From the NCBI RefSeq assembly GCF_900188025.1, contig NZ_FZNO01000015.1, forward strand, positions 1 through 64,000: a stretch of 64,000 nt of DNA. Direction: 5' to 3'. Under the pieces are notes generated by a model, which had not been told where the DNA came from, searched no databases, and worked only from the letters and a program-made list of their open reading frames with translations. Of this stretch, positions 1-64,000 are shown in pieces. The stretch comes from Blastococcus mobilis (GTDB lineage: Bacteria; Actinomycetota; Actinomycetes; Mycobacteriales; Geodermatophilaceae). The stretch's first letter is position 1; each line of letters begins with the position of its first letter. A program made the position numbers and the translations under genes.

Positions 1-110
1 CCAAAGGAATCCCAAACCAGAACCCGAAGGCCCCGGCACGGGGTAATACTTGGCACTGACTTTCGGCACGCTGTTGAGTTCTCAAAGAGCGGACGCACAG
101 AAACCCGACC
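1..110 (-). promoter_or_regulatory. rRNA operon leader with boxA-like antitermination element
   Basis: Read on the minus strand, positions 90-71 give GCTCTTTGAGAACTCAACAG, the boxA-type element found in actinobacterial 16S leaders and 16S-23S spacers. A GC hairpin follows near positions 45-25 and then an A/T-rich stretch ending in CCTTTGG at the window edge. In mycobacteria a similar order immediately precedes the 16S gene. The 16S gene should therefore begin just left of base 1 and be transcribed leftwards. A 16S-23S spacer cannot be excluded, because it carries a similar boxA, but the long non-coding stretch behind it favours the operon head. Confidence 0.72.
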
Positions 111-219
111 CTGACGGGCCTCGTCCCTGGCTGGATGTCCAACACTACGCCGGTCTCCAGTCCACCCGATCCCGGGCCCCTGGTCCGGCGAACCTCCCGG
201 TCCGCGCGGCGCATGGAGA

Positions 220-248
220 ACAGTACACGACGTTTGGGGCCCTCTGCA
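220..248 (-). promoter_or_regulatory. candidate rRNA operon promoter
   Basis: On the minus strand TGCAGA (248-243) is followed after 17 bp by TACTGT (225-220). The -10 fits TANNNT; the -35 matches TTGACA at only three positions. It lies about 130 bp upstream of the boxA element, a sensible place for an rrn promoter. Assigned by position and weak consensus only; tandem promoters are usual and others may be present. Confidence 0.28.
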
Positions 249-417
249 GGGGGGTCCCGAGCCGGTCCCTCTCGGTCGCTCGAGGGGGCACGACGCCGGT
301 GCCGGCCGGCCCCTTCCCGGCCTGGCCACGAGCCGCGTCGCCGGCCACCCACGGGACCGATGTGGCCCCGCTCGGCCAGGCCGAGAGGACAACGCGGAGT
401 CGTCGCGGAGCTTCCGC

Positions 418-478
418 GCCACCGCGGGGCCCGCATCGCCGGGCCACCGCGGGGCCCGCATCGCCGGGCCACCACGGG
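418..478. repeat. 25-bp tandem repeat, 2.4 copies
   Basis: The 25-bp unit beginning GCCACCGCGGGGCCCGC occurs at 418-442 and exactly again at 443-467, followed by a partial third copy to 478. It lies just beyond the stop codon of the AlkB-like gene. Each unit contains a near-palindromic GCGGGGCCCGC core, so the array could fold into stems acting as a terminator. No function is known. Confidence 0.8.
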
Positions 479-486
479 AACCGAGC

Positions 487-1092
487 TCAGGCGACGCCGG
501 CGGGGCGGAACTGCACGCTGACCCGCGGCCCGACGGGCTTGACGGTCTTGGGGATGGAGTGCTCCCACGTGCGCTGGCAGGACCCGCCCATGACCACCAG
601 GTCGCCGTGACCCAAGGGGAACCGGAGACTCTGCCCGCCGCCGGCCGGGCGGAGGAGGAGCGGCCGCGGCGAGCCGAAGGAGACGATCGCGACCATCGTG
701 TCCGCGGACCGGCCGCGGCCGATCCGGTCGCCGTGCCAGGCGACGCTGTCCCGGCCGTCCCGGTACAGACACATACCGGCACTGACGAAGCGCTCGCCGA
801 GCTCCGGGCCGTAGTAGCGGTTGAGTGCCTCGCGGGCGTCGGTCAGCAGGGGATGGGGCAACGTCTCGCTGCCCCCGTACCAACGGAGCAGTCGCGGCAC
901 GGCGACCTCGCGCTCGTACATCTGACGGCGGTCCTCCCGCCAGCCGATGTCACCGAGGAGAACGTCGAGAACGGCATCGGAACCGGAGACCCAGCCCGGC
1001 AGGTGGTCCACCCAGGCGCCGTGGCTCAGCTCGTGCCGGACCACCCGGCCGGCCAGCGTGCCGAGCGTGGCGTCGTCGGCCAGGTCCCACAT
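487..1092 (-). CDS. alkB: AlkB-like Fe(II)/2-oxoglutarate-dependent dioxygenase
   Basis: About 201 residues, close to the usual AlkB length. AlkB proteins oxidatively remove alkyl groups from nucleic-acid bases. The iron ligands are visible as H-G-D at about residues 120-122 and H at about 178 (WEHSIPK). The 2-oxoglutarate-binding arginines are in RVSVQFR near the C-terminus (about 190). The reading frame stays open to a GTG at 1125 and an ATG at 1221, but the extra N-terminal residues contain a repeated SLRTGP and are encoded by a dispersed repeat also found downstream of msrA. I therefore take MWDLADD as a conservative start. A start at 1125 is possible, because the residues just before 1092 also resemble family N-termini. 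A perfect 20-bp palindrome lies upstream at 1240-1259. Confidence 0.85.
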   Translation of the reverse strand: MWDLADDATLGTLAGRVVRHELSHGAWVDHLPGWVSGSDAVLDVLLGDIGWREDRRQMYEREVAVPRLLRWYGGSETLPHPLLTDAREALNRYYGPELGERFVSAGMCLYRDGRDSVAWHGDRIGRGRSADTMVAIVSFGSPRPLLLRPAGGGQSLRFPLGHGDLVVMGGSCQRTWEHSIPKTVKPVGPRVSVQFRPAGVA

Positions 1093-1099
1093 CGAAGGT

Positions 1100-1215
1100 T
1101 GGCTCGGCCCCGTCCGGAGGCTCACCGCGGGCGTGCGAGCGGCGCGTGGCCCCGTCCGGAGACTCGCCTCGAGCGTGCGAGCGCTGAGAGGCACGGGGTC
1201 CTTCCGGGCGTCCTT
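1100..1215. repeat. dispersed gene-boundary repeat, copy 1
   Basis: On the minus strand this begins GGAAGGACCCCGTGCCTCTC, then CGCTCGCACGCTCG, then CCGGACGGGGCC. The last part recurs within the element. Closely related sequence follows the msrA stop codon (52461-52573), and a shorter version follows the RecQ-like stop codon (1296-1326). The element lies between the palindrome at 1240 and the AlkB-like gene, and inflates the apparent N-terminus of that protein. Confidence 0.65.
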
Positions 1216-1239
1216 CTCCATGCGGGCACGCTACTCCGG

Positions 1240-1259
1240 TTTCGCACATATGTGCGAAA
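1240..1259. promoter_or_regulatory. perfect 20-bp palindrome, LexA-like operator candidate
   Basis: TTTCGCACATATGTGCGAAA equals its own reverse complement. It has the CGnAC-N4-GTnCG layout of Gram-positive/actinobacterial SOS boxes (CGAAC-N4-GTTCG) with C/G instead of A/T at one symmetrical pair. It lies in the only intergenic gap between the RecQ-like gene and the AlkB-like gene, so it is a plausible DNA-damage operator for the latter. The assignment to LexA is inference. Confidence 0.6.
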
Positions 1260-1322
1260 AGCTGTGGACAGACCCGGCCCCGTCCCGGACGTCCGGCGGA
1301 TGAGAGGGACGGGGTCCCTTCT

Positions 1323-3548
1323 TCAGGCGGTCAGTGCCAGGGCGAAGGGCAGCACGGCGGCGGCTCCCGCCCGCCGGAGCTCCCGGCCGGCCACCGTCAT
1401 GGTCCACCGCGAGTCGGCGAGGTCGTCCACGAGCAGCACCGGCGCCGAGCCGGCCTCCGCCAGGCGGTCCCGCAGCTGTGGACCCACGACGATGCGATCC
1501 CATACCGCGGCAAGCCGGAAGGCGCTGTTACCTCCTGGCTGACCGGTCGGTCCGCCGTGCTGGAGGGACATCTCCCCCAGGTAGGGCAGTCGTCCGACAC
1601 GGGCGAGCCCTTGCGCCAGGCCGGACACCAACTGCGGCCGGCGGCGGGACGGCATGGCGACGACGGCGCCGGGACGCTGCTTCCAGTCCCAGGCAGCCAG
1701 CACCCGGGCGCACGCCCTCAACAGCTCGTCGTCGGGAGGCACGTCGGAGACCGACCGCTTCACCGGCACGTCGAAGGCCGCGTCCGGGTCCTCCTCGATG
1801 CCCGGGGCCTCGAGGTCCAGGGTCACCGTCCCGCCCACGCCGTCGTCCCCGAGGAGTGTGCGGAGGCGCTGTCCCCAGCCAAGGTCGGTGAGCCGGGCGA
1901 CGGCCCGGCCTGGCTCGATCCGATCGGCGGGCGAGATCTTGCCCTTCACGTCCACACCGAGCCGGTCTGCGCCCGTGGGCCACTGCGCCCTCGGCGCGAG
2001 CTCGACCCCCGGGCGGTCGAGCGCCGCCGAGGCCGCCTCGGCGGCGGCCTCGGGCACGTCGCTGGAGTACCAGGGCCCAGCGCAGACGTCGCAGCGTCCG
2101 CAGGGCGCCGCGGTCGGATCGTCGAGGGCCTCCTGCAGGAACGCCATGCGACACGAGGCCTCGTCGACCGGACGGGCGTAGGCGATCATCGACCGCTGCT
2201 CGGCCTCCCGCGTGCGCGTCACGCGGGCATACCGGTCGGCGTCGTAGACCCACGGCTGCCCGGTGGACCGCCAGCCGCCCTGCACCCGCTCCACCGCGCC
2301 GTCGACGGCGAGGACCTTGAGCAGCAGCTCCAGGCGGGACCGCCGGACGTCGGCCACGGTCTCCAGTCGCGCGACCGACCAGGCCTTGCCGTCGGCCATC
2401 GCGGTGAGCACCGCGGCCGCGTGGTCCTCACGCGGCATGGACGACGTCGCGAACCACTGCCAGATGGCGAGGTCCTCGGGACCGGGCAGGAGCAGCACGT
2501 CGGCATGCTCGACGGCACGGCCGGCGCGACCGACCTGCTGGTAGTAGCTGACCGGCGACGACGGTGCTCCGAGGTGGACGACGAAGCCGAGGTCGGGCTT
2601 GTCGAAGCCCATGCCCAGCGCCGAGGTGGCTACCAGCGCCTTCACCTCGTTGTTCCGCAGCGCCTCCTCGGCGTCCTTGCGGTCGGCGTCGTCGAGGCGC
2701 CCGGTGTAGGCGCGCACCTCGTGGCCGGCATCGCGCAGCAGGTTCGCCGTCTCCTCGGCGGCGGCGACGGTGAGCGTGTAGACGATGCCGCTGCCCGGCA
2801 GATCGCCGATGTGCGCCGCGAGCCAGGCCAGGCGAGCGCGGTCCGACGGCAGCCGGAGGACGCCCAGCCGCAGGGAGTCGCGGGAGAGCGGACCGCGGAC
2901 GGTGGTCACCTCCACCCCGCCGGCGCCGAGCTGCTCCGCCACATCGGCGACCACCCGCTCGTTGGCCGTCGCGGTGGTCGCCAGCACCGGCGTCCCGGCC
3001 GGGAGCGTACCCAGCAGGTCGCGGATGCGGCGGTAGTCGGGGCGGAAGTCGTGCCCCCAGTCGGAGACGCAGTGCGCCTCGTCGACGACGACCAGGCCGC
3101 ACCGGGCGACCAGCCCCGGCAGTTGCTCCTCGCGGAACCGCGGGTTGGTCAGGCGCTCGGGCGACACCAGGAGGACGTCGACGTCGTCAGCGGCCAGGCG
3201 GGCAGCGATGTCGTCCCACTCGGTCATGTTGGCGCTGGAGATCTCCACCGCCCGGATCCCGGCGCGGGAGGCAGCGGCGACCTGGTCGCGCATCAGCGCG
3301 AGCAGCGGGCTCACCAGCAGGGTCGGGCCCTGGCCGCGGCGCCGGAGGAGCGCCGTGGAGACGAAGTAGACGGCCGACTTGCCCCAGCCGGTGCGCTGGA
3401 CGACGAGGGCCCGCTGAGCACGCTCCACCAGGGCCGAGACGGCCGCGTCCTGCCCCTCGCGGAAGACCGCGTCCGGACGCCCGGTCAGTTCGCGCAGGAC
3501 GGCCAGTGCCTCCTCGGTGATCTCGGACGGCGGCGCAGCGGTGCTCAT
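1323..3548 (-). CDS. RecQ-like ATP-dependent DNA helicase with C-terminal phosphoribosyltransferase-like domain
   Basis: About 741 residues; superfamily 2 3'-5' helicase. Walker A is R-T-G-W-G-K-S (about residues 52-58), the Walker B box is DEAH followed by CVSDWGHDFRPDY (about 156), and helicase motif VI is QQVGRAGR. A Cys cluster (C...CGRCDVC) resembles the RecQ zinc site. The C-terminal third holds a PRPP-loop-like VLLVDDLADSRWT, typical of type I phosphoribosyltransferase folds, an addition seen in some actinobacterial RecQ relatives. No HRDC domain is recognised. An in-frame GTG at 3569 would add seven residues; neither start has a clear ribosome-binding site. It is divergent from the PHP gene. 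A role in DNA repair is known for the family; the purpose of the tail is unknown. Confidence 0.88.
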   Translation of the reverse strand: MSTAAPPSEITEEALAVLRELTGRPDAVFREGQDAAVSALVERAQRALVVQRTGWGKSAVYFVSTALLRRRGQGPTLLVSPLLALMRDQVAAASRAGIRAVEISSANMTEWDDIAARLAADDVDVLLVSPERLTNPRFREEQLPGLVARCGLVVVDEAHCVSDWGHDFRPDYRRIRDLLGTLPAGTPVLATTATANERVVADVAEQLGAGGVEVTTVRGPLSRDSLRLGVLRLPSDRARLAWLAAHIGDLPGSGIVYTLTVAAAEETANLLRDAGHEVRAYTGRLDDADRKDAEEALRNNEVKALVATSALGMGFDKPDLGFVVHLGAPSSPVSYYQQVGRAGRAVEHADVLLLPGPEDLAIWQWFATSSMPREDHAAAVLTAMADGKAWSVARLETVADVRRSRLELLLKVLAVDGAVERVQGGWRSTGQPWVYDADRYARVTRTREAEQRSMIAYARPVDEASCRMAFLQEALDDPTAAPCGRCDVCAGPWYSSDVPEAAAEAASAALDRPGVELAPRAQWPTGADRLGVDVKGKISPADRIEPGRAVARLTDLGWGQRLRTLLGDDGVGGTVTLDLEAPGIEEDPDAAFDVPVKRSVSDVPPDDELLRACARVLAAWDWKQRPGAVVAMPSRRRPQLVSGLAQGLARVGRLPYLGEMSLQHGGPTGQPGGNSAFRLAAVWDRIVVGPQLRDRLAEAGSAPVLLVDDLADSRWTMTVAGRELRRAGAAAVLPFALALTA

Positions 3549-3639
3549 GCCGACGACAGTAGGCAGCACCCCCGACGAAAGTGGCCCGGAGGAAGGTCAC
3601 AGCGCGGAACCTGTGGACGACGGGGAGAATCCGACAGCG

Positions 3640-4458
3640 ATGAGACCACCGGACAATCACGTGCACACCAGGTGGTCCTGGGACACACCCGACTCCTCGA
3701 CGATGCGCCAAGCCTGCGAACGGGCGGTGCGGCTCGGTCTGCCGTCGATCGCCTTCACCGAACACCTGGACTTCACCGTCTGGCACGAGGACGACGCGGC
3801 GACGTCGCAGGGCCTGGTCGACCGACACCCGGCCCACCAGCTGCCGATCGACGTCGAGGGGTACGCCGCCGAGCTGGAGGAGTGCCGCGACCGTTTCCCG
3901 GACCTGCGGATCCTGTCCGGCGTCGAGACCGGTGAGCCCCACCTCTTCGCCGCCAGCGTGACCGCGCATCTGCGCCGGACCCCGGTCGACCGCGTCCTCG
4001 GCTCCCTGCACTCACTGAGTCTCGACGGCCGGCTGGTCGGCGTCGGTCGCCTGCTCTACGCCGACCCGGCCGGGACCATGCGCCGCTACCTCGCCGAGGT
4101 GGTCACCATGATCGAGACCAGTGACGTCTTCCAGGTGCTCGCGCACGTCGACTTCCCGCGCCGGTACTGGCCGGGCGGCACCCACCGGTACGTGGAGAAG
4201 ACGTACGAGGAGGAGTACCGGGCGGTCTTCCGGGCGCTGGCCGGCACGGGCCGCGCACTCGAGGTGAACACCAGCAGCCCACTGGCGTCGGTGGACCAGG
4301 TGCGCTGGTTCCACGAGGAGGGCGGCGAGGCGGTCAGCTTCGGCAGCGACGCCCACCAGCCCACCGCCGTCGGTCAGCACTTCGACGTCGCCGTCGACGT
4401 CGTGGAGGCGGCCGGGTTCCGGCCCGGGCGCGACCGGTTCGACTTCTGGCGCCGCTGA
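3640..4458 (+). CDS. PHP-domain phosphoesterase (histidinol-phosphatase-like)
   Basis: About 272 residues. Metal-binding PHP motifs are visible: H-V-H near the N-terminus (about residues 7-9), FTEHLD (about 39), GVETGE, HVDFPR and GSDAHQP near the C-terminus. Such proteins hydrolyse phosphate esters with a trinuclear metal site; several act as HisK-type histidinol-phosphatases. ATG 3640 is preferred over the longer open frame from 3517 because the first PHP motif follows at once and GGGGAG lies 12 bp upstream. It is divergent from the helicase. The substrate cannot be told from sequence. Confidence 0.82.
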   Translation: MRPPDNHVHTRWSWDTPDSSTMRQACERAVRLGLPSIAFTEHLDFTVWHEDDAATSQGLVDRHPAHQLPIDVEGYAAELEECRDRFPDLRILSGVETGEPHLFAASVTAHLRRTPVDRVLGSLHSLSLDGRLVGVGRLLYADPAGTMRRYLAEVVTMIETSDVFQVLAHVDFPRRYWPGGTHRYVEKTYEEEYRAVFRALAGTGRALEVNTSSPLASVDQVRWFHEEGGEAVSFGSDAHQPTAVGQHFDVAVDVVEAAGFRPGRDRFDFWRR

Positions 4459-4473
4459 AGACTCCACGAGCAG

Positions 4474-4490
4474 GTACTTCACCGCTAAGG
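4474..4490 (+). promoter_or_regulatory. shared operator motif, site A (carbamate kinase)
   Basis: GTACTTCACCGCTAAGG fits the 17-bp consensus GTAYYTCASYGCTRARN found upstream of the other nucleobase-catabolism genes here. It is followed by TAGGGT at 4501-4506, a TANNNT -10 box only 7 bp before the GTG start. The transcript is therefore probably leaderless and the motif occupies the spacer/-35 zone. Confidence 0.7.
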
Positions 4491-4513
4491 GATCTGCCGC
4501 TAGGGTTCACCAG

Positions 4514-5464
4514 GTGACTTCCCGCCGTGTGGTGATCGCCCTGGGTGGCAACGCCATGACCGGGCCCGACGGCTCCGCGACGCCCAGTGCGCAGCGGGAC
4601 GCCATCCGCGAGGCCGCCGGGCACATCGCCGACGTCGTCGCGGCCGGGGTCGAGGTGGTCCTGACCCACGGCAACGGCCCGCAGGTGGGCAACCTGCTGG
4701 TGAAGAACGAGATGGCCGCGCACGTCGTGCCGCCGGTGCCGCTGGACTGGAACGTCGCGCAGACCCAGGCGACCATCGCCTTCACCGTCGCCGACGAGCT
4801 GGATGCGGCGCTGGCGGCCCGGGGCCTCGCCCAGCGAACCGCCGGCCTGGTCACCCGCACGCTCGTCGACGTCGACGACCCGGGCTTCCGCGAGCCGTCC
4901 AAGCCCGTCGGCCGCTTCCTCCCGCGCGAGGAGGCGGAACGGTTCGTCTCCCTCGGCCAGATCTGGGAGGACCGCGGCGAGCGCGGCTGGCGACGGGTGG
5001 TCGCCAGCCCCGAGCCGAGGTCCGTCGTCGACTCCCCCGCCATCCACGCCCTCGCGGCGGCCGGCTTCGTCGTCGTCTGCGCCGGGGGCGGTGGCATCCC
5101 GGTCACCGACGACGGCCGGGACGGCAAAGGGCTGCGTGGCGTCGAGGCCGTCATCGACAAGGACCTCACCGCCGCGATCCTGGCCAAGGAGCTCGACGCC
5201 GACACCCTCGTCATCGCGACCGACGTCCCGAATGTGATGATCGACTTCGGGACGCCGTCCCAGCGCCCCCTCGGCCGGGTGACCGTGGCCGAGCTGCGTG
5301 AGCACGCGGCCGCCGGGCAGTTCGCGCGCGGCAGCATGGGCCCCAAGGTCGAGGCCGCCCTCCGCTTCGTCGAAGGTGGCGGCTCGCGCGCCGTCATCAC
5401 CTCTCTCGAGCACATCGCCGACGCCGTCAGTGGTGACGACGCCGGCACCGTAGTGACCGCCTGA
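4514..5464 (+). CDS. arcC: carbamate kinase
   Basis: 316 residues, normal family length. Catalyses carbamoyl phosphate + ADP to ATP + carbamate, which yields ammonia and CO2. Family motifs are ALGGNAM (residues 9-15), HGNGPQVGNLL (about 56), CAGGGGIPV (about 195), then VIDKDLTAA and ATDVPNV. The start is GTG with no Shine-Dalgarno sequence, consistent with the leaderless promoter proposed at 4501. There is no arginine deiminase or catabolic ornithine carbamoyltransferase nearby; the next gene is a barbiturase and FdrA lies 8 kb away. That points to carbamoyl phosphate from ureide breakdown rather than arginine. Confidence 0.93.
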   Translation: MTSRRVVIALGGNAMTGPDGSATPSAQRDAIREAAGHIADVVAAGVEVVLTHGNGPQVGNLLVKNEMAAHVVPPVPLDWNVAQTQATIAFTVADELDAALAARGLAQRTAGLVTRTLVDVDDPGFREPSKPVGRFLPREEAERFVSLGQIWEDRGERGWRRVVASPEPRSVVDSPAIHALAAAGFVVVCAGGGGIPVTDDGRDGKGLRGVEAVIDKDLTAAILAKELDADTLVIATDVPNVMIDFGTPSQRPLGRVTVAELREHAAAGQFARGSMGPKVEAALRFVEGGGSRAVITSLEHIADAVSGDDAGTVVTA

Positions 5465-5518
5465 TCCGTCCCGCCACCGCGCAGCCACCCACCCCACCAC
5501 CCCGAACAAGGAGAGCCA

Positions 5519-6622
5519 GTGCCCGCACCGATCGAGGTCCGCAAGGTCCCGCTGCACAACGTCAGTGACGCCTCCGAGCTGGCCAAGCTCATCGACGAGG
5601 GAGTCATGGAGGCCGACCGGGTCGTCGCCGTCATCGGCAAGACCGAGGGCAACGGCGGGATCAACGACTACACCCGGATCATCGCCGACCGCGCGTTCCG
5701 CGAGGTCCTGCTCGAGAAGGGCAGCCGGTCGAAGGAGGAGGTCGCCGAGATCCCGATCGTCTGGTCCGGCGGTACCGACGGCGTGATCAGCCCGCACGCC
5801 ACCGTCTTCGCGACCCTGCCCGAGGACACCGTCGAGAAGACCGACGAGCCTCGCCTGACCGTGGGCTACGCGATGAGCGACGTCCTGCTGCCCGAGGACA
5901 TCGGCCGCGTCGCCATGGTGGAGAAGGTGGCCGAGGGCGTGAAGCGCGCCATGGCGGCCGCCGGCATCACCGACCCGGCGGACGTCCACTACGTGCAGAC
6001 CAAGACGCCGCTGCTGACGATCGACACGATCCGCGACGCCCGCGAGCGCGGCCAGACGACCATCCTGGAGGAGCCGCACGGCTCCATGGACATCTCGAAC
6101 GGCACGACGGCGCTGGGCATCGCGGTCGCGCTGGGCGAGATCGAGATGCCGGCGCAGGAGCAGATCATGCGCGACCTGTCGCTGTACTCCTCGGTTGCCT
6201 CGTGCTCCTCGGGCGTCGAGTTGGACCGGGCGCAGATCGTCGTCGTCGGCAACGCGCGCGGGCACGGCGGTAACTACCGCGTCGGCCACTCGGTGATGAA
6301 GGACGCCCTCGACCAGGACGGCATCTGGAACGCGATCCGCGACGCCGGCCTCGAGCTGCCCGAGCGCCCGCACCACACCGACCTGGGCGACCGCCTGGTC
6401 AACGTCTTCCTCAAGTGCGAGGCCTCCCCGGACGGCAAGGTCCGCGGACGGCGCAACGCCATGCTCGACGACTCCGACGTCTCCTGGCACCGCCAGATCA
6501 AGGCGACCGTCGGTGGCGTGACGGCGTCGGTGACCGGCGACCCGGCCGTCTTCGTGTCCGTGGCCGCGGTGCACCAGGGCCCGTCGGGCGGCGGCCCCGT
6601 CGCCGCGATCGTCGAGGCGTAA
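5519..6622 (+). CDS. bar: barbiturase (cyanuric acid amidohydrolase/barbiturase family)
   Basis: 367 residues. Ring-opening amidohydrolase that converts barbiturate to ureidomalonate. The three-fold repeated Ser-Lys architecture is complete: K41 (IGKTEGNGG) with S83 (VWSGGTDGV), K162 (QTKTPLL) with S230/S231 ([10 protein letters not shown]), and K299 (FLKCEAS) with S356 (HQGPSGGGP). From memory the whole chain, including the N-terminal VRKVPLH and ASELAKLID segments, is much closer to Rhodococcus barbiturase than to AtzD/TrzD, but no alignment was run. GTG start with AAGGAG six bases upstream. It is 54 bp behind carbamate kinase, probably the same operon, and ends at a strong hairpin. Confidence 0.9.
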
Positions 6623-6641
6623 GGCGCGCGAGCTCCACTTC

Positions 6642-6686
6642 GGGGAAGCAGGAGGTCCGGACGACGTTCCGGACCCCTGCTTCCCC
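6642..6686 (+). terminator. hairpin terminator after barbiturase
   Basis: Arms GGGGAAGCAGGAGGTCCGGA and TCCGGACCCCTGCTTCCCC pair with one bulge around a 6-base loop. No U-tract follows, as is common in actinobacteria. It lies 20 bp past the stop and closes the carbamate kinase-barbiturase unit. Confidence 0.75.
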
Positions 6687-6851
6687 GTCGTCGCAGGAAC
6701 AGGCGCGCCGCAGATCCGCAGGCCAGCGCGCGGCGGCGCGCCTCACGGCAGGTTGCGGAACGACCCCTACGTTGGTCCAGAAGCCGCGGCCGGCAGCTCG
6801 ACCACTCGGGCGTCCCCGGCAGTTCCCGGACATGCCCAGAGGAGTCGAGTC

Positions 6852-8099
6852 GTGCGCAGGTCAGTTCCGCGAGGCGTCGTCCCGGCGCCTGCCACCGCGG
6901 CAGCCGCCGTCGCGCCGCCTCGGACCGCACCCCGACCGCGACGCGTGGAGCGGGACGTCAGCCTGGAGGCCGCCGCCCAGCAGGCCGGGGTGCTCTCGCA
7001 GGCCAGCCGCGAGGTGTCCGACACCTCCCGCGAGGCCGCCGCGTCCCTGTCCGAACTGCGGGCCGCCATCGGCGAGATCTCCGCGAGCACCACCCGCGCG
7101 TCGGCCGTGGCCGAGGAAGCCGTCCGCGACGCCCAGGCCGTGGACGCGCGGATCGCGGCGCTGCAGGCGGCGAGCCAGTCGATCACCGATCTCGTCCAGC
7201 TGATCACCGCGATCAGCCAGCAGAGCCGGATCCTGGCCCTCAACGCCTTCGTCGAGGCCGCGCGCGCCGGTGAGGTGGGCCGCGGGTTCGCCGTCGTCGC
7301 CCAGGAGGTCAAGCAGCTCGCCGGCCGCACCGCCCAGGCCGCCGAGGACATCGGTGCGCAGGTGGCCGCCGTCCAGCAGGAGACCGGGCACGCCGTCGAC
7401 GTCATCGCGCGCATCGGCGGCACCCTCGCCTCGATCGCCGAGGCCCAGGACTCGATCGCCGCCGCGGTCGAGCAGCAGCGGGTGGCCACCGACCGCGTCG
7501 TCGACAACGTCGACCGCGCGGCCAGCGGTTCGGCGCGCATCACCGACGCCGTCGCGCAGCTGGCAGAGAGCCAGCGGATCGCCTACGTGCGCCGGGCCCT
7601 GGGAGTGGCCCAGCAGCTGCTGGACGAGGCGGGCGGGGTGGAGCTCGGGACGGGTCGGCGGACGCTGACCGTGCGCGACCAGGCCACCAATCGGACCCAT
7701 CCCGCGGACCTGCCCGACCTCCTGCTCGGGGGCGTCCCGCTGGAGCGCAACGAGCACCCGAGCCGGCGCTCCCCGCTCGTCGACGACGTGGTGACCCAGG
7801 TGGGCGGGAGCTGCACGCTGTTCCAGCGCCTGGACGACGAAGGCAGCATGGTGCGCGCCGCCACGACCGTCGTCACCCCTGCAGGCCGGCGCAACGTGGG
7901 CACCTACATCGCCCGGACCGACGCCGACGGCACCGCGAACCCGGTGCTCGCCGCGGTCCACGCGGGGCAGACCTACACGGGCGCGGCCACGGTCGCCGAG
8001 CGGCCGTACTTCACTGCCTACTCCGGGCTCACCTCCGCCACCGGCGAGCTGATCGGGATGCTCTACGTGGGGATCCCGCTGGACTCGATGCCCGGCTGA
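6852..8099 (+). CDS. methyl-accepting chemotaxis-like signalling protein, cytoplasmic
   Basis: About 415 residues. The N-terminal half (about 40-250) is a helical MCP signalling domain with the hairpin-tip region around [31 protein letters not shown]. The C-terminal half resembles a Cache-type sensor domain ([19 protein letters not shown] and IGMLYVGIP). Domain order is inverted relative to classical chemoreceptors and no transmembrane helix is seen, so it should be soluble. GTG 6852 is chosen because GAGGAG lies about 8 bp upstream; the longer frame from 6753 has a low-complexity lead. No che genes are nearby. The signal sensed is unknown. Confidence 0.8.
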
Positions 8100-8115
8100 C
8101 GGTCGGTCGGGGACC

Positions 8116-9807
8116 TCAGCCGTCGCAGCGGTACAGCAGGAAGGCGACGTCGTCGTCCGGAGCATCACCGAGGAGCTCCCGGGTGAGCTCTTCGGCCAGC
8201 CGGGCGGGCGCGAGGTGCCGACCCGCGGTGAGCGCGCCCACGGCCCGCGCCATCCCCACGTCGATCGCCTCGTGGCGCCGCTCGACGAGGCCGTCGGTGT
8301 AGAGCAGCAGGGTCGCCCCCGGTGTCAGGACGACGTCGGCCTCGGGCCGGTCCAGCTCCTGGACGACGGCGAGGGGCAGTGAGCCCGCCTCCTCGAGAAG
8401 GCGGGACCGGCCGTCCCCATCGACCACGATCGCCGGGACGTGGCCGGCACTGCTGTACCGGAGGGTCTTCGTCGCGGGGTCGATGACGGCGCAGAAGACG
8501 GTGCTGACCGAGGCCCCGGGAATCAGCGCGGCGAATCGGTCCAGCGCGGTGAGCACGTGGGCCGGGGACCGGCTTTCCAGCAGCAGCGCCCGACCGGCGC
8601 TGCGGAGCTGCCCCATCACGGCGGCCGCGGACAGCCCCGTCCCGACGACGTCGCCGACGACCACCCCGTACGAGCCGTCGGGCAGGACGACGACGTCGTA
8701 CCAGTCGCCGCCGACCTCCAACGTGCCCGTCGCCGGTTCGTAGTGGACCGCGAAGCCCTGGGGCAGCGCGGTCGGTCCGAGCACGGCGCGCTGCAGGGTG
8801 ACGGCCACCTCGGTGAGGAACTGCGTCCGCGCCTGGTCGAGCGCGGCCCGCTCGTCGGCGCGGCGCCGCTCCGTCTCGACGGCCCGCGCGTCGGCCACGG
8901 CGGCGGCCACCTGCCCTGCGGCCAGGGACAGGAAGGTGCGGTAGTCGGCGTCCAGCCGAAGGTGCGGGCTGGTGCCCAGCACCAGGGCACCGACCGGCGC
9001 GGTGTGGCCGGCGATGGCCAGCGGCAGCACGACGGCGGTGTGCACGTCGGACTCGCCCGCCGGGCTGGCCCCCGCAGTGGCGACCCCGGGTAGGAGCTCG
9101 GAGAGCCCCGTCACGAACTGAGCCTCCCCCGTGGCGATCGCCGTCCGCACGTGGTCGTGGACGACGTCGTCGAGCAGCCCGTCCCCGCTCGCGATGCCGT
9201 GCGTGGCCACTGACCGGCTCTGCCCCGAGTCGGTCAGGTAGACCGAGCCGAACGGGCAATCCGTGCGCGCGTCGGCGAGCACTCGGAGGGCTGCGGCGGC
9301 CGCCTCGGAGGCGCTGCCGTGCACCGAGCGCGGCAGGCTGCCCAGCTGCTGGAGGACGGCGAGGCGACGGGCCGCCAGCACCCGCTTAGTGGTCTCGACG
9401 ACAGTGGTCAGCAGGCCTGCCACCCGGCCGCCGGGCTCGACGACGGGGCTGTAGGAGAAGGTGAAGTAGCACTCCTCCTCGAAGCCGTACCGCGTCATCG
9501 TCAGCGGGAGGTCCTCGAAGTAGGTCACCCCACCGGCGAAGACCTCGTCGATCATCCCCTTGATGTCGGCCCAGACGTCGGACCACACGTCCGCCACGCG
9601 CTCGCCCAGCGCCATGGGATGCCGGTTCCCGAGCGCGGGCCCGTAGGCGTCGTTGTAGATCATGACGAGTTCGGGGCCGCACATGAGCAGCATCCCGAAC
9701 CGCGAGTTCAGAACTGTGCTGACGACGGTGCGCAGCGTCGGCGACCAGCTCTCCTGAGCGCCGAGCGGGGTGGACGACCAGTCGTGCTCGAGGACGAGGC
9801 GCTGCAT
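8116..9807 (-). CDS. PAS-GAF-SpoIIE (PP2C) phosphatase, possible frameshift at 5' end
   Basis: 563 residues as open. An N-terminal PAS-like domain (ELVMIYNDAYGPALG, about residues 44-60) is followed by a GAF domain (about 150-300) and a C-terminal SpoIIE/PP2C phosphatase domain (VGGDWYDV about 355, GDVVGTGLSAAAVM about 378, LLYTDGLVERR about 505). Such proteins dephosphorylate anti-anti-sigma factors in partner-switching stress pathways. ATG 9807 has no ribosome-binding site. Inserting one base in the G6 run near 9880 would join this frame to an ATG at 9923 and add a coherent LDGRLAELIAGNPRTE segment. The true start may therefore be about 9923, with a frameshift or a sequence error. Confidence 0.85.
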   Translation of the reverse strand: MQRLVLEHDWSSTPLGAQESWSPTLRTVVSTVLNSRFGMLLMCGPELVMIYNDAYGPALGNRHPMALGERVADVWSDVWADIKGMIDEVFAGGVTYFEDLPLTMTRYGFEEECYFTFSYSPVVEPGGRVAGLLTTVVETTKRVLAARRLAVLQQLGSLPRSVHGSASEAAAAALRVLADARTDCPFGSVYLTDSGQSRSVATHGIASGDGLLDDVVHDHVRTAIATGEAQFVTGLSELLPGVATAGASPAGESDVHTAVVLPLAIAGHTAPVGALVLGTSPHLRLDADYRTFLSLAAGQVAAAVADARAVETERRRADERAALDQARTQFLTEVAVTLQRAVLGPTALPQGFAVHYEPATGTLEVGGDWYDVVVLPDGSYGVVVGDVVGTGLSAAAVMGQLRSAGRALLLESRSPAHVLTALDRFAALIPGASVSTVFCAVIDPATKTLRYSSAGHVPAIVVDGDGRSRLLEEAGSLPLAVVQELDRPEADVVLTPGATLLLYTDGLVERRHEAIDVGMARAVGALTAGRHLAPARLAEELTRELLGDAPDDDVAFLLYRCDG

Positions 9808-9968
9808 CTCGGTCCGGGGGTTCCCGGCGATGAGCTCCGCCAGCCGCCCGTCCAGTGCGCACCCCCCGTCAACGCACGCAGCTTGGTCGCCCGGCGGCGC
9901 CGATCAGACGTGTCGGGCTCCATGATCCCACCCGGGCGCGTCGGCGGTGCAGCACCCCTACGACCAGC

Positions 9969-10520
9969 TCAGATCCGATTGCACTCAGTGATCGCCAGGT
10001 ACCCCGGCGGAACGGCGTCGACGAGCCACACCCCGTTCGCGGACCGCGTGAACCGGGTGCCGTCGGCAGCGAGGCGGGCGGCGTCCACCCGGAGGACGAC
10101 CGCCCGACCCCGCCGTCCTCCCACGGTGCGTGCGATCGCGACGTCGGGGCTGAGATGTACCGCGTGCCGGCGGCCGGGCCGTAGCCCCTCGGCGAGGATC
10201 GACGCGAGGAATCGGTCGACCGTGCCGTGGAACAGCTCCGCCGGAGGCGTCGCTGGTTCGTACCCGAGGTCGACGGCGACGCTGTGGCCCTGGCTGGCGC
10301 GGATGCGGGTGCCGGTCTCGTCGAAGGCGAACCGCTGCTTGTCGTTGCCGGCGACGACCGCCTCCAGCTCGGCGCGGGTCAGCCGCAGCCCGTGCGCCCC
10401 CAGCGCCGTGAGCAGCTCGTCGACGTCCACCCAGCCGGCGTCGTCCAGGGTGAGGCCGGCGCTGTCGGGCCGGTGCCGGAGGACGAAGGACAGCCGTTTG
10501 CTGATCCGGACGTGGTCCAC
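9969..10520 (-). CDS. kptA: RNA 2'-phosphotransferase, Tpt1/KptA family
   Basis: 183 residues, full length. Removes a 2'-phosphate from RNA using NAD+, giving ADP-ribose 1'',2''-cyclic phosphate. Family features: KRLSFVLRHRPDSAGL at the N-terminus (about residues 8-23), then RIRASQGHS (about 72), LFHGT (about 96), HAVHLSPD (about 119) and the terminal VWLVDAVPPGYL. In eukaryotes the enzyme finishes tRNA splicing; the bacterial substrate is uncertain. It lies between the phosphatase gene and rpsD on the same strand, with about 60 bp between it and the upstream rpsD. Confidence 0.92.
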   Translation of the reverse strand: MDHVRISKRLSFVLRHRPDSAGLTLDDAGWVDVDELLTALGAHGLRLTRAELEAVVAGNDKQRFAFDETGTRIRASQGHSVAVDLGYEPATPPAELFHGTVDRFLASILAEGLRPGRRHAVHLSPDVAIARTVGGRRGRAVVLRVDAARLAADGTRFTRSANGVWLVDAVPPGYLAITECNRI

Positions 10521-10581
10521 GCCCTCAGCATGACCGGGTGGACGAGGTGACCGCGAGCGGCACCCGGGGGAGAGGCCGAGG

Positions 10582-11184
10582 TCAGCGGGAGTAGTACTCC
10601 ACGACCAGCTGCTCCTCGCAGACGACCGGCACCTCGTCGCGGCCCGGCGTCCGCTCGACGCGGGCGACCAGGTCGGCCAGGCGCACCGCGAGGTAGGCGG
10701 GAGCGTCGGCGTGCGCGCCGGAGGCGGCGACGAGGAAGGGCTCCTTCTTCTTCGACTTCTCGGCGACCTCGATGAAGTCGCCGGGCGTCAACCGGTACGA
10801 CGGGCGGTCGACCCGCTTGCCGTTGACCAGCACGTGCTGGTGGGTGACGAACTGGCGGGCCTGGTAGATCGTCCGCGCGAACCCGGCGCGCAGGACGGTG
10901 GCGTCCAGCCGCGACTCGAGGTCCTGGATCAGCGCCTCGCCGGTCTTGCCGCCCGAGCGCTTGGCCCGGTCGAACGCCGCCCGCAGCTGCGTCTCGCTGA
11001 TGTCGTACTGCGCGCGCAGCCGCTGCTTCTCCTTGAGCCGGGTGGAGTAGTCACTGTCCTTGCGGCGCTTGCGCCCGTGCTCCCCTGGCGGATAGGGACG
11101 GCGCTCGAAGTACTGGACGCACTTGGGGGTGAGCGGGATGCCCAGCGCGCGGCTGAGGCGGACCTTGGGACGGGGCGTGTTCAC
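10582..11184 (-). CDS. rpsD: 30S ribosomal protein S4, stand-alone rpsD
   Basis: 200 residues. S4 binds 16S rRNA early in 30S assembly. Recognisable are FERRPYPPGEHGRKR (about 26-40), an S4 RNA-binding domain (LESRLDATVLRAGFARTIYQARQFVTH, about 88-115) and the terminal EQLVVEYYSR. It lacks the CXXC zinc motifs of zinc-type S4. It resembles the separate rpsD gene of streptomycetes rather than the copy in an rpoA operon. GTG start with GGAGG four bases away. An iron-box motif lies just upstream, shared with the divergent gene. Whether a second rpsD exists elsewhere cannot be seen. Confidence 0.95.
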   Translation of the reverse strand: MNTPRPKVRLSRALGIPLTPKCVQYFERRPYPPGEHGRKRRKDSDYSTRLKEKQRLRAQYDISETQLRAAFDRAKRSGGKTGEALIQDLESRLDATVLRAGFARTIYQARQFVTHQHVLVNGKRVDRPSYRLTPGDFIEVAEKSKKKEPFLVAASGAHADAPAYLAVRLADLVARVERTPGRDEVPVVCEEQLVVEYYSR

Positions 11185-11197
11185 GGAACCTCCGGAG

Positions 11198-11216
11198 TTT
11201 GGTTAGGCTCACCTTA
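11198..11216. promoter_or_regulatory. IdeR/DtxR-type iron box
   Basis: TTTGGTTAGGCTCACCTTA matches the 19-bp IdeR/DtxR consensus TTAGGTTAGSCTAACCTAA at 16 positions. It lies 31 bp before the DUF2470 gene and 14 bp before rpsD on the other strand. Iron-bound IdeR would be expected to repress the rightward gene; any effect on rpsD is open. Confidence 0.75.
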
Positions 11217-11246
11217 CAACGCATCCCTAGTCCCCAGAGGTGGTCC

Positions 11247-12002
11247 ATGACGGCCGGTCCGACCCACTCGTCCGAGACCACCCGACGGCAGCCACCGGCG
11301 GCCGAGCGAGCCCGCACGGTCGCCGCGCGACCGACGTCCTCGCTCTGCCTGGCGGGTTCGGGCATCTGCCAGCTCTGGGGAGCGGCCACGACGGCCGACG
11401 GCGACGTCCTCGTCGTCGTCCCCATCGACGGGGCGGTGATGGACGCCCTCCGCAACTCGCCCCTCGGCGACGTCCCCGCACGGTTGATCGTCACCGACCG
11501 GACGCCCTTCCCCCTGCCCCATCCGGTGCGCGGGCTCCTGCAGCTGTCGGGCTGGATCGCGCCGGTCCCGGCGGACGACGTCCCACGGCTCGTGCTCGAC
11601 TTCGCCGACGCCTACCCCTGCGAGAGCCTGTTCGACGTGGGCCTCACCGCCACGCTGGTGCGACTGGACCTCGCCGAGGTGGTGCTCGAGGACGCCGGCG
11701 GAACCACGGACATCGAGCCCGAGGACTACCTCGCCGCCCGTCCGGACGCGATCAGCGCCGCGGAGACCGAGCTCATGACCGCCGAGTGCGACGCGCTCGG
11801 CCGGCTCTGTCGTCGGGTGCAGCGGTGGGCCGGCCGCCAGGACGACGTCCGGCTGCTGGGCCTGGACCGGTTCGGCGTCCGCTTCCGGGTGCAGAGCCGG
11901 CAGGGCTGCTACGACCTGCGGGTGCCGTTCGCCTCGCCGTTGGAGAGCCCGGCCGGCTTCGCCGCGGCCGTCGGCCACCTGCTCACCTGCGGCCCCGCCT
12001 GA
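11247..12002 (+). CDS. DUF2470-like protein, iron-regulated
   Basis: 251 residues. Looks like the actinobacterial DUF2470/PPOX-type proteins often found with haem or siderophore genes. The middle carries a split-barrel-like region (LIVTDRTPFPLPHPVRGLLQLSGW, about 76-100). The C-terminal part (ISAAETELMTAECDALGRLCRRV and FGVRFRVQSRQGCYDLRVPF) fits a DUF2470 domain. ATG 11247 has AGAGG at a good distance. The iron box immediately upstream suggests expression when iron is scarce. The function is inferred only as haem- or iron-linked. Confidence 0.65.
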   Translation: MTAGPTHSSETTRRQPPAAERARTVAARPTSSLCLAGSGICQLWGAATTADGDVLVVVPIDGAVMDALRNSPLGDVPARLIVTDRTPFPLPHPVRGLLQLSGWIAPVPADDVPRLVLDFADAYPCESLFDVGLTATLVRLDLAEVVLEDAGGTTDIEPEDYLAARPDAISAAETELMTAECDALGRLCRRVQRWAGRQDDVRLLGLDRFGVRFRVQSRQGCYDLRVPFASPLESPAGFAAAVGHLLTCGPA

Positions 12003-12060
12003 TGGGGCCTACCGAGCCGGCTGTTCTCGGGCAGGTTCGGCGCCGGTAGCGGCCGGTGGG

Positions 12061-12327
12061 TCAGCGCTCGTCCGGCGCTCGGCCCGCGTGGTCGACCAGC
12101 TCCCCCGCGCTCGCCGGGCTCCCGCGCCTGCGGGCGCAGGATGCGCAGCAGAAGAAGACGCCGTCGGCCTCGACGCCGTGGCCGACGACCTTCACGCCGC
12201 AGTGCTCGCAGACCGGGGCGAGCGCGTGGATCGCGCACTCGAAGCTGTCGAACGTGTGCACCGCTCCGGCGGCGTGCACCTCGAAACTGAGCCGATAGTC
12301 GTTGCCGCAGACCTCGCAGCTGGCCAT
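12061..12327 (-). CDS. small Cys-rich metal-binding protein
   Basis: 88 residues with at least seven cysteines plus histidines: CEVCGNDY (about 4-11), FECAIH (about 29), CEHCGVKVVGHG (about 39) and FFCCASCARRRG (about 58). It belongs to a conserved family of small proteins, often annotated as metallothionein-like or zinc-ribbon, that likely bind zinc. Start ATG 12327 has a strong GGAGGGG at 6 bp. Convergent with the DUF2470 gene. Partners are unknown. Confidence 0.75.
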   Translation of the reverse strand: MASCEVCGNDYRLSFEVHAAGAVHTFDSFECAIHALAPVCEHCGVKVVGHGVEADGVFFCCASCARRRGSPASAGELVDHAGRAPDER

Positions 12328-12439
12328 GGCGTCCCCTCCGCTCGGCGTCGCGACCGGACCGGCCACGTCGTGCGCGGACTACCCGGCGGCGCGGGCAGGT
12401 AACGGTGGCTGTGCCCTGCGGACCCGCCGGGCGCGCGGA

Positions 12440-13858
12440 TCAGGGGATGCGGGCCTCCTCGGCGAGCGCGGCCAGCGCCTGTTCGAAGCACTCCTGCGGG
12501 GGCTGGACCAGCCCGGCACCGACCTGGCCGGTGCCCGCGATCCGCCCGGCCATGCCGGTGTTGATCTGCGGCAACCAGCCGGTGCGGGCGACCTTGAGGA
12601 CGTCGATACCGGTCGGCGAGCCGCGGAAGCCCATGATCGGGATCGCCATGGCCGGGTTCTCCGCGAGCGTCACCTGGTACATCCGCTCGGTCGTGGCCAG
12701 TGCGTCGGGCACGGTGCCACCGACGAAGCGCACGATGGCCGGGGCGGCGGCCATCGAGAAGCCGCCGACGCCGTAGGTCTCCATGATCGCCGAGTCGCCG
12801 ATGTCGGGGTTGGCGTCCTCGGGCCCGTAGTCGCCGAGGAACAGCCCGACCGGGGTGTTGGCGGGGCCGGTGAACCAGCGGTCGCCGGTGCCGGCCGTCT
12901 GGATGCCGAACTCGGTGCCGTTGCGCGACATCACGGTGACCATCGAGGAGCCCGGCACGCCGCGGGCGGCGTCCATCGCGAGCTTCGCCGTCGGCATGCC
13001 GAGGTTGAGGAAGAAGTGCTCGTTGCCGCCGATGAACTTCAGGACCGCCGCGATGTCGGACGACGCGGCCTTCGTGGCCACGATGGCCGGGGAGAGCTCC
13101 CGGAGGGTCATCAGGGAGCCGGCGCGGTTGCGGTTGTGCCCCTCGTCGCCCATCTGCAGCATCTGCGCGAGCACGGCCTTGACGTCGAGCGGGTCGTTGC
13201 CGGCGTCGATCGAGCCGCGCACGGCCTCCGACAGGATCGGCCCCAGGACGTCGCGCATCCACGCCAGCCGGGTCTGCACCTCGGCGTTGAAGGCGCCCAT
13301 CCGCAGTACCTTGCCGAGGCCCTCGTTGAGGTTGCAGAACGCCTGCCCGCCGTGGACGGGGTCGCTCAGGCACCACATCCACATGGACGGCGAGGTCACC
13401 CCGGCCATCGGGCCGACCGTCCGGTGGTGGTGGCAGGGATCGAGGGTGATCTCGCCGGCGGCCAGGATCCGCTCGGCGTCCTCCACGTCGTCGGCCCAGC
13501 CCTCGAAGAGGCACGCGCCGATCAGCGCGCCGCGCATGGGGCCGGACGCGGTCTCCCAGGTCAGCGGCGGACCGGAGTGCAGCAGCGTCCGGTCCTGCAG
13601 ACCGATCACCTCGCGGGCCGGCCGGACGTCGACCAGCTGGGAGCCCGCGGCGAGGATCCGCTCGACGGCGACCCGGTTGGCCGAGTTCCGCCGCGGGTCG
13701 AGGGCGAGGGCGGCCAGGTCGGCCGGGTCACCGAAGCCCGGCGGCCGCCAGTCGACGTCGTGGACGTCGGTGCCTTGCGCGCGCAGGGCGTCGGAGAAGA
13801 CGCCGACACCCGCGGCGACGATCGACGGAGGGCCGGAGAGCAGTCCACCCAGGGTCAT
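12440..13858 (-). CDS. DUF1116 protein, YlbE/AllG-like (carbamoyltransferase subunit candidate)
   Basis: 472 residues, normal for DUF1116. Contains the family's conserved stretches around GDEGHNRNRAGS (about 240), GGNEHFFLNLGMP (about 275), MSRNGTEFGIQ (about 307) and GTGQVGAGLVQPP near the end. The E. coli homologue YlbE (AllG) works with FdrA (AllF) and YlbF (AllH) as an oxamate transcarbamylase that releases carbamoyl phosphate in allantoin breakdown. ATG start with AGGAG five bases upstream. It follows fdrA on the same strand with a 70-bp gap, clearly one operon. No DUF2877 (YlbF/AllH) gene was recognised in the window. Confidence 0.85.
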   Translation of the reverse strand: MTLGGLLSGPPSIVAAGVGVFSDALRAQGTDVHDVDWRPPGFGDPADLAALALDPRRNSANRVAVERILAAGSQLVDVRPAREVIGLQDRTLLHSGPPLTWETASGPMRGALIGACLFEGWADDVEDAERILAAGEITLDPCHHHRTVGPMAGVTSPSMWMWCLSDPVHGGQAFCNLNEGLGKVLRMGAFNAEVQTRLAWMRDVLGPILSEAVRGSIDAGNDPLDVKAVLAQMLQMGDEGHNRNRAGSLMTLRELSPAIVATKAASSDIAAVLKFIGGNEHFFLNLGMPTAKLAMDAARGVPGSSMVTVMSRNGTEFGIQTAGTGDRWFTGPANTPVGLFLGDYGPEDANPDIGDSAIMETYGVGGFSMAAAPAIVRFVGGTVPDALATTERMYQVTLAENPAMAIPIMGFRGSPTGIDVLKVARTGWLPQINTGMAGRIAGTGQVGAGLVQPPQECFEQALAALAEEARIP

Positions 13859-13928
13859 GACATCTCCTCGCTGGCGCTCGTCGGGCCGATGACGGTCGCT
13901 CTGTCTATCGATGAGCTCGCAAGCTCGC

Positions 13929-15446
13929 TCATGCAACGGCTCCCAGCAGGTCGAGGGCGTACCGCGTGGCCGCGGCGTTGGAGGCGAAGACATGAGCGCC
14001 GGCGGCGGCCAGGGCGTCGGCCTGCCGCGACCAGCCCTGCGGGTCGGCCTCGGTGCCGACCAGGGCGATCACCACCGGCAGCGAGGTCGTCGCCCGCGCT
14101 GCGGTCAGCGCGGGGACGAGCGCCCCCGCCGGGTCCGGGTCGGCGCCGTGGCCGAGGACGACGTCGAGAAGCAGCACCGCCGGCTCCCCCGAGCGGGCCA
14201 GGGCGTCGATGGCCTCCAGCCGCAGCGTCGGGTCGATCATCGGGTGCGCGCGGCCCACGGTCAGGGCGTCGTCCCCGAAGTCGACGACGACGTGCCCCGG
14301 GGCCGACAGGTCCGTTCCGAGGTCGAGCTCGGGACGCAGCGGGATGTTCGAGCGGATGTCGCCGAGAACCGGCGAGGCGAGCAACATCGCCTCGTCGGCG
14401 AGCGTGCCGCCCGCGAACAGTCCCTTCAGAGCCGCGCCCGGGACCGCCGGGTCGGCAGGTCCCGGACGCGACGGCCAGGTGGGCACGTCGATGCCCATGT
14501 CACCGAGGAGCGCCTCGACGGCGGCGGTCAGATCCGGCGTCTCCGGCGAGAGGACGCCGAAGCGGACCGGCACCGACAGTTCGTGCGCGGCGGCCTGGAC
14601 GGCCTCGGCGACCGACGGCGCGGGGGGCTTGGAGACCACCAGCACCCGCTCGGTGGCCGGGTCGGCGTCGAGGGCGGCGAGCGCGTCGAGGGTGGCCAGG
14701 CCGCCGACCTCCTCCTTGAGGTCGCGGCCGCCCACGCCCAGCACGTGCGAGACGCCGACGCCGGCCATGTCGAGCAGGCAGGAGACCTGCTGGGCGCCGG
14801 TGCCGGAGGCGGCGACCAGGCCGACCGGCCCCGGGCGGACGACGTTGGCGAAGCCCAGCGCGACACCGGAGACGATCGCGGTCCCGCAGTCGGGGCCCAT
14901 CACCAGGACGCCGGCGTCGTGGGCGGCCCGCTTGAGCGCCACCTCGTGCTCGACGGGCACGCCGTCGGAGAAGACGAGGACGCTGCGGCCGGCGGCGATG
15001 GCGTCCGCGGCCTCCGCGACGGCGAACTGGCCGGGCACGCTGACGATCGCGAGGGCGGGGGTGTCGGGCCCGAGCTCGTCGAGGCCGGCGCCGATCGTGC
15101 GCTGCGGGACGGCGGTCGCGGTGCCGGTGGAGCGTTCGCGCTCGGCGAGGGCGGCGTCGACCGCGGCCAGCGCGGCGGCCAACGCGGCGTCGTCCTCGGC
15201 GCGGACGCCGATGAGCAGCTGCTCCGGCGAGATCTCGCCGTCCGGTGCCAGGCCCATGTTCGCCGCGAGCTCGAGGTTCAGCGGCGTGGCCATGGCCACC
15301 AGCACCGCGGTCACGCCGTCGCGGGCCGCCACGTCGCGGCTGACCTGCATGAGCCGGACGGAGTCGGCGTAGACGCCCGACCGCAGCACGACGGAGCTGA
15401 CTCCGGCCGTGGCGGACGGGGCTGCTGGGGGCGCTGAGGCGGTCAC
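13929..15446 (-). CDS. fdrA: FdrA family protein (AllF-like acyl/carbamoyl-transferring enzyme)
   Basis: 505 residues. FdrA proteins share the succinyl-CoA synthetase fold. Visible are VRLMQVSRD (about 31), ATPLNLELAANMGL (about 53), a nucleotide/CoA-like binding segment MGPDCGTAI with VGLVAASGTGAQQ (about 190-215), and GRDLKEEVGG (about 242). The C-terminal ligase-like part contains GRAHPMIDPTLR. In E. coli FdrA is part of the oxamate transcarbamylase. GTG start with GAGGAGG; the longer open frame to 15716 is not credible because it lacks family similarity. Transcription is probably from the 15447-15720 region, which carries two copies of the shared operator. Confidence 0.88.
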   Translation of the reverse strand: MTASAPPAAPSATAGVSSVVLRSGVYADSVRLMQVSRDVAARDGVTAVLVAMATPLNLELAANMGLAPDGEISPEQLLIGVRAEDDAALAAALAAVDAALAERERSTGTATAVPQRTIGAGLDELGPDTPALAIVSVPGQFAVAEAADAIAAGRSVLVFSDGVPVEHEVALKRAAHDAGVLVMGPDCGTAIVSGVALGFANVVRPGPVGLVAASGTGAQQVSCLLDMAGVGVSHVLGVGGRDLKEEVGGLATLDALAALDADPATERVLVVSKPPAPSVAEAVQAAAHELSVPVRFGVLSPETPDLTAAVEALLGDMGIDVPTWPSRPGPADPAVPGAALKGLFAGGTLADEAMLLASPVLGDIRSNIPLRPELDLGTDLSAPGHVVVDFGDDALTVGRAHPMIDPTLRLEAIDALARSGEPAVLLLDVVLGHGADPDPAGALVPALTAARATTSLPVVIALVGTEADPQGWSRQADALAAAGAHVFASNAAATRYALDLLGAVA

Positions 15447-15548
15447 TGTTCCTCCTCGCTGACGCTCGTCGGACAGCGACCGCTGCGGTGCTGCGCTTCC
15501 TTGGCGGGCTCGCCAGCTCGCCCGCTCCCAGCACCGTACCCACAGATG

Positions 15549-15567
15549 TCTCAGCGGTGAAGTATCT
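15549..15567 (-). promoter_or_regulatory. shared operator motif, site B (fdrA side)
   Basis: On the minus strand ATACTTCACCGCTGAGA (within 15567-15549) fits the GTAYYTCASYGCTRARN motif. It is about 103 bp upstream of fdrA, reads towards it, and is followed on that strand by TACGGT, a TANNNT -10 candidate. Confidence 0.68.
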
Positions 15568-15586
15568 GCGTCTGAGATGCCATAAC

Positions 15587-15606
15587 GATTTAGCACTGAG
15601 GTACTT
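15587..15606 (+). promoter_or_regulatory. shared operator motif, site C (permease side)
   Basis: GATTTAGCACTGAGGTACTT is the reverse complement of the same motif (GTACCTCAGTGCTAAAT). It lies 20 bp from site B and about 115 bp upstream of the permease, so the pair B/C flanks a divergent promoter region. Confidence 0.7.
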
Positions 15607-15720
15607 CCGCCGTGCCGTGGTGCATGACACATTGGCGCCTCCCGGTGGTGGCAGGGCCCGTGACAGGGCCCGTTGACCGGCACCGATACGGGTGGGAAGT
15701 CACGTCGAGGAGGCACTCAG

Positions 15721-17160
15721 ATGGCGTTCGGTTGGAAGCTCTACGGGGACGGGAAGACCCCGCCCCTGGGAGAGGCGGTAGCCCCGGACGAGCGGCTCTC
15801 GTGGCCGCGGACCGTCGGCATCGGCGCACAGCACGTCGTGGCCATGTTCGGTGCGACGTTCGTCTTCCCCCTGATCATGGGGCTGGACGCGAACCTCGCG
15901 ATCATGATGAGCGGCATCGCGACGATCATCTTCCTGCTGATCGTCAAGGGTCGGGTGCCCAGCTACCTGGGCACCAGCGCCGCGTTCGTCGGCGGTGTCG
16001 CAGCGATCCGCACGAACGGCGGTGACTCCAGCGACGTCGTCGGCGCCCTGCTCGTGGCCGGTGTGGTCCTCGCCCTCGTGGGTCTGGTGATCCACTTCGC
16101 GGGGCTGTCGGTCATCAACAGGGTGCTGCCGCCCGCCGTCACCGGCGCGGTGGTCATGCTGATCGGCTTCAACCTGGCCCCCGTGGCGGCCGGCGTCTAC
16201 TGGCCGCAGGACCAGTGGGTCGCGCTGGCCACGATGGCCTTCGTCATCGTCGCCTCGCTGGCGCTGCGCGGCTTCATCGCCCGCATCTCGATCCTGCTGG
16301 GCCTGATCTTCGGGTACCTCCTCTCCGTCTTGCTTGACGTCACGGCCGGCCCGATCACCTCGCCGGACGGCACGGGCGCCGTGAGCACCCGCGACCGGAT
16401 CAACTTCGACGCCGTGGGTGACGCCGACTGGTTCGGTCTGCCGGACTTCACCGCCCCCAGCTTCTCGCTGAACTTCAGCCTGCTGGTCATCCCCGCCGTC
16501 ATCGCGCTGGTGGCGGAGAACGTCGGGCACGTCAAGGCCGTGGCCGAGATGACCAAGCGCGACCTGGACCCGGTGATGGGCCGGGCCGTCTTCGCCGACG
16601 GGGTCGCGACCGCCGTCGCCACGTCGGTCGGCGGTTCGCCGACGACCACCTACGCCGAGAACATCGGCGTCATGGCCGCCACCCGCGTCTACTCCACCGC
16701 CGCGTACTACGTGGCCGCGCTCGTGGCGATCCTGCTCGGGCTGGTGCCGAAGTTCGGCGCGCTGATCAACATCGTCCCGGGCGGGGTGCTCGGCGGCATC
16801 ACCGTCGTCCTCTACGGGATGATCGGCCTGCTCGGCGCGAAGATCTGGAAGGAGAACCGGGTCGACTTCGCCAACCCGATCAACCTCGTGCCGCTCGCGG
16901 CCGGGATCATCATCGGCGTCGGCGACGTCACGCTGCGGTTCTCCGACGACTTCTCGCTCAACGGCATCGCGCTCGGCTCGATCGTCGCCGTCCTGGCCTG
17001 GCACGCCGCACGGTCGCTGGCGCCGGCGGACATGAGGGCCGCGCTGCTGCGCGAGGGCACGCATCCGGCTGCCGCGTCGTCGCTCGGCCACCACGGTGCG
17101 CCGGACCCGTCGTCGGTCGACGAGGTCGGCCGCCCGGGCGTCCCGGGTTCGAACCGCTAG
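15721..17160 (+). CDS. NCS2 nucleobase:cation symporter (uracil/xanthine permease family)
   Basis: 479 residues, about 12-14 membrane helices. NCS2 motifs: GAQHVVAMFGATFVFPL at the first helix (about 36-52), the catalytic glutamate region VAENVGHVKAV (about 263) and the signature GGSPTTTYAENIGVMAATRVYS (about 305). The TTTYAENIG form is that of UraA/RutG-type pyrimidine carriers more than of typical xanthine/urate carriers, but specificity is inferred. ATG with GAGGAGG upstream; the longer frame from 15673 is unlikely. Divergent from fdrA. Ends before tandem hairpins. Confidence 0.9.
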   Translation: MAFGWKLYGDGKTPPLGEAVAPDERLSWPRTVGIGAQHVVAMFGATFVFPLIMGLDANLAIMMSGIATIIFLLIVKGRVPSYLGTSAAFVGGVAAIRTNGGDSSDVVGALLVAGVVLALVGLVIHFAGLSVINRVLPPAVTGAVVMLIGFNLAPVAAGVYWPQDQWVALATMAFVIVASLALRGFIARISILLGLIFGYLLSVLLDVTAGPITSPDGTGAVSTRDRINFDAVGDADWFGLPDFTAPSFSLNFSLLVIPAVIALVAENVGHVKAVAEMTKRDLDPVMGRAVFADGVATAVATSVGGSPTTTYAENIGVMAATRVYSTAAYYVAALVAILLGLVPKFGALINIVPGGVLGGITVVLYGMIGLLGAKIWKENRVDFANPINLVPLAAGIIIGVGDVTLRFSDDFSLNGIALGSIVAVLAWHAARSLAPADMRAALLREGTHPAAASSLGHHGAPDPSSVDEVGRPGVPGSNR

Positions 17161-17166
17161 TCCCCC

Positions 17167-17240
17167 GAGCCGGCGCCGCCGGCTCGGCGCCGCCGGCTCA
17201 CCCGACCGCACGCCGTCCCCGTCGCCGGGGGCGGCGTGCG
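17167..17240 (+). terminator. tandem hairpins after the permease
   Basis: A first stem, GAGCCGGC/GCCGGCTC (17167-17185, 3-base loop), and a second stem, CGCACGCCG/CGGCGTGCG (17207-17240), follow the permease stop within 50 bp. Together they should separate the permease from the Mo-hydroxylase operon, which has its own operator. Confidence 0.7.
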
Positions 17241-17291
17241 GCGTCTCGGGGCACGGAACGGCGGGGCGCGGCCATCCGGCTCGGGGCAAAA

Positions 17292-17311
17292 GATTTAGCG
17301 CTGAGGTACTT
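17292..17311 (+). promoter_or_regulatory. shared operator motif, site D (Mo-hydroxylase operon)
   Basis: GATTTAGCGCTGAGGTACTT is nearly identical to site C (one base different over 20) and is the reverse complement of GTACCTCAGCGCTAAAT. It lies 68 bp before the first Mo-hydroxylase gene. TACTTT (17307-17312) inside it could serve as the -10 box, so bound regulator would block polymerase. Confidence 0.72.
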
Positions 17312-17378
17312 TCGCCGCCCTGCAAGCGATGACAGAGTGACTGCACTTCCCCCACTCGTACGGAGGTGACTGCAGCCG

Positions 17379-18260
17379 GTGAAGCCCGCACCGTTCCGCT
17401 ACGCCGACCCCGGCACGCTCGACGAGGCCCTCGCGGTCCTGTCGGCCGAGGGTGAGGGCGCCAAAGTGCTCGCCGGTGGCCAGTCGCTGCTCCCGCTGCT
17501 CTCCATGCGGCTCGCGGCGCCGACCACGCTGGTGGACATCAACCGGGTCCCCGGCCTGGACTCCGTCGAGGTCACCGGGAACGGCGTGACGGTCGGGGCG
17601 CTGGTGCGCCACACCGCACTGCTCGCGGACGACGCCGCCGCGCGGGTCCAGCCGCTGCTGGCCCGGGCGACGGCGAACGTCGCCCACCCGGCCATCCGCA
17701 ACCGGGGCACCACCGTCGGCTCCATCGCGCACGCCGACCCCTCGGGTGAGATGACCTCGGTCCTCGCCCTCACCGACGGCGCCGTCACGGTCGCCACGCC
17801 CTCCGGTCCTCGAACCGTCGAGTGGCGGGATCTGTTCGTCGGCCCGCTGGAGACCTCTCTCCACGGTCCCGCCGTCGTCACCTCCGCCTTCTTCCCCGCG
17901 CTGCCCGACCGCTCGGGCACCGCCTTCGCCGAGGTCGCCCGCCGCAAGGGCGACTACGCCGTCTGCGGCGCCGGCGTCGTCGTCACGCTGGACGAGGACC
18001 GCCGCATCGCGCGCGTCCGCGCCTCCTACGTCTCGGTGGGCCTGACCCCCGAGGTGCACGACCTGACCGAGGCCGTCGCCGGCAAGCCCGTCGACAGCGC
18101 CGACTGGGCGGCCGCCGGCGCGCTCGCGCGGACCCTGGTCGACCCGGACACCGACATCCATGCGAGCGCCGACTACCGGCGGCTGCTGGTCGGCGTCCTC
18201 ACCGAGCGCACGTTGGCCGAGGCTGCCGCCGAGGCCGCCGCGAAGGTGACGGGCGAGTGA
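17379..18260 (+). CDS. molybdenum hydroxylase, FAD-binding medium subunit
   Basis: 293 residues, normal for CoxM/XdhB-type subunits. It passes electrons from the iron-sulphur subunit to FAD and an acceptor. FAD motifs: VLAGGQSLLPLLSMR (about 30-44) and IRNRGTTVGSIAHADPSGEM (about 106-125). First gene of a unit with the 2Fe-2S, Mo and CoxG-like genes. GTG start with GGAGGTG about 10 bp upstream. Regulated, by inference, through operator D. Confidence 0.92.
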   Translation: MKPAPFRYADPGTLDEALAVLSAEGEGAKVLAGGQSLLPLLSMRLAAPTTLVDINRVPGLDSVEVTGNGVTVGALVRHTALLADDAAARVQPLLARATANVAHPAIRNRGTTVGSIAHADPSGEMTSVLALTDGAVTVATPSGPRTVEWRDLFVGPLETSLHGPAVVTSAFFPALPDRSGTAFAEVARRKGDYAVCGAGVVVTLDEDRRIARVRASYVSVGLTPEVHDLTEAVAGKPVDSADWAAAGALARTLVDPDTDIHASADYRRLLVGVLTERTLAEAAAEAAAKVTGE

Positions 18261-18357
18261 GCAGCGCCGGCGGCTGGGAGCAGCTCTCGCTCGCGGGGGA
18301 CAGCGACCGAGGTGCGGGACGAGCCCGGAACCGAGCAGTGAGCACGAGGGGAGCCGA

Positions 18358-18873
18358 ATGAGCGTCGACACGGACCGGACGATCACGGTCACGGTGAACG
18401 GTGTTCCACGTGAAGCCACCGTGCCGGTGCGCCGGCTGTTGTCGGATGCGCTGCGGCACGACCTGGGTCTGACCGGCACGCACGTCGGCTGCGAGCACGG
18501 CGTCTGCGGGGCGTGCACGGTGCTGGTGGACGGCGACCCGGTCCGCTCCTGCCTGATGCTCGCCGTCCAGGTGGACGGGCACGCCGTCACCACCGTCGAG
18601 GGCCTCGCGCGGGACGACCACCGGGGCGGGCAGGTGCTGCACCCCGTGCAGGAGGCCTTCCGCGAGTGCCACGCCCTGCAGTGCGGCTTCTGCACGCCGG
18701 GGTTCCTCACGACGATCGCCGCCGGGCTGGAGAAGCGGGATCCGGCGGCGGAGCTCACCGACGAGGAGGTCGACGACATGGTCGGCGGCAACCTCTGCCG
18801 GTGCACGGGCTACGCCAACATCAAGAAGGCCGTCCACCACGCCGCCGCGGCAATGAAGGACGACGCCCGATGA
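18358..18873 (+). CDS. molybdenum hydroxylase, [2Fe-2S] small subunit
   Basis: 171 residues. The N-terminal plant-type ferredoxin cluster has GCEHGVCGACTVLVDG plus a later Cys (about 43-63). The C-terminal cluster has QCGFCTPGF and NLCRCTGYANI (about 103-140). Start ATG 18358 has GAGGGG close by. The 97-bp gap after the medium subunit holds GC-rich repeat-like sequence of the kind seen at other gene boundaries here. The stop overlaps the start of the large subunit by ATGA, indicating translational coupling. Confidence 0.94.
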   Translation: MSVDTDRTITVTVNGVPREATVPVRRLLSDALRHDLGLTGTHVGCEHGVCGACTVLVDGDPVRSCLMLAVQVDGHAVTTVEGLARDDHRGGQVLHPVQEAFRECHALQCGFCTPGFLTTIAAGLEKRDPAAELTDEEVDDMVGGNLCRCTGYANIKKAVHHAAAAMKDDAR

Positions 18874-21290
18874 CGACCAAGCTCTTCGGTGAGCCGGTCC
18901 GCCGGCGCGAGGACGCGCGACTGATCATCGGCAAGGGCCGCTACCTCGACGACATCGGCTCGAACGCCCTGGCCGCGGCCTTCGTGCGGTCGCCGCACGC
19001 CCACGCGCGGATCACCGGCATCGACGTCGAGGCCGCGCTGGACGTCGAGGGCCTCGTCGCGATCTACACCTACGACGACCTCACCGGCCCGATGGCCGAG
19101 CCGCTGCCGGTGCTCATCCCGCATCCGCAGCTGACCCAGCCCCGCACCGGTCACGCCCTGGCCCGCGACGTCGTGCGGCACGTGGGCGAGGCGATCGTCA
19201 TGGTGGTCGCCACCGACCGGTACGTCGCCGAGGACGCCGCCGAGCGGATCGTCGTCACGTACGAGGAGCTGCCAGTCGTCGTCGGCGTGGACGCCGCGCA
19301 CGAGGCGAAGGCGGCGGTGCATCCGGACGTGCCCGACAACGTGGCCGCCCGGCACCGCCAGGAGACCGGGGACGTCGAGCCGGTGCTGGCCGCCTCGCCG
19401 CGCACGTTGAGCTTCACGCAGTACATCGAGCGCAGCGCCAGCATGCCCATGGAGGGCAGGGGCGTCCACGCGAAGTGGGACACCGACGACCGGTCGCTCC
19501 GCGTCTACACGAGCACCCAGGCCTCGACGTCGGTGCGCGCCGCGATCGCCGCGAAGCTGGACCTGTCGCTGGACAAGGTCGAGGTCATCGCGCCCGACGT
19601 CGGTGGCGGCTTCGGCGTGAAGATCGTGCACCCGTGGCCCGAGGAACTGCTGGTGCCCATGGCCGCGATCGCGCTGGGCGCCGAGGTGAAGTGGGCCGAG
19701 GACCGCCGGGAGCACTTCATCTCCTCGGCGCACGAGCGGCAGCAGCGCCAGGACATCACCGTGGGCTATGACGACGAGGGCCGGATCACCGCGCTCGACG
19801 TGCACGTCCTGCACGACAACGGCGCGTACACGCCCTACGGCATCATCGTGCCGATCATCACCGCGACCCAGCTGGTCGGGCCGTACGTGATCCCCGTGTA
19901 CCGGGTGCAGGTGGACAGCGTCTACACCAACACCGTCATCGTGACGCCGTACCGCGGCGCCGGGCGGCCGCAGGCCTGCTACGCGATGGAACGGACGATG
20001 GACCGCATCGCCGACGAGCTCGGGCTCGACCGGGCCGTCGTCCGCGAGCGGAACCTGATCCAGCCCGACCAGTTCCCCTACGACCACCAGCTGACGTTCC
20101 AGGACGGCCGGCCGGTCATCTACGACTCCGGCGACTACCCGGGGCTCATGGTGAAGCTCAAGGAGCTGGTGGGCTGGGACGAGGCCGAGGCGCTGCGCTC
20201 GGAGGCCGCGGCCCGGGGGAAGCACCTTGGCATCGGGATGGCGCTGTACGTGGAGGGCACGGGCCCGGGGCCGTACGAGGGCGGGCACGTGCAGGTGCTC
20301 GGCAGCGGGAAGGTGCTGGTCTCGACCGGTCTGACCTCGCAGGGGCAGGGGCACGAGACGGCGTTCGCGCAGATCGTGGCCTCCGAGCTCGGGGTGCCCA
20401 TCGAGGACATCGAGGTGACCACCGGCGACACCCGTCGCTTCGGGTACGCCGTGGGCACGTTCGCCTCACGCGCCGCGGTGATGAGCGGCAACGCGATCGC
20501 GCTGGCCGCCCGGGGCGTGCGGGAGAAGGCGCTGCGGATCGCGGCCGACGTGCTCGAGGTCGACGCCAGCGACCTGGAGATCGACGAAGGCCTGGTGCAG
20601 GTGAAGGGCACGCCGGGCGCGTCCATCCCGCTGCGCACGGTCGCCGTCCTGTCCAACCCGCTGCGCTATGCCTTCGACGAGGCGGCGAAGCAGGCCACGC
20701 AGTTCACGACGCACGACGACTCCAAGCCGCCCGTGGCGGAGGGCGATGCCCCGGGGCTGGAGCACCGCGACTACTACTCACCGCTCCGGTCGACCTTTGC
20801 GTCGGGCGCGCACGCGGCGATCGTGGAGATCGACCCGGCGACGTGGGAGATCGACATCGTGAAGTACGCGGTCGTGCACGACTGCGGCAACGTGGTGAAC
20901 CCGATGATCGTCGAGGGCCAGGTGCACGGCGGCGTCGCGCAGGGGGTGGGCGGCGCCCTGTACGAGCGGATGGTCTACGACAAGGACGGCCAGCTGCAGA
21001 ACGCCTCCTACATGGACTTCCTCATGCCCTACTCCAGCGAGGTGCCGGACGTGGTCATCGACCACCAGCAGACGCCGTCGCCGCTGAACCCGCTGGGCAT
21101 CAAGGGCGCCGGCGAGGCCGGGGTCATCCCGGGGACGGCGGCGATCGCGTCGGCGATCGAGGACGCCGTGGGACGGCGGATCGCGGCGATGCCCATCTCC
21201 CCCACCGAGCTGTACGACCTGGTGCGATCCCCCGATTCGGAACGGACGGCCGCGTCCTCGCGCCGTGCCGAGAATGGAGTTCTGGCGTGA
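18870..21290 (+). CDS. molybdenum hydroxylase, molybdopterin-binding large subunit (form II)
   Basis: 806 residues. Binds the molybdopterin cofactor and hydroxylates the substrate. Visible are GEPVRRREDARLIIGKGRYLDD (N-terminus), VGGGFGVK (about 247), VTPYRGAGRPQA (about 365) and the catalytic glutamate in KGAGEAGVIPGT (about 744). The loop PYRGAGR is the form II type, not the AYRCSFR of true CO dehydrogenase, so this is a purine, pyrimidine or aldehyde hydroxylase. ATG overlaps the small-subunit stop. Context with a barbiturase and an NCS2 carrier suggests a nucleobase substrate: xanthine or, more speculatively, uracil/thymine. Confidence 0.92.
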   Translation: MTTKLFGEPVRRREDARLIIGKGRYLDDIGSNALAAAFVRSPHAHARITGIDVEAALDVEGLVAIYTYDDLTGPMAEPLPVLIPHPQLTQPRTGHALARDVVRHVGEAIVMVVATDRYVAEDAAERIVVTYEELPVVVGVDAAHEAKAAVHPDVPDNVAARHRQETGDVEPVLAASPRTLSFTQYIERSASMPMEGRGVHAKWDTDDRSLRVYTSTQASTSVRAAIAAKLDLSLDKVEVIAPDVGGGFGVKIVHPWPEELLVPMAAIALGAEVKWAEDRREHFISSAHERQQRQDITVGYDDEGRITALDVHVLHDNGAYTPYGIIVPIITATQLVGPYVIPVYRVQVDSVYTNTVIVTPYRGAGRPQACYAMERTMDRIADELGLDRAVVRERNLIQPDQFPYDHQLTFQDGRPVIYDSGDYPGLMVKLKELVGWDEAEALRSEAAARGKHLGIGMALYVEGTGPGPYEGGHVQVLGSGKVLVSTGLTSQGQGHETAFAQIVASELGVPIEDIEVTTGDTRRFGYAVGTFASRAAVMSGNAIALAARGVREKALRIAADVLEVDASDLEIDEGLVQVKGTPGASIPLRTVAVLSNPLRYAFDEAAKQATQFTTHDDSKPPVAEGDAPGLEHRDYYSPLRSTFASGAHAAIVEIDPATWEIDIVKYAVVHDCGNVVNPMIVEGQVHGGVAQGVGGALYERMVYDKDGQLQNASYMDFLMPYSSEVPDVVIDHQQTPSPLNPLGIKGAGEAGVIPGTAAIASAIEDAVGRRIAAMPISPTELYDLVRSPDSERTAASSRRAENGVLA

Positions 21291-21949
21291 ACCTCGACGG
21301 CTCTGCGGTGCTTTCGGCCGACCCCGACAAGGTGTGGGCGGTCATCACCGATCCGGCCGTGCTGGCGCGGACGATCCCGGGCTGCGAGTCACTCGAGCAG
21401 ATCGGGGACGACGAGTACCGGATGAACGTGTCCGTGGGCGTCGGGGCGATCCGCGGGACCTACGCCGGCGAGGTGCGGCTGTCGGACCAGAACCGGCCGA
21501 AGTCCTACGTCATGCACGCGTCGGGTGCGGGTGCGCCGGGCCAGGTGCGGGCGACGGTGACCATCAACCTGGAGCCGTCCGACCAAGGGACGACGCTGAC
21601 CTACTCGGCCGATGCCGTGGTCGGCGGGCCGGTTGCCGGTGTGGGCCAGCGGATGATCACCGGCGTCGCGAAGCGGATGGCCGGCCAGTTCTTCAAGGCG
21701 ATCGACGATGAGCTGACCGGCGCCGTGGTGCCGATCGCCGCTGCGCCGTCTGCCGCTGCGGCCGCTCCCAGCGACGCCTCCCTGGTGGCCGGCGCCCAGC
21801 CGGCTGCCGCTGGTCGGACGTTCACCGGCAAGGCTGCCGTTGCTGCTCCGACCGGCGACGTCCAGACGCTCGCGCTCGGCGCCGTCGGGGGCGCGGTCCT
21901 CACCCTCATCGGCGTCCTCGTCGGCTACCGCCTGGGCCGCCGGAGCTAG
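21287..21949 (+). CDS. CoxG-like SRPBCC protein with C-terminal membrane anchor
   Basis: 220 residues. The N-terminal SRPBCC domain (about 1-145) resembles CO dehydrogenase subunit G (LSADPDKVWAVITDP, IPGCESLE, GVGQRMI). An Ala-rich linker follows, then a single helix near the C-terminus (ALGAVGGAVLTLIGVLVGY) ending in RLGRRS. CoxG proteins tether Mo hydroxylases to the membrane. GTG start overlaps the large-subunit stop as GTGA with TGGAG upstream, so it is the last gene of the Mo-hydroxylase operon. Confidence 0.88.
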   Translation: MNLDGSAVLSADPDKVWAVITDPAVLARTIPGCESLEQIGDDEYRMNVSVGVGAIRGTYAGEVRLSDQNRPKSYVMHASGAGAPGQVRATVTINLEPSDQGTTLTYSADAVVGGPVAGVGQRMITGVAKRMAGQFFKAIDDELTGAVVPIAAAPSAAAAAPSDASLVAGAQPAAAGRTFTGKAAVAAPTGDVQTLALGAVGGAVLTLIGVLVGYRLGRRS

Positions 21950-22066
21950 ACACCCGGTCTATCGGTTCGGCGCCAGTTCATCACCGAGTGATCGGCGGAC
22001 CAGCGGCCGAGTTGATCGCTCTGCCGCCGCTCTTGAGCCCGCGGGTCCGCAGGTGACCCGCCCCGG

Positions 22067-23008
22067 TCAGGCGGCGGAATCGGCGCCCGTGACGTCCAGG
22101 GGGATGCCGGTCTCGCGCTCGGAGACCTGCCAGAGGACGTCGATCTGCTTCTGCAGGTCGAATCGGCGCAGGATCGGCCGCCGCACGGCCGGTCCGTTGG
22201 AGCCGAACCGCGGCGCGTACAGCTCTCCACCCCGGGCCCGCGGGTCGGTCGCTGCCCGTAGCTGGGGCCGACCACCCTCCAGCGGCGTCATCCCGGCCCG
22301 CCCGACCACGGCCTCGAAGAACGCCCCCACCCAGCCGGCGCCACCCTCGCGCACCGACCGCGCCTGCAGGTCGGTGTTCGACAGCCCCGGGTGCGCGATG
22401 AGGCTCTTCGCCGCCACACCAGCGCGAGAGAACTGCTGCTGCAGCCCCAGCCCGAAGTGGTAGTTGGCCATCTTCGCCTGCGCGTACGCCCCCCAGGCCC
22501 GGTACTTCCGACGCATGTGCGGGTCGGCCGGGTCCAGCGGCCGACCCATGAACCGCGCCGTGCTGGTCACCGTCACCACCCGCGCGGACGGCGCCCGCAG
22601 CAGCGCCGGCAACAGGTGCGCCGTGAACGCCCAGTGCCCCAGGTGGTCGACGCCGAGCTGCATCTCGAACCCGTCGACCGTCGTCCGCTGCGGCATCGCC
22701 ATCACCCCGGCGTTGTTCACCAGAATGTCGACGCGCTCGTGCCCGCCGAGGATCTTCTGCGCGGCGGCCGCCACCACCGACAGGTCGCCGAGGTCCAGCG
22801 GCACCACCTCGAGCGACGCCGCCGGGTACCGCTCCCCGATCCGCGCCTCAGCGACCGCAGTCTTCGAAGCATCACGGGCAGCAAGGACGACGTGCGCGCC
22901 GGCGCCCGCCAGGGCGAGCGCCGTCTGGAACCCGAGACCACCGTTGGCGCCGGTCACCACCGCGGTGCGCCCGCTGAGGTCGGGGATGTCCTTCTCGGTC
23001 CATGCCAC
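22067..23008 (-). CDS. short-chain dehydrogenase/reductase
   Basis: 313 residues. Classical SDR features: cofactor-binding TGANGGLG (about 20-27), NNAGV (about 95), and a catalytic Ser/Tyr/Lys set in VTSTARF and YAQAKMAN. It resembles the retinol-dehydrogenase-like or light-dependent-reductase-like SDRs common in actinobacteria. Start GTG 23008 is chosen because GAGGAG lies 8 bp upstream; an ATG at 23056 would add 16 residues. It forms a leftward group with the two genes to its right. Substrate unknown. Confidence 0.85.
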   Translation of the reverse strand: MAWTEKDIPDLSGRTAVVTGANGGLGFQTALALAGAGAHVVLAARDASKTAVAEARIGERYPAASLEVVPLDLGDLSVVAAAAQKILGGHERVDILVNNAGVMAMPQRTTVDGFEMQLGVDHLGHWAFTAHLLPALLRAPSARVVTVTSTARFMGRPLDPADPHMRRKYRAWGAYAQAKMANYHFGLGLQQQFSRAGVAAKSLIAHPGLSNTDLQARSVREGGAGWVGAFFEAVVGRAGMTPLEGGRPQLRAATDPRARGGELYAPRFGSNGPAVRRPILRRFDLQKQIDVLWQVSERETGIPLDVTGADSAA

Positions 23009-23059
23009 GCGCGGGTTCTCCTCGGTAGTGGTTCGGTCCGGGGCGACCATAGGCACCGG

Positions 23060-23614
23060 TCAGCTGCCCGCGCGTGCCTCCGCCCGAATGGCGACGGCAG
23101 CGAGCAGCTCCCACCGGATGGCCGAGCTGCCGGGGCCGACGACGAACCAGTACCGATCGAACCGTCGGCGGGTCGAGGGATCCGTCGCTGCGATGCGCGT
23201 CTCGCAACTCAGGTGAGTGCCCCCGACGGCCGGCGTGAGGCGGAACTCCATCCCGATCTTCACCCAACCGGGCTCCGCGAAGTCCCGCACACCGTCGGCG
23301 TCGAGCACCGGGGGCTGCTCACCACCAGTCAGCCGCCAGGCCTGGAGCACACCACCGAACACCACGGCAGTCGGTGGCTCCGAGGCCAGCACCGGGATCG
23401 GCACGACATCCAGGAACGTGCGGTCGAGCCCACCGCGCCAGCTACCGGTCAACATCACCGGCATCACACGGACGGCGCTCAGCACGAGGGACACCGGCAG
23501 CGATCTGAGCTTCAGCCGGTGCAGCTCCTCCCAGACGACGGGCCGTGGGGCGTCGATCACCCGCGACTGACGGGTGACGTGGTCGGCTGCCGGCACCACA
23601 TCGTCGAGGTCCAC
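23060..23614 (-). CDS. conserved hypothetical protein, SRPBCC/DUF2867-like
   Basis: 184 residues from GTG 23614, which has AGGGAGGAAG at good spacing and does not overlap the next gene; an ATG at 23665 would overlap it. The pattern of an early substrate-cup helix (RPVVWEELHRL), a central WVKIGMEFRLTP strand and LSCETRIAATD near the end fits a START/SRPBCC-like fold. No catalytic motif seen. Probably co-transcribed with the SDR and the serine hydrolase. Confidence 0.6.
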   Translation of the reverse strand: MDLDDVVPAADHVTRQSRVIDAPRPVVWEELHRLKLRSLPVSLVLSAVRVMPVMLTGSWRGGLDRTFLDVVPIPVLASEPPTAVVFGGVLQAWRLTGGEQPPVLDADGVRDFAEPGWVKIGMEFRLTPAVGGTHLSCETRIAATDPSTRRRFDRYWFVVGPGSSAIRWELLAAVAIRAEARAGS

Positions 23615-23633
23615 GGGCGCTTCCTCCCTGGCC

Positions 23634-24764
23634 TCAGCCGAGCGCTGAGTAGACCGCTCGGACATAGGACTCGGCGCGATCGGAGCCGAGGAGGCCCGGC
23701 GCCATCTTGTTCATCATGTAGCTGATCGTCAGCCGGCGGTGGAGGTCCATCACGACCAGCGAGCCACCCCAGCCACCCCAGAAGACCGTGCGGCCCGAGG
23801 CCACGTACGGCACGACCGGCGAACCCAGGCAGTAGCCCATCCCCCAGCGGAACGCGTCCTCCAGCACCAGGTCCACGCCGTCGGCCTGGACCTCGAACAC
23901 CAGCTCCACGGTCTTCGGCGACAGCAGTCGCACGCCGCCGGCCTCACCGCCCAGCGTCAGCACCCGCATCACGTCCAGCACTCCGCGGGCGTTGGAGTGC
24001 CCGTTCAGCGCCCCGAGGTCCGCGGAACGCCACTCGGGTGAGGCGGTCGCCTTCACCGACATCACCGGCGCGGTGAACGTCCGCACCGCGATGGACGTCG
24101 AATCGATGTCACCGGCCGGGTCGGCCCGCGGCGGGGCGACCAGCGACGCCACCCGGTCCCAGTCCCCCGAGCGGGCACCCACCTGGAAGTCCGCCCCCAG
24201 CGGCCCGGCGATCTCGTCGGCCACGAACCGCTGGAACGTCTTGTTGGTGATCCGCCGGATCACCTCGCCGACGAGGAACCCCTGGGTCGCCGCGTGGTAG
24301 CCCGCCGCCGTCCCCGGCTCCCACCACGGCCGCTGCGCCGCCAGCCGCTCGCACGCCGTCTCCCAGTCGTACATGTCGCGCACCGAGAACGGCTGCTCCC
24401 AGCCGGAGACGCCGGACGTGTGCGCCATCAGGTGCCGCACCTCGACGTCCTTCTTCCCCTTCGCCGAGAACTCCGGCCAGTAGTCGCCCACCGGCGCGTA
24501 GACGTCCAGCTCCCCTCGCTCGACGAGCATCAGCGCCGCCAGGTTCAGCACGCACTTCGTCGTCGACCAGACGTTGACGATCGTGTCCTGGGTCCATGGC
24601 GTCGTCCGTTCGGCGTCGCGGTGACCGCCCCAGATGTCGACGACGGTCTCGCCGTCCAGATCCACCGCGACGGAGGCACCGAGCTCCTCGCCGTCCAGCT
24701 GCTGCGCCAGCGCGTCCCGCACCCCCGCGAACCGCTCGTCGCAACAGCCGTGCACCTCGGCCAT
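23634..24764 (-). CDS. serine hydrolase, class C beta-lactamase/EstB family
   Basis: 376 residues. Nucleophile motif S-T-T-K (about 67-70, in VWSTTKCVLN) and a second-motif tyrosine in YHAAT (about 155) fit the EstB-type esterase branch of the penicillin-binding/beta-lactamase fold. No signal peptide, so cytoplasmic. ATG with GAGGAGGG upstream. It heads a leftward three-gene group. Physiological ester unknown; resistance function is not implied. Confidence 0.87.
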   Translation of the reverse strand: MAEVHGCCDERFAGVRDALAQQLDGEELGASVAVDLDGETVVDIWGGHRDAERTTPWTQDTIVNVWSTTKCVLNLAALMLVERGELDVYAPVGDYWPEFSAKGKKDVEVRHLMAHTSGVSGWEQPFSVRDMYDWETACERLAAQRPWWEPGTAAGYHAATQGFLVGEVIRRITNKTFQRFVADEIAGPLGADFQVGARSGDWDRVASLVAPPRADPAGDIDSTSIAVRTFTAPVMSVKATASPEWRSADLGALNGHSNARGVLDVMRVLTLGGEAGGVRLLSPKTVELVFEVQADGVDLVLEDAFRWGMGYCLGSPVVPYVASGRTVFWGGWGGSLVVMDLHRRLTISYMMNKMAPGLLGSDRAESYVRAVYSALG

Positions 24765-24996
24765 GAACCCTCCTCGTCGCGCCGCGACTCCGGTGTCGCG
24801 CCTCCGGATGAGACCACGGCCACAACTGAGCCGACAACGCTGGTCACGATGCGTGGCGGCACCTGGGTATGCCCGACGGCCGTCTCCGCGCCAGGGAAGA
24901 CGCGGCCTCCACGATCAGCGTCGGGAGGTCCGCAGGTCAGGTCTGCCTGCTGGCGGGCCGGCGCGGGAAGTTCCTGGCTGCGCGCGCGATCCGCGT

Positions 24997-25008
24997 GTGA
25001 CCGGTCAC
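24997..25008. promoter_or_regulatory. 12-bp palindrome in divergent intergenic region
   Basis: GTGACCGGTCAC is a perfect palindrome 42 bp before the small membrane protein gene. The 285-bp gap between this gene and the divergent hydrolase (24765-25049) shows nothing else clear. It may be a regulator site, but a 12-bp GC palindrome can occur by chance. Confidence 0.3.
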
Positions 25009-25049
25009 TATCCGATTGCCAGCGCGCTCACGCTGGGTAGCGGCTGCCC

Positions 25050-25562
25050 ATGGCCAACTCGAGTACAACTGCGCATTCGCACCAGGGGGAGCCCCGTCGC
25101 GACCGTCGGGCAAACCCGACGGGTGCCTACGTGGCCACCGCCGGCGTCGTCGTCTTCCTGATCGCCACCTTCCTGGACTGGGTGTCCACGGAGGGTGAGT
25201 CGGTGACCGGAACCGGCTACGAGACCGACACCACCATCCCGCTCGTCGCCTTCCTCGGCGTCGGCCTGGCTGCAGGGCTGCTCTACGCGCTCAACCGCGC
25301 TCGCGGTCGCCAGCACCGTGGACTCTCGCTGACCACCATGGCTGCCGGCATCGCTGCAGCCGGCCTGGCACTGAGCTACATCCTCGACGCCCCCGGCGCC
25401 CTCGAGCGCGGCGGCGACTACTCCGCCGAGTTCGGCGCCTGGATCGGCCTCATCGGCGCCATCGTCTGGGCCGTGGGTGCATTCCTGCTGGCCAAGGAGC
25501 CCGAGGGCGACGACGACTGGCACGGCACCGAGCACGTCACCGCTGGGCACACCGCCCACTGA
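25050..25562 (+). CDS. small integral membrane protein
   Basis: 170 residues with four predicted helices: about 27-44, 63-81, 94-111 and 130-146. The N-terminus is hydrophilic and the tail is His/Asp-rich. No family recognised with confidence. The pattern (paired helices, W-containing loop after helix 1) is like many actinobacterial envelope proteins. Start ATG 25050 gives the whole domain; no strong ribosome-binding site is visible. It is followed by two hairpins. Confidence 0.7.
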   Translation: MANSSTTAHSHQGEPRRDRRANPTGAYVATAGVVVFLIATFLDWVSTEGESVTGTGYETDTTIPLVAFLGVGLAAGLLYALNRARGRQHRGLSLTTMAAGIAAAGLALSYILDAPGALERGGDYSAEFGAWIGLIGAIVWAVGAFLLAKEPEGDDDWHGTEHVTAGHTAH

Positions 25563-25603
25563 CGCCGCCGCCAGGTACGCGCCGTACCTGAGCGTTGAAC
25601 ATC

Positions 25604-25645
25604 ACGGGTGCCCGCCCGGAGCTCCGGCTCCGGACGGGCACCCGT
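25604..25645 (+). terminator. hairpin terminator after small membrane protein
   Basis: Arms ACGGGTGCCCGCCCGGAG and CTCCGGACGGGCACCCGT pair with one mismatch over 18 bp around a 6-base loop. A smaller stem (GGTACG/CGTACC) precedes it near 25573-25588. Confidence 0.75.
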
Positions 25646-25737
25646 TCGCATTCGGGCCCGCTGGAGAGCTGAGCGCGCTCGCGTCACCGGTCTCAGCGAC
25701 GGTCGGGTATCCCCAGGTGACCGCGGTTACTGGAACG

Positions 25738-25755
25738 TTCAAGTACATGCCGGTG
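25738..25755. promoter_or_regulatory. inverted repeat of HxlR operator type
   Basis: TACTGGAACGTTCAAGTA is an 18-bp inverted repeat with one mismatched pair. The TACT-N10-AGTA layout matches operators described for HxlR-family regulators such as YodB. It lies 55 bp before an NAD(P)-binding oxidoreductase gene, a common HxlR target. No HxlR gene is present in the window. Confidence 0.5.
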
Positions 25756-25809
25756 TTCTCCGGGCAGCCACGCGGAGTTGGCGTGGACAACCAGTCAGAG
25801 GAGACGCTC

Positions 25810-26454
25810 ATGGCACGGATCAGTGTGTTCGGTGGGACCGGCTACGCCGGCAGCAGCATCGCCCGGGAGGCGGTCCGGCGCGGGCACCAGGTGACCTCCT
25901 ACAGTCGTCGGCTCCCGGAGCGGCCGGTCGACGGTGTGGAGTACGTCGAGGGCTCCCTGCTCGACGAGACCACCCGGACCAAGGCGCTCGACGGGGCCGA
26001 CGTCGTGGTGGTGGCGGCCGCGCCCCGGGGCGACATGGCCGAGCAGCTGCGCACCGGAGTCGCCGCCCTGGCCGCGGATGCAGGGGAGTCCGGCGTCCGC
26101 CTGGGCGTCATCGGTGGGGCGGGCTCGCTGCACGTCGCCGAGGGTGGTCCGCGGCTCGTCGACACCGACCAGTTCCCGGCGGATTTCCAGCCGGAGGCCC
26201 GGACGATGGCCGCTGTCCTCGACGACCTGCGCGCGACCCCCGACAGCCTGGACTGGTTCTACGTGAGCCCGGCCGCGATGTTCGGCGCCTTCAACCCGGG
26301 CGAGCCCCGCGGCACCTACCGGGTCGGGGGCGACGTGCTGCTCGCCGACGCCGAGGGCAACTCCGACATCAGCGGCGCCGACTTCGGAGCCGCCGTGGTC
26401 GACGAGATCGAGCAGCCGGCCCACCGGCGCGCCCGGTTCACCGTCGCCTACTGA
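25810..26454 (+). CDS. NAD(P)-dependent oxidoreductase, NmrA/SDR-like
   Basis: 214 residues. Rossmann motif GGTGYAGSSIAREAVRRGH at the N-terminus (about 8-26), then VVVVAAAPRGD and VIGGAGSLHV typical of the YwnB/atypical SDR group. ATG with GAGGAG about 8 bp upstream. It ends before a bidirectional hairpin. Likely redox-responsive if the HxlR-type operator is real. Substrate unknown. Confidence 0.85.
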   Translation: MARISVFGGTGYAGSSIAREAVRRGHQVTSYSRRLPERPVDGVEYVEGSLLDETTRTKALDGADVVVVAAAPRGDMAEQLRTGVAALAADAGESGVRLGVIGGAGSLHVAEGGPRLVDTDQFPADFQPEARTMAAVLDDLRATPDSLDWFYVSPAAMFGAFNPGEPRGTYRVGGDVLLADAEGNSDISGADFGAAVVDEIEQPAHRRARFTVAY

Positions 26455-26462
26455 GCCGCGCT

Positions 26463-26506
26463 CGTGCGCTCATCGTGGTGACGATCATCGCCACGATGAG
26501 CGCACG
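26463..26506. terminator. bidirectional hairpin between convergent genes
   Basis: Perfect 16-bp arms CGTGCGCTCATCGTGG and CCACGATGAGCGCACG enclose a 12-base loop. It lies 8 bp past the oxidoreductase stop and 12 bp before the stop of the leftward DHFR-family gene, so it can end both transcripts. Confidence 0.8.
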
Positions 26507-26518
26507 ACGGCGCCGGTG

Positions 26519-27138
26519 TCAGTCGTACTCGGGGCCGACGGCGCCGGTCACGACCTCGCCCACGCGCTGGTAGCTGGGCATCACCGCCCCGGACGGCGTC
26601 GTCGCGTGGGTGCTCAGCCGCCAGGTCCGCGGGATGGCGCCGTCGCCGAACAGCCGCTTGCCCTCACCGAGCACCACCGGGAAGACGATCAGCCGCAGCT
26701 CGTCCACCAGGTCCTCGCGCAGCAGCGTCTGGATCAGTCCCGCCGAGCCGTGCACCTGCAGTTCCCCGCCGTCCTCGGCCTTGAGCTTCCGGACGGCGTC
26801 CCCGACGTCGCCCTGCAGGAGTTCCGCGGTCTCCCACTCCAGCGACGTCAGCGTGCGGGAGGCGACGTACTTCTTCTTGAAGTTGAGGCCCTGCGACACC
26901 GGGTCGTCACTGATCATCTGCGGCCACGCGCCGTAGAAGATCTGGTAAGTGGTGCGCCGAGCAGGAAGTCCTCGGCGCCGGCGAACCAGGCGTTGATCTG
27001 CTCGCCCATCGCCTCGTCGAAGAACGGCACCAGCCAGCCCTCGGGGGAGAACCCGCCCGACGGGTCCTCCCCCGGCCCGCCGGGTGCCTGCATGACCCCG
27101 TCGAGGGTCACGAACGTGGTGACGACGAGCGGACGCAT
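26519..27138 (-). pseudogene. dihydrofolate reductase/RibD C-terminal family protein, frameshifted
   Basis: Two frames together give one standard protein of this family. The N-terminal part starts at ATG 27138 ([21 protein letters not shown], with AGGAG upstream) and runs to [10 protein letters not shown]. The frame breaks near 26955. Adding one C there restores [14 protein letters not shown] and joins the second frame, which carries VHGSAGLIQTLL and LRLIVFPVVLGEGKRLF to the end. It resembles the stand-alone RibD-C proteins of actinobacteria, function mostly unknown. Real mutation and sequencing error cannot be told apart. Confidence 0.8.
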
Positions 27139-27260
27139 GGCGACTCCTGGATGACTTCGGGCGGCTCCGGGTGAGCGCCCCTCACCCAGACGTCGAACAG
27201 GGGCGGCGCTCATCGACATCCGCGCAGAAATTCTTCCCAGGCGCCACGGGATCCCAGGGA

Positions 27261-28166
27261 TCAGTAGACGTCCCCGGCCCTCCGGGCGCGCGCGGCACCG
27301 CGGTGCGGATGGGTCTTCTCCCCGTACATCGCCCGGTCGGCGCGGGTGATCAGCTCGTCGGCGGTGTCCCCTGGCCGGCCGACCGCGACCCCGACACTGA
27401 CCCCGATCTCCAGCGGCCCACGCGGCCCTGGGAACGGCTCACGCGTTGCCTCCACGACCCGGTCGGCGAGCGTCTGCAGGTCGGCCCTCTCCCAGCCGGG
27501 GCAGAGGATCACGAACTCGTCGCCACCGAAGCGGGCCACGAGGTCTCCCGGCCCGGCCAGCTCGCTCATCCGCCGGGCCATCTCGGCCAGCAGCGCGTCC
27601 CCCACCGCATGGCCGTGCTCGTCGTTGACGTCCTTGAACCGGTCGAGGTCGCAGAACAGCAGCGCGCAACCGGGACCGTCCTCGAGCTGGGCCCGCAGTG
27701 CGTCGAACAGCGCACCTCGGTTGGCGATGCCGGTGAGCAGGTCGGTCTGCGCCCGCAGGTGCAACTGCGCCTCCCGCCGCCGTTCGTCGGTGACGTCGAG
27801 GCCGATGCAGCCGATGGCGTAGGGCCGACCGGCGCCGTCCACCATGACCGTGTTGCGCATCGCCACCCGGCGCCGTTCTCCCGCACCGGTCAGCCAGTCG
27901 CCCTCCTGGGGATGGGCGACACCGGTGGCCATGGCGCGGGCGACGGCGTCCTGGGACAGGGCGATGTGCTCCGGAACGACGAAGACCTCCCAGAAGTGCA
28001 CTCCTGCCAGCTCCTCCTCGGTGCGCCCGGTGAAGCGCTGCAGGGCCGGGTTGGTGAACAGGAGCCGGCCGCTCCCGTCGACGATGCACAGGAGCGTGTC
28101 GCTGGCCTCGACGAAGTCGCGCAGCAGCTGATCGGGTAGCAGGTCCGTCCCTGGCTGCCCCGTCAT
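27261..28166 (-). CDS. PAS-GGDEF diguanylate cyclase
   Basis: 301 residues. The PAS domain (about 12-135) is followed by a GGDEF domain with the active-site motif R-F-G-G-D-E-F (about 223). Makes cyclic di-GMP when active. The RxxD inhibitory site five residues before GGDEF is absent (GPGD instead), so product feedback by the usual route is unlikely. No membrane helix or signal peptide, hence a cytoplasmic sensor. Start ATG 28166 with GGAG about 10 bp upstream. Monocistronic by appearance. Confidence 0.9.
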
Positions 28167-28313
28167 CGCGACAACTCCCGCCGTCGGACCGGTGCACGTC
28201 GTCGTGTCCCCGGGGCGGGGACGGTGCGACTCGGCTGCCCGTTCCGCGCCTTCTCCACCGAGGATTCTCCGGTCAAGCAGGCAGGAGCCCGCAAGTGTTA
28301 CCGCAGGTACGGG

Positions 28314-29396
28314 TCAACTACGACTGCCGGTGAGCGTCGGGTAGTCGATGTACCCGACCGGGCCGGAGGCGTAGAAGGTGGACGGATCCGGCGCGTTCTC
28401 GGGGTGCTCACCGGCCCAGCGCGCGACCAGGTCGGGGTTGGCGAGCACCGGACGCCCGACGGCCACGGCCTCGGCATGCGCGTCGTCGATCAGCTGCATG
28501 GCCTCCTCGCGGGTGGTCACCGTGCCGAAGCCACTGTTGGCGATGAGCGGACCAGCGAAGCGCCGGCGGAGGTCCTGCACGAACTCTCCGGCGGGTTCCA
28601 CGTGGAGGACGCTCAGGTAGGCCAGGCCGAGCGGGCGCAGGCCGTCCACCAGGGCGCCGTAGGTGGCCCGCACGTCGGCCGGGTCGGTCTCCAGCGCGTC
28701 CTGGATGTTGTGCTCGGGCGAGATGCGGATGCCCACGCGGCCGGCGCCGATGGCCGAGGAGACGGCGGTGGCCACCTCGATCACGAAGCGGGCGCGGTTC
28801 TCCGGGCTGCCGCCGTACCGGTCCTCGCGCTGGTTGGACGCCGGCGACAGGAATTCGTGCAGCAGGTAGCCGTTGGCGCTGTGGACCTCCACGCCGTCCA
28901 GGCCCGCGGCGACCGCGCGCTCCGACGCCGCGACGAGGTCGGCCAGCGTGGCCTGCGCCTCCTGGGTGGTCAGCGCGTGCGGCACCGGGAAGGCCTCCTT
29001 GCGGCCGCCGCCGACGTGTACCTGGCCGCGGATCGCGATCGCGCTCGGCGCGACCACCCGGGTGCCGGTGAGTTCGGGGTGGGAGACGCGGCCGCCGTGC
29101 ATGACCTGCATGACGATGCGCCCGCCACGCTCGTGCACCGCGTCGGCCACCCGGCGCCAGCCCGCGGCCTGCTCCTCGGTGACGATGCCGGGCTGTCCGG
29201 CGAAAGCCCGGGACTCCTCGTTCGGGAACGTGCCCTCGGTGATGATCAGACCGACCCCGGCCCGCTGCGCGTAGTGCTCGGCGACGATGTCCCCGGGGAT
29301 GCCGGACCGCCCGGAGCGCATACGGGTCAGCGGCGCCATGACGACGCGGTTGGCGAGCTGGAGGTCACCGAGGCGGACAGGCGTGAACAGATCCAT
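28314..29396 (-). CDS. Old Yellow Enzyme family ene-reductase
   Basis: About 360 residues. FMN-dependent NADPH reductase of activated alkenes. OYE motifs: FTPVRLGDLQLANRVVMAPLTR at the N-terminus, QVMHGGRVS (about 97), the substrate-binding HSANGYLLHEFLSPASNQRED (H-x2-N, about 179) and the phosphate site NSGFGT (about 300). ATG 29396 is preferred; an in-frame ATG at 29438 exists and neither has a strong ribosome-binding site. Downstream of the tetR-type gene on the same strand, 81 bp apart, so probably under its control. Confidence 0.9.
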   Translation of the reverse strand: MDLFTPVRLGDLQLANRVVMAPLTRMRSGRSGIPGDIVAEHYAQRAGVGLIITEGTFPNEESRAFAGQPGIVTEEQAAGWRRVADAVHERGGRIVMQVMHGGRVSHPELTGTRVVAPSAIAIRGQVHVGGGRKEAFPVPHALTTQEAQATLADLVAASERAVAAGLDGVEVHSANGYLLHEFLSPASNQREDRYGGSPENRARFVIEVATAVSSAIGAGRVGIRISPEHNIQDALETDPADVRATYGALVDGLRPLGLAYLSVLHVEPAGEFVQDLRRRFAGPLIANSGFGTVTTREEAMQLIDDAHAEAVAVGRPVLANPDLVARWAGEHPENAPDPSTFYASGPVGYIDYPTLTGSRS

Positions 29397-29477
29397 GCCG
29401 GGCGCAACCCTGTTGTCCACCGCAACGATTCCGGGCATGCGCCGGATGCGGCGATCGTCACGCTGCGTCCTGGGCGT

Positions 29478-30197
29478 TCAGTCGCCGGCAACGGCCCCGG
29501 CGCCCGACCGCCCGGGAGAGCTCCACCCCTGCCGGTGCAGTCGCTCGAACCCGTCCAGCATCAGGTCGAGGGCGAACTCGAACTCGAACTGGTCGTCACA
29601 ACCGGTGCCTACCACCGACTGCCCGTCGTGGGCCCGGTACGTGGCGATGGTGACCACGTTCGGGAACAGCGCGGCCAACTGCTGCGCCATGGCGGCCAGC
29701 TCATCCGGGTCGCTGATGTGCCCGTCCTGATGCAACTCCTGGGTGAACCCGAAGACGCGGCTGCCCAGCGCGTGCATGACGTGGTGGGTGAGATCGACGG
29801 ACATGCCGCCGCCGAGGAAGATCCCGATGGTCGCGTCCAGGTAGCCCATCACGACCGGCGTCGGGGCGGCCTGGGCCTCCATGGCGCGGCGGGCCCACGG
29901 ATGCCGGAGCAGCGCCCCGCGAGCCGACAGGATCCGCTGCCGCACGGCGCTCTTCCAGTCCAGGCCCGGGTCCGGAGGGTCGATCTCGCCGAGGACGAGG
30001 TCGACCATGCCGTCCAGCAGCTGGTCCTTGTTGGCGACGTGCTTGTACAGCGCCATCGGGACGACCCCGAGTTCCTGGGCGAGCCCGCGCATGCTGACCG
30101 AGGCGAGGCCGGACTCGTCGGCGAGGGCGACGGCGGTGCGCAGCACACGCTCCCTGCTCAGAGGGGTCCGGCGGGCGGCTTCCGCTCGGTCGGTCAT
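29478..30197 (-). CDS. TetR-family transcriptional regulator (TetR/TetR_C type)
   Basis: 239 residues. N-terminal helix-turn-helix (about 14-58: RERVLRTAVALADESGL then VVPMALYKHVANKDQLL), with the ligand-binding C-terminal domain of the tetracycline-repressor class. Start ATG 30197 has GAGAGGTG at 6 bp; the longer frame to 30269 runs through the operators and is not credible. Divergent from a DUF4386 membrane protein gene across two perfect operators. It likely represses itself, the ene-reductase behind it and the membrane protein. Confidence 0.92.
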   Translation of the reverse strand: MTDRAEAARRTPLSRERVLRTAVALADESGLASVSMRGLAQELGVVPMALYKHVANKDQLLDGMVDLVLGEIDPPDPGLDWKSAVRQRILSARGALLRHPWARRAMEAQAAPTPVVMGYLDATIGIFLGGGMSVDLTHHVMHALGSRVFGFTQELHQDGHISDPDELAAMAQQLAALFPNVVTIATYRAHDGQSVVGTGCDDQFEFEFALDLMLDGFERLHRQGWSSPGRSGAGAVAGD

Positions 30198-30220
30198 CCG
30201 ATCACCTCTCCGCCCTTGAC

Positions 30221-30271
30221 AGGTGTACACGGTACACCTACGGTCCCTCCAGAGGTGTACGCCGTACACCT
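30221..30271. promoter_or_regulatory. two perfect TetR operators over a divergent promoter
   Basis: AGGTGTACNNNGTACACCT occurs at 30221-30239 and 30253-30271, each a perfect 8-bp inverted repeat with a 3-base centre, 32 bp centre to centre (about three helical turns). For the rightward gene TTGACA (30216-30221) and TACGGT (30239-30244) are 17 bp apart, so the first operator fills the promoter spacer. Confidence 0.88.
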
Positions 30272-30290
30272 ACGGACGAAGGTGGACGGG

Positions 30291-31004
30291 ATGAGCTCGA
30301 CGAGAAGGACCGCGGTGGTCGCAGGGGTGTTCTTCGTGGTGGCGGCGGTCGCCGCGATCGCCGCGAAGCTGCTGTGGCAGCCGGTGCTGGGGAATCCGGA
30401 CTACGTCCTCGGCACCGGCGCCGACACGGGTGTGCTGCTGGGCGGGTTGCTGGAGTTCGTCACCGCCGTCTCCGTCCTCGGCACCGGCGTCGCGCTGTAT
30501 CCGGTGGTCAAGCGGCAGAACGAGGGCGTCGCCCTCGGCTACGCACTCGGTCGTGTGCTGGAGGGCGCCACGATCGTCGCCGGCCTGGCCACCGTCATGG
30601 CGGTCGTGGCGCTACGGCGGGGCAACACGGGCAGCACGGACGACGGCACCCTCGTCGCCGCCCAGGAGTCGCTCGTCGCCCTGCACGACGCGATGTTCCT
30701 GCTCGGGCCCGGCCTCATCATCGGCGTCAACACCCTGCTGCTGGCCTACCTGATGTACCGGTCGCGGCTCGTGCCCCGCTGGATCGCCGTCATCGGGCTC
30801 GTCGGCGGCCCGCTCGTCTTCGTCTCTTCCACCGCCGTCCTGTTCGGGGCCTACGAGCAGGTCTCTGCTTTCGCCGGGCTGGGCGCCTTCCCGGTGTTCG
30901 CCTGGGAGATGAGCCTGGCCGTCTACCTCATCGCCAAGGGGTTCAAGCCGTCTCCCGTCGACGGCCGAACCGCCCCCCCGCAGGCGGTCCTCTCCCCCGC
31001 ATGA
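30291..31004 (+). CDS. DUF4386 family membrane protein
   Basis: 237 residues with six or seven helices, starting about 8-26. DUF4386 traits are the early ARRTAVVAGVFF-like helix (here TRRTAVVAGVFFVV), the central YALGRVLEGATI and the late HDAMFLLGPGLIIGVNTLLLAYLMYRS. Function of the family is unknown. ATG with AAGGTGG five bases upstream. Controlled by the neighbouring TetR-type regulator through the operator in its promoter. Confidence 0.85.
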   Translation: MSSTRRTAVVAGVFFVVAAVAAIAAKLLWQPVLGNPDYVLGTGADTGVLLGGLLEFVTAVSVLGTGVALYPVVKRQNEGVALGYALGRVLEGATIVAGLATVMAVVALRRGNTGSTDDGTLVAAQESLVALHDAMFLLGPGLIIGVNTLLLAYLMYRSRLVPRWIAVIGLVGGPLVFVSSTAVLFGAYEQVSAFAGLGAFPVFAWEMSLAVYLIAKGFKPSPVDGRTAPPQAVLSPA

Positions 31005-31318
31005 GCAACGCTCCGCCGGGGTTCCTCGCCCGACGCCGTGAGCAGGCGTGCGTCGGTCCGGTCGACGGTCCGCCGACCATGCACAGTGCCCATCGTCGGC
31101 CTCCCCGAACGCCCGACGGTCAGCAGACTGCTCACCGGGAGATCGGGGGTTTGTGCACCCCTGTGCGTTCATGGTCGGCTGACCGCGAGAAGTGCGGGGC
31201 TCGGCGGGCCGAGCGGGCCGATCTAGGCGACCGTCTCCCTGGCCACCGGTGAGAAGTCGAGCGGCAACACACCCTGCGCACCGCCGTCGCCCGCTACGAG
31301 GAACTGAGGTCCCGCGAG
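31005..31318. other. intergenic stretch with partial coding signal at its right end
   Basis: The first 240 bp show no gene. From about 31252 to 31318 the frame of the downstream helix-turn-helix gene is open and reads TLRTAVARYEELRSRE, typical of that family's N-terminus, but it begins just after a TGA and has no ATG, GTG or TTG. Either an unusual start or a single-base change upstream is implied. Confidence 0.5.
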
Positions 31319-31663
31319 GTGCTGGCCGACAGCGCGGGTGGCGACTCCCCCGACGTCGCCGACGCCGAGCGCCTCCCGGCGTCCGACGTGCTGGAGCTCC
31401 TCGCACTGAGCGAGGTCATCGCACGGAAGGCGGGCTACGGCCAGCAGCTGGCCGTTCGGACAGCGCGGGCCGCCGGGGCCTCGTGGAGCGCCATCGCCCG
31501 CGCCCTGGGCACGAGCAAGCAGGCGGCCTGGGACGCCCACACCCGCTGGATCGAGGACCAGGGCGACCGACACCGGGGAACGGGACACGAGGGGCTCGAC
31601 GAGGAGGAGGCCGAGCGGCTGCGGCGGCTGGCGGGATCACCCGACGACGGCCCCGACGCGTGA
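31319..31663 (+). CDS. small helix-turn-helix protein (5' end uncertain)
   Basis: 114 residues from GTG 31319. The segment ASWSAIARALGTSKQAAWDAHTRWI (about 62-86) is a sigma-region-4-like helix-turn-helix common in a family of small actinobacterial DNA-binding proteins. Family-like sequence (RYEELRSRE) extends at least 20 residues upstream in the same frame but lacks a start codon there. A G near 31249 starts GTG in another frame, so deletion of one base would link them. A regulator role is inferred. Confidence 0.65.
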   Translation: MLADSAGGDSPDVADAERLPASDVLELLALSEVIARKAGYGQQLAVRTARAAGASWSAIARALGTSKQAAWDAHTRWIEDQGDRHRGTGHEGLDEEEAERLRRLAGSPDDGPDA

Positions 31664-31684
31664 GCACGGACACTTCCGAAGGAG

Positions 31685-31702
31685 GTATCTCACCGCTAAG
31701 GT
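31685..31702 (+). promoter_or_regulatory. shared operator motif, site E (hyuA), overlapping a -10 box
   Basis: GTATCTCACCGCTAAGG fits the shared consensus. The last bases form TAAGGT (31697-31702), a TANNNT -10 box six bases before the ATG at 31709, the geometry of a leaderless transcript. A protein on the motif would cover the -10 box. AAGGT can alternatively act as a weak ribosome-binding site. Confidence 0.72.
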
Positions 31703-31708
31703 AACCGC

Positions 31709-33781
31709 ATGAGCGAATGCCGGGTCCGTATCGGTATCGACACCGGCGGGACGTTCACCGACGTCGTGGCCGTGGACGAGCAGACCGGCCAGACCACCAC
31801 CACCAAGACGCCGTCGACGCCTGCCGACCCGGCCGAGGGCTTCCTGAACGGCGTCCGCAAGGTCCTGGGCCTGATGGGCCTCTCCGGCGACGCGGTCACC
31901 GCGGTCAGCCACGGGACGACGGTCGCGACCAACCAGTTGCTCGAGGGCAAGCTCGACCGCATCGGGTTCATCACGACCGAGGGCTACGAGTCGGTGCTGG
32001 AGATCGCCCGGCAGTCGGTGCCCGACGGCTACGGCAACAGCTACTTCTGGGTGAAGCCGCCGCGAATCGTCCCGGCCGACCTGGTCCGCACCGTCCGCGG
32101 CCGACTGGACCACACCGGCGCCGAGGTCCGCCCCTTCGACGAGGACGACGCCCGCGCCGCCGCCCGCTTCTTCCGGGACGCCGGCATCACCACGATCGGC
32201 GTCTGCTTCCTGCACGCCTACGCGAACGACGCCCACGAGCGCCGGATGCTCGAAGTGATCCGCGAGGAGCACCCCGCAGCCGTGGTCAGCATCTCCAGCG
32301 AGGTGCTGCGCGAGTACCGCGAGTACGAGCGGTCGGTGACCACGCTGGTCGACGCGGCGGTCAAGCCCAAGGTCGGCGCCTACGTCACCAACATCCGCAC
32401 CCGGCTGGACGAGATCGCCCCCGGCGTTCCCTTCTACGTGATGAAGAGCAACGGCGGCGTGCTGTCGGCCGCGGAGGTCGTGCACCAGCCGATCACCACG
32501 ATGCTCTCCGGCCCGGCCGCGGGCGCCCTCGGTGCGGCGCTCATCGCGGGCACGGCGGGCTTCGACCGCGTGCTCACCTGCGACGGCGGCGGCACGTCCA
32601 CCGACGTCACCGTCGTCATCGACGGTGAGCCGGCGCTCACCACGGAGGGCTCGGTCGGCGAGTACCCGAGCAAGATCCCGATGATCGACGTGGTCACCGT
32701 GGGCGCCGGCGGCGGCTCGATCGCCTGGCTCTCCCCCGAGGGCACGCTCAAGGTCGGCCCCCAGTCGGCCGGCGCCGACCCCGGCCCGATCTGCTACCCC
32801 AACGGCGGCGACCAGCCGACCGTCACCGATGCGCACGTCGTCCTGGGCCGGATCCCCCCGCACCTGCTGGGGGGCGAGATCCCGCTGTCGGTCGAGGCGG
32901 CGGTCGACGGCCTGGCCGACCTCGGGGCGAAGCTCGACATGGACCTGGAGCGCACCGCCACCGGCATCCTCGAGATCTCCGCGTGGAACCAGGCCAACGC
33001 GCTGCGGCAGGTGACCGTCGCCAAGGGCCTGGACGTGCGTGACTTCACGCTCACCACGTTCGGCGGCTCCGGCTCCCTGTTGGCCTGCCGGCTGATGGAC
33101 ATCCTGGGGCTCCCCCGCACCCTGGTGCCCCCGAACCCGGGCAACGTCAGCGCGTTCGGCCTGCTCACCGTCGACGTCCGCAACGACTACGTGCAGACCG
33201 TCGTCTCCAAGCACCTCGACCTCGACCTCGCACGGGTGCGGTCGGTGTTCACCGACCTCGAGGCCCAGGCGCAGAGCGCCCTGGACGGCGAGGGCTTCGG
33301 CCGCGACGAGCAGCGCATGCAGCGGACGGCCGACCTGCGCTACGTCGGCCAGGCGTTCGAGGTCCGCGTCCCGGTGCCCGACGGCGACCTGGACCGGGCC
33401 GCCGCCGAGGAGGTCGCCCAGGCCTTCCACGCCGCCCACCGCCAGCTCTACGGCTACGACTTCGCCGAGGACCCGCGGCAGGCCGTGGAGTGGGTGAACC
33501 TCCGGGTGAGCGGGATCGGGCCGATCCGCCGTCCTGACCTCGTGGAGCTTCCCCCCGCCGACGGCGGGACGGACCGGGCCGTCACGGGCTCCCGGCGCGT
33601 GTTCTTCGACGACTGGGTGGACACCCCGACGTACAACCGGCCCGACCTCGCGCCCGGCGACGTGGTCACCGGTCCCGCGATCATCGAGGAATTCGGCTCG
33701 ACCGTCCCGGTGCACCCGGGGTTCGCGGCCACTGTCGACGCCTACGGAAACCTGCTGCTCACGAAGGAGTCGGGCCAGTGA
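31709..33781 (+). CDS. hyuA: hydantoinase/oxoprolinase A subunit
   Basis: 690 residues. ATP-dependent N-methylhydantoinase/5-oxoprolinase A family; these enzymes hydrolyse cyclic amides such as hydantoins. ASKHA ATP-binding motifs: GIDTGGTFTDVV (about 9-20), SHGTTVATNQLLEG (about 67), CDGGGTSTDV (about 290) and GAGGGSIAWL (about 332). ATG start; the stop overlaps the hyuB start (GTGA). Its operator ties it to the nucleobase genes, so the substrate may be a ring-opened or cyclic ureide, but which one is not known. Confidence 0.92.
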   Translation: MSECRVRIGIDTGGTFTDVVAVDEQTGQTTTTKTPSTPADPAEGFLNGVRKVLGLMGLSGDAVTAVSHGTTVATNQLLEGKLDRIGFITTEGYESVLEIARQSVPDGYGNSYFWVKPPRIVPADLVRTVRGRLDHTGAEVRPFDEDDARAAARFFRDAGITTIGVCFLHAYANDAHERRMLEVIREEHPAAVVSISSEVLREYREYERSVTTLVDAAVKPKVGAYVTNIRTRLDEIAPGVPFYVMKSNGGVLSAAEVVHQPITTMLSGPAAGALGAALIAGTAGFDRVLTCDGGGTSTDVTVVIDGEPALTTEGSVGEYPSKIPMIDVVTVGAGGGSIAWLSPEGTLKVGPQSAGADPGPICYPNGGDQPTVTDAHVVLGRIPPHLLGGEIPLSVEAAVDGLADLGAKLDMDLERTATGILEISAWNQANALRQVTVAKGLDVRDFTLTTFGGSGSLLACRLMDILGLPRTLVPPNPGNVSAFGLLTVDVRNDYVQTVVSKHLDLDLARVRSVFTDLEAQAQSALDGEGFGRDEQRMQRTADLRYVGQAFEVRVPVPDGDLDRAAAEEVAQAFHAAHRQLYGYDFAEDPRQAVEWVNLRVSGIGPIRRPDLVELPPADGGTDRAVTGSRRVFFDDWVDTPTYNRPDLAPGDVVTGPAIIEEFGSTVPVHPGFAATVDAYGNLLLTKESGQ

Positions 33782-35664
33782 CGAACGCTCAGAACGTCTC
33801 CGACAAGGTTGCTGCCGACCCGGTCCTCGTGGAGATCGTCGCCGGCACGCTGGCCGCGATCGAGAAGGAGGTCGAGACCTCCATCGGCCGCACCTCGCGG
33901 TCGCCGATGATCCGCGACGCGCACGACTTCCGCGCCGGCATCCACGACCGGCAGCTGCGCAAGCTGACCGGCCGCTCGTACTCGGCCCTCGTGCACCCGG
34001 TGGTCCGCGACTACCCGATCGAGACGATGAACGTCGGGGACGTCTTCTTCCACAACGACGTCTACCTGTCCGAGGGCGGGATCGGCCACCTGCCCGACCT
34101 GTGCGTGACGGTGCCGGTGTTCGCTGCGAACGTCGAGACCGGGCAGCCGGAGGTCGTGGCCTTCATCCAGGCGTTCGGCCACCACGACGACATCGGCGGC
34201 GCCGTTCCCGGCTCGATGCCGAGCGCGGCGACCAGCGTGTACGAGGAGGGCCTGATGGTCCCCCCGATCAAGCTGTGGGACCGCGGCGTGCCCAACGAGA
34301 GCGCGCTGAAGATCATGACCCGCAACTCGCGGATGCCCGACTCGCTCGCCGCCGACCTCGACGCCGAGTGCTCCGCCTGCCTGGCCGGCGCCCGGCGGCT
34401 GGGCGAGCTCTTCGACCGGTACGGCGTCGCCGCCGTCGAGGCGTGCTTCGACGCCATCCTGGCCAGTTCCACCGAGGTCTACCGGCGGGAGATCCTCAGC
34501 CAGATCCCCGACGGCACCTACGTCTGGGAGGACTACGCCGAGCACGACGGCGTCGAGGAGCCACAGCTCCACCGCCAGCGGATCACCTTGATCATGGACT
34601 CCACGAAGGACGTCCCGCTGGTCATCGACTTCACCGGCACCGGCCCCCAGGCGAAGGGCCCGATCAACCACTGCGGCGACTACGCCGACGGCAACTTCCT
34701 CAAGAAGTGGCTGGCGCCGATCCTGCGCAACCTGGCCGAGACGCCCGAGCGGATGGCACAGCTCGACGTCAACGAGGGCGTCGTCCCGCTGATCGAGATG
34801 CGGTTCCCGGAGAAGGGCACGCTGCTCACGCCGATCTTCCCGGCGCCGACCAACGCGCGGACCTTCGTCATCCTGCGGCTGCTCGGCGTCCTCGCCGGCG
34901 TGCTGGCCAAGGCGACCGGCGGCCGGATGCCGGCCGACCAGGAGACGATCCGCTACACCGGCGTCTACGGCACCGACTTCGACGGGCAGCCCTACCTGAT
35001 GCGCGAGGTGCTCGGCGGCGGCTCGGGCGGGCGGTACTACGCCGACGGCGAGGACACGATCCACGTCGTCCCCGACTCCCGGAACCTGCCCACGGAGTTC
35101 ACCGAGGGCCGCTTCCCGCTGCGCATCGAGCGGCTGGGACTGGCCCTCGACTCCGGTGGTCCCGGGCGCTACCGCGGGGGCTGCGGCTACGAGAAGCACA
35201 TCCGCGTGCTGCGCGACGCGCACTTCATGTCCATCGCCGACCGCTCGATCCTCGCCTGCTGGGGCGTCAAGGGCGGCAAGGCCGGCAAGCCCTTCCAGGT
35301 CACCGTGGACCCGGGCGGACCGGACGAGCACGACGTCGACGCCCTCGCCGACGCCGAGCCGCTGAAGGCGGGCACGGTGGTCCGCATCCGGACGACGGGC
35401 GGCGGCGGCTGGGGCGACCCGCTGGACCGGCCGGTCGACGAGGTACTGCGCGACATCGCGTGGCACAAGGTGTCGGTCAGGGGCGCCCGCGAGGACTACG
35501 GCGTGGTCGTGCTGGACGACGGCACGTGCGACGAGGCCGCCACCGAGGAGCTGCGCGCCTCGATGCGGGCCGCCCGCACCGGCGAGGAGCCGTTCTTCGA
35601 CCGCGGCCCCGGCTACGCGACCCTGTCCGGCGGGGCGGCGTTCAACGAGTTCGACGTCCTCTGA
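33778..35664 (+). CDS. hyuB: hydantoinase/oxoprolinase B subunit
   Basis: 628 residues, full length. Partner of HyuA. Family features: VEIVAGTLAAIEKEVETSIGRTSRSP at the N-terminus, GDVFFHNDVY (about 82), GHHDDIGGAVPGSMP (about 138), and the C-terminal SGGPGRYRGGCGYEK plus TTGGGGWGDPLDRP. GTG start coupled to the hyuA stop. A strong hairpin follows within 10 bp, ending the two-gene operon. Confidence 0.92.
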   Translation: MTNAQNVSDKVAADPVLVEIVAGTLAAIEKEVETSIGRTSRSPMIRDAHDFRAGIHDRQLRKLTGRSYSALVHPVVRDYPIETMNVGDVFFHNDVYLSEGGIGHLPDLCVTVPVFAANVETGQPEVVAFIQAFGHHDDIGGAVPGSMPSAATSVYEEGLMVPPIKLWDRGVPNESALKIMTRNSRMPDSLAADLDAECSACLAGARRLGELFDRYGVAAVEACFDAILASSTEVYRREILSQIPDGTYVWEDYAEHDGVEEPQLHRQRITLIMDSTKDVPLVIDFTGTGPQAKGPINHCGDYADGNFLKKWLAPILRNLAETPERMAQLDVNEGVVPLIEMRFPEKGTLLTPIFPAPTNARTFVILRLLGVLAGVLAKATGGRMPADQETIRYTGVYGTDFDGQPYLMREVLGGGSGGRYYADGEDTIHVVPDSRNLPTEFTEGRFPLRIERLGLALDSGGPGRYRGGCGYEKHIRVLRDAHFMSIADRSILACWGVKGGKAGKPFQVTVDPGGPDEHDVDALADAEPLKAGTVVRIRTTGGGGWGDPLDRPVDEVLRDIAWHKVSVRGAREDYGVVVLDDGTCDEAATEELRASMRAARTGEEPFFDRGPGYATLSGGAAFNEFDVL

Positions 35665-35674
35665 CCCGCGGCGA

Positions 35675-35726
35675 GATCTGCACAGTGGCCCTCCTCAGCG
35701 TGCTGAGGGGGGCCACTGTGCAGATC
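35675..35726. terminator. 24-bp-stem hairpin between hyuB and a leftward small gene
   Basis: Arms 35675-35698 and 35703-35726 pair over 24 bp with one mismatch around a CGTG loop; the outer part reads GATCTGCACAGTGGCC. It lies 10 bp after hyuB and 12 bp before the stop of the leftward small gene, so it serves both strands. Confidence 0.85.
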
Positions 35727-35737
35727 CGGCCCGGAGG

Positions 35738-35917
35738 TCAGGTGACGGGGTCGGTGCTGCCCGGCGTCGGCTTGACCTCGTCGCCGGTCACGCCGTCGTC
35801 CCCGCGCGGGCGGGCGGGGTCCTCGTCGGCGCCCTCGACGTCCTCGGGGACGAGCGGGGTCTCCTCGCTGACGTTCTGGCGGGCCTGGTCGCGGTCGGTG
35901 CCCGGTACCTCGGTCAT
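35738..35917 (-). CDS. small acidic hydrophilic protein, 59 residues
   Basis: ATG 35917 is preceded by GGGAGG at 5 bp, and the frame ends at TGA just before the long hairpin. The 59 residues are rich in Asp, Glu, Pro and Gly (MTEVPGTDRDQARQNVSEET at the start, then VPEDVEGADEDPARPR) with no helix or Cys, so probably disordered. The ribosome-binding site and clean gene boundaries argue that it is real. No family recognised. Confidence 0.65.
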   Translation of the reverse strand: MTEVPGTDRDQARQNVSEETPLVPEDVEGADEDPARPRGDDGVTGDEVKPTPGSTDPVT

Positions 35918-35997
35918 GTCGACCTCCCTCTTCGGCAGGTCCCGGCCCTACCCGGCGCCGACGGCGTTCGACCCCCGCTACGCCACGGGCGAACCGG

Positions 35998-36570
35998 TCA
36001 GGCGCCGCGGAGGGTGCGCAGCGCGCCGGTGAGGCGCTGGAGCTCCTCGAGCATCGCCTTGGCGCCGATCTCCAGCTCGGTGTTGGGCACGAACTCGTCG
36101 TCCTCGTCGAGGAACTGGGCGAAGAAGGGGATGGAGACGGCCTCGACGGCCGGCACCACGCGCAGCGCGGCGAGGACCGGCTTGAGCGCGGTGGCCGCCC
36201 GGAGGCCGGCGGAGACGCCGCCGTAGGAGACGATGCCGGCGGCCTTGTCGGCCCACTCGGCGTGCAGGTAGTCCAGGGCGTTTTTCAGCGAGCCGGGCAG
36301 CGAGTGGTTGTACTCCGGCGTGACGAAGACGAAGGCGTCGGCGCGGGACACCGTCGCGCTCCAGTCCTTGGTGTGCTGCTGGGTGTACTGCTGCAGCCGC
36401 GGGTGGTTCGGCTCGTCGTAGACGGGCAGCCCGACCTCGGCCAGGTCCACGACCTCGACGGCGAAGCCGCCGTGCTGCTCGGCCTGGTGGGCGATCCAGC
36501 GGGCGACGGCGAGGCCCTTCCGGCCGGGACGGGTGCTGGCGGCGATCACCTGCAGGACGGGCTGCGACAT
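35998..36570 (-). CDS. NADPH-dependent FMN reductase family protein
   Basis: 190 residues, flavodoxin-like fold. FMN phosphate-binding ASTRPGRKG (about 11-19), then VTPEYNHSLPGSLKNALDYL (about 83-102), typical of azoreductase/ArsH-like and chromate-reductase-like NADPH:FMN enzymes. The C-terminal tail is longer than the minimal family. ATG with GGGGAG about 8 bp upstream. A MarR-type inverted repeat sits just upstream, suggesting control by a quinone- or stress-sensing regulator not in view. Confidence 0.9.
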   Translation of the reverse strand: MSQPVLQVIAASTRPGRKGLAVARWIAHQAEQHGGFAVEVVDLAEVGLPVYDEPNHPRLQQYTQQHTKDWSATVSRADAFVFVTPEYNHSLPGSLKNALDYLHAEWADKAAGIVSYGGVSAGLRAATALKPVLAALRVVPAVEAVSIPFFAQFLDEDDEFVPNTELEIGAKAMLEELQRLTGALRTLRGA

Positions 36571-36586
36571 CCGGGAACTCCCCTAG

Positions 36587-36606
36587 TTGGTTGAGACATC
36601 AACCGT
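36587..36606. promoter_or_regulatory. MarR-type inverted repeat before FMN reductase
   Basis: TTGGTTGAGACATCAACCGT contains GGTTGA-N4-TCAACC, a perfect 6-bp inverted repeat of the kind bound by MarR-family regulators. It lies about 18 bp before the FMN reductase start. Confidence 0.5.
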
Positions 36607-36652
36607 AAGCACCGGATCGACCGCCCGAGTCCCGCGCCGCAGGTGAGAGCGC

Positions 36653-36980
36653 TCACCCCCGCGCGGCTCGGGCTCGGGCGCACAGCACCTCGGCGGGTGC
36701 GGGCGTCGGCGGGGAGGAACGCCTCGACGCTCAGCTCGGCGGCGGTGAGGTCGACGGCGGTCCCGAAGGTGGTCACCGTGCTCAGGAAGCCGAGCACCTC
36801 CTCGCCCACGGATGCGCAGCGGGACGGCGATGCCGTCGGGCGGGGTGCGGTCGGCGCCGCCGGACAGCGCGAGCAGCTCGCGGTGCAGCGCGGCCAGCCC
36901 CGGGTCGCCGCTCAGGTGCGCCTCCCGGCCGAGCCGGTGCAGCACGTGCCGCCGCCACTGCGGCAGGTTGAGGATCCGGG
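36653..36980 (-). pseudogene. decayed MmyB-like (XRE-type) regulator, C-terminal remnant
   Basis: Minus-strand frames here spell in order ARILNLPQWRRHVLHRLGRE, then GDPGLAALHRELLALSGG, GIAVPLRIR, then after a frame change GEEVLGFLSTVTTFGTAVD and LTAAELSVEAFLPADART. After another frame change comes EVLCARARAARG and a stop. This is the ligand-binding C-terminal domain of MmyB-type regulators. The helix-turn-helix half is absent: the remnant begins straight after the DUF1992 stop. Two frame changes plus the missing half indicate a genuine relic. Confidence 0.65.
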
Positions 36981-36996
36981 CCCCCGGACGCCGGGC

Positions 36997-37479
36997 TCAG
37001 GAGCGCCGGCGGTGCCACCAGCGCCGGACCACCCGCGGCGGCTCGGCCGGCGACGGGGCCGGGGCGGGCGGCGGCCGGTCGCGCAGCCAGCCCTCGACCA
37101 GCGCCTCGACGTCGGCCCGGCCCGGGACGGGCGCCCACCGGCTCTCCTGCGGCCGGCGCCAGAAGGCCTCCACCCGCGCGTTGTAGTCCTCGGCCAGCGC
37201 CCGGACCTCCGCCTCGGTGGACAGCCGCGCCGCCCGGTCGGGCAGCTCGTCGCGCTCGCGCCGCAGCGCCAGCCCCGGTGGCAGCATCGCCGCGGTGTCC
37301 ACGCCCTCGCGCCGGGCCTTGGCCAGCGCCCAGTCGTAGGCGGTCTCCTCGCGGTCCAGGCCGGGCAGCGGCCGCCCGGCGCCGGGGAGCTCGGCGAAGT
37401 CACCGCGCTCCTGCGCCTGGGCGATCTGCCGCTCGATCCACGTCTCGAACGAGACCCCCGGTGGCTTCCTCTCGGTCAT
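36997..37479 (-). CDS. DUF1992 (DnaJ-homologue subfamily C member 28-like) protein
   Basis: About 160 residues. Conserved DUF1992 core: SFETWIERQIAQAQERGDFAELPGAGRPLPG (about 10-40) and later LPPGLALRRER. Function unknown despite its wide distribution; no J-domain is present. ATG 37479 is chosen, with an ATG three codons upstream also possible. It overlaps promoters with the divergent Nudix gene. Confidence 0.87.
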   Translation of the reverse strand: MTERKPPGVSFETWIERQIAQAQERGDFAELPGAGRPLPGLDREETAYDWALAKARREGVDTAAMLPPGLALRRERDELPDRAARLSTEAEVRALAEDYNARVEAFWRRPQESRWAPVPGRADVEALVEGWLRDRPPPAPAPSPAEPPRVVRRWWHRRRS

Positions 37480-37516
37480 CGCGCCCATCGTCCCCGCCGG
37501 TGCGAGGCTTCCGCAC

Positions 37517-38044
37517 GTGCGCACCATCAGCAGCCGCGAGGTCTACCGGAACGACTGGATCCACGTGCGTGAGGACGTCGTCGAGCTGACCGACGGTTCG
37601 GCCGGCCTGTACGGCGTGGTCGAGAAGGCCGACTTCGCGCTGGTGCTGCCCGAGCAGGACGGCGGCTTCTGGCTGGTCGAGCAGTACCGCTACCCGCTCG
37701 GCCGCCGCTCGTGGGAATTCCCCCAGGGCACGTGGCCGCACGGGGCCGGCGGCTCGCCCGAGGATCTCGCGCGGACCGAGCTGGCCGAGGAGACCGGCCT
37801 GCGCGCCGGTCGGCTGGAGCACCTGGGCCTGCTCGACATCGCGTCCGGGCTCATGACGCAGCGGTTCGACGTCTGGCTGGCGACCGATCTGCGCTCCGGA
37901 CCCACCGCCCGCGAGATCACCGAAGCAGACATGCAGCAGGCCCTCGTCCCGGAGGCCGATCTCCGGCAGATGATCCGCGAGGGCCGCATCACCGACAGCC
38001 CTTCGCTGGCCGCCTACAGCCTGCTGCTGCTCGACCGGGCGTGA
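37517..38044 (+). CDS. Nudix hydrolase, ADP-ribose pyrophosphatase-like
   Basis: 175 residues. Nudix box at about 75-97: GSPEDLARTELAEETGL, with the usual RE pair as TE but the EExG core intact. N-terminal VYRNDWIHVREDVVEL and VEKADFALVLPEQ fit the ADP-sugar pyrophosphatase branch. Likely cleaves ADP-ribose or another nucleotide sugar. Note that KptA and other NAD-consuming enzymes can produce ADP-ribose derivatives. GTG start. Confidence 0.87.
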   Translation: MRTISSREVYRNDWIHVREDVVELTDGSAGLYGVVEKADFALVLPEQDGGFWLVEQYRYPLGRRSWEFPQGTWPHGAGGSPEDLARTELAEETGLRAGRLEHLGLLDIASGLMTQRFDVWLATDLRSGPTAREITEADMQQALVPEADLRQMIREGRITDSPSLAAYSLLLLDRA

Positions 38045-38065
38045 TCCAGAACTCAGCAATCTTCT

Positions 38066-38075
38066 CTCACGTGAG
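38066..38075. promoter_or_regulatory. palindrome upstream of SulP-MerR operon
   Basis: CTCACGTGAG is a perfect 10-bp palindrome within CTCTCACGTGAGGG, about 105 bp before the SulP start. It could be the operator of the MerR-family regulator encoded behind SulP. Short, so only suggestive. Confidence 0.35.
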
Positions 38076-38178
38076 GGTCGAGTAGCCCCCACAATGGGTG
38101 GCGACCCGCGTCCCCCCGGCCACCGCCGCCGGAGGACCGCCTGCCCAGCGCCGATCGCGCCACACCGGAAACGGGAGC

Positions 38179-39654
38179 ATGTCCGTCCTGCCTGCGCTCC
38201 GCATCACCCGCCCCGCCTGGCTCTCGCCGAAGGTGGCTCGCACCGAGGCGCTGGCCGGCCTCGTCGTCGCCCTCGCGCTCATCCCCGAGGCGATCAGCTT
38301 CTCGATCCTGGCCGGGGTCGACCCGCGCGTCGGCCTCTTCGCCTCGTTCACGATGGCGGTGGTCATCGCCTTCACCGGCGGGCGGCCGGCGATGATCAGC
38401 GCAGCGACCGGCGCGATCGCCCTGGTCATCGCCCCCCTGGTCGCCGAGCACGGCCTCGAGTACCTGCTCGCCGCGGTGATCCTCGGCGGCGTCCTCCAGA
38501 TCCTGCTCGCCGCGGCAGGGGTGGCCCGGCTGATGCGGTTCATCCCGCGCAGCGTCATGGTGGGCTTCGTCAACGCCCTGGCGATCCTGATCTTCAGCGC
38601 GCAGCTGCCGCAGCTGATCGGCGTCCCGTGGCTGGTCTACCCGATGGTGGCCGCCGGGCTGGCGATCATCTTCCTGCTCCCCCGCCCGACCACCGCCGTC
38701 CCGGCGCCCCTGGTCGCGATCATCGTGCTGACGACGCTGGCGGTGGCGGCCGGACTGGACCTGCCCGACGTCGGCGGCGAGGGCGAACTGCCCGACAGCC
38801 TGCCGTTCCTCGTCCTGCCCGACGTCCCGTTCACCGCCGAGACGCTGGGCATCATCGCCCCCTACGCCCTGGGCGTCGCGTTCGTCGGGCTCATGGAGTC
38901 GCTGATGACGGCGAAGCTGGTCGACGACATCACCGACACCCACTCCGACAAGACCCGGGAGTCCTGGGGGCAGGGCGTGGCCAACGTCGTCACCGGTTTC
39001 TTCGGCGGGATGGGCGGCTGCGCCATGATCGGCCAGACGATGATCAACGTGAAGTCCGGCGCCCGCACCCGGTTGTCGACCTTCCTCGCCGGCGTCTTCC
39101 TGCTGATCCTGGTCGTGGCGCTCGGCGACGTCGTGAGCGTCATCCCGATGGCCGCCCTGGTCGCCGTCATGATCTTCGTGTCCATCGCGACCTTCGACTG
39201 GCACAGCCTGCAGACGATCCACACCATGCCCAAGAGCGAGACCACCGTGATGCTCTCGACGGTGGCGGTCACGCTGGTCACCCACAACCTCGCGATCGGG
39301 GTCGGCGTCGGCGTCCTCGTCGCCTGCGTCCTCTTCGCGCAGCGCATCGCGCACCTCGTCGACGTCACCCGCATCCCCGACCACGAGGGCACCGTGCGCT
39401 ACTCCGTCGACGGGGCGCTGTTCTTCGCGTCGAGCAACGACCTCTACACCCAGTTCGACTACGCCGGTGACCCGGAGCACGTGGTCATCGACCTCTCGAA
39501 CGCCCACGTCTGGGACGCCTCCACGGTCGCGGCCCTGGACGCCATCACGCACAAGTACGCCACCCGCGGGAAGCACGTGGAGATCATCGGGCTGAACGAG
39601 CACTCCTCCGACCGGTTCGAGCGGCACACCGGTCAGCTCTCGGGCTCTCACTGA
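38179..39654 (+). CDS. SulP family anion transporter with STAS domain
   Basis: 491 residues with 10-12 membrane helices (about 25-400) and a C-terminal STAS domain (about 415-491, VVIDLSNAHVWDASTVAALD). SulP proteins carry sulphate, bicarbonate or other anions. VALALIPEAISFSILAGVDPRVGLFASF is the SulP helix-1/2 signature. ATG 38179 follows a GGGAG; an upstream GTG at 38098 is possible. Its stop overlaps the merR-type start (TGATG), so expression is coupled. Confidence 0.9.
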   Translation: MSVLPALRITRPAWLSPKVARTEALAGLVVALALIPEAISFSILAGVDPRVGLFASFTMAVVIAFTGGRPAMISAATGAIALVIAPLVAEHGLEYLLAAVILGGVLQILLAAAGVARLMRFIPRSVMVGFVNALAILIFSAQLPQLIGVPWLVYPMVAAGLAIIFLLPRPTTAVPAPLVAIIVLTTLAVAAGLDLPDVGGEGELPDSLPFLVLPDVPFTAETLGIIAPYALGVAFVGLMESLMTAKLVDDITDTHSDKTRESWGQGVANVVTGFFGGMGGCAMIGQTMINVKSGARTRLSTFLAGVFLLILVVALGDVVSVIPMAALVAVMIFVSIATFDWHSLQTIHTMPKSETTVMLSTVAVTLVTHNLAIGVGVGVLVACVLFAQRIAHLVDVTRIPDHEGTVRYSVDGALFFASSNDLYTQFDYAGDPEHVVIDLSNAHVWDASTVAALDAITHKYATRGKHVEIIGLNEHSSDRFERHTGQLSGSH

Positions 39655-40052
39655 TGCCCGGCACCGACCGGGCCGGCCTGCTGCAGATCGGGCAGGTCGC
39701 CGAGCGCACCGGCCTGAGTCTGCGCACCATCCGGTTCTACGAGGAGAACGGGCTCGTCCGGCCCACCACCCGGACCGGTGGCGGATTCCGCCTCTACAGC
39801 GAGGACGACGTCGCCCGCCTCGGAGTCATCAAGCGCATGAAGCCGCTCGGCTTCACGCTCGGGGAGATGCAGGAGCTGCTGACCCTCCTCGCGGATCTCG
39901 CAGCCGCCCCGGGCGATGCCGCCCTGACCGACCGGCTGCGGATGTTCCACGAGGCAGTCATCGCCCGCGTGACCGCTCTGCAGGAGCAGCTGGGCATCGC
40001 GCAGGGCTTCGCCGCCACGCTGGCCGGTCACCTGGGGCGACCGGCACGCTGA
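39654..40052 (+). CDS. MerR-family transcriptional regulator
   Basis: 132 residues. N-terminal winged helix: LLQIGQVAERTGLSLRTIRFYEENGLVRP (about 9-37) and GGFRLYSEDDVARLGVIKRMKPLGFTLGEM. The dimerisation helix is at about 85-125. No conserved Cys, so not a classical metal sensor. Translationally coupled to SulP and therefore likely its regulator. Confidence 0.9.
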   Translation: MPGTDRAGLLQIGQVAERTGLSLRTIRFYEENGLVRPTTRTGGGFRLYSEDDVARLGVIKRMKPLGFTLGEMQELLTLLADLAAAPGDAALTDRLRMFHEAVIARVTALQEQLGIAQGFAATLAGHLGRPAR

Positions 40053-40124
40053 GCCCGGTCTCCTTCGGGTGACTGCACAGGCCTCCGACCTGCACGGACG
40101 GGTCCGACCCAGCAGGCTGTCCCG

Positions 40125-41138
40125 GTGCCGCTGTCCGTCCCGGGCCTGCCCGCCCTCCCACCCGAGCTCTCGGGTCCGGTGGCGGTGGAGCTGGCCAAGC
40201 CGGTGCGGACCATCCCCCCGCCGTCCGCACTGCCCGGCGGCTGCCTCTACGAGCCCAAGTGGGACGGCTACCGCCTGGTCGTCGTCCGCACCGGCAGCTC
40301 CACGCGGGTGTGGTCCAAGCAGGCCCGGGACCTGACCGATCGGTTCCCCGACGTCGTCGCCGCCGCGGTCGCCCAGGTGCCCGTCGGCACCGTGCTCGAC
40401 GGCGAGGTCGTCGTCTGGAACGGCTCGCGGCTGGACTTCGGGATCCTGCAGCAGCGGATCGTCACCGCGCCCGGCCGCATCGCCGCCCTCGCCGCCGCGC
40501 ACCCGGCCTCCTACGTCGCCTTCGACCTGCTGGCCGCAGGCGGCACCGACCTCCGCGCCTGGAAGCTCGCCCGCCGCCGGGCCGCGCTCGAGGACCTGGC
40601 CGCCCGGTGGGCACCGCCCCTGCAGCTGTCACCGGCGACCAGCGACCCGGTCGAGGCGCGGAGCTGGTTCGACGACTACCGCCCGGCCGGGATCGAGGGC
40701 CTCGTCGCCAAGGGCGCCGGCACCCGCTACGCGCCCGGGCGACGGGAATGGCTGAAGGTCAAGTCGTGGGAGACGACCGAGGTGCTCGCCGGCGGGGTCA
40801 TCGGCCCGATCGGCCGGCCGAGCCAGCTCGTCGCCGGCCGCTACCGGGACGGCGAGCTCGTCGTCGTCGGCCGGACCAGCCCGCTCTCCCCCCGGCAGTC
40901 CGCCGAACTGGCCGCCGTCCTGACCCCAGCCACCGACGATCATCCGTGGCCCGAGCGCATCGGCACCGGCCGCTTCGGGGGCGGACGGCTGTCGGTGGCG
41001 CTCACCCGTGTGGAGCCCGCCGTCGTCGTGGAGGTCAGCGCGGACGCCGCGCTGCAGTCCGGGGTGTTCCGGCACCCCCTGCGCTTCGTGCGCGTCCGCC
41101 CCGATCTCGAGCCGGGGGACCTGCCGTCCGTCCCGTGA
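40125..41138 (+). CDS. ATP-dependent DNA ligase, LigC/LigD ligase-domain type
   Basis: 337 residues. Adenylation motif I is E-P-K-W-D-G-Y-R (about 43-50, Lys nucleophile); motif III-like YVAFDLLA (about 130), motif IV EGLVAKG (about 188), motif V WLKVKSW (about 207), followed by an OB-fold domain. No polymerase or nuclease domain, so a stand-alone ligase as in mycobacterial LigC. Acts in repair with roles backing up LigA/LigD. GTG start. Confidence 0.9.
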   Translation: MPLSVPGLPALPPELSGPVAVELAKPVRTIPPPSALPGGCLYEPKWDGYRLVVVRTGSSTRVWSKQARDLTDRFPDVVAAAVAQVPVGTVLDGEVVVWNGSRLDFGILQQRIVTAPGRIAALAAAHPASYVAFDLLAAGGTDLRAWKLARRRAALEDLAARWAPPLQLSPATSDPVEARSWFDDYRPAGIEGLVAKGAGTRYAPGRREWLKVKSWETTEVLAGGVIGPIGRPSQLVAGRYRDGELVVVGRTSPLSPRQSAELAAVLTPATDDHPWPERIGTGRFGGGRLSVALTRVEPAVVVEVSADAALQSGVFRHPLRFVRVRPDLEPGDLPSVP

Positions 41139-41213
41139 AATCCCTGCTCAGAGGCGCATCCCTCGCCCGGGTGACGGGATAAAGGATCGCCGCCCAGGTG
41201 CCGATGGGGGGGC

Positions 41214-43082
41214 GTGAGCGTCCCCGCCGTCCCGACCGCGCGTGCCGCCTGGTGGCACGCGGCGCTGGTCGTGCTCGTGGTCGCCACGATCGTCACCCTG
41301 GTTCCGCTGGGCCCGTGGCGCCCGGCTGCCGAGATCGTGCTGTTCGGGCTCGGCCTGGCCGGCGTCCGGACCGCACTCCACCGGCACCGGACGCCGCTCG
41401 TGCTCGCCTGGCGCGGGCTGGGACTGGGCCTGGTCTTCTTCGCGCTCAGCTGTGTGGCCGACTCCCTCGCCCTCGCCGGGATCCTCCCCGGGCCGATCGG
41501 AGCGGTGGAGTCCGGCCTCGACATCGCCGCCTACGCCGCGATGGCCGTCGGGGCGCTGGGCGTGGTCCGGGGCGGCCGGCGACGCCGCGACCGGGGTTCC
41601 TGGATCGACACTGCCACCCTGCTCCTCGCCGCCGCGCTGGCGCTCCTCGCCGTCCGCGGCGACGAGCACTCGCTCTCGGCCGACCTGGTGGAGGTGGGCA
41701 TCGGCACCCCGGTGCTCACCGCCGTGCTGCTGATGGTCTGCGCCCCCCTGGCCATGTCCCGCGGGGCGCGCTCCGTCACCACGATGGCGCTGCTCGCCGC
41801 AGGCGTCCTCACCATCGTCGGCTACGGCGGACGCATCCTCGTCGGGGACCTGCGCGAGTCCCCCCTCCTCGACCCGTTGCCCCTTCTCGCCGTTGCGGCG
41901 CTCGTCCTCGCCGGGCGGCACCCCTCCGTCGCGGGGAGGGGGCGACGTCCGGCGTCCGAGAAGGACGCCACCGCGAGCCGGGTCCTGGGCCTCGGTGCGA
42001 GCCTGCTGATCAGCCCCGCCCTGCTGGTCCTGTGGAGCATCGGCCACGGCGGCATCGGCTACGTCCTGGGAGCGGGCAGCTCCCTCCTCACCGCGATAGC
42101 GCTCTGGCGGCTGATGACGCTGAACCGGGAGCAGGAGCGCACCCGCGCGGCGCTGGCCGCGAGCGAGGCGCGCCTCCAGCTGCTGCTCGACAACGCGGCC
42201 GACGTCATCGGGATCGTCGATTCCGACGGTTCCATCGCCTACATCAGCCCGGCCGTGGAGGCACTCCTCGGCCGCCCGCCCGCCGAGTACCTGGGCCGTA
42301 ACGCCTTCGAGCTCGCCGATGCACGGGACCAGCCCCGGCTGCGGACGGCCGTCGCGGCCGCCGGCGACTCCGGTGGCCGCGGTGCCGGCTTCGTCGACAC
42401 CGACATCCGCGTGCAGCACAGCTCCGGCGGTACCCGGTGGGTCGAGATGCGGATCAGCGGCCGCGTCGCTGCCGTCGGTATCGATGGCTGGGTGGTCAAC
42501 ATCCGGGAGGTCACCGACCGCAAGCTGTTCGAGGAGGAGCTCCGTCGTCAGGCGACCACCGACCCGCTGACCGGTCTGCTCAACCGAACGGCGTTCTCCG
42601 AGCGCCTGGCAGCCGCCACCGTGACGATCGACCCCGCCGCACCGCCGGCGGTGCTCTTCGTCGACGTCGACGACTTCAAGACCGTCAACGACACGCTCGG
42701 GCACGCGGCGGGCGACGAGCTGCTGGTCACCGTGGCCGCACGGCTGACCGCCGACGTGCGCTCCGACGACGTCGTGGCCCGCCTGGGCGGCGACGAGTTC
42801 GCCGTCCTCCTGACCGTCGCCCCCGGTGACCGGCTACGCGACGTCTCCGACCGGCTGCTCACCGCGCTGCGGGCCCCCGTGGAGCTGGCCGGCACCACGG
42901 TGTCGATCACCGCGAGCATCGGGGGCGCCCTGGGCGCGCCCGGGGACACGGCCGAGACGCTGCTGCACGGCGCCGACACCGCCATGTACAGCGCCAAGCG
43001 CTCCGGCAAGGACTCCCGCGCGCTGCTCGACGCGCTGCCCCGCCAGCGCAGCAGCCAGGCGCTCGACGAGCCGGCGCACTGA
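41214..43082 (+). CDS. membrane PAS-GGDEF diguanylate cyclase
   Basis: 622 residues. About eight membrane helices in the first 290 residues, then a PAS domain (about 318-430) and a GGDEF domain with R-L-G-G-D-E-F (about 522). The inhibitory site RSDD lies exactly five residues before GGDEF, so product feedback is expected, unlike the soluble GGDEF protein at 27261-28166. GTG start after a G-rich ribosome-binding site. Confidence 0.9.
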   Translation: MSVPAVPTARAAWWHAALVVLVVATIVTLVPLGPWRPAAEIVLFGLGLAGVRTALHRHRTPLVLAWRGLGLGLVFFALSCVADSLALAGILPGPIGAVESGLDIAAYAAMAVGALGVVRGGRRRRDRGSWIDTATLLLAAALALLAVRGDEHSLSADLVEVGIGTPVLTAVLLMVCAPLAMSRGARSVTTMALLAAGVLTIVGYGGRILVGDLRESPLLDPLPLLAVAALVLAGRHPSVAGRGRRPASEKDATASRVLGLGASLLISPALLVLWSIGHGGIGYVLGAGSSLLTAIALWRLMTLNREQERTRAALAASEARLQLLLDNAADVIGIVDSDGSIAYISPAVEALLGRPPAEYLGRNAFELADARDQPRLRTAVAAAGDSGGRGAGFVDTDIRVQHSSGGTRWVEMRISGRVAAVGIDGWVVNIREVTDRKLFEEELRRQATTDPLTGLLNRTAFSERLAAATVTIDPAAPPAVLFVDVDDFKTVNDTLGHAAGDELLVTVAARLTADVRSDDVVARLGGDEFAVLLTVAPGDRLRDVSDRLLTALRAPVELAGTTVSITASIGGALGAPGDTAETLLHGADTAMYSAKRSGKDSRALLDALPRQRSSQALDEPAH

Positions 43083-43103
43083 CCGGCCGGGTGCACCGAC
43101 CGG

Positions 43104-43625
43104 CTAGGTGCCCGAGGGCTCCGGGGGCACCCGGCCACGGGCCACGAGCAGCCGCCGCAACAGATCCGCCAGCAGCTCCCGGTCCGCGGGCGACAGCCCG
43201 TGGAGCAGTTCCCGCTCGGTCTCCAGGTGATCGGGCAGCGCCGCGTCCAGGGCGGCCCGGCCCGCCTGCGTCAGCGTCACCACCACTGCTCGGCCGTCGG
43301 CCTCGCTGCGCTCGCGGCTGATCAGGCCCTTCTCCTCCAGCCGGTCCAGCCGCTGGGTGATCGCGCCCGAGGTCACCAGCGCCGTGCGCATGAGCGCCGT
43401 CGGCGTGAGCTGGTACGGCTCACCGGCCCGCCGGAGGGCGGCGAGGACGTCGAAGGACGGCGCGTCGAGGCCGTGCCTGGCGAAGGTCGCCCGCTGGGCC
43501 AGGAACACCTCGCGCTGGAGCTGCGTGATCCGGCCGATGATGCCCATTGGCGAGCAATCGAGGTCCGGCCGTTCCCGGGCCCACTGGTCCAGGATCCGGT
43601 CGACCGCGTCCTCCACGTCGCTCAC
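43104..43625 (-). CDS. MarR-family transcriptional regulator
   Basis: 173 residues. Winged helix region: LTPTALMRTALVTSGAITQRLDRLEEKGLISRERSEADGRAVVVTLT (about 83-130). GTG 43625 overlaps the stop of the NmrA-like gene (GTGA), so the two are one operon. That operon starts 7 bp after a copy of the motif shared by the nucleobase-catabolism genes. This is the only regulator in the window placed to be autoregulated through it, so it is a candidate regulator of that regulon. This is inference. Confidence 0.88.
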   Translation of the reverse strand: MSDVEDAVDRILDQWARERPDLDCSPMGIIGRITQLQREVFLAQRATFARHGLDAPSFDVLAALRRAGEPYQLTPTALMRTALVTSGAITQRLDRLEEKGLISRERSEADGRAVVVTLTQAGRAALDAALPDHLETERELLHGLSPADRELLADLLRRLLVARGRVPPEPSGT

Positions 43626-44479
43626 CGTAGTTCCCGTGCTCCGCTCGGCAGCTCCAGCGCGTCGAGGTGGTCGGCGAAGGTGCGCGCGGGCCGGCCCAGG
43701 AGCGCCTCCAGCACGCGCGGGCTGCCGATGAAGCCGTGTGCCCGGTAGTGGTCGAACATCAGCCGGCGACAACGGCCGGCGTAGTCCTCCGGGGGTGGGA
43801 CCGGTCCGTCCGGGACGGCGTCGACGGCCCGGACCTCGCGACCGAGCCGCGCCCCGAGGTGCTCGGCGATCTGCGGGGCCGTCAGGGGCTGAGGTCCGGC
43901 GGCCTCGAAGGTGCCGCCGTCCAGCCCTTCGTCGGTCAGGAGCACCGCCGCCGCGTCGGCGACGTCTCGAAGGTCCACCAGCGACTGGGCCCGCTCCAGT
44001 CCCCACGGACTGCGGAGGAGGCCGGTGGCGGCCACCTCGGTGAGTTGACCGTCGAAGTTGTCCGCGTAGGCGCACGGCTGGAGCACCCGCCAGCGCAGGC
44101 CGCTCCCGTCGAGGACCTCCTCCACCCGGTCCTTCGCCGCGTGATGCGGCATCGCGCGGGCCTGTGGCCGCAGCACCGAGTGGTAGACGACCCGTCCGAC
44201 GCCGGCCCGGCCGGCCGCGGCGAGCAGCGCGCCGGCGCCCGTCGCCTCGCCGGGGTCGAAGTTCGGCCAGATCAGGTACAAGGCGTCGGCCCCGGCCAGG
44301 AGCGACTCGACCGCCGCCACGTCGGTCAGGTCAGCGGGAACGACGTCGGCGCCGAGGGCGGTGAGCTCCGGTCGGGGCCGGCCGCTGCCTACGACGGCGC
44401 GGACCCGTTCTCCCCGGGACCACAGCGCGCGGACGACGGCAGCGCCGGTGCGTCCACCCGCCGCCGTCACCACGATCAC
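43622..44479 (-). CDS. NmrA-like NAD(P)-binding protein
   Basis: 285 residues. Rossmann start IVVTAAGGRTGAAVVRALWSRGE (residues 2-24), then ADLTDVAAVESLLAGADALYLIWP and VYHSVLRPQ, typical of NmrA/TMR-type atypical SDRs that act as redox sensors or reductases. GTG start without a clear ribosome-binding site, in keeping with a leaderless message. Coupled to the MarR-type gene. Confidence 0.85.
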   Translation of the reverse strand: MIVVTAAGGRTGAAVVRALWSRGERVRAVVGSGRPRPELTALGADVVPADLTDVAAVESLLAGADALYLIWPNFDPGEATGAGALLAAAGRAGVGRVVYHSVLRPQARAMPHHAAKDRVEEVLDGSGLRWRVLQPCAYADNFDGQLTEVAATGLLRSPWGLERAQSLVDLRDVADAAAVLLTDEGLDGGTFEAAGPQPLTAPQIAEHLGARLGREVRAVDAVPDGPVPPPEDYAGRCRRLMFDHYRAHGFIGSPRVLEALLGRPARTFADHLDALELPSGARELR

Positions 44480-44486
44480 CGCAGTA

Positions 44487-44503
44487 GTTCAGCAGTGAGG
44501 CAT
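44487..44503 (-). promoter_or_regulatory. shared operator motif, site F (NmrA-MarR operon)
   Basis: On the minus strand ATGCCTCACTGCTGAAC fits GTAYYTCASYGCTRARN at every position but the third (G for A). It ends 7 bp before the GTG of the NmrA-like gene, the same spacing as site E to hyuA, and overlaps the end of the upstream MEDS gene. Confidence 0.5.
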
Positions 44504-45544
44504 CTGCCCGTCAAGCAGCGGCGGCCACGGACGTCGACGCAGCCGGGTGCTGAGCCGGACCCGCAGACCGGCGGGGCCGGGCAGCACGTCCACGTGGTCC
44601 CAGAGCTTGCGGGCCAGCCACAGGCCCATGCCCCCGCGGGAGAGATCGGGCCCGTGCGCCGGGGCGAAGCCGCTGAACGGGTCGCTGTAGGAGGTGCCGC
44701 GGTCGGAGATGACGCAGACGATGCGGTCACCGTCGCCCCAGACGCGTGCGGACACCGGCCGGACACCGTGCCGGAAGGCGTTGGCAGCGATCTCGCTGGC
44801 GGCCAGGTGCAGGTCCTCCTGCTGATCGCGCTCGGGCACCAGGGCCGCGAGAACCGCGCCGAGCTGGTGCCGCAGACCCGCCAGGGTGCGGGCGTCGTCC
44901 ACGGCGAGAGCCGGCGTGTCGCTCTCGACCGCCTCCCAGGGCAGGGGCAGCGACGGCACGTAGACGCGCGGGTCCTGGAACGCCGCGTTGGTCCGCCGAC
45001 CGGAGGCGTCGACGAGGACGGGGTGGGTGGCGACGGCGCTGTCGACGACGGGCGCGGGCAGCCGGCGGCGGTCATAGATGCAGACGGCCGACACCGGCGC
45101 GTCGCCGAGGAACCGGTTGTAGACCGACTCGAAGCGCTGGCCCTCGCGCCAGTCCGCCGGATCGTCGCCGAAGTCGACCTCGGTCAGCACGCGCAGCCGA
45201 CCCGATCCGGAACCCACCGCGCGCTCCAGGAACCGGCCGCACATGGTGAAGGCATCGGGGACGCGGGACCCCAGCAGGCTCATGCGGGGGTCGGACTCCA
45301 CCGAGCTCGCCTGCGCCCCGAGCTCACGGGTGAGCAGGGCGACCGTGTCGGGCGGGCAGCTGAGGGCGACGAGGTCACCGTCCCGCAGGCCGGCCTCCAA
45401 GTAGGGCAGGGCGACGGCGAGCAGCTCCGTCTCGCTGCCCACCACGGCAGCGCCATGGCCCTGGGTCACCGGATCCGCCCCGGCAGCGGCCCGCTGCGTC
45501 GGAAGTGCAGCCGACGAGGGGCACTCCGTCGCAGAACCGTCCAC
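44489..45544 (-). CDS. MEDS-HATPase sensor/anti-sigma-type regulator
   Basis: 351 residues. N-terminal MEDS domain (about 30-195: GSETELLAVALPYLEAGLRDGD and FGDDPADWREGQRFESVYN). C-terminal HATPase domain with N-box HLAASEIAANAFRHG (about 245) and G-box GGMGLWLARKL (about 308). Architecture matches RsbA-type regulators of sigma factors. GTG with CGGAGGG upstream. Partners are not adjacent. Confidence 0.87.
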   Translation of the reverse strand: MDGSATECPSSAALPTQRAAAGADPVTQGHGAAVVGSETELLAVALPYLEAGLRDGDLVALSCPPDTVALLTRELGAQASSVESDPRMSLLGSRVPDAFTMCGRFLERAVGSGSGRLRVLTEVDFGDDPADWREGQRFESVYNRFLGDAPVSAVCIYDRRRLPAPVVDSAVATHPVLVDASGRRTNAAFQDPRVYVPSLPLPWEAVESDTPALAVDDARTLAGLRHQLGAVLAALVPERDQQEDLHLAASEIAANAFRHGVRPVSARVWGDGDRIVCVISDRGTSYSDPFSGFAPAHGPDLSRGGMGLWLARKLWDHVDVLPGPAGLRVRLSTRLRRRPWPPLLDGQMPHC

Positions 45545-45644
45545 CAGCCCTCCGGGATGCGCGCCGTGACCGTTCGACCCCGGTCGAGTGAGCGTTCATT
45601 CTGAGACATGCGGGCACGCACCTCCGCACCGGGGCCGAGACGGC

Positions 45645-46291
45645 TCAGCCGGCGTGTCGCTCGCCCCGGCGACCGGCACAGGAGGCCGTGCCCAGCCAGG
45701 TGTGCGGAGCGCCCTGGTAGCACCAGCCCAGCCGCGGGCGTCGAGAGCTGACCCAGAGGGCCGGAACCCGCTTGTCCCCCGCCCGCGAGCCGGCCAGGGA
45801 GAAGCAGTTGCGGCTCCGCAGGATCCCCGGGTCGGACACGAGCACGGCCAGCCCCTCGACGACGGTGAGCGGGCTGCGGCCGGCGGCTGCGAGGCCCGGC
45901 AGCACGCGCGCGGGCGGAACGTCGAGGGTGTCTGCCCGGCGTCGACGTCCAGCAGCAGGTAGGGACCGGCCGGCACGCCGAGCTCCGGCAGCGGGCGGAA
46001 GCCGGCCAGGTCGTCGCCGGTCATGGTGGTGAAGCCGGCCCCGCCCACCGTGTGCACCGTCTCGAGGACGGGCACGACCGGCATCCCCGGGACGACGACG
46101 ACGAACGGGAGCCGGTCGCCGTCACCGGGCACCGGGGGCAGCAGGTCACGCAGCGGCTCCACGCTGGCCCGGAAGCATTCCTCCGCCAGGTCCAGCGCAT
46201 CGGGCAGGCCGGTCGCGACGAGCGCATCGATCTGGCGGTCGAACTCGAGCTCTGCCTCGGGCGGACAGGAGGCCACGGGCAGCGCGGACAT
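45645..46291 (-). pseudogene. DUF5701 family protein, frameshifted
   Basis: Starts at ATG 46291 (GAGAGGTG upstream) and reads the family N-terminus EFDRQIDALVATGLP through PAGPYLLLDVDAGQ. Near 45933 the frame breaks; one added base gives DTLDVPPARVLPGLAAAGRS and joins the frame that continues LTVVEGLAVLVSDPG, NCFSLAGSRAGDKRVPALW and the typical end PHTWLGTASCAGR. So the gene is complete except for one missing base, either a mutation or a sequence error. Function unknown. Confidence 0.78.
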
Positions 46292-46325
46292 CCGGCACCT
46301 CTCGGGCGGGCCGCGCCGAGCGTTT

Positions 46326-47576
46326 TCAGCGGGCCGGGTGACGATCGGCGGCCGCTCCGGCTCCCCCCGGCCGCCGGCCAGCCAGCCTATCCAGGTCTGC
46401 CCGCTCCGGCCCCCCGGCCGCCAGGACTTCTGCGTCGTCCACGGCGCCGCAGTCCAGGCCACGGAGGACGACCGTCGCCAGCGCGCGGGCCGTGGCGGGC
46501 TCGTCCAGGACGCCGCTGTCGGTCCGGTCCAGGTAGGCGGCCAGCCGGCCGGCGGCTGCGGGCAGCGCAGCCCGGAAGAAGGCGAACGTGGCGACGTACC
46601 GGGTGACCAGCTGTGCCGGGTGCAGGTCCCAGCCCTGGTAGAGGCCGCGCTCCAGGGCCCGCCGCACCAGGCCGGCGTGCAGCCGCCAGGCCACGTGGAC
46701 CCGGTCCCGCGCACCGATCGGCAGCACGTTGGTCGAGCCGTCGACCGCGCGTACCCCGGTCCCGGCGACGGCGACCTGCATGAGCTGCTTGGCGAGGTCG
46801 GCCGCGGGATGGTCCGCGGACTGGTGCGCCGCGGCGATCCCGAGAGCGGCGCTGTAGTCGTAGGTGCCGTAGTGCAGGCCGGCCAGCCGGTTCCCTGCCG
46901 CGTGCACCATCCGGGCGAGCGTCGCCGTTCCGTCGGGGCCGAGGACCGCCTGCGGGGTCTCGATCTGCAGCTCGAGGGCGAGGGTCACGCCGTGCGCTGC
47001 CTCCAGCGCGTCGAGCACCGGCAGGAACGCGCGGACCTGCTCGACGTCGGTCACCTTGGGCAGCGTGACCACGACCCGGTGCGAGCTCTCTGTACCGAAA
47101 GCTGACAGGAACAGGTCCAGCGACCGGACGCCGCGGCGCCGGGTCGGCCCCTCGAGCGACTTGGCGCGGATGCCGACCGACGGTGGCGCGGCCCCGGTCC
47201 GCAGGTCGGCCCCCACGACCGCCGCGGCGTGCAGCACGTCGTCGTCCTCCGCGTCGGGACCCCGCCGGTAGCCGTCCTCCACGTCCACCCGCAGGTCCTC
47301 GACCGGCTCGGTGGCGAGCTTCGCCCGGACCCGCGGCAGCACCTGCTCGACGAGCGCCGGCTCCAGGCCCAGGTCGGGGAGGCCGTGCTCGTCCAGGGCC
47401 GCCAGCGCCGCCGCGCCCCACGTGCCGCTGAGCCCGGGGACGACGGCGTCGGCGGGCACGTAGCAGGTGTGCACCGGCTGCCGGTCCGGCCGCTCGCCCG
47501 GAAAGGCGGCGAGGCGGGCGTCGTCGACGGGCGCCAGCCGCCGATCGAGCTCCGCGTACACCTCCTCGCCGAGCAT
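46326..47576 (-). CDS. DUF6986 protein, HpcH/HpaI aldolase-like
   Basis: 416 residues. TIM-barrel lyase-like: VDVEDGYR (about 98), VTLPKVTD (about 158), LALELQIETPQAVLG (about 188) with the metal-binding glutamate, and LHYGTYDYSAALGI. Relatives of this size are often beside urate-degradation genes in actinobacteria; here uraD is divergent. Reaction unknown. ATG 47576 is chosen; the ribosome-binding site is weak. Confidence 0.8.
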   Translation of the reverse strand: MLGEEVYAELDRRLAPVDDARLAAFPGERPDRQPVHTCYVPADAVVPGLSGTWGAAALAALDEHGLPDLGLEPALVEQVLPRVRAKLATEPVEDLRVDVEDGYRRGPDAEDDDVLHAAAVVGADLRTGAAPPSVGIRAKSLEGPTRRRGVRSLDLFLSAFGTESSHRVVVTLPKVTDVEQVRAFLPVLDALEAAHGVTLALELQIETPQAVLGPDGTATLARMVHAAGNRLAGLHYGTYDYSAALGIAAAHQSADHPAADLAKQLMQVAVAGTGVRAVDGSTNVLPIGARDRVHVAWRLHAGLVRRALERGLYQGWDLHPAQLVTRYVATFAFFRAALPAAAGRLAAYLDRTDSGVLDEPATARALATVVLRGLDCGAVDDAEVLAAGGPERADLDRLAGRRPGGAGAAADRHPAR

Positions 47577-47610
47577 CAGGCCACGCCGCACGCGACGGCC
47601 GACCCGGCCA

Positions 47611-47634
47611 CGGGCACGGGCACGGGCACGGGCA
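47611..47634. repeat. hexanucleotide tandem repeat (CGGGCA)4
   Basis: Four exact copies of CGGGCA lie between the divergent DUF6986 and uraD genes, 35 bp from the DUF6986 start. Such repeats can vary in length by slippage; here it would change promoter or leader spacing. Confidence 0.8.
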
Positions 47635-47748
47635 CGACGGTCATCCGCGATCCTCCGGTCCGCTCGAGCGACGTCGAGTGCACATCCCTTGCGCAGGTGA
47701 GCGCACGAAACGCCCACGGCGCGCTCGGCTGTGCGGCATCCTCTCACC

Positions 47749-48246
47749 GTGGCCGCACTCGACGACTTCAACGACGAGCCCGCCGACCAGGCCGTCCAGG
47801 CCCTGCGCGCCTGCAACGCCGCCCCGCGCTTCGCCGCCGAGATCGTCGCCGGGAGGCCCTACCGCGACGTCGAGACCCTGGTCGGCCGGGCCGAGGAGGT
47901 CACCCGCGCGCTGCCCTGGACCGACGTCGCGATCGCCCTGGCCACCCATCCCCGCATCGGCGACCGCGTGGACGGCTCCTCCGCCGAGGCGGAATCCTCC
48001 CGCCGGGAGCAGAGCTCGATGGACGACGCCGACGCCACGACCCGCGCCGCCCTGCTCGAGGGGAACCGGGCCTACGAGCAGCGGTTCGACCACGTCTTCC
48101 TGATCCGCGCCTCGGGCCGCTCCCCGGAGGAGATGCTGGCCGAACTGCGGCGGCGGCTGGACAACGACGAGGAGGCCGAGCGGGCCGAGGTCACCGAACA
48201 GCTGGCCCAGATCACGGCGATCCGCGTGCGGGAGCTCCTGGCATGA
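47749..48246 (+). CDS. uraD: 2-oxo-4-hydroxy-4-carboxy-5-ureidoimidazoline (OHCU) decarboxylase
   Basis: About 165 residues. Final step from urate to S-allantoin. Family motifs: LRACNAAPRFAAEIVAGRPY (about 20-39), ALATHPRIGD with the catalytic His (about 65), SSREQSSM (about 85) and FLIRASGRSPEEML near the end. An in-frame GTG at 47731 would add six residues; neither has a clear ribosome-binding site. The stop overlaps the uraH start. Confidence 0.92.
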   Translation: MAALDDFNDEPADQAVQALRACNAAPRFAAEIVAGRPYRDVETLVGRAEEVTRALPWTDVAIALATHPRIGDRVDGSSAEAESSRREQSSMDDADATTRAALLEGNRAYEQRFDHVFLIRASGRSPEEMLAELRRRLDNDEEAERAEVTEQLAQITAIRVRELLA

Positions 48247-48560
48247 GCGTCTCCACGCACGTGCTCGACTCGGTCGCCGGGCGGCCGGCGGCCGGGGTCG
48301 CCGTGCGCCTGTTCGCCGGGGAGCACCTGGTGGCCGAGGGCGTGACCGACCGGGACGGCCGGTGCCTGCTCACCGACGACGCGACCGGCGTGGGGACCCA
48401 CCGGCTCGTCTTCGCCACGGGACGCTGGTTCGCCGAGCAGGCACGGGAGGCGTTCTACCCGGAGGTCGTGCTCACCTTCGCCGTCCAGGAGCCCGGCGAG
48501 CACCATCACGTGCCGCTGCTGCTGGCGCCGTTCGCCTACTCCACCTACCGCGGCAGCTGA
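48243..48560 (+). CDS. uraH: 5-hydroxyisourate hydrolase (transthyretin-like)
   Basis: 105 residues. Hydrolyses 5-hydroxyisourate, the uricase product, to OHCU. Diagnostic motifs: STHVLDSVAGRPAAGV (about 3-19), TDRDGRC, and the terminal Y-R-G-S in the position of the family's YRGS tetrapeptide. ATG overlaps the uraD stop. Between uraD and uricase. Confidence 0.96.
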   Translation: MSVSTHVLDSVAGRPAAGVAVRLFAGEHLVAEGVTDRDGRCLLTDDATGVGTHRLVFATGRWFAEQAREAFYPEVVLTFAVQEPGEHHHVPLLLAPFAYSTYRGS

Positions 48561-48612
48561 CCAGGTTCCACGTGCAACATCGCGACGACACCGGCCGGGG
48601 AGGCTGCTGACC

Positions 48613-49518
48613 ATGGGGATCATGCTCGGCCCCAACCAGTACGGGAAAGCGGAGGTCCGCGTCGTCGCCGTGGACCGGACCTCCTCGCGCCACTCGCTGG
48701 TCGACCTCAATGTCAGCTCGGCCCTTCGCGGCGACTTCGCCGCCGCGCACACCGTCGGAGACAACAGCCACGTCCTGACCACCGATGCGCAGAAGAACAC
48801 CGTGTTCGCCTTCGCGCGGGACGGCGTGGGCTCCCCCGAGGCGTTCGGACTGCGCCTGGCCCGGCACTTCGCCGGGGCCTACGACTGGATCACCGGCGCA
48901 CGGGTCGCCGTGGAGTCCTACGGCTGGGAGCGGATCTCCGTGGGCGGTGTGGAGCACGACCACTCGTTCCGGAGGGCCGGGGGCGAGACCCGGACGGCGG
49001 TCGTGACCGTGGACGGCGACCGGGCCCATGTCGTCGCGGGGCTCACCGACCTCGTCGTCCTCAAGACCACCGGCTCGGAGTTCCGGGGCTTTCCGCGCGA
49101 CCGGTACACGACCCTGGCCGAGACCCGGGACCGCATCCTGGCCACCGCCGTGACCGCGCGCTGGCGCTACACGACCACGGACCTGGACTTCGACGCGTGC
49201 TTCGCCGGCGTCCGGACGACGCTGCTGGAGACGTTCGCCGCGACGCACTCCCTGGCGCTGCAGCAGTCGCTCTACGCGATGGGCGAGGCGGTGCTGGAGC
49301 AGTTCTCCGACATCGCCGAGGTCCGGATGTCGATGCCGAACAGGCACCACTTCCTGCAGGATCTGTCGGCCTACGGGCTCGACAACACCCCCGACGGCCC
49401 CGGCCTCGTCGTCTACCACGCCGACGACCGGCCGTACGGGCTGATCGAGGGCACCGTCCTCCGCGACGACGCGGACCCGGCCGAGATCGCCTGGCAGGGC
49501 ACGCCGGGGTTCTGCTGA
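48613..49518 (+). CDS. pucL: urate oxidase (uricase)
   Basis: 301 residues, full length. Oxidises urate to 5-hydroxyisourate. Visible are LGPNQYGKAEVRVVAVDR (about 5-22), the catalytic Thr region VLTTDAQKNTVFAF (about 54-67), LKTTGSEFRGFPRDRYTTL (about 149), and MSMPNRHHFLQDLSAYGLDN (about 239). ATG start 52 bp after uraH. None of the urate genes carries the shared operator, so they may have separate control. Confidence 0.96.
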   Translation: MGIMLGPNQYGKAEVRVVAVDRTSSRHSLVDLNVSSALRGDFAAAHTVGDNSHVLTTDAQKNTVFAFARDGVGSPEAFGLRLARHFAGAYDWITGARVAVESYGWERISVGGVEHDHSFRRAGGETRTAVVTVDGDRAHVVAGLTDLVVLKTTGSEFRGFPRDRYTTLAETRDRILATAVTARWRYTTTDLDFDACFAGVRTTLLETFAATHSLALQQSLYAMGEAVLEQFSDIAEVRMSMPNRHHFLQDLSAYGLDNTPDGPGLVVYHADDRPYGLIEGTVLRDDADPAEIAWQGTPGFC

Positions 49519-49549
49519 GCTCAGCCCACCGGGGCTCGGCCCCGACGAT

Positions 49550-49596
49550 GTGCGCTGAGTACCAGTTCTGAACGCTGAAACTGCAACTCAGCGCAC
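49550..49596. terminator. bidirectional hairpin after uricase
   Basis: Outer arms GTGCGCTGAGT and ACTCAGCGCAC (perfect 11 bp) enclose an inner CAGTT/AACTG pair. It lies between the convergent uricase and LiaF-like genes. Confidence 0.65.
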
Positions 49597-49644
49597 TTCA
49601 TCCGGCCGGATTCCTCGCGCAACGGTGCGGGCGTGCTTCTGAGC

Positions 49645-50118
49645 TCAGCCGGCCTCTAGGCCGATGCCGCCGAGCACCACCACGGCGTGGACCCGCAGGT
49701 CGGCGGCGTGCTCGTCGCGGGTGCGCTGCAGCGCGCCGTCGGTGCCGATCCCCCCGATCCCGCGGAACTCCCACCAGACGCGCCAGTCGGACGGCACGCG
49801 CACCGCCAACCCGGCCATCGCCGCGCGCACGGTGACGTCGATACCGGCCTGGGGTCGCGGGAGGCCGCTCAGGTCGAGTTCACCGCCGGCCATGGCGAGG
49901 TCGAGCCGGACCCGGGAGAGCTGGGGGTTCCTCGGGTGCAGCTCCAGCCCGGTGTGGGTGAACACCCGCCGGATGCTGGTGCTGCTCTCGTCGCCCACGT
50001 TCTTCTGCCACGCCGTCACCCGGCCGGCGAGGGCGACCAGTGCCTGGAACGTGAACCAGCCGACCAGCCAGGGGAGCATCCGCCGAGCGAGGGGTGGCAT
50101 CGGCCGCGATCTGCGCAT
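49645..50118 (-). CDS. membrane-anchored protein with LiaF-like C-terminal domain
   Basis: 157 residues. One hydrophobic helix near the N-terminus (about 14-32, LPWLVGWFTFQALVALAG) followed by a strand-rich part. The C-terminal GLAVRVPSDWRVWWEFRGIGGIGTDG resembles the DUF2154/LiaF cell-wall-stress domain. Divergent from the phosphoribosyltransferase gene. Function inferred only by fold resemblance. Confidence 0.55.
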   Translation of the reverse strand: MRRSRPMPPLARRMLPWLVGWFTFQALVALAGRVTAWQKNVGDESSTSIRRVFTHTGLELHPRNPQLSRVRLDLAMAGGELDLSGLPRPQAGIDVTVRAAMAGLAVRVPSDWRVWWEFRGIGGIGTDGALQRTRDEHAADLRVHAVVVLGGIGLEAG

Positions 50119-50187
50119 GGCCGGTCAGCCTGCCCGTCCGGGAGGCCGCCGCCCAGCGGTTCGGGCGCGCTGGGACCATCGGCGACC

Positions 50188-50682
50188 GTGAGCGACGAGC
50201 GCGAGACCCTGACCTACGAGGTGTTCGGCACGGCAAGCCGCGAGCTCGCCGAGCAAGTCAACGACGACGGCTACGAGCCGGACCTGATCCTGTCCATCGC
50301 CCGCGGCGGGCTCTTCCTCGCGGGAGCGCTGGGCTACGCGCTCGACGTGAAGAACCTCTTCGTGATGAACGTCGAGTTCTACACCGGCGTCGACGAGCGG
50401 CTCGACCTGCCCGTCGTGCTGCCCCCGACCCTCGACCGGGTGGACCTGACCGGCGCGAACGTGCTGGTGGCCGACGACGTGGCCGACACCGGCAAGACCC
50501 TCGAACTGGTCCGCGACTTCTGCTCCGGCTACGTGGCCGAGGTTCGGACGGCGGTCATCTACGAGAAGCCGCAGTCGGTGGTGAGGTGCGACTACGTCTG
50601 GCGGCGCACCGACCGGTGGATCGACTTCCCGTGGTCCACGCTCCCCCCGGTCGTCCGCCGCAGCGCCCGCCCCGGCCACTGA
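50188..50682 (+). CDS. phosphoribosyltransferase (hypoxanthine/xanthine-type fold)
   Basis: 164 residues. ILSIARGGLFLAGALGYALD (about 34-53) and the PRPP-binding loop VLVADDVADTGKT (about 92-104) define a type I PRTase. Similar short proteins are annotated as hypoxanthine or xanthine-guanine phosphoribosyltransferase-like. Located beside the urate cluster, a purine-salvage role is plausible. GTG start. Confidence 0.85.
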   Translation: MSDERETLTYEVFGTASRELAEQVNDDGYEPDLILSIARGGLFLAGALGYALDVKNLFVMNVEFYTGVDERLDLPVVLPPTLDRVDLTGANVLVADDVADTGKTLELVRDFCSGYVAEVRTAVIYEKPQSVVRCDYVWRRTDRWIDFPWSTLPPVVRRSARPGH

Positions 50683-50683
50683 C

Positions 50684-51136
50684 GTGCCGACCGCGCCCGC
50701 CGTCCGCCTCGAGCCCGTGACGGCCGAGAACGTCCGCGCAGTCTGCGACCTGCGGGTCGCCGCCGGACAGGAGTCCTTCGTCGCCCCGGACGCGGTGTCG
50801 CTGGCCGAGGCCTACGTGCACGAGCAGGCCTGGTGCCGAGCGGCGTACGCCGGCGACGACCTCGTCGGGTTCGTCATGCTCCACGACACCGCGCGCGACC
50901 AGGGCTACATGCTGTGGCGCCTCATGGTGGACGCGCGGTTCCAGGGCCGCGGCTACGGCCGGCAGGTGGTCGACCAGGTCCTCGCGTACGTCCGCACCCG
51001 GCCGGGCGCGACGCGGTTGTCCGTGGGAGCCCACCAGGGGGTGGGTGGCCCGGGCCCGTTCTACGAGTCCCTCGGTTTCGTCCCCACCGGCGAGGTGATC
51101 GGGGGCGAGGAGGTCGTGTACGCGCTCCCGCTCTGA
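50684..51136 (+). CDS. GNAT family N-acetyltransferase
   Basis: 150 residues. Acetyl-CoA-binding motif A RFQGRGYGRQVVDQVL (about 85-100), preceded by MLWRLMVD, and a late GPFYESLGFVPTGE. Begins one base after the phosphoribosyltransferase stop, so co-transcribed. Substrate unknown; the layout resembles spermine/diamine acetyltransferase-like proteins. Confidence 0.88.
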   Translation: MPTAPAVRLEPVTAENVRAVCDLRVAAGQESFVAPDAVSLAEAYVHEQAWCRAAYAGDDLVGFVMLHDTARDQGYMLWRLMVDARFQGRGYGRQVVDQVLAYVRTRPGATRLSVGAHQGVGGPGPFYESLGFVPTGEVIGGEEVVYALPL

Positions 51137-51163
51137 GCTCGGCCGCCGACCAGGCCCCGGACA

Positions 51164-51188
51164 GGCGGCGGAAGGCTCTTCCGCCGCC
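51164..51188. terminator. hairpin between convergent GNAT and methyltransferase genes
   Basis: GGCGGCGGAA and TTCCGCCGCC pair perfectly over 10 bp around a 5-base loop, 27 bp after the GNAT stop. Confidence 0.7.
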
Positions 51189-51305
51189 GCCGTCCCTCAG
51201 GCCGCTCCGCCGGCGCGTCAGTACCGGACCTCGTGACCGAGCGGACGGTCGCTGGAGCGACCACGGCGGAAGTGCGGACCGTTCCGCTCTTCTCGGTTCG
51301 CGGCG

Positions 51306-52430
51306 TCAGCGTCGGGTGGAGACCGTGACGGTGAACTTCGGTGTCTGCTCGACGACCCGGGTGGGCCCGACCAGCCGCGACAGCGTCGGCTTGTAGCGGA
51401 GCGCGCTGTTGTAGACCGTCCACAGCTCGCCGCCCGGGCGGAGCACCCGGCCCGCGGCGTGGAACAGCCGGTCGGCGGCCGCGGTCACGACCGCGGCGCC
51501 GACGTGGAAGGGCGGGTTGCAGACGACGAGGTCGATGCTTCCGTCGGGCACGGAGTCGGCGGCGTCGTCCCGGACCACGCGGATCCGCTCGCCGAGCCCG
51601 TTGGCCTCCGCCGTCGCGACGGCCGAGGCGACCGCCGCCGCGGACTGGTCCACCGCCACGACCTCGAGGTCCGGCCGACTGCAGGCCAGCGCTGCCGCCA
51701 GCACACCGGTGCCGCACCCCAGGTCCAGCGCCGACCCGGCCGGGGCGGCAGCGTCGAGCGCGGTGAGCAGCGTGCGGGTCCCGACGTCGATCTTCGTGCC
51801 GGCGAATGCGGCGCCGTGGGCGCAGACGGTGAGTCCGAGGTCGGGGTGCTCCTGGCGTCGGGGGAACGAGGACGGCGACGGCCGGGGGCCCCGGGCCACC
51901 AGCACGCGAGACTTCTGCCGGGCCAGCGTCGCCGAGACCTCGGTGAAGGAGTCCCGGAGGACGTCGTTCATGGCGTGGGTCATGTGCTTGACCCGGCCAC
52001 CGACCAGCACCGTGACGTCGGGCGCCGCCGACGCCGCCAGCACTTCGGCGATCTCGCGCAGAGCCTCCAGCGCCTTGGGCGCCTGGACCAGCACGAGGCG
52101 TGCGCCGGAGGCGAGCTCCGGTCCGAGCGGCAGCGCCCGGTAGGTGCCGGCCAGCCCCGACCGCTCGGCGTTGCGCACCAGCGCCCGCCCGCCCACCAGC
52201 AGGTCCTGCGCGACACGCACGTCGCGGGCGCCGTGCAGCGCCACCGCCCCGAGGGTCAGCGCGCCGTACGCGTCGTCGACGACGGCGACCTCCCCGGGTC
52301 CACACCCGGCGAGCAGGTCGGCGGCCTCGTCGAGCAGCAGCCGGTCGGTCGCATCGACCGCCACCAGCTCCGGCGCCTCGACGTCGGGAGCCCGCCGGAG
52401 CTGGGCGAAGAACTCACCTGGATCGGTCAC
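51306..52430 (-). CDS. class I SAM methyltransferase, RsmC/RlmG-like
   Basis: About 374 residues. Two Rossmann-like halves as in RsmC/RlmG guanine-N2 rRNA methyltransferases. The catalytic half has ALDLGCGTGVLAAAL (about 232) and the N-P-P-F-H motif (about 303), with VGGRVKHMTH at the end of the first half. GTG 52430 has GGAAG 8 bp upstream; GTG 52460 is also possible. Which rRNA position is modified is not known. Confidence 0.85.
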   Translation of the reverse strand: MTDPGEFFAQLRRAPDVEAPELVAVDATDRLLLDEAADLLAGCGPGEVAVVDDAYGALTLGAVALHGARDVRVAQDLLVGGRALVRNAERSGLAGTYRALPLGPELASGARLVLVQAPKALEALREIAEVLAASAAPDVTVLVGGRVKHMTHAMNDVLRDSFTEVSATLARQKSRVLVARGPRPSPSSFPRRQEHPDLGLTVCAHGAAFAGTKIDVGTRTLLTALDAAAPAGSALDLGCGTGVLAAALACSRPDLEVVAVDQSAAAVASAVATAEANGLGERIRVVRDDAADSVPDGSIDLVVCNPPFHVGAAVVTAAADRLFHAAGRVLRPGGELWTVYNSALRYKPTLSRLVGPTRVVEQTPKFTVTVSTRR

Positions 52431-52460
52431 AGGTATAGCTTCCAATGCGCCACCGGCCAC

Positions 52461-52573
52461 CCTTCAGGGTCCCGCGCCGAGCGTGCGAGGCGTCGGGGTG
52501 GTGAGGTTCTGGCACGGCCTCGTCCCGGGGCCCGACGCGAGCGTGCGAGCGATGGGGAGGACGAGGTCCTTCC
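52461..52573. repeat. dispersed gene-boundary repeat, copy 2
   Basis: Directly after the msrA stop on the minus strand: GGAAGGACCTCGTCCTCC, then CGCTCGCACGCTCG, CCCGGGACGAGGCC, and a second GCCTCGCACGCTCG. Same order and wording as the repeat before the AlkB-like gene (1100-1215). The gap to the methyltransferase gene holds nothing else. Confidence 0.65.
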
Positions 52574-53227
52574 TCAGACCCCCGGCAGGCCGACGGGGCA
52601 GGAGACGCCGGTCGAGTGCACCGGGCAGTAGCCGCCCGGCACCTTGTAGAGGTACTGCTGGTGGTAGTCCTCGGCGTAGAAGAACTGGCCCAGCGGCGCG
52701 ATCTCGGTGGTGATGTCGCCGTAGCCGGCCGCCTTCAGGCGCTGCTGGTAGGCGTCGCGGGTGGCGAGGGCGGCAGCTTCCTGCTCCGGGGACTGGACGT
52801 AGATCGCCGAGCGGTACTGGGTGCCGACGTCGTTGCCCTGCCGCATGCCCTGGGTCGGGTCGTGGTCCTCCCAGAAGACCTTGAGCAGCTGCTCGTAGGA
52901 GATCACCGCCGGGTCGAACACGACCAGGACGACCTCGGTGTGCCCGGTGCGCGCCGAGCAGACCTCCTCGTACGTCGGGTTGGGGGTGTACCCGCCGGCG
53001 TAGCCGGCCGCGGTGGAGTAGACGCCCGGCGTCTCCCAGAAGACCTTCTCCACGCCCCAGAAGCACCCGGCGCCGAAGACGGCGGTCTGCATGCCCTCGG
53101 GGAACGGCGGCTGGATGCGGTTGCCGTTCACGGCGTGGACCTCGGGCACGTGCGGGAGCGGGTCCGGGCGGCCGGGCAGTGCGTCGTCCGGCGTGACCGG
53201 CTGCGTCTTGGACCGGGAGAACAACAT
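52574..53227 (-). CDS. msrA: peptide methionine-S-sulfoxide reductase MsrA
   Basis: 217 residues. Active site G-C-F-W-G (about 53-57), then [37 protein letters not shown] and [19 protein letters not shown], all MsrA hallmarks. Repairs oxidised methionine using thioredoxin; a resolving Cys may be in GGYCPVHS near the C-terminus. ATG 53227 gives the standard length with the long N-terminal lead common in actinobacteria. Divergent from the MDR gene. Confidence 0.96.
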
Positions 53228-53295
53228 GCTCCGAGCGTAGGCCCGCGCCGCAACCCGATGGCACGCCATCCACCCGGCGCATGCAGGATCGGAAG

Positions 53296-54312
53296 ATGCC
53301 CGTCTCCGCACGTGAATGGCAGCTGGCGGCCCGGCCGCACGGCGAGCCGACCCCCGAGGACTTCCGACTCGTCGAGGTCGAGCGACCCGACCCGGCCGAC
53401 GGTGAGGTCGTCGTCCGGATGCTCGTGATGTCGGTCGACCCCTACATGCGCGGCCGGATGCGGGCCGCGAAGTCCTACGCCGCGCCCTGGGAGGTGGGCG
53501 AGACCATGCAGGGCGGCGCCGTCGGCCGGGTGGTCGCCTCCCGCTCGGCCGATGTCCCGGAAGGCGCGCTGGTGCTCACCGACGCCGGCTGGCGGAACGT
53601 CGCCGTCCTCGACGCCCAGCACGTCCGCGTGCTGCCGGAGCTGCCCGGCATCCCGCCGAGCTACCACCTCGGCGTCCTCGGGATGCCCGGGCTGACCGCG
53701 TGGGCCGGCCTCTTCCAGGTCGCGGCGTTCCGGGCCGGCGAGGACGTCTTCGTCTCGGGCGCGGCCGGCGCGGTGGGCAGCCTGGTCGGCCAGTTCGCCC
53801 GGCTGCGCGGCGCCGCGTCGGTCGTGGGCAGCGCGGGCAGCCCCGAGAAGGTCACCTGGCTGACCGACGAACTGGGCTTCACCGCGGCCTTCGACTACCA
53901 CGCGGGACCGGTCGCGCAGCAGCTGGCGGCGGCGGCGCCCGACGGCATCGACGTCTACTTCGACAACGTGGGCGGTGAGCACCTGGAGGCCGCCATCGGC
54001 GCCCTGCGCGTGCACGGCCGGGCGGCGATCTGCGGCTCCATCTCCGCCTACAACGCGGTGAGCCCTCCCCCGGGCCCGCGGAACATGTCACTGCTGGTGG
54101 CCAGCAGGCTCACCCTGCGCGGGTTCCTCGTCGGCGACCACACCGACCTGCGGCCGGAGTTCCTCGAGACGGTCTCGGCCTGGCTGGCCTCGGGCGAGCT
54201 GGTCGTGCGCGAGACCGTGCGCGAGGGCCTGGACAACGCCGTGCCCGCCTTCCTCGACCTCCTCCGGGGCGGCAACACCGGGAAGATGATCGTGACGCTG
54301 TCCGACGACTGA
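53296..54312 (+). CDS. zinc-free medium-chain NADP-dependent oxidoreductase
   Basis: 338 residues. Leukotriene-B4-dehydrogenase/curcumin-reductase type: N-terminal [11 protein letters not shown] (about 49-59), NADP-binding [15 protein letters not shown] (about 154-168), [14 protein letters not shown] (about 218) and the lack of zinc ligands. Reduces activated double bonds. ATG 53296 has GGAAG directly upstream; an ATG at 53281 is possible. Confidence 0.92.
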
Positions 54313-54341
54313 GCGGTGGTGTGTGGGGCAGAGTGGCCCGC

Positions 54342-54545
54342 ATGTGGCTCTTCCTCACCCGCCGGCTGCGCATGTGGCTGATCCTGACCGTCGTCGTCCC
54401 CCTCACCACCGGGCTGCTGCGCCGCATCGGCCGCCGGCTGGAACGCCGCAACGGCCCCACCTCGGTGAGCCGCGCGCTGCTGAAGGCCGGCGACCTCGGC
54501 GACCGCGCACGGGCCACACTCCGCGGCGGACGACGGCGTGACTGA
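54342..54545 (+). CDS. small membrane-associated basic protein
   Basis: 67 residues from ATG 54342: a single helix (about 9-27, LRMWLILTVVVPLTTGLL) followed by a very basic tail. A GTG at 54321 would add seven residues. Overlaps the next gene start by a few bases, suggesting coupling. No family recognised; similar short proteins are common in actinobacteria. Confidence 0.6.
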   Translation: MWLFLTRRLRMWLILTVVVPLTTGLLRRIGRRLERRNGPTSVSRALLKAGDLGDRARATLRGGRRRD

Positions 54546-55224
54546 ACCGGGCCTCGAGGCGCGGGCTGCGCAGGGCGCGACCACCGCGGTGGCGCTGTTC
54601 TGCCACGGCGGGACCGTGGCCAGCGTCGAGCCGCCGCGTGAGCGCGCGCTCTCCCTGGTGCGGATGCGCGCGGTGGAGCAGTTCGTGTCCGCCGCCGCCG
54701 ACGACCGGGGACTCACCACGTGCCTGCTCCGCTACCGGGTCGCGGGCTGGAACGGCGTGGCCGCGGACGCCCACGCCGACGTCCGCTGGGCCCTGGACCG
54801 CATCCGCGCCGAGTACGGCGACATGCCGGTCGTGCTCGTGGGCCACTCCATGGGCGGCCGAGCGGTGCTGCGGGCCGGCGGGGCGCCCCAGGTGAGCGCG
54901 GTCTGCGCGCTGGCGCCGTGGACGCCGGCCGGGGAGCCGGTCAGCCACCTGCGCGGCCGGACGGTGACGATCATGCACGGACGAGGCGACCGGTGGGTGC
55001 CGGCCGCGCTGTCGGCCGACTTCGCCGTCCGGGCGCAGGAAGCCGGCGCCCGTGTGGCCCGCTTCACCATCGCCGGCGGGCACAGCATGATCCGGCGCGC
55101 GCACGTCTGGCACAGCTTCGTGCGGGACGTCGTGCTCGCCGGTGCGGGGCTGGAGCCGATGCGGCCCGATGTCGCCGCGGCGCTGGAGCGGGCCGGGGCC
55201 GCGAGCCTGGCCGTCGACCTGTAG
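54538..55224 (+). CDS. alpha/beta-hydrolase
   Basis: 228 residues. Nucleophile elbow G-H-S-M-G-G (about 102-107), strand-turn FCHGGTVASV near the N-terminus, acid near IMHGRGDRWVP (about 145-155) and catalytic His in IAGGHSMI (about 180). Dienelactone-hydrolase-like size. GTG start overlaps the preceding small gene. Substrate unknown. A hairpin at 55224-55253 follows. Confidence 0.87.
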   Translation: MTEPGLEARAAQGATTAVALFCHGGTVASVEPPRERALSLVRMRAVEQFVSAAADDRGLTTCLLRYRVAGWNGVAADAHADVRWALDRIRAEYGDMPVVLVGHSMGGRAVLRAGGAPQVSAVCALAPWTPAGEPVSHLRGRTVTIMHGRGDRWVPAALSADFAVRAQEAGARVARFTIAGGHSMIRRAHVWHSFVRDVVLAGAGLEPMRPDVAAALERAGAASLAVDL

Positions 55225-55253
55225 GCCTACCGGCGCGGTCGCCGGGTAGGCCC
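55224..55253 (+). terminator. hairpin between hydrolase and DUF1622 gene
   Basis: GGCCTACCGGCG pairs with CGCCGGGTAGGCC (one bulged G) around CGGT, starting at the hydrolase stop. It probably attenuates or ends the upstream message. Confidence 0.55.
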
Positions 55254-55258
55254 GGCGA

Positions 55259-55660
55259 GTGGAAGAACTGCTCGCCGACATCGTCGGCGTCCTGGTCACC
55301 GTGGTGGAGGCGTGCGGTGCCGCGATCGTCATCACCGGCGCCGTCTGGGCGTTCGCCCGGTTCCTCTGGGTGGGCCTGCGCCGGCGGACCACCGAGGCCT
55401 TCGTGCCCGTCCGCCTGACCCTCGGCAGGTTCCTGCTGCTGGGCCTGGAGTTCCAGCTGGCCAGCGACGTCCTCCGGACGGCCGTGGCACCCAGCTTCGA
55501 GGAGCTCGGTCTGCTCGCCGCGGTGGCGGCGATCCGGACGGCGCTGAACTACTTCCTCTCCAGGGAGATCGCCGACGAGCGACGCCAGGTCGCCGAGCAG
55601 GAGGAGACCGGGTCCGCGGTCGACGTCACCGCGGACGAGCACCGGCGGCGCAGCGCATGA
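55259..55660 (+). CDS. DUF1622 family membrane protein
   Basis: 133 residues with about three helices (10-32, 55-75, 82-100). DUF1622 core: EACGAAIVITGAVWAFARF then LGRFLLLGLEFQLASDVLRT and AIRTALNYFLSREI. Function unknown. GTG start; stop overlaps the next ATG, so a two-gene unit. Confidence 0.87.
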   Translation: MEELLADIVGVLVTVVEACGAAIVITGAVWAFARFLWVGLRRRTTEAFVPVRLTLGRFLLLGLEFQLASDVLRTAVAPSFEELGLLAAVAAIRTALNYFLSREIADERRQVAEQEETGSAVDVTADEHRRRSA

Positions 55661-56004
55661 CCGCTGCGCTCGAGGAGATCGCGGGCCTGCTGGCCGTGTG
55701 CATCGGGACGGCGGCCCTCATCGCCGGCGCGCTGGCCCTCGCGGTGACCCACCGGCCGTCACTGGCCCTGTCGGTGTTTCTGGATCTCCTCCTGGCGGCC
55801 GGCCTCCTGCGCCTCGTCGGTGACCCCGGCTGGCAGGCCATCGTCACAGTGGCGTCGATCGTCGTCCTGAGGCGCCTGATCGGTGTCGGGCTGCGGGTCG
55901 GCGGCCGGGCCTGGTCGTCGTCCGGGGGCGGGTCCGGCACGCGTGTCGGACCGCTGCGTTCCTCGGCCGTCGCCCGCCTCGTGCGGCCGGCGTGGCGGTC
56001 CTGA
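55657..56004 (+). CDS. small membrane protein coupled to DUF1622
   Basis: 115 residues, three probable helices (about 8-30, 35-55, 60-78), then a Ser/Gly-rich basic tail. ATG overlaps the DUF1622 stop. No family recognised; likely a partner of the DUF1622 protein. Confidence 0.65.
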   Translation: MTAALEEIAGLLAVCIGTAALIAGALALAVTHRPSLALSVFLDLLLAAGLLRLVGDPGWQAIVTVASIVVLRRLIGVGLRVGGRAWSSSGGGSGTRVGPLRSSAVARLVRPAWRS

Positions 56005-56101
56005 CGGCGTCGCCGTCGTGCTTGACGCCGTCGCCGTACCGGTAGGAGCGACGCAGCCGGCCCTCGAGGGTGCAGCCGGCCTTCTCTGCGACCCGGAGCC
56101 G
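56005..56101 (-). pseudogene. C-terminal remnant of a GNAT acetyltransferase
   Basis: Minus strand reads RLRVAEKAGCTLEGRLRRSY followed by RYGDGVKHDGDAV, the unmistakable C-terminal end of RimJ/RimL-type GNAT enzymes. It begins right after the SDR stop with no start codon or N-terminal domain and then runs into unrelated sequence. A relic of about 32 codons. Confidence 0.65.
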
Positions 56102-56103
56102 GA

Positions 56104-56907
56104 TCAGCTTCCCGCGGAGCCCGGTTCGGTCACCTGCCGGTTGAGCTTGGCTGCCACCGGCCCCGGAGTGACCGCCGACAGCCGGCCCATCGCCTTGCTG
56201 GCCAGCGAGCCGGCGAACACCGATGCCTCGCCCTTCATCAGACCGTCGAAGCCCTGTCGCGCCACCAGCGCGGGGTCGTCCTTCTGCTCCATGGCGCCCA
56301 GCCGGGTGTCAGTGGCATCGGCTCGATCGAAGAATTCGGTGTCGGTGGGTCCGGGGAGCAGCGCGGTGACGCTGACCCCGCGGTCGGACAGCTCCTCGCG
56401 GAGGGCGAGCGCGAGCGACTGGACGAACGCCTTCGACGCTCCGTACACCGCCTGGAAGGGCTGCGGCGCCTGGGAAGCGACCGACGAGGTGAACAGGATC
56501 CGGCCTGCGCCTCGGTCGGCCATGTCCTGTGCGACACGCTTGGCCAGGTGCATGGTGCCGATGCAGTTGAGCTCGACGAGCGCGATCTCCGCGTCCAGGC
56601 TGGTTTCCAGGAACGCGCCACCGACGCCGACCCCGGCGTTGAGGGCAGCGGCGTCGAGCGGGCGGCCGGCACCACGGACGGCGGCGACCAGGCGCTCGAC
56701 GTCGTTCCTCTTCGTCAGATCGACGCTGACCGGTGCCACCGCCCCACCGATGGCGCGCAGCTCTTCGACGGCGTCGTCGAGCTCGACGTCCTCGGCAGCG
56801 ACGATCAGGTCGAAGCCGTTCTCGGCGAACTGCCTGGCCAGCTCCCGCCCGATGCCACTGGACGCGCCGGTGACGAGAGCGAGCGGACGGGTCGCGGACT
56901 GGGACAC
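56104..56907 (-). CDS. short-chain dehydrogenase/reductase
   Basis: 267 residues. TGASSGIG (about 14-21), NAGVGVGG (about 90), catalytic Ser in FTSSVAS and YGASK (Tyr/Lys, about 155-159), then PGPTDTEFF. Classical SDR. GTG start with AGGAGG five bases upstream. Located 62 bp behind the VOC gene on the same strand. Substrate unknown. Confidence 0.9.
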   Translation of the reverse strand: MSQSATRPLALVTGASSGIGRELARQFAENGFDLIVAAEDVELDDAVEELRAIGGAVAPVSVDLTKRNDVERLVAAVRGAGRPLDAAALNAGVGVGGAFLETSLDAEIALVELNCIGTMHLAKRVAQDMADRGAGRILFTSSVASQAPQPFQAVYGASKAFVQSLALALREELSDRGVSVTALLPGPTDTEFFDRADATDTRLGAMEQKDDPALVARQGFDGLMKGEASVFAGSLASKAMGRLSAVTPGPVAAKLNRQVTEPGSAGS

Positions 56908-56969
56908 GGAGGCCTCCTGGCGGATCGGGATCGGCCCTCTCCGTGCCCCTCCCGCCGGGGGCTCACGCG

Positions 56970-57482
56970 TCAGACGGGGACGGAGACCCCGACGCCGCCG
57001 CGGGTCTGCGCACCGTAGCGCTCGATCTCCCGCTCCAGATCCAGCGGGGCGGTCATCGCCGCACCCTCGGTGACCTCGGGGGTGATCAGGTCGGCCGGCA
57101 GCAGCCAGGAGACCTCGAACTCGATGCCGTCGGGGTCCCGGGCGTAGAGCGCCTTGGTGGTGGCGTGGTCGGAGGCGCCGACCAGGGCACCGGCCTGCAG
57201 CAGCGCGTCGCGGATCCGGGCGAGCTCGGCGAGCGTGTCCACCTCCCACGCCAGGTGGTACAGCCCGACCGTGCGGCGGCCCGCCTCCGACGCGCCGGCG
57301 CCGGCGCCGATCTGGAACAGGCCCAGGTCGTGGTCGTTCGTGGAGCCCTCCGCCTGCAGGAACACCGCCGCGCCGGGGATCTCGGTCTTCGCGCGGAAGC
57401 CGAGGACGTCCCGGTAGAAGGCGTGGCTGCGCTCGACGTCGCGGACGTAGAGGACGGCGTGGTTGAGGCGCTGAACAGGCAT
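56970..57482 (-). CDS. VOC superfamily (glyoxalase/extradiol dioxygenase-like) protein
   Basis: 170 residues. Paired beta-alpha-beta modules: LNHAVLYVRDVERSHAFYRDVLGF (about 6-29) with the first metal His, YHLAWEVD (about 76) and DPDGIEFEVSW (about 119) with the metal Glu. Catechol 2,3-dioxygenase-like. ATG with AGGAG upstream. An inverted repeat lies at 57529-57542 in its promoter region. Confidence 0.87.
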   Translation of the reverse strand: MPVQRLNHAVLYVRDVERSHAFYRDVLGFRAKTEIPGAAVFLQAEGSTNDHDLGLFQIGAGAGASEAGRRTVGLYHLAWEVDTLAELARIRDALLQAGALVGASDHATTKALYARDPDGIEFEVSWLLPADLITPEVTEGAAMTAPLDLEREIERYGAQTRGGVGVSVPV

Positions 57483-57528
57483 GACGGACTCCTGACGACG
57501 GGACGGCGGGTACGTCCTCGGCAAGTTG

Positions 57529-57542
57529 CTTGACGCTTCAAG
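57529..57542. promoter_or_regulatory. inverted repeat in VOC promoter, MarR-like
   Basis: CTTGACGCTTCAAG is a 5-bp inverted repeat (CTTGA/TCAAG) with a 4-base centre inside TTGCTTGA-N4-TCAAGTA, resembling MarR-family sites. It is 47 bp before the VOC start and 34 bp before the divergent Mut7-C gene. Confidence 0.4.
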
Positions 57543-57575
57543 TATTCCGTCCGCGCAGCCGGGTAGCGGGCTGAC

Positions 57576-58292
57576 GTGCCCGGGGTGACCGAGGGCGTCG
57601 AGATCGTCGTCCCGACGAGGCTGCGCTTCCTGCTGTCGCCGCGGGACCGCCCCCGCGGGGCGCGGCGGATGGACTTCGACGCCGATGCCACGGTCGGTCA
57701 CCTGATCCAGGCGGCCGGCGTGCCGCTCACGGAGGTGGGCCGGCTGCGCCTGGACGGCGCCGCGGTGCCGCCGTCCGCCCGGCCGTACCCCGGGAGCACG
57801 ATCGAGGTCGACGAGGTGGAGCGCCCCCAGCCCCTGCCGCCGGGCGGCTTCCTCCTCGACGTCGGCCTGGGCGCCCTCGCCCGCCGGCTGCGCCTGCTCG
57901 GCCTGGACGTCGCCTGGTCCAACGACGCCGACGACCCCGATCTGGTCGTGCGCGCGACGACGGAGGACCGGGTGCTGCTCACCCAGGACCGCCGCCTGCT
58001 CATGCGCCGCGCGCTCCCCCGGGGTGCGCTCGTGCGGGGCAGTCACCCGGACGACCAGCTCGCCGACGTCCTCGACCGGTTCGCCCCCGAGCCGGCGCCC
58101 CTGACCCGGTGCACCGCGTGCGGCGGGTCGCTGGCACCGGTGGCCAAGGAGGAGGTCGCCCACCTCCTCGAGCCCGCGACCCGCCGCAGCTACGAGGAGT
58201 TCGTCCGGTGCGCCTCGTGCGCGCGGGTGTACTGGCACGGCGCCCACGCCGCCCGGATCGAGGCGATGATCAGGAGGGCGACGGGAAGGTGA
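57576..58292 (+). CDS. Mut7-C RNase domain protein with N-terminal ubiquitin-like domain
   Basis: 238 residues. N-terminal ubiquitin-like Mut7-C domain (about 8-82, PYPGSTIEV). The C-terminal Mut7-C PIN-like nuclease has FLLDVGLGALARRLRLLGLD (about 92-111), the acidic DRVLLTQDRRLL, and a zinc ribbon C-T-A-C ... C-A-S-C with YWHGAHAARIEAM. Presumed RNase of unknown target. GTG start. Confidence 0.88.
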   Translation: MPGVTEGVEIVVPTRLRFLLSPRDRPRGARRMDFDADATVGHLIQAAGVPLTEVGRLRLDGAAVPPSARPYPGSTIEVDEVERPQPLPPGGFLLDVGLGALARRLRLLGLDVAWSNDADDPDLVVRATTEDRVLLTQDRRLLMRRALPRGALVRGSHPDDQLADVLDRFAPEPAPLTRCTACGGSLAPVAKEEVAHLLEPATRRSYEEFVRCASCARVYWHGAHAARIEAMIRRATGR

Positions 58293-58413
58293 GGCTCGGT
58301 TGGCCCCCGGGGGCCACAGGTCGGCCCGGGCGGTCCAGTGCGGACGGGCAGGACAGGAGCGCCAGCCCACGCTCCCTCGTCCCGTTCCGCCATCCCGCCC
58401 TTGCGAGGCCGCC

Positions 58414-59715
58414 GTGTACGTGTCGAAGACCGAGGCCGCCGTCCTGCCGACCACCCTGGCCACCGCTCGCCCCGCCCCGCTCCCGACCGCGCCGTCGGAG
58501 CCACGCCGCCGGATCTGGCCCCTGCTCGGCCCCGCGTTCGTGGCGGCCGTCGCCTACGTCGACCCCGGTAACTTCGCCACCAACTTCTCCGGCGGCGCCG
58601 CCTTCGGGTACACGCTGCTCTGGGTGATCGTCGCGGCGAATCTCATGGCGATGCTCATCCAGTCGCTGACCGCGAAGCTCGGGCTGGCCACCGGGCGCGA
58701 CCTCGCGACGCTCTGCCGGGAGCGGCTGCCCCGGCCCGTCACCTGGGGGCTGTGGCTGCAGGCCGAGGCCGTGGCGATCGCCACCGACCTGGCCGAGATC
58801 GTCGGCGGCGCCGTCGCCCTGAACCTGCTCTTCGGCGTGCCCCTGCCGGTCGGCGGCGCGATCACCGCCGTCGTCGCCTTCGTCCTGCTGGCCGCCCAGT
58901 CCCGGGGACACCGGCCGTTCGAGCGGGTCATCACCGGCCTGCTGCTCGTCGTGGGCCTCGGCTTCGGTTACACCCTGATCGGCTCCGGTGTGGACCTGGG
59001 CGGGGTGGCCGGCGGGATGGTGCCGTCCTTCGACGGGGCGGAGAGCGTCGTCCTGGCCACCGGCATCCTCGGCGCGACGGTCATGCCGCACGTCATCTAC
59101 GTGCACTCCGCGCTCACGCCGGGCCGTTACGGCGACGCCGTCACCGCCGGGCGCACGGAGCAGGGACGGCGCCGCCTCCTGCGGGCGCAGCGGCTGGACG
59201 TGCTGCTGGCCATGGGCCTGGCCGGACTGGTGAACGCCGCCATGCTGATCATCGCCGCGCAGCTGTTCACCGGCGGCAGCCAGGCGACCTCCCTCGAGGG
59301 CGTGCACGCGGGTCTCGGCGATCAGCTCGGCACCGGCGCGGCCATCGCCTTCGCCGTGGCGCTGCTGGCCTCGGGCTTCGCGTCGTCGTCGGTGGGCACG
59401 CACGCGGGGCAGGTCGTCATGGCCGGGTTCCTGCGCCGGCACATCCCCGTCCTGACCCGCCGGCTGATCACCCTCACCCCCGCGCTGGCCGTCCTCGTCC
59501 TCGGCGGTGACCCGACGACCGCGCTGGTGTGGTCCCAGGTCGTCCTCTCGTTCGGGATCCCCTTCGCCCTGGTGCCGCTGCTCTGGCTGACCAGCCGCCG
59601 GGACCTGATGGCCGGGTGGGCCAACCGGCCGTTCACCACGGCGGCGGGCGGGGTGGTCGCCGCGCTGATCATCGGCCTCAACGCACACCTGATCCTGGAG
59701 TTCGTCCTGGGCTAA
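58414..59715 (+). CDS. mntH: Nramp family divalent metal transporter
   Basis: 433 residues, eleven helices. Metal-binding D-P-G-N in helix 1 (VAYVDPGNFATN, about 47-58) and M-P-H in helix 6 (TVMPHVIYVHSAL) are intact, so proton-driven Mn(II)/Fe(II) uptake is expected. GTG 58414 has GAGG upstream; residues before about 30 are a polar lead. No Mn riboswitch or iron box recognised in the 120-bp leader, which holds a GGCCCCCGGGGGCC palindrome. Confidence 0.92.
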   Translation: MYVSKTEAAVLPTTLATARPAPLPTAPSEPRRRIWPLLGPAFVAAVAYVDPGNFATNFSGGAAFGYTLLWVIVAANLMAMLIQSLTAKLGLATGRDLATLCRERLPRPVTWGLWLQAEAVAIATDLAEIVGGAVALNLLFGVPLPVGGAITAVVAFVLLAAQSRGHRPFERVITGLLLVVGLGFGYTLIGSGVDLGGVAGGMVPSFDGAESVVLATGILGATVMPHVIYVHSALTPGRYGDAVTAGRTEQGRRRLLRAQRLDVLLAMGLAGLVNAAMLIIAAQLFTGGSQATSLEGVHAGLGDQLGTGAAIAFAVALLASGFASSSVGTHAGQVVMAGFLRRHIPVLTRRLITLTPALAVLVLGGDPTTALVWSQVVLSFGIPFALVPLLWLTSRRDLMAGWANRPFTTAAGGVVAALIIGLNAHLILEFVLG

Positions 59716-59739
59716 GGTCAGCGGCACAACCGAACACAC

Positions 59740-59822
59740 AGCAGGGGAGCGCTTCGGCGCTGAGAGTGCGGGCAACCGCAGACCCTCGAACCTGATCCGG
59801 GTCATGCCGGCGCAGGGAGTCT
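59740..59822 (+). ncRNA. TPP riboswitch (THI element)
   Basis: Contains the conserved blocks in order: AGGGGAGCGC, CGCTGAGAGTGCGGG, GCAGACCCTCGAACCTGATC, CGGGTCATGCCGGCG and CAGGGAG. It lies 12 bp before the ykoE start, so TPP binding probably hides the GGAGG ribosome-binding site. Confidence 0.96.
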
Positions 59823-59833
59823 GGAGGACAACC

Positions 59834-60463
59834 ATGGCCGGAGAGGCCGTCCGTACATCTGTTGCTGCGCCCGCACCGGAGCGCACGAACCGCTGGCGCA
59901 CCGTCGACATCGTCGTCGCCGCCGTGCTGGGCGTCGCCTTCGGCGTCGTCTTCTGGGCCTGGAACCTCTTCGCGGAGGTGGCCGGCACCCCGCTGGACTT
60001 CTTCCCGCCGATCAAGGGCCTGCTCAACGGGGTCTTCCTGATGCCGGGCGTGGTCGCCGGCCTGCTCATCCGCAAGCCGGGGGCGGCGGTCTTCGCCTCG
60101 ACGCTCGCGGCCGCCGTCAGCCTGCTGCTCGGCTCCCCCTACGGCGGGATCATCGTCGTCTACGGCCTGGTCCAGGGCCTCGGTGGGGAGCTGGGCTTCC
60201 TGCTCACCCGCTACCGGACCTTCGGCTGGGGCACCGCACTGCTGGCCGCGGCCACCGCCGGCCTGTCGACGTCGATCCTCGATCTGAGCCTCTACTACCC
60301 GGTGTCGGGCGAGTACCCCCTGTGGGCGTTCACGCTGCCCTACCTCGCCTTCACCGTGCTCAGCAGCGTGCTCCTGGCCGGCGTCGTGGGACTGCTGCTG
60401 GTCCGGGCCCTGGCGCGCACCGGCGCACTGAGCTCGTTCGCGGCGGGCCGCCGGCGCGTCTGA
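59834..60463 (+). CDS. ykoE: ECF transporter S component, YkoE family (thiamine precursor)
   Basis: 209 residues with five or six helices (first about 22-45). YkoE traits: FGVVFWAWNLF, FFPPIKGLLNGVFLMPGVVAGLLIRKPGAA and GELGFLLTRYR. Binding subunit for hydroxymethylpyrimidine or a related thiamine precursor. ATG with GGAGG. Controlled by the TPP riboswitch. Confidence 0.94.
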   Translation: MAGEAVRTSVAAPAPERTNRWRTVDIVVAAVLGVAFGVVFWAWNLFAEVAGTPLDFFPPIKGLLNGVFLMPGVVAGLLIRKPGAAVFASTLAAAVSLLLGSPYGGIIVVYGLVQGLGGELGFLLTRYRTFGWGTALLAAATAGLSTSILDLSLYYPVSGEYPLWAFTLPYLAFTVLSSVLLAGVVGLLLVRALARTGALSSFAAGRRRV

Positions 60464-60472
60464 CGTCCTTCG

Positions 60473-61963
60473 GTGACCACTCCGCGCGAGGCCTCCCCGC
60501 GGGCGACCGCCGCCGCCGGACCCGCGCGGCTGGTCGCCCGCGGGCTCGGTGTGCGGCACGCCTCGCGGCGGGCCTGGGCGCTCACCGACGTCGACCTCGT
60601 CGTCGAGCCCGGTGAGCGGGTGCTGGTCACCGGCGCCTCGGGGGCGGGGAAGTCCACGCTGCTCGCGGCGGTGGCCGGCATCCTCGAGGCCGAGGGGACG
60701 GAGGTCGTCGGCGAGTTGACCGTCGACGGCGCCGACCCCCGGGCCGCCCGGGGACGGCTCGGGATGCTCGCCCAGGACCCCGACAGCCAGCTGGTCATGA
60801 CCCGCGCGGGCGACGACGTCGCCTTCGGCCTGGAGAACGCCGGCCTGCCGCCGGAGGTCATCTGGCCGCGAGTGGACGAGTCGCTGGCCGCGGTGGGCTT
60901 CCCGTACGGCCGCGACCACCCGACGCAGGCGCTGTCCGGCGGGGAGAAGCAGCGGCTGGTGCTCTCCGGCGCCCTGGCCCGCCGACCCGGCCTGCTGCTG
61001 CTCGACGAGCCCACCGCCCAGCTCGACGGCGCCGGCGCCGCCCTCGTCCGCGGTGCCGTCGAGCGAGCCACCGCCGACCGCCGGACGACGGTCCTCGTCG
61101 TCGACCACGACGCCGAACCGTGGCTGCCCCTGGTCGACCGGGTGGTGGAGGTGACGCCCGGCGGGCTCACCGAGCACGGGCCGGGCTGGCACCCGGTCGC
61201 CCGGACGACCGGCCTGCTCCTGCCCCCGGCGCCGGACGGACCGGTCCTGCTCACCGCCGAGGCGGCCGGCTTCACCTACCGGGGCACGACGACACCCGCC
61301 CTGCCACCGGTCGACGCCGTCGTCCGGGGCGGCCGGGCACTGGCCGTGACCGGTTCGAACGGCACGGGGAAGTCGACGCTCGCCCTCCTGCTGGCGGGAC
61401 TGCGCGCCCCCACGACCGGTCGGGTGACGGCGGCAGCCGAGCTGGCAGCCGGCGTCCGGAAGGGGCGCGACGAGCCGCACCGCTGGGCGGCCCGCGACCT
61501 GGTCAGCCGCATCGGCACGGTGTTCCAGCATCCCGAGCAGCAGTTCCTCACCGGGCGACTGCGTGACGAGCTGGCACTGGGCCCGCTGCGCTCCGGCGAG
61601 CACGCTGACGCGGCGCGGGCCACTGCGGAGGAGCTGCTGGAACGGCTGGGCCTGTCGGCGTTCGCCGAGGCCAACCCGTTCACCCTGTCGGGCGGCCAGC
61701 AGCGCCGGCTCTCCGTGGCGACCGCGCTGGCCACCTCGCCGCGGGTCCTGGTGCTCGACGAGCCGACGTTCGGCCAGGACGCTGCCACCTGGCGTGAGCT
61801 GGTCACGCTGCTGGCCGAGCAGCGCGCCCGCGGCTGCGCCGTCGTAGCGGTGACCCACGACCGCGACGTGGTCGAGGTGCTGGCCGACGATCGGTTGAGC
61901 CTGTCCGAACGACGCACGAGCGAGGAGCGGAACGAGCGCGGAGTCGAACCATGGGCACGGTGA
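60473..61963 (+). CDS. ykoD: ECF transporter ATPase with two ABC domains, YkoD family
   Basis: 496 residues. Two nucleotide-binding domains: first Walker A G-A-S-G-A-G-K-S-T (about 53-61), signature LSGGEKQRL, Walker B LLLLDEPTAQ; second Walker A G-S-N-G-T-G-K-S-T (about 296-304), signature LSGGQQRRL, Walker B VLVLDEPTF. Energises YkoE/YkoC. GTG start 9 bp after ykoE. The last residues (SEERNERG) are encoded by a boundary repeat. Confidence 0.94.
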   Translation: MTTPREASPRATAAAGPARLVARGLGVRHASRRAWALTDVDLVVEPGERVLVTGASGAGKSTLLAAVAGILEAEGTEVVGELTVDGADPRAARGRLGMLAQDPDSQLVMTRAGDDVAFGLENAGLPPEVIWPRVDESLAAVGFPYGRDHPTQALSGGEKQRLVLSGALARRPGLLLLDEPTAQLDGAGAALVRGAVERATADRRTTVLVVDHDAEPWLPLVDRVVEVTPGGLTEHGPGWHPVARTTGLLLPPAPDGPVLLTAEAAGFTYRGTTTPALPPVDAVVRGGRALAVTGSNGTGKSTLALLLAGLRAPTTGRVTAAAELAAGVRKGRDEPHRWAARDLVSRIGTVFQHPEQQFLTGRLRDELALGPLRSGEHADAARATAEELLERLGLSAFAEANPFTLSGGQQRRLSVATALATSPRVLVLDEPTFGQDAATWRELVTLLAEQRARGCAVVAVTHDRDVVEVLADDRLSLSERRTSEERNERGVEPWAR

Positions 61964-62778
61964 GGACGACGCACGAGCGAGCGTCGCAGCGAGCGCGGCG
62001 TCGAGCGACGAGCACCGGGACGGCGTCCCTGGCGCTGGGGCCGGTCACCGACGTCCGGCTGTCCCGCATCAACCCCGTCGCCCAGCTCATCGCCATCGCC
62101 ATCGCCACCCTGGTGCTGCTCACCAGCCTGGACGTCGTCACCCCGGCGGTCGTCGTCGCCGCCGAGCTGTGCCTGCTGCCTGCGGCAGGCCTGACCCGGC
62201 CGGGCGACCTCCTCCGGCGCACCTGGCCGGTGCTGCTCGGCGCGACGTCGGTCGGAGTGGTCAACGTGCTGCTCTCCGACGAGGCCGGCGTTCTCACCGG
62301 CCTGGGACTGGCGCTCCGGGTGATCGGGCTGGCCCTGCCCGGGGTGCTGCTGGTCGCCTCCACGGATCCCGTCCGGCTGGCCGACGCGCTGACCATCCAC
62401 TGGCGGGTCTCCACCCGGTTGGCCTACGGCGCGCTGGCCGCCCTCCGCCTGGCCCCGCTGCTGGTCGCGGAGTTCGAGGCCGCCCGGTTGGCCCGGCGCA
62501 CCCGCGGGGTGGAGGCCGGCCGCAACCCGGTGGCGCGGGCCCGGTTGCTGGCCGGGGTGGGGTTCACCCTGCTGGTCGGGGCGGTGCGCCGCGGCTCGCG
62601 CCTGGCGACGGCGATGGACGCCCGCGGCTTCGACTCGGGCATCCCGCGCACCAACGCCCGCGGCTCCACACTGCACCCGCGCGACACCTGGTTCGTGGCA
62701 GCCACCACCGCCGTCTGCATCGTCGCCGTCACGCTCAGTGTGCTGACCGGTTCGTGGGACCCGGTCTTCGTCGGCTGA
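61951..62778 (+). CDS. ykoC: ECF transporter T component, YkoC family
   Basis: 275 residues, five or six helices from about 50. EcfT traits: A-R-G-F motif as MDARGFDSG (about 225) and ARRTRGVEAG (about 181) that contact the ATPases. ATG overlaps the ykoD end by 13 bp. The first 25 residues (THERASQRARRRATS) are encoded by GC-rich boundary repeat and may not be functional. Confidence 0.92.
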   Translation: MGTVRTTHERASQRARRRATSTGTASLALGPVTDVRLSRINPVAQLIAIAIATLVLLTSLDVVTPAVVVAAELCLLPAAGLTRPGDLLRRTWPVLLGATSVGVVNVLLSDEAGVLTGLGLALRVIGLALPGVLLVASTDPVRLADALTIHWRVSTRLAYGALAALRLAPLLVAEFEAARLARRTRGVEAGRNPVARARLLAGVGFTLLVGAVRRGSRLATAMDARGFDSGIPRTNARGSTLHPRDTWFVAATTAVCIVAVTLSVLTGSWDPVFVG

Positions 62779-62936
62779 CCCGCCGGCCCTAAGGAGCGGA
62801 GGCTCCCCGCAGCACGGCGTCGACAACAGCCTCACCCCGAGTGATACGTGTCGCATCAGGTTTGCGATCGCCCGCTGCTGCCGATATGAGGTTGTTGGCT
62901 CAGGACGAGGGCCCACGGACACAAGGGGATCAGCGC

Positions 62937-63392
62937 GTGACAGGGCAGGCGGCCGGGGTGATCTGGCCGTCGGCGTCACCGCCCCCGGCCGACCCGGCGC
63001 TCGCCTGGGAGCTGCAGGACATCGGTGAGCTGCCGCGGGTCCGGGCCGAGCTCCGCCGGCACGCCATCGCCCGCCCGGCGGATCACGTCCGGCCAGGCGG
63101 CGAAGCGGCCGCCGACCTACGTGATCAATTGATCCTCGCCCTGGACGAGATGGCCTCGAACGCGCTGCGTCATGGGGCTGGGCGGGTGCGGGCCGTGGTG
63201 CGGCTGACCCCCGCTGCCTACCTGATCGAGGTCTCCGACCAGGCCATCACCGCCCCGCCGTCACCGGCCGTCGAGCGGGACCCCAGTGAGGGTGGTCTCG
63301 GCCTCTACCTGATCGCGGAGATGTCGACCGCGCACGGCTGGTACGTCAATGCCGGGTACAAGCACGTCTGGGCGCTCCTGCCCCGCCGCTGA
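62937..63392 (+). CDS. HATPase anti-sigma-type kinase, RsbW-like
   Basis: 151 residues. N-box ALDEMASNALRHG (about 65-77) and G-box GGLGLYLIAEMS (about 119-130) of the GHKL ATPase fold. Such proteins bind sigma or anti-anti-sigma factors. GTG 62937 has AAGGGG at 8 bp; upstream ATG 62886 lacks one. Convergent with the SpoIIE phosphatase gene, a natural partner. Confidence 0.85.
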   Translation: MTGQAAGVIWPSASPPPADPALAWELQDIGELPRVRAELRRHAIARPADHVRPGGEAAADLRDQLILALDEMASNALRHGAGRVRAVVRLTPAAYLIEVSDQAITAPPSPAVERDPSEGGLGLYLIAEMSTAHGWYVNAGYKHVWALLPRR

Positions 63393-63415
63393 GCGGCACT
63401 GCCCACCGCTGCGCC

Positions 63416-64000
63416 TCACCGCCGGTCGATCACGTCCGGCACCCGTTCCGGCCCTGCCTCGGACGGCCGCGGCCGATCCTCCGGGTGCAGCCGGATCGCG
63501 ACGAGGGCCACGTCGTCCTGCAGGCCCTCCGGCCGCAGCCGTTCGATGACCTGGTCACAGAGGACGGGGAGCGGCTCGCCGGCCAGCTCGGTCACCGCGG
63601 AACACAGCCGGGCGATGCCGTCGTCGAGGGCGAGGTCCCGCCCCTCGACCAGACCGTCGGTGTAGAGCAGCAGGGTCGCCCCACGCTGCACCGTCACCAC
63701 CGAGTCCGTGCGCCGTGCCGACGGGTCGACCCCCAGCATGAGCTCGGCGCGCGGGGTGGTCAGCTCCTCGACACGGCCGTCCTCGTGCAGCAGGAGTGGT
63801 GGCGGGTGGCCGGCATTGGACCAGCGCAGCCGGGCGAGCCCGGCCGCCCGCTCCTCCGGGGTCTGCTCCACGCGGGCGATCGCCGCGGTCGCCATCGTGC
63901 CCATGCCGAGGCCCTGGATGGCGGCGTCGAGCTCGGTGAGGACGGCGGCCGGCCCCGGCCCGTCGCGGTAGGCGATGCCGCGCAGCATGCCCCGCAACTG
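63416..64000 (-). CDS. SpoIIE/PP2C phosphatase, C-terminal part (continues past window)
   Basis: At least 193 residues; the gene runs off the right edge. PP2C motifs LRWSNAGHPPPLLL and ATLLLYTDGLVEGR, ending QDDVALVAIRLH. Same family as 8116-9807 but a different gene. It would dephosphorylate an anti-anti-sigma factor opposing the neighbouring HATPase. N-terminal sensor domains are not visible. Confidence 0.9.
   Translation of the reverse strand, partial: QLRGMLRGIAYRDGPGPAAVLTELDAAIQGLGMGTMATAAIARVEQTPEERAAGLARLRWSNAGHPPPLLLHEDGRVEELTTPRAELMLGVDPSARRTDSVVTVQRGATLLLYTDGLVEGRDLALDDGIARLCSAVTELAGEPLPVLCDQVIERLRPEGLQDDVALVAIRLHPEDRPRPSEAGPERVPDVIDRR

Follow-up and report, generated by a model that had tools for sequence, protein, structure and literature searches.

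Why should a gene for carbamate kinase stand directly beside a gene for barbiturase, in a locus that also encodes homologs of E. coli AllF and AllG? The question is raised by positions 1-64,000 of contig NZ_FZNO01000015.1 of Blastococcus mobilis (GCF_900188025.1, a 5.09 Mb assembly), a 64-kb stretch of DNA that was analysed as a whole and is called the window below. A first-pass annotation had proposed that FdrA (AllF) and DUF1116 (AllG) split the barbiturase product ureidomalonate with phosphate, and that carbamate kinase gains ATP from the carbamoyl phosphate so released. Pfam, NCBIfam and PDB sequence searches identified every gene on which that proposal drew, namely the barbiturase beside the kinase, FdrA and DUF1116 beside a UraA-like carrier, and a Mo-hydroxylase, as well as further genes that bear on it:

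4514 to 5464, plus strand: carbamate kinase (CK); Pfam AA_kinase, over the cut-off of NCBIfam NF009007.
5519 to 6622, plus strand: barbiturase (BAR), Group VI of the Toblerone-fold ring-opening amidohydrolases, by PDB match and specificity residues.
12440 to 13993, minus strand, probable start near 13858: AllG (DUF1116) subunit; PF06545, E 2.7e-92.
13929 to 15716, minus strand, probable start near 15446: AllF (FdrA) subunit, CoA-ligase fold; PDB 3dmy, 'Protein fdrA', E 2.8e-65.
15673 to 17160, plus strand, probable start near 15721: NCS2 nucleobase carrier, RutG/UraA-like; NCBIfam ncs2 superfamily.
17379 to 18260, plus strand: FAD subunit (M) of a Mo-hydroxylase, a candidate uracil (thymine) dehydrogenase; profile match.
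18358 to 18873, plus strand: 2Fe-2S subunit (S) of the Mo-hydroxylase; profile match.
18513 to 21290, plus strand, probable start near 18870: large subunit (L) of the Mo-hydroxylase, CoxL-type, with PYRGAGR; profile match.
20843 to 21949, plus strand, probable start near 21281: CoxG-like protein; profile match.
31709 to 33781, plus strand: HyuA, subunit of the ATP-dependent hydantoinase/oxoprolinase family; PDB N-methylhydantoinase 7hk5, E 8.7e-142.
33778 to 35664, plus strand: HyuB; family match, subtype set at 75% identity or more.
43116 to 43634, minus strand: MarR-family regulator; PF12802, E 5.3e-15.
43622 to 44479, minus strand: NmrA-like NAD(P)-binding protein, ahead of MarR; family match.

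What had been observed at first pass proved incomplete rather than wrong: HyuA/HyuB and the NmrA-MarR operon also carry the operator described below, and AllH lies on another contig. The kinase has the amino-acid-kinase fold and passes the ArcC-type model NF009007, while falling about 9 bits short of TIGR00746 (349.6 bits, cut-off 358.25). The carrier scores above the NCBIfam cut-off for the ncs2 superfamily and below those for RutG and uracil permease. PYRGAGR in the large Mo-hydroxylase subunit is what we take to be the form II motif, and the neighbourhood of the Mo-hydroxylase genes is conserved among barbiturase loci.

The operator is a 17-bp pattern, TYAGCRSTGARGTAYYT, that was spotted by eye in the intergenic sequence of the window; a general repeat search of the window returned diffuse repeats only, most of them inside coding sequence. 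Its sites are:

4472 to 4488, minus strand: exact, about 40 bp upstream of carbamate kinase.
15551 to 15567, plus strand: exact, in the FdrA-carrier intergenic region.
15590 to 15606, plus strand: exact, the second in that region.
17295 to 17311, plus strand: exact, upstream of the Mo-hydroxylase.
31683 to 31699, minus strand: one mismatch, upstream of HyuA.
44489 to 44505, plus strand: one mismatch, just upstream of the NmrA-MarR operon.

Nowhere else in the 5.09 Mb assembly does the pattern recur with one mismatch or none. Allowing two mismatches raises the genome total to 13 sites, compared with 6 for a reversed control, so that only the closer matches are informative, and the seven two-mismatch sites elsewhere in the genome are probably due to chance. 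Since the pattern was built from the window itself, relatives offer a better test, and 67 homologous barbiturase loci (L018-L084, 1.10 Mb, nearly all Geodermatophilaceae by title) contain 118 sites that match exactly or with a single mismatch, against none for the reversed pattern. Most of the 118 (109) precede carbamate kinase or separate FdrA from the carrier/Mo genes; when the other nine were placed by hand, eight preceded Mo, FdrA, BAR, carrier or HyuA genes, and the last (L025) followed the carrier in a locus whose sequence ends before the Mo gene. A site precedes the kinase, at offsets of 41-69 bp, in 53 of the 63 loci with an assessable kinase start, and at least one is present in 38 of 42 homologous FdrA-carrier/Mo intergenic regions. 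Sites upstream of HyuA recur in Modestobacter (L074, one mismatch; L073, two) and in Blastococcus (L158, two). The shared operator of the first-pass annotation is thus present as exact sites at 4472, 15551, 15590 and 17295 and is also kept in related loci: a common operator precedes the pathway genes, which form a single regulon, AllH excepted. We had considered AllH to be under the same operator and dropped the idea, as no site lies at AllH among genome sites with up to two mismatches. The protein that reads the operator is probably the MarR-type regulator, an orthologue of regulators near HyuAB in Blastococcus (87% identical) and Modestobacter (74%); NmrA-type genes also come after HyuB in Rhodococcus (L156) and Aeromicrobium (L086).

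The third AllFGH subunit (DUF2877) had been placed outside the window, and that is where it was found. AllH (PF11392) is encoded at G000:C64:48719-49030, on another contig of the B. mobilis assembly, divergently from a PucR-domain gene (L002, 9964-11910), and all three subunits are therefore encoded in this genome. In other families AllG, FdrA, PucR, the carrier and the Mo-hydroxylase are clustered; wherever the divergent B. mobilis AllH sufficed as a tblastn query to detect AllH, the gene was located between FdrA and PucR. In a tree of 56 AllG sequences, 35 of them barbiturase-linked (Geodermatophilaceae thinned to every fifth) and 21 others (E. coli YlbE and extra copies from barbiturase genomes among them), a branch supported at 100/98 sets all barbiturase-linked sequences apart, with E. 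coli AllG outside; the labels denote linkage at the locus, and the extra copies had been labelled 'other' beforehand because they are located elsewhere. Several of the other AllG are in FdrA-AllG-CK operons with a kinase of 42-45% identity. At twelve AllG positions, 73-75 of the 75 barbiturase-linked sequences share one residue, and each of the six other sequences compared has a different one; these positions include core positions 438 (Gly, with His in the others), 341 (Leu, with Phe) and 425 (Arg, with Asp/Glu). With AllG in a clade of its own and FdrA under the cut-off of the NCBIfam FdrA model (379.3 bits, cut-off 433), the window AllFGH does not group with that of E. coli, and the tree supports a separate subfamily for barbiturase-linked AllG.

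The same association is seen across 393 genomes of Actinomycetia, where the barbiturase family (PF09663) was found in 82, AllG in 88, AllH in 80, and allantoinase in 179 (TIGR03178 at E <= 1e-100, the sole allantoinase type sought). AllG and AllH occur together in 79 genomes, of which 74 have PF09663 and 48 have allantoinase; the five without PF09663 are also without allantoinase. Both subunits are present in 48 of 53 genomes with PF09663 and allantoinase and in 26 of 29 with PF09663 without allantoinase, the class that the first-pass annotation had proposed to survey. At the genus level PF09663 and the AllG-AllH pair coincide in 32 genera, of 38 and 35 (Fisher p 4e-20). AllFGH is not tied to the allantoin pathway in this sample, though B. 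mobilis itself has an allantoinase.

Some of the PF09663 proteins are not of the barbiturase type. Fetched barbiturase loci outside Geodermatophilaceae have 70-79% identity to the window barbiturase, while five of the six genomes with PF09663 and without AllG encode proteins only 34-38% identical to it (the sixth, G185, 74%), and G388, tallied among the genomes with both, has a PF09663 protein of 35% identity and an AllG of 37% that belongs to another clade. The barbiturase type, called from identity in fetched loci and from Pfam score elsewhere, is found in about 76 genomes, and 74 of these have AllG and AllH. The exceptions are G185, with a barbiturase and without AllG, AllH, HyuB or the CK subtype, and G018, an incomplete genome in which AllG is present and AllH was not found; G044 (93% complete), counted among the 74, has AllH, BAR and CK with a sole AllG of another clade. 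In the 51 barbiturase genomes with barbiturase and AllG on one contig (G388 left out), the two genes lie within 50 kb of each other in 43 and within 100 kb in 45, with a median of 29 kb and the farthest pair 1.7 Mb apart.

These counts bear on what AllFGH does. It might be the ordinary oxamic transcarbamylase of the allantoin pathway, its regulation with barbiturase reflecting a program in which all nucleobase catabolism is switched on together. Window AllG is 47.9% identical to E. coli YlbE (AllG), uricase and OHCU decarboxylase genes are present in the window, and an allantoinase gene lies outside it, which would allow B. mobilis to form oxalurate; each of these observations also counts against a ureidomalonate substrate. 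We nevertheless judge an allantoin role to be unlikely: AllG and AllH together were found in 0 of 126 genomes with allantoinase (TIGR03178 type only) and without PF09663, against the 26 that have PF09663 without allantoinase, and barbiturase-linked AllG forms its separate clade. That AllH is unlinked and without an operator site is a further point against a ureidomalonate-splitting AllFGH in B. mobilis.

The distribution of the kinase follows that of AllFGH. Of 80 loci, 73 have CK in the same stretch as BAR; in L059 the fetched stretch contains barbiturase, AllG and FdrA without CK. Among 30 genomes hand-picked from the 80 barbiturase loci, AllG was found in 24, the six without it being four Rhodococcus and two Modestobacter. 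We then compared CK and HyuB in 80 hand-chosen genomes, comprising 33 of the class with barbiturase, nine from the locus set (one of which, G413, is the same genome as G288), five with cyanuric-type proteins and 33 without PF09663. The CK subtype (at least 55% identity) is present in 31 of the 33 barbiturase genomes of the class, in three of the nine locus genomes and in none of the 38 others (best 51%), and all six AllG-negative locus genomes lack any carbamate kinase at E <= 1e-30. The HyuB subtype, by the same comparison, is present in 32/33, 9/9 and 0/38. One genome, G327, has barbiturase, AllFGH and HyuB but a CK copy of only 46%. So kinase and AllFGH travel together, and barbiturase with HyuB is the constant core. 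Urease was compared in 80 genomes, with 73 of the 75 AllG-positive barbiturase genomes of the class taken in: it is present in all seven AllG-negative barbiturase genomes (the six and G185) versus 29 of the 73 AllG-positive ones (Fisher p 0.0026), the other 44 having no urease match at E <= 1e-100. The pattern fits, because urea as a product would need urease; it is agreement and not proof, as the seven AllG-negative genomes represent about three lineages and the test is weak.

What replaces AllFGH in those genomes may be an amidase. The four Rhodococcus have a PF01425-type amidase directly 3' of barbiturase, and cluster amidases also occur in Modestobacter and in L097 and L107, the last two in AllFGH-positive genomes. 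A clean swap between AllFGH with kinase and the amidase, as Rhodococcus and Modestobacter had suggested, is weakened by these two, since the amidase of AllG-negative Modestobacter is 63% identical to the one beside barbiturase in the AllG- and CK-positive L097 genome and 57% identical to that of the likewise AllG- and CK-positive G039 (L107). In the window, tblastn with three related cluster amidases gave no hit, beside barbiturase or elsewhere, so the earlier remark that an amidase for malonamate is not seen holds there, and the window differs in this from the classical ureidomalonase layout, with an amidase next to barbiturase, of the Rhodococcus and Modestobacter clusters. We also considered HyuAB as the malonamate amidase, given its operator and its place beside kinase-barbiturase in relatives, and put this aside; HyuB is kept in all six AllG-negative locus genomes, where malonamate is not expected. 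The closest solved structure to HyuAB is N-methylhydantoinase, a ring-opening ATP-dependent enzyme. As HyuB is retained in AllG-positive and AllG-negative genomes alike, we would guess at a ring substrate, perhaps 5-methylbarbiturate from thymine.

It is also conceivable that an amidase hydrolyses ureidomalonate to malonate and urea as in Rhodococcus, leaving AllFGH and the kinase to use another ureide such as an N-carbamoyl product of HyuAB. Amidases do occur in AllFGH-positive clusters, the link of HyuB to barbiturase is no looser than that of AllFGH, and B. mobilis encodes a urease, so that a phosphorolytic route would be unneeded there for nitrogen. However, genomes that lack AllG and kinase still have HyuB, and HyuAB therefore does not require AllFGH; the 44 AllG-positive genomes without a urease match and the window without such an amidase argue in the same direction, and we regard this division of labour as quite improbable. 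The non-clean amidase swap, the window in which no malonamate amidase was found and the exceptions G327, L059, G044 and G185 also count against AllFGH acting on ureidomalonate.

The ring-opening enzyme itself is, by structure match and specificity residues, a true barbiturase and not a cyanuric acid hydrolase. Its best PDB match is 5hwe, 'Barbiturase' (E 2.6e-193, 645 bits), the next being a cyanuric acid hydrolase (E 4.8e-102, 345 bits), and in the PDB-match alignment, read by eye, it has Asn/His/Lys/Val/Ala at the five positions whose residues are given for Group VI, the barbiturases (Asn195, His321, Lys325, Val345 and Ser/Ala346 in AtzD numbering; PMC3758960). For the Arg188 position, at which PMC4051656 assigns glutamine to the barbiturase subgroup, we adopted asparagine, as in the alignment and in PMC3758960. 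We dropped as very improbable a cyanuric acid hydrolase in a cluster degrading s-triazines or biuret, for which the NCBIfam equivalog NF052395, 'cyanuric acid amidohydrolase', is above its cut-off (475.8 vs 360) but evidently covers barbiturase and cyanuric enzymes both, so that its label alone misleads, and is outweighed by the 300-bit lead of 5hwe and by Group VI residues in place of the cyanuric set. In a plasmid search for barbiturase, only two of 132 records were above 60% identity.

We consider it likely that the window encodes a regulon for oxidative pyrimidine catabolism whose final part is phosphorolytic and yields ATP. Uracil would be imported by the NCS2 carrier, as its family suggests, and oxidised by the Mo-hydroxylase to barbiturate, the ring of which barbiturase, by orthology to the characterised enzyme, would open to ureidomalonate. 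AllF, AllG and AllH would then convert ureidomalonate and phosphate to malonamate and carbamoyl phosphate, and carbamate kinase, by family function and running in the presumed ATP-forming direction, would turn carbamoyl phosphate and ADP into ATP, CO2 and ammonia; by pulling carbamoyl phosphate away, the kinase would make the split yield one ATP per ring. Malonamate may go to malonate by an amidase. Many relatives have genes for a CoA-transferase III and a carboxyltransferase before kinase and barbiturase, which would suit activation of malonate to malonyl-CoA and its use. Ureidomalonate has the N-carbamoyl-amide end of oxalurate with the carboxylate one CH2 further on, and this analogy, together with co-occurrence and clade and with the joint absence of AllG and kinase, makes it the probable AllFGH substrate. 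The proposal that AllFGH and kinase serve the barbiturase product and not oxalurate is supported by genomic predictions, in that AllH was found, co-occurrence is independent of allantoinase, barbiturase-linked AllG is a separate clade and CK is absent with AllG; this support is genomic and not proof. Somewhat less firmly, we favour a route widespread in Actinomycetia in which these AllFGH paralogues are a new ureidomalonate (malonamate) transcarbamylase giving one ATP per uracil, with HyuAB handling a second pyrimidine ring.

If true, this would be a new way to gain ATP from a nucleobase, where the textbook route gives only urea, and it would account for the kinase adjoining barbiturase. The three-subunit transcarbamylase, to which genes were assigned only in 2024 (PMC11326118), would acquire a second substrate, and the Pfam label 'oxamate carbamoyltransferase' would need correcting for AllG in dozens of the actinobacterial genomes sampled. 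Barbiturase was placed in a rare pathway by PMC3758960; among Actinomycetia it is frequent, the family being present in 82 of 393 genomes and the barbiturase type in about 76. The urease correlation points to a benefit for urease-negative bacteria, which could recover ureide nitrogen by the phosphorolytic route, as was proposed for the enteric OXTCase (PMC11326118). No paper proposing a phosphorolytic barbiturate route was found among titles and the starts of abstracts, in a search that most subscription journals lie outside.

The reductive and Rut pyrimidine pathways also start from uracil, by different ring chemistry, and to our knowledge neither includes a substrate-level phosphorylation. 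Closer is the oxidative pathway of Rhodococcus erythropolis (uracil dehydrogenase, barbiturase, ureidomalonase), which has the barbiturase orthologue in common with the window. In the Rhodococcus loci the NCS2 carrier is beside barbiturase in 4/4 and the Mo-hydroxylase in 2/4 (two locus sequences end early), and HyuB is in 4/4 genomes, as in the window; in contrast, these four genomes are without AllG and without carbamate kinase at E <= 1e-30, whereas the window has both. The Rhodococcus route ends in malonate and urea (PMC3758960), and that of the window would end in malonamate and carbamoyl phosphate. In nitrifiers, allFGHK stands beside biuret/triuret genes (biuH/trtA), likewise an AllFGH with kinase outside a full allantoin pathway, and was read as oxalurate-degrading in PMC12625717, the main text of which does not contain the word barbitur-. 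E. coli AllFGH with AllK likewise combines three homologous subunits and a kinase, and interconverts oxalurate and phosphate with oxamate and carbamoyl phosphate, the in vitro assay having run in the oxalurate-forming direction from oxamate and carbamoyl phosphate (PMC11326118). The chemistry proposed here is the same, phosphorolysis of an N-carbamoyl amide ending in a carboxylate, on a substrate that would be one CH2 longer and by an enzyme whose AllG belongs to a separate clade and differs at the 12 positions; the window kinase adjoins barbiturase and not allFGH, and AllH in B. mobilis is unlinked.

Directly after barbiturase in the window is a chemoreceptor-like open reading frame (6753-8099), in which a signalling domain is followed by a Cache domain, and which might serve as a sensor of a pyrimidine. 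Also within the pyrimidine region, an rpsD-like gene for ribosomal protein S4 adjoins a gene for RNA 2'-phosphotransferase (KptA/Tpt1; 9969-11184 for the pair). The HyuAB subtype encoded at 31709-35664 is linked to barbiturase as tightly as any gene tested in the hand-chosen set of 80 genomes over which HyuB was compared, and this barbiturase-linked subtype is also carried by Rhodococcus. Uricase, OHCU decarboxylase and DUF6986 are grouped at 46326-49518, and therefore a purine route lies near the pyrimidine genes of the window; at two other loci (L172 and L174), DUF6986 homologues (39-42%) are found close to AllG or AllH. At other related loci (L098, L099, L102, L104, L112 and L116), carbamate kinase and barbiturase are preceded by a CoA-transferase III and a carboxyltransferase, an arrangement that suggests malonate activation encoded in the same cluster.

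Among the matches listed for the barbiturase query, a ring-opening amidohydrolase with one constant identity to that query (47.8%) is present on 21 of the 25 plasmids, nearly all enterobacterial; it is likely to be a disseminated cyanuric acid hydrolase.

The Geodermatophilus ruber genome (G398, locus L026) has five AllG-family matches, and the four extra AllG copies compared (L167, L168, L169) all fall outside the barbiturase-linked clade. A second type of FdrA-AllG-carbamate kinase operon occurs at L136, L137, L148, L164 and L170, accompanied by PucR-like genes at L136 and L170, and at L136 by a gene for an isochorismatase-family hydrolase as well. These second-type operons may encode true oxamic transcarbamylases or biuret-linked systems.
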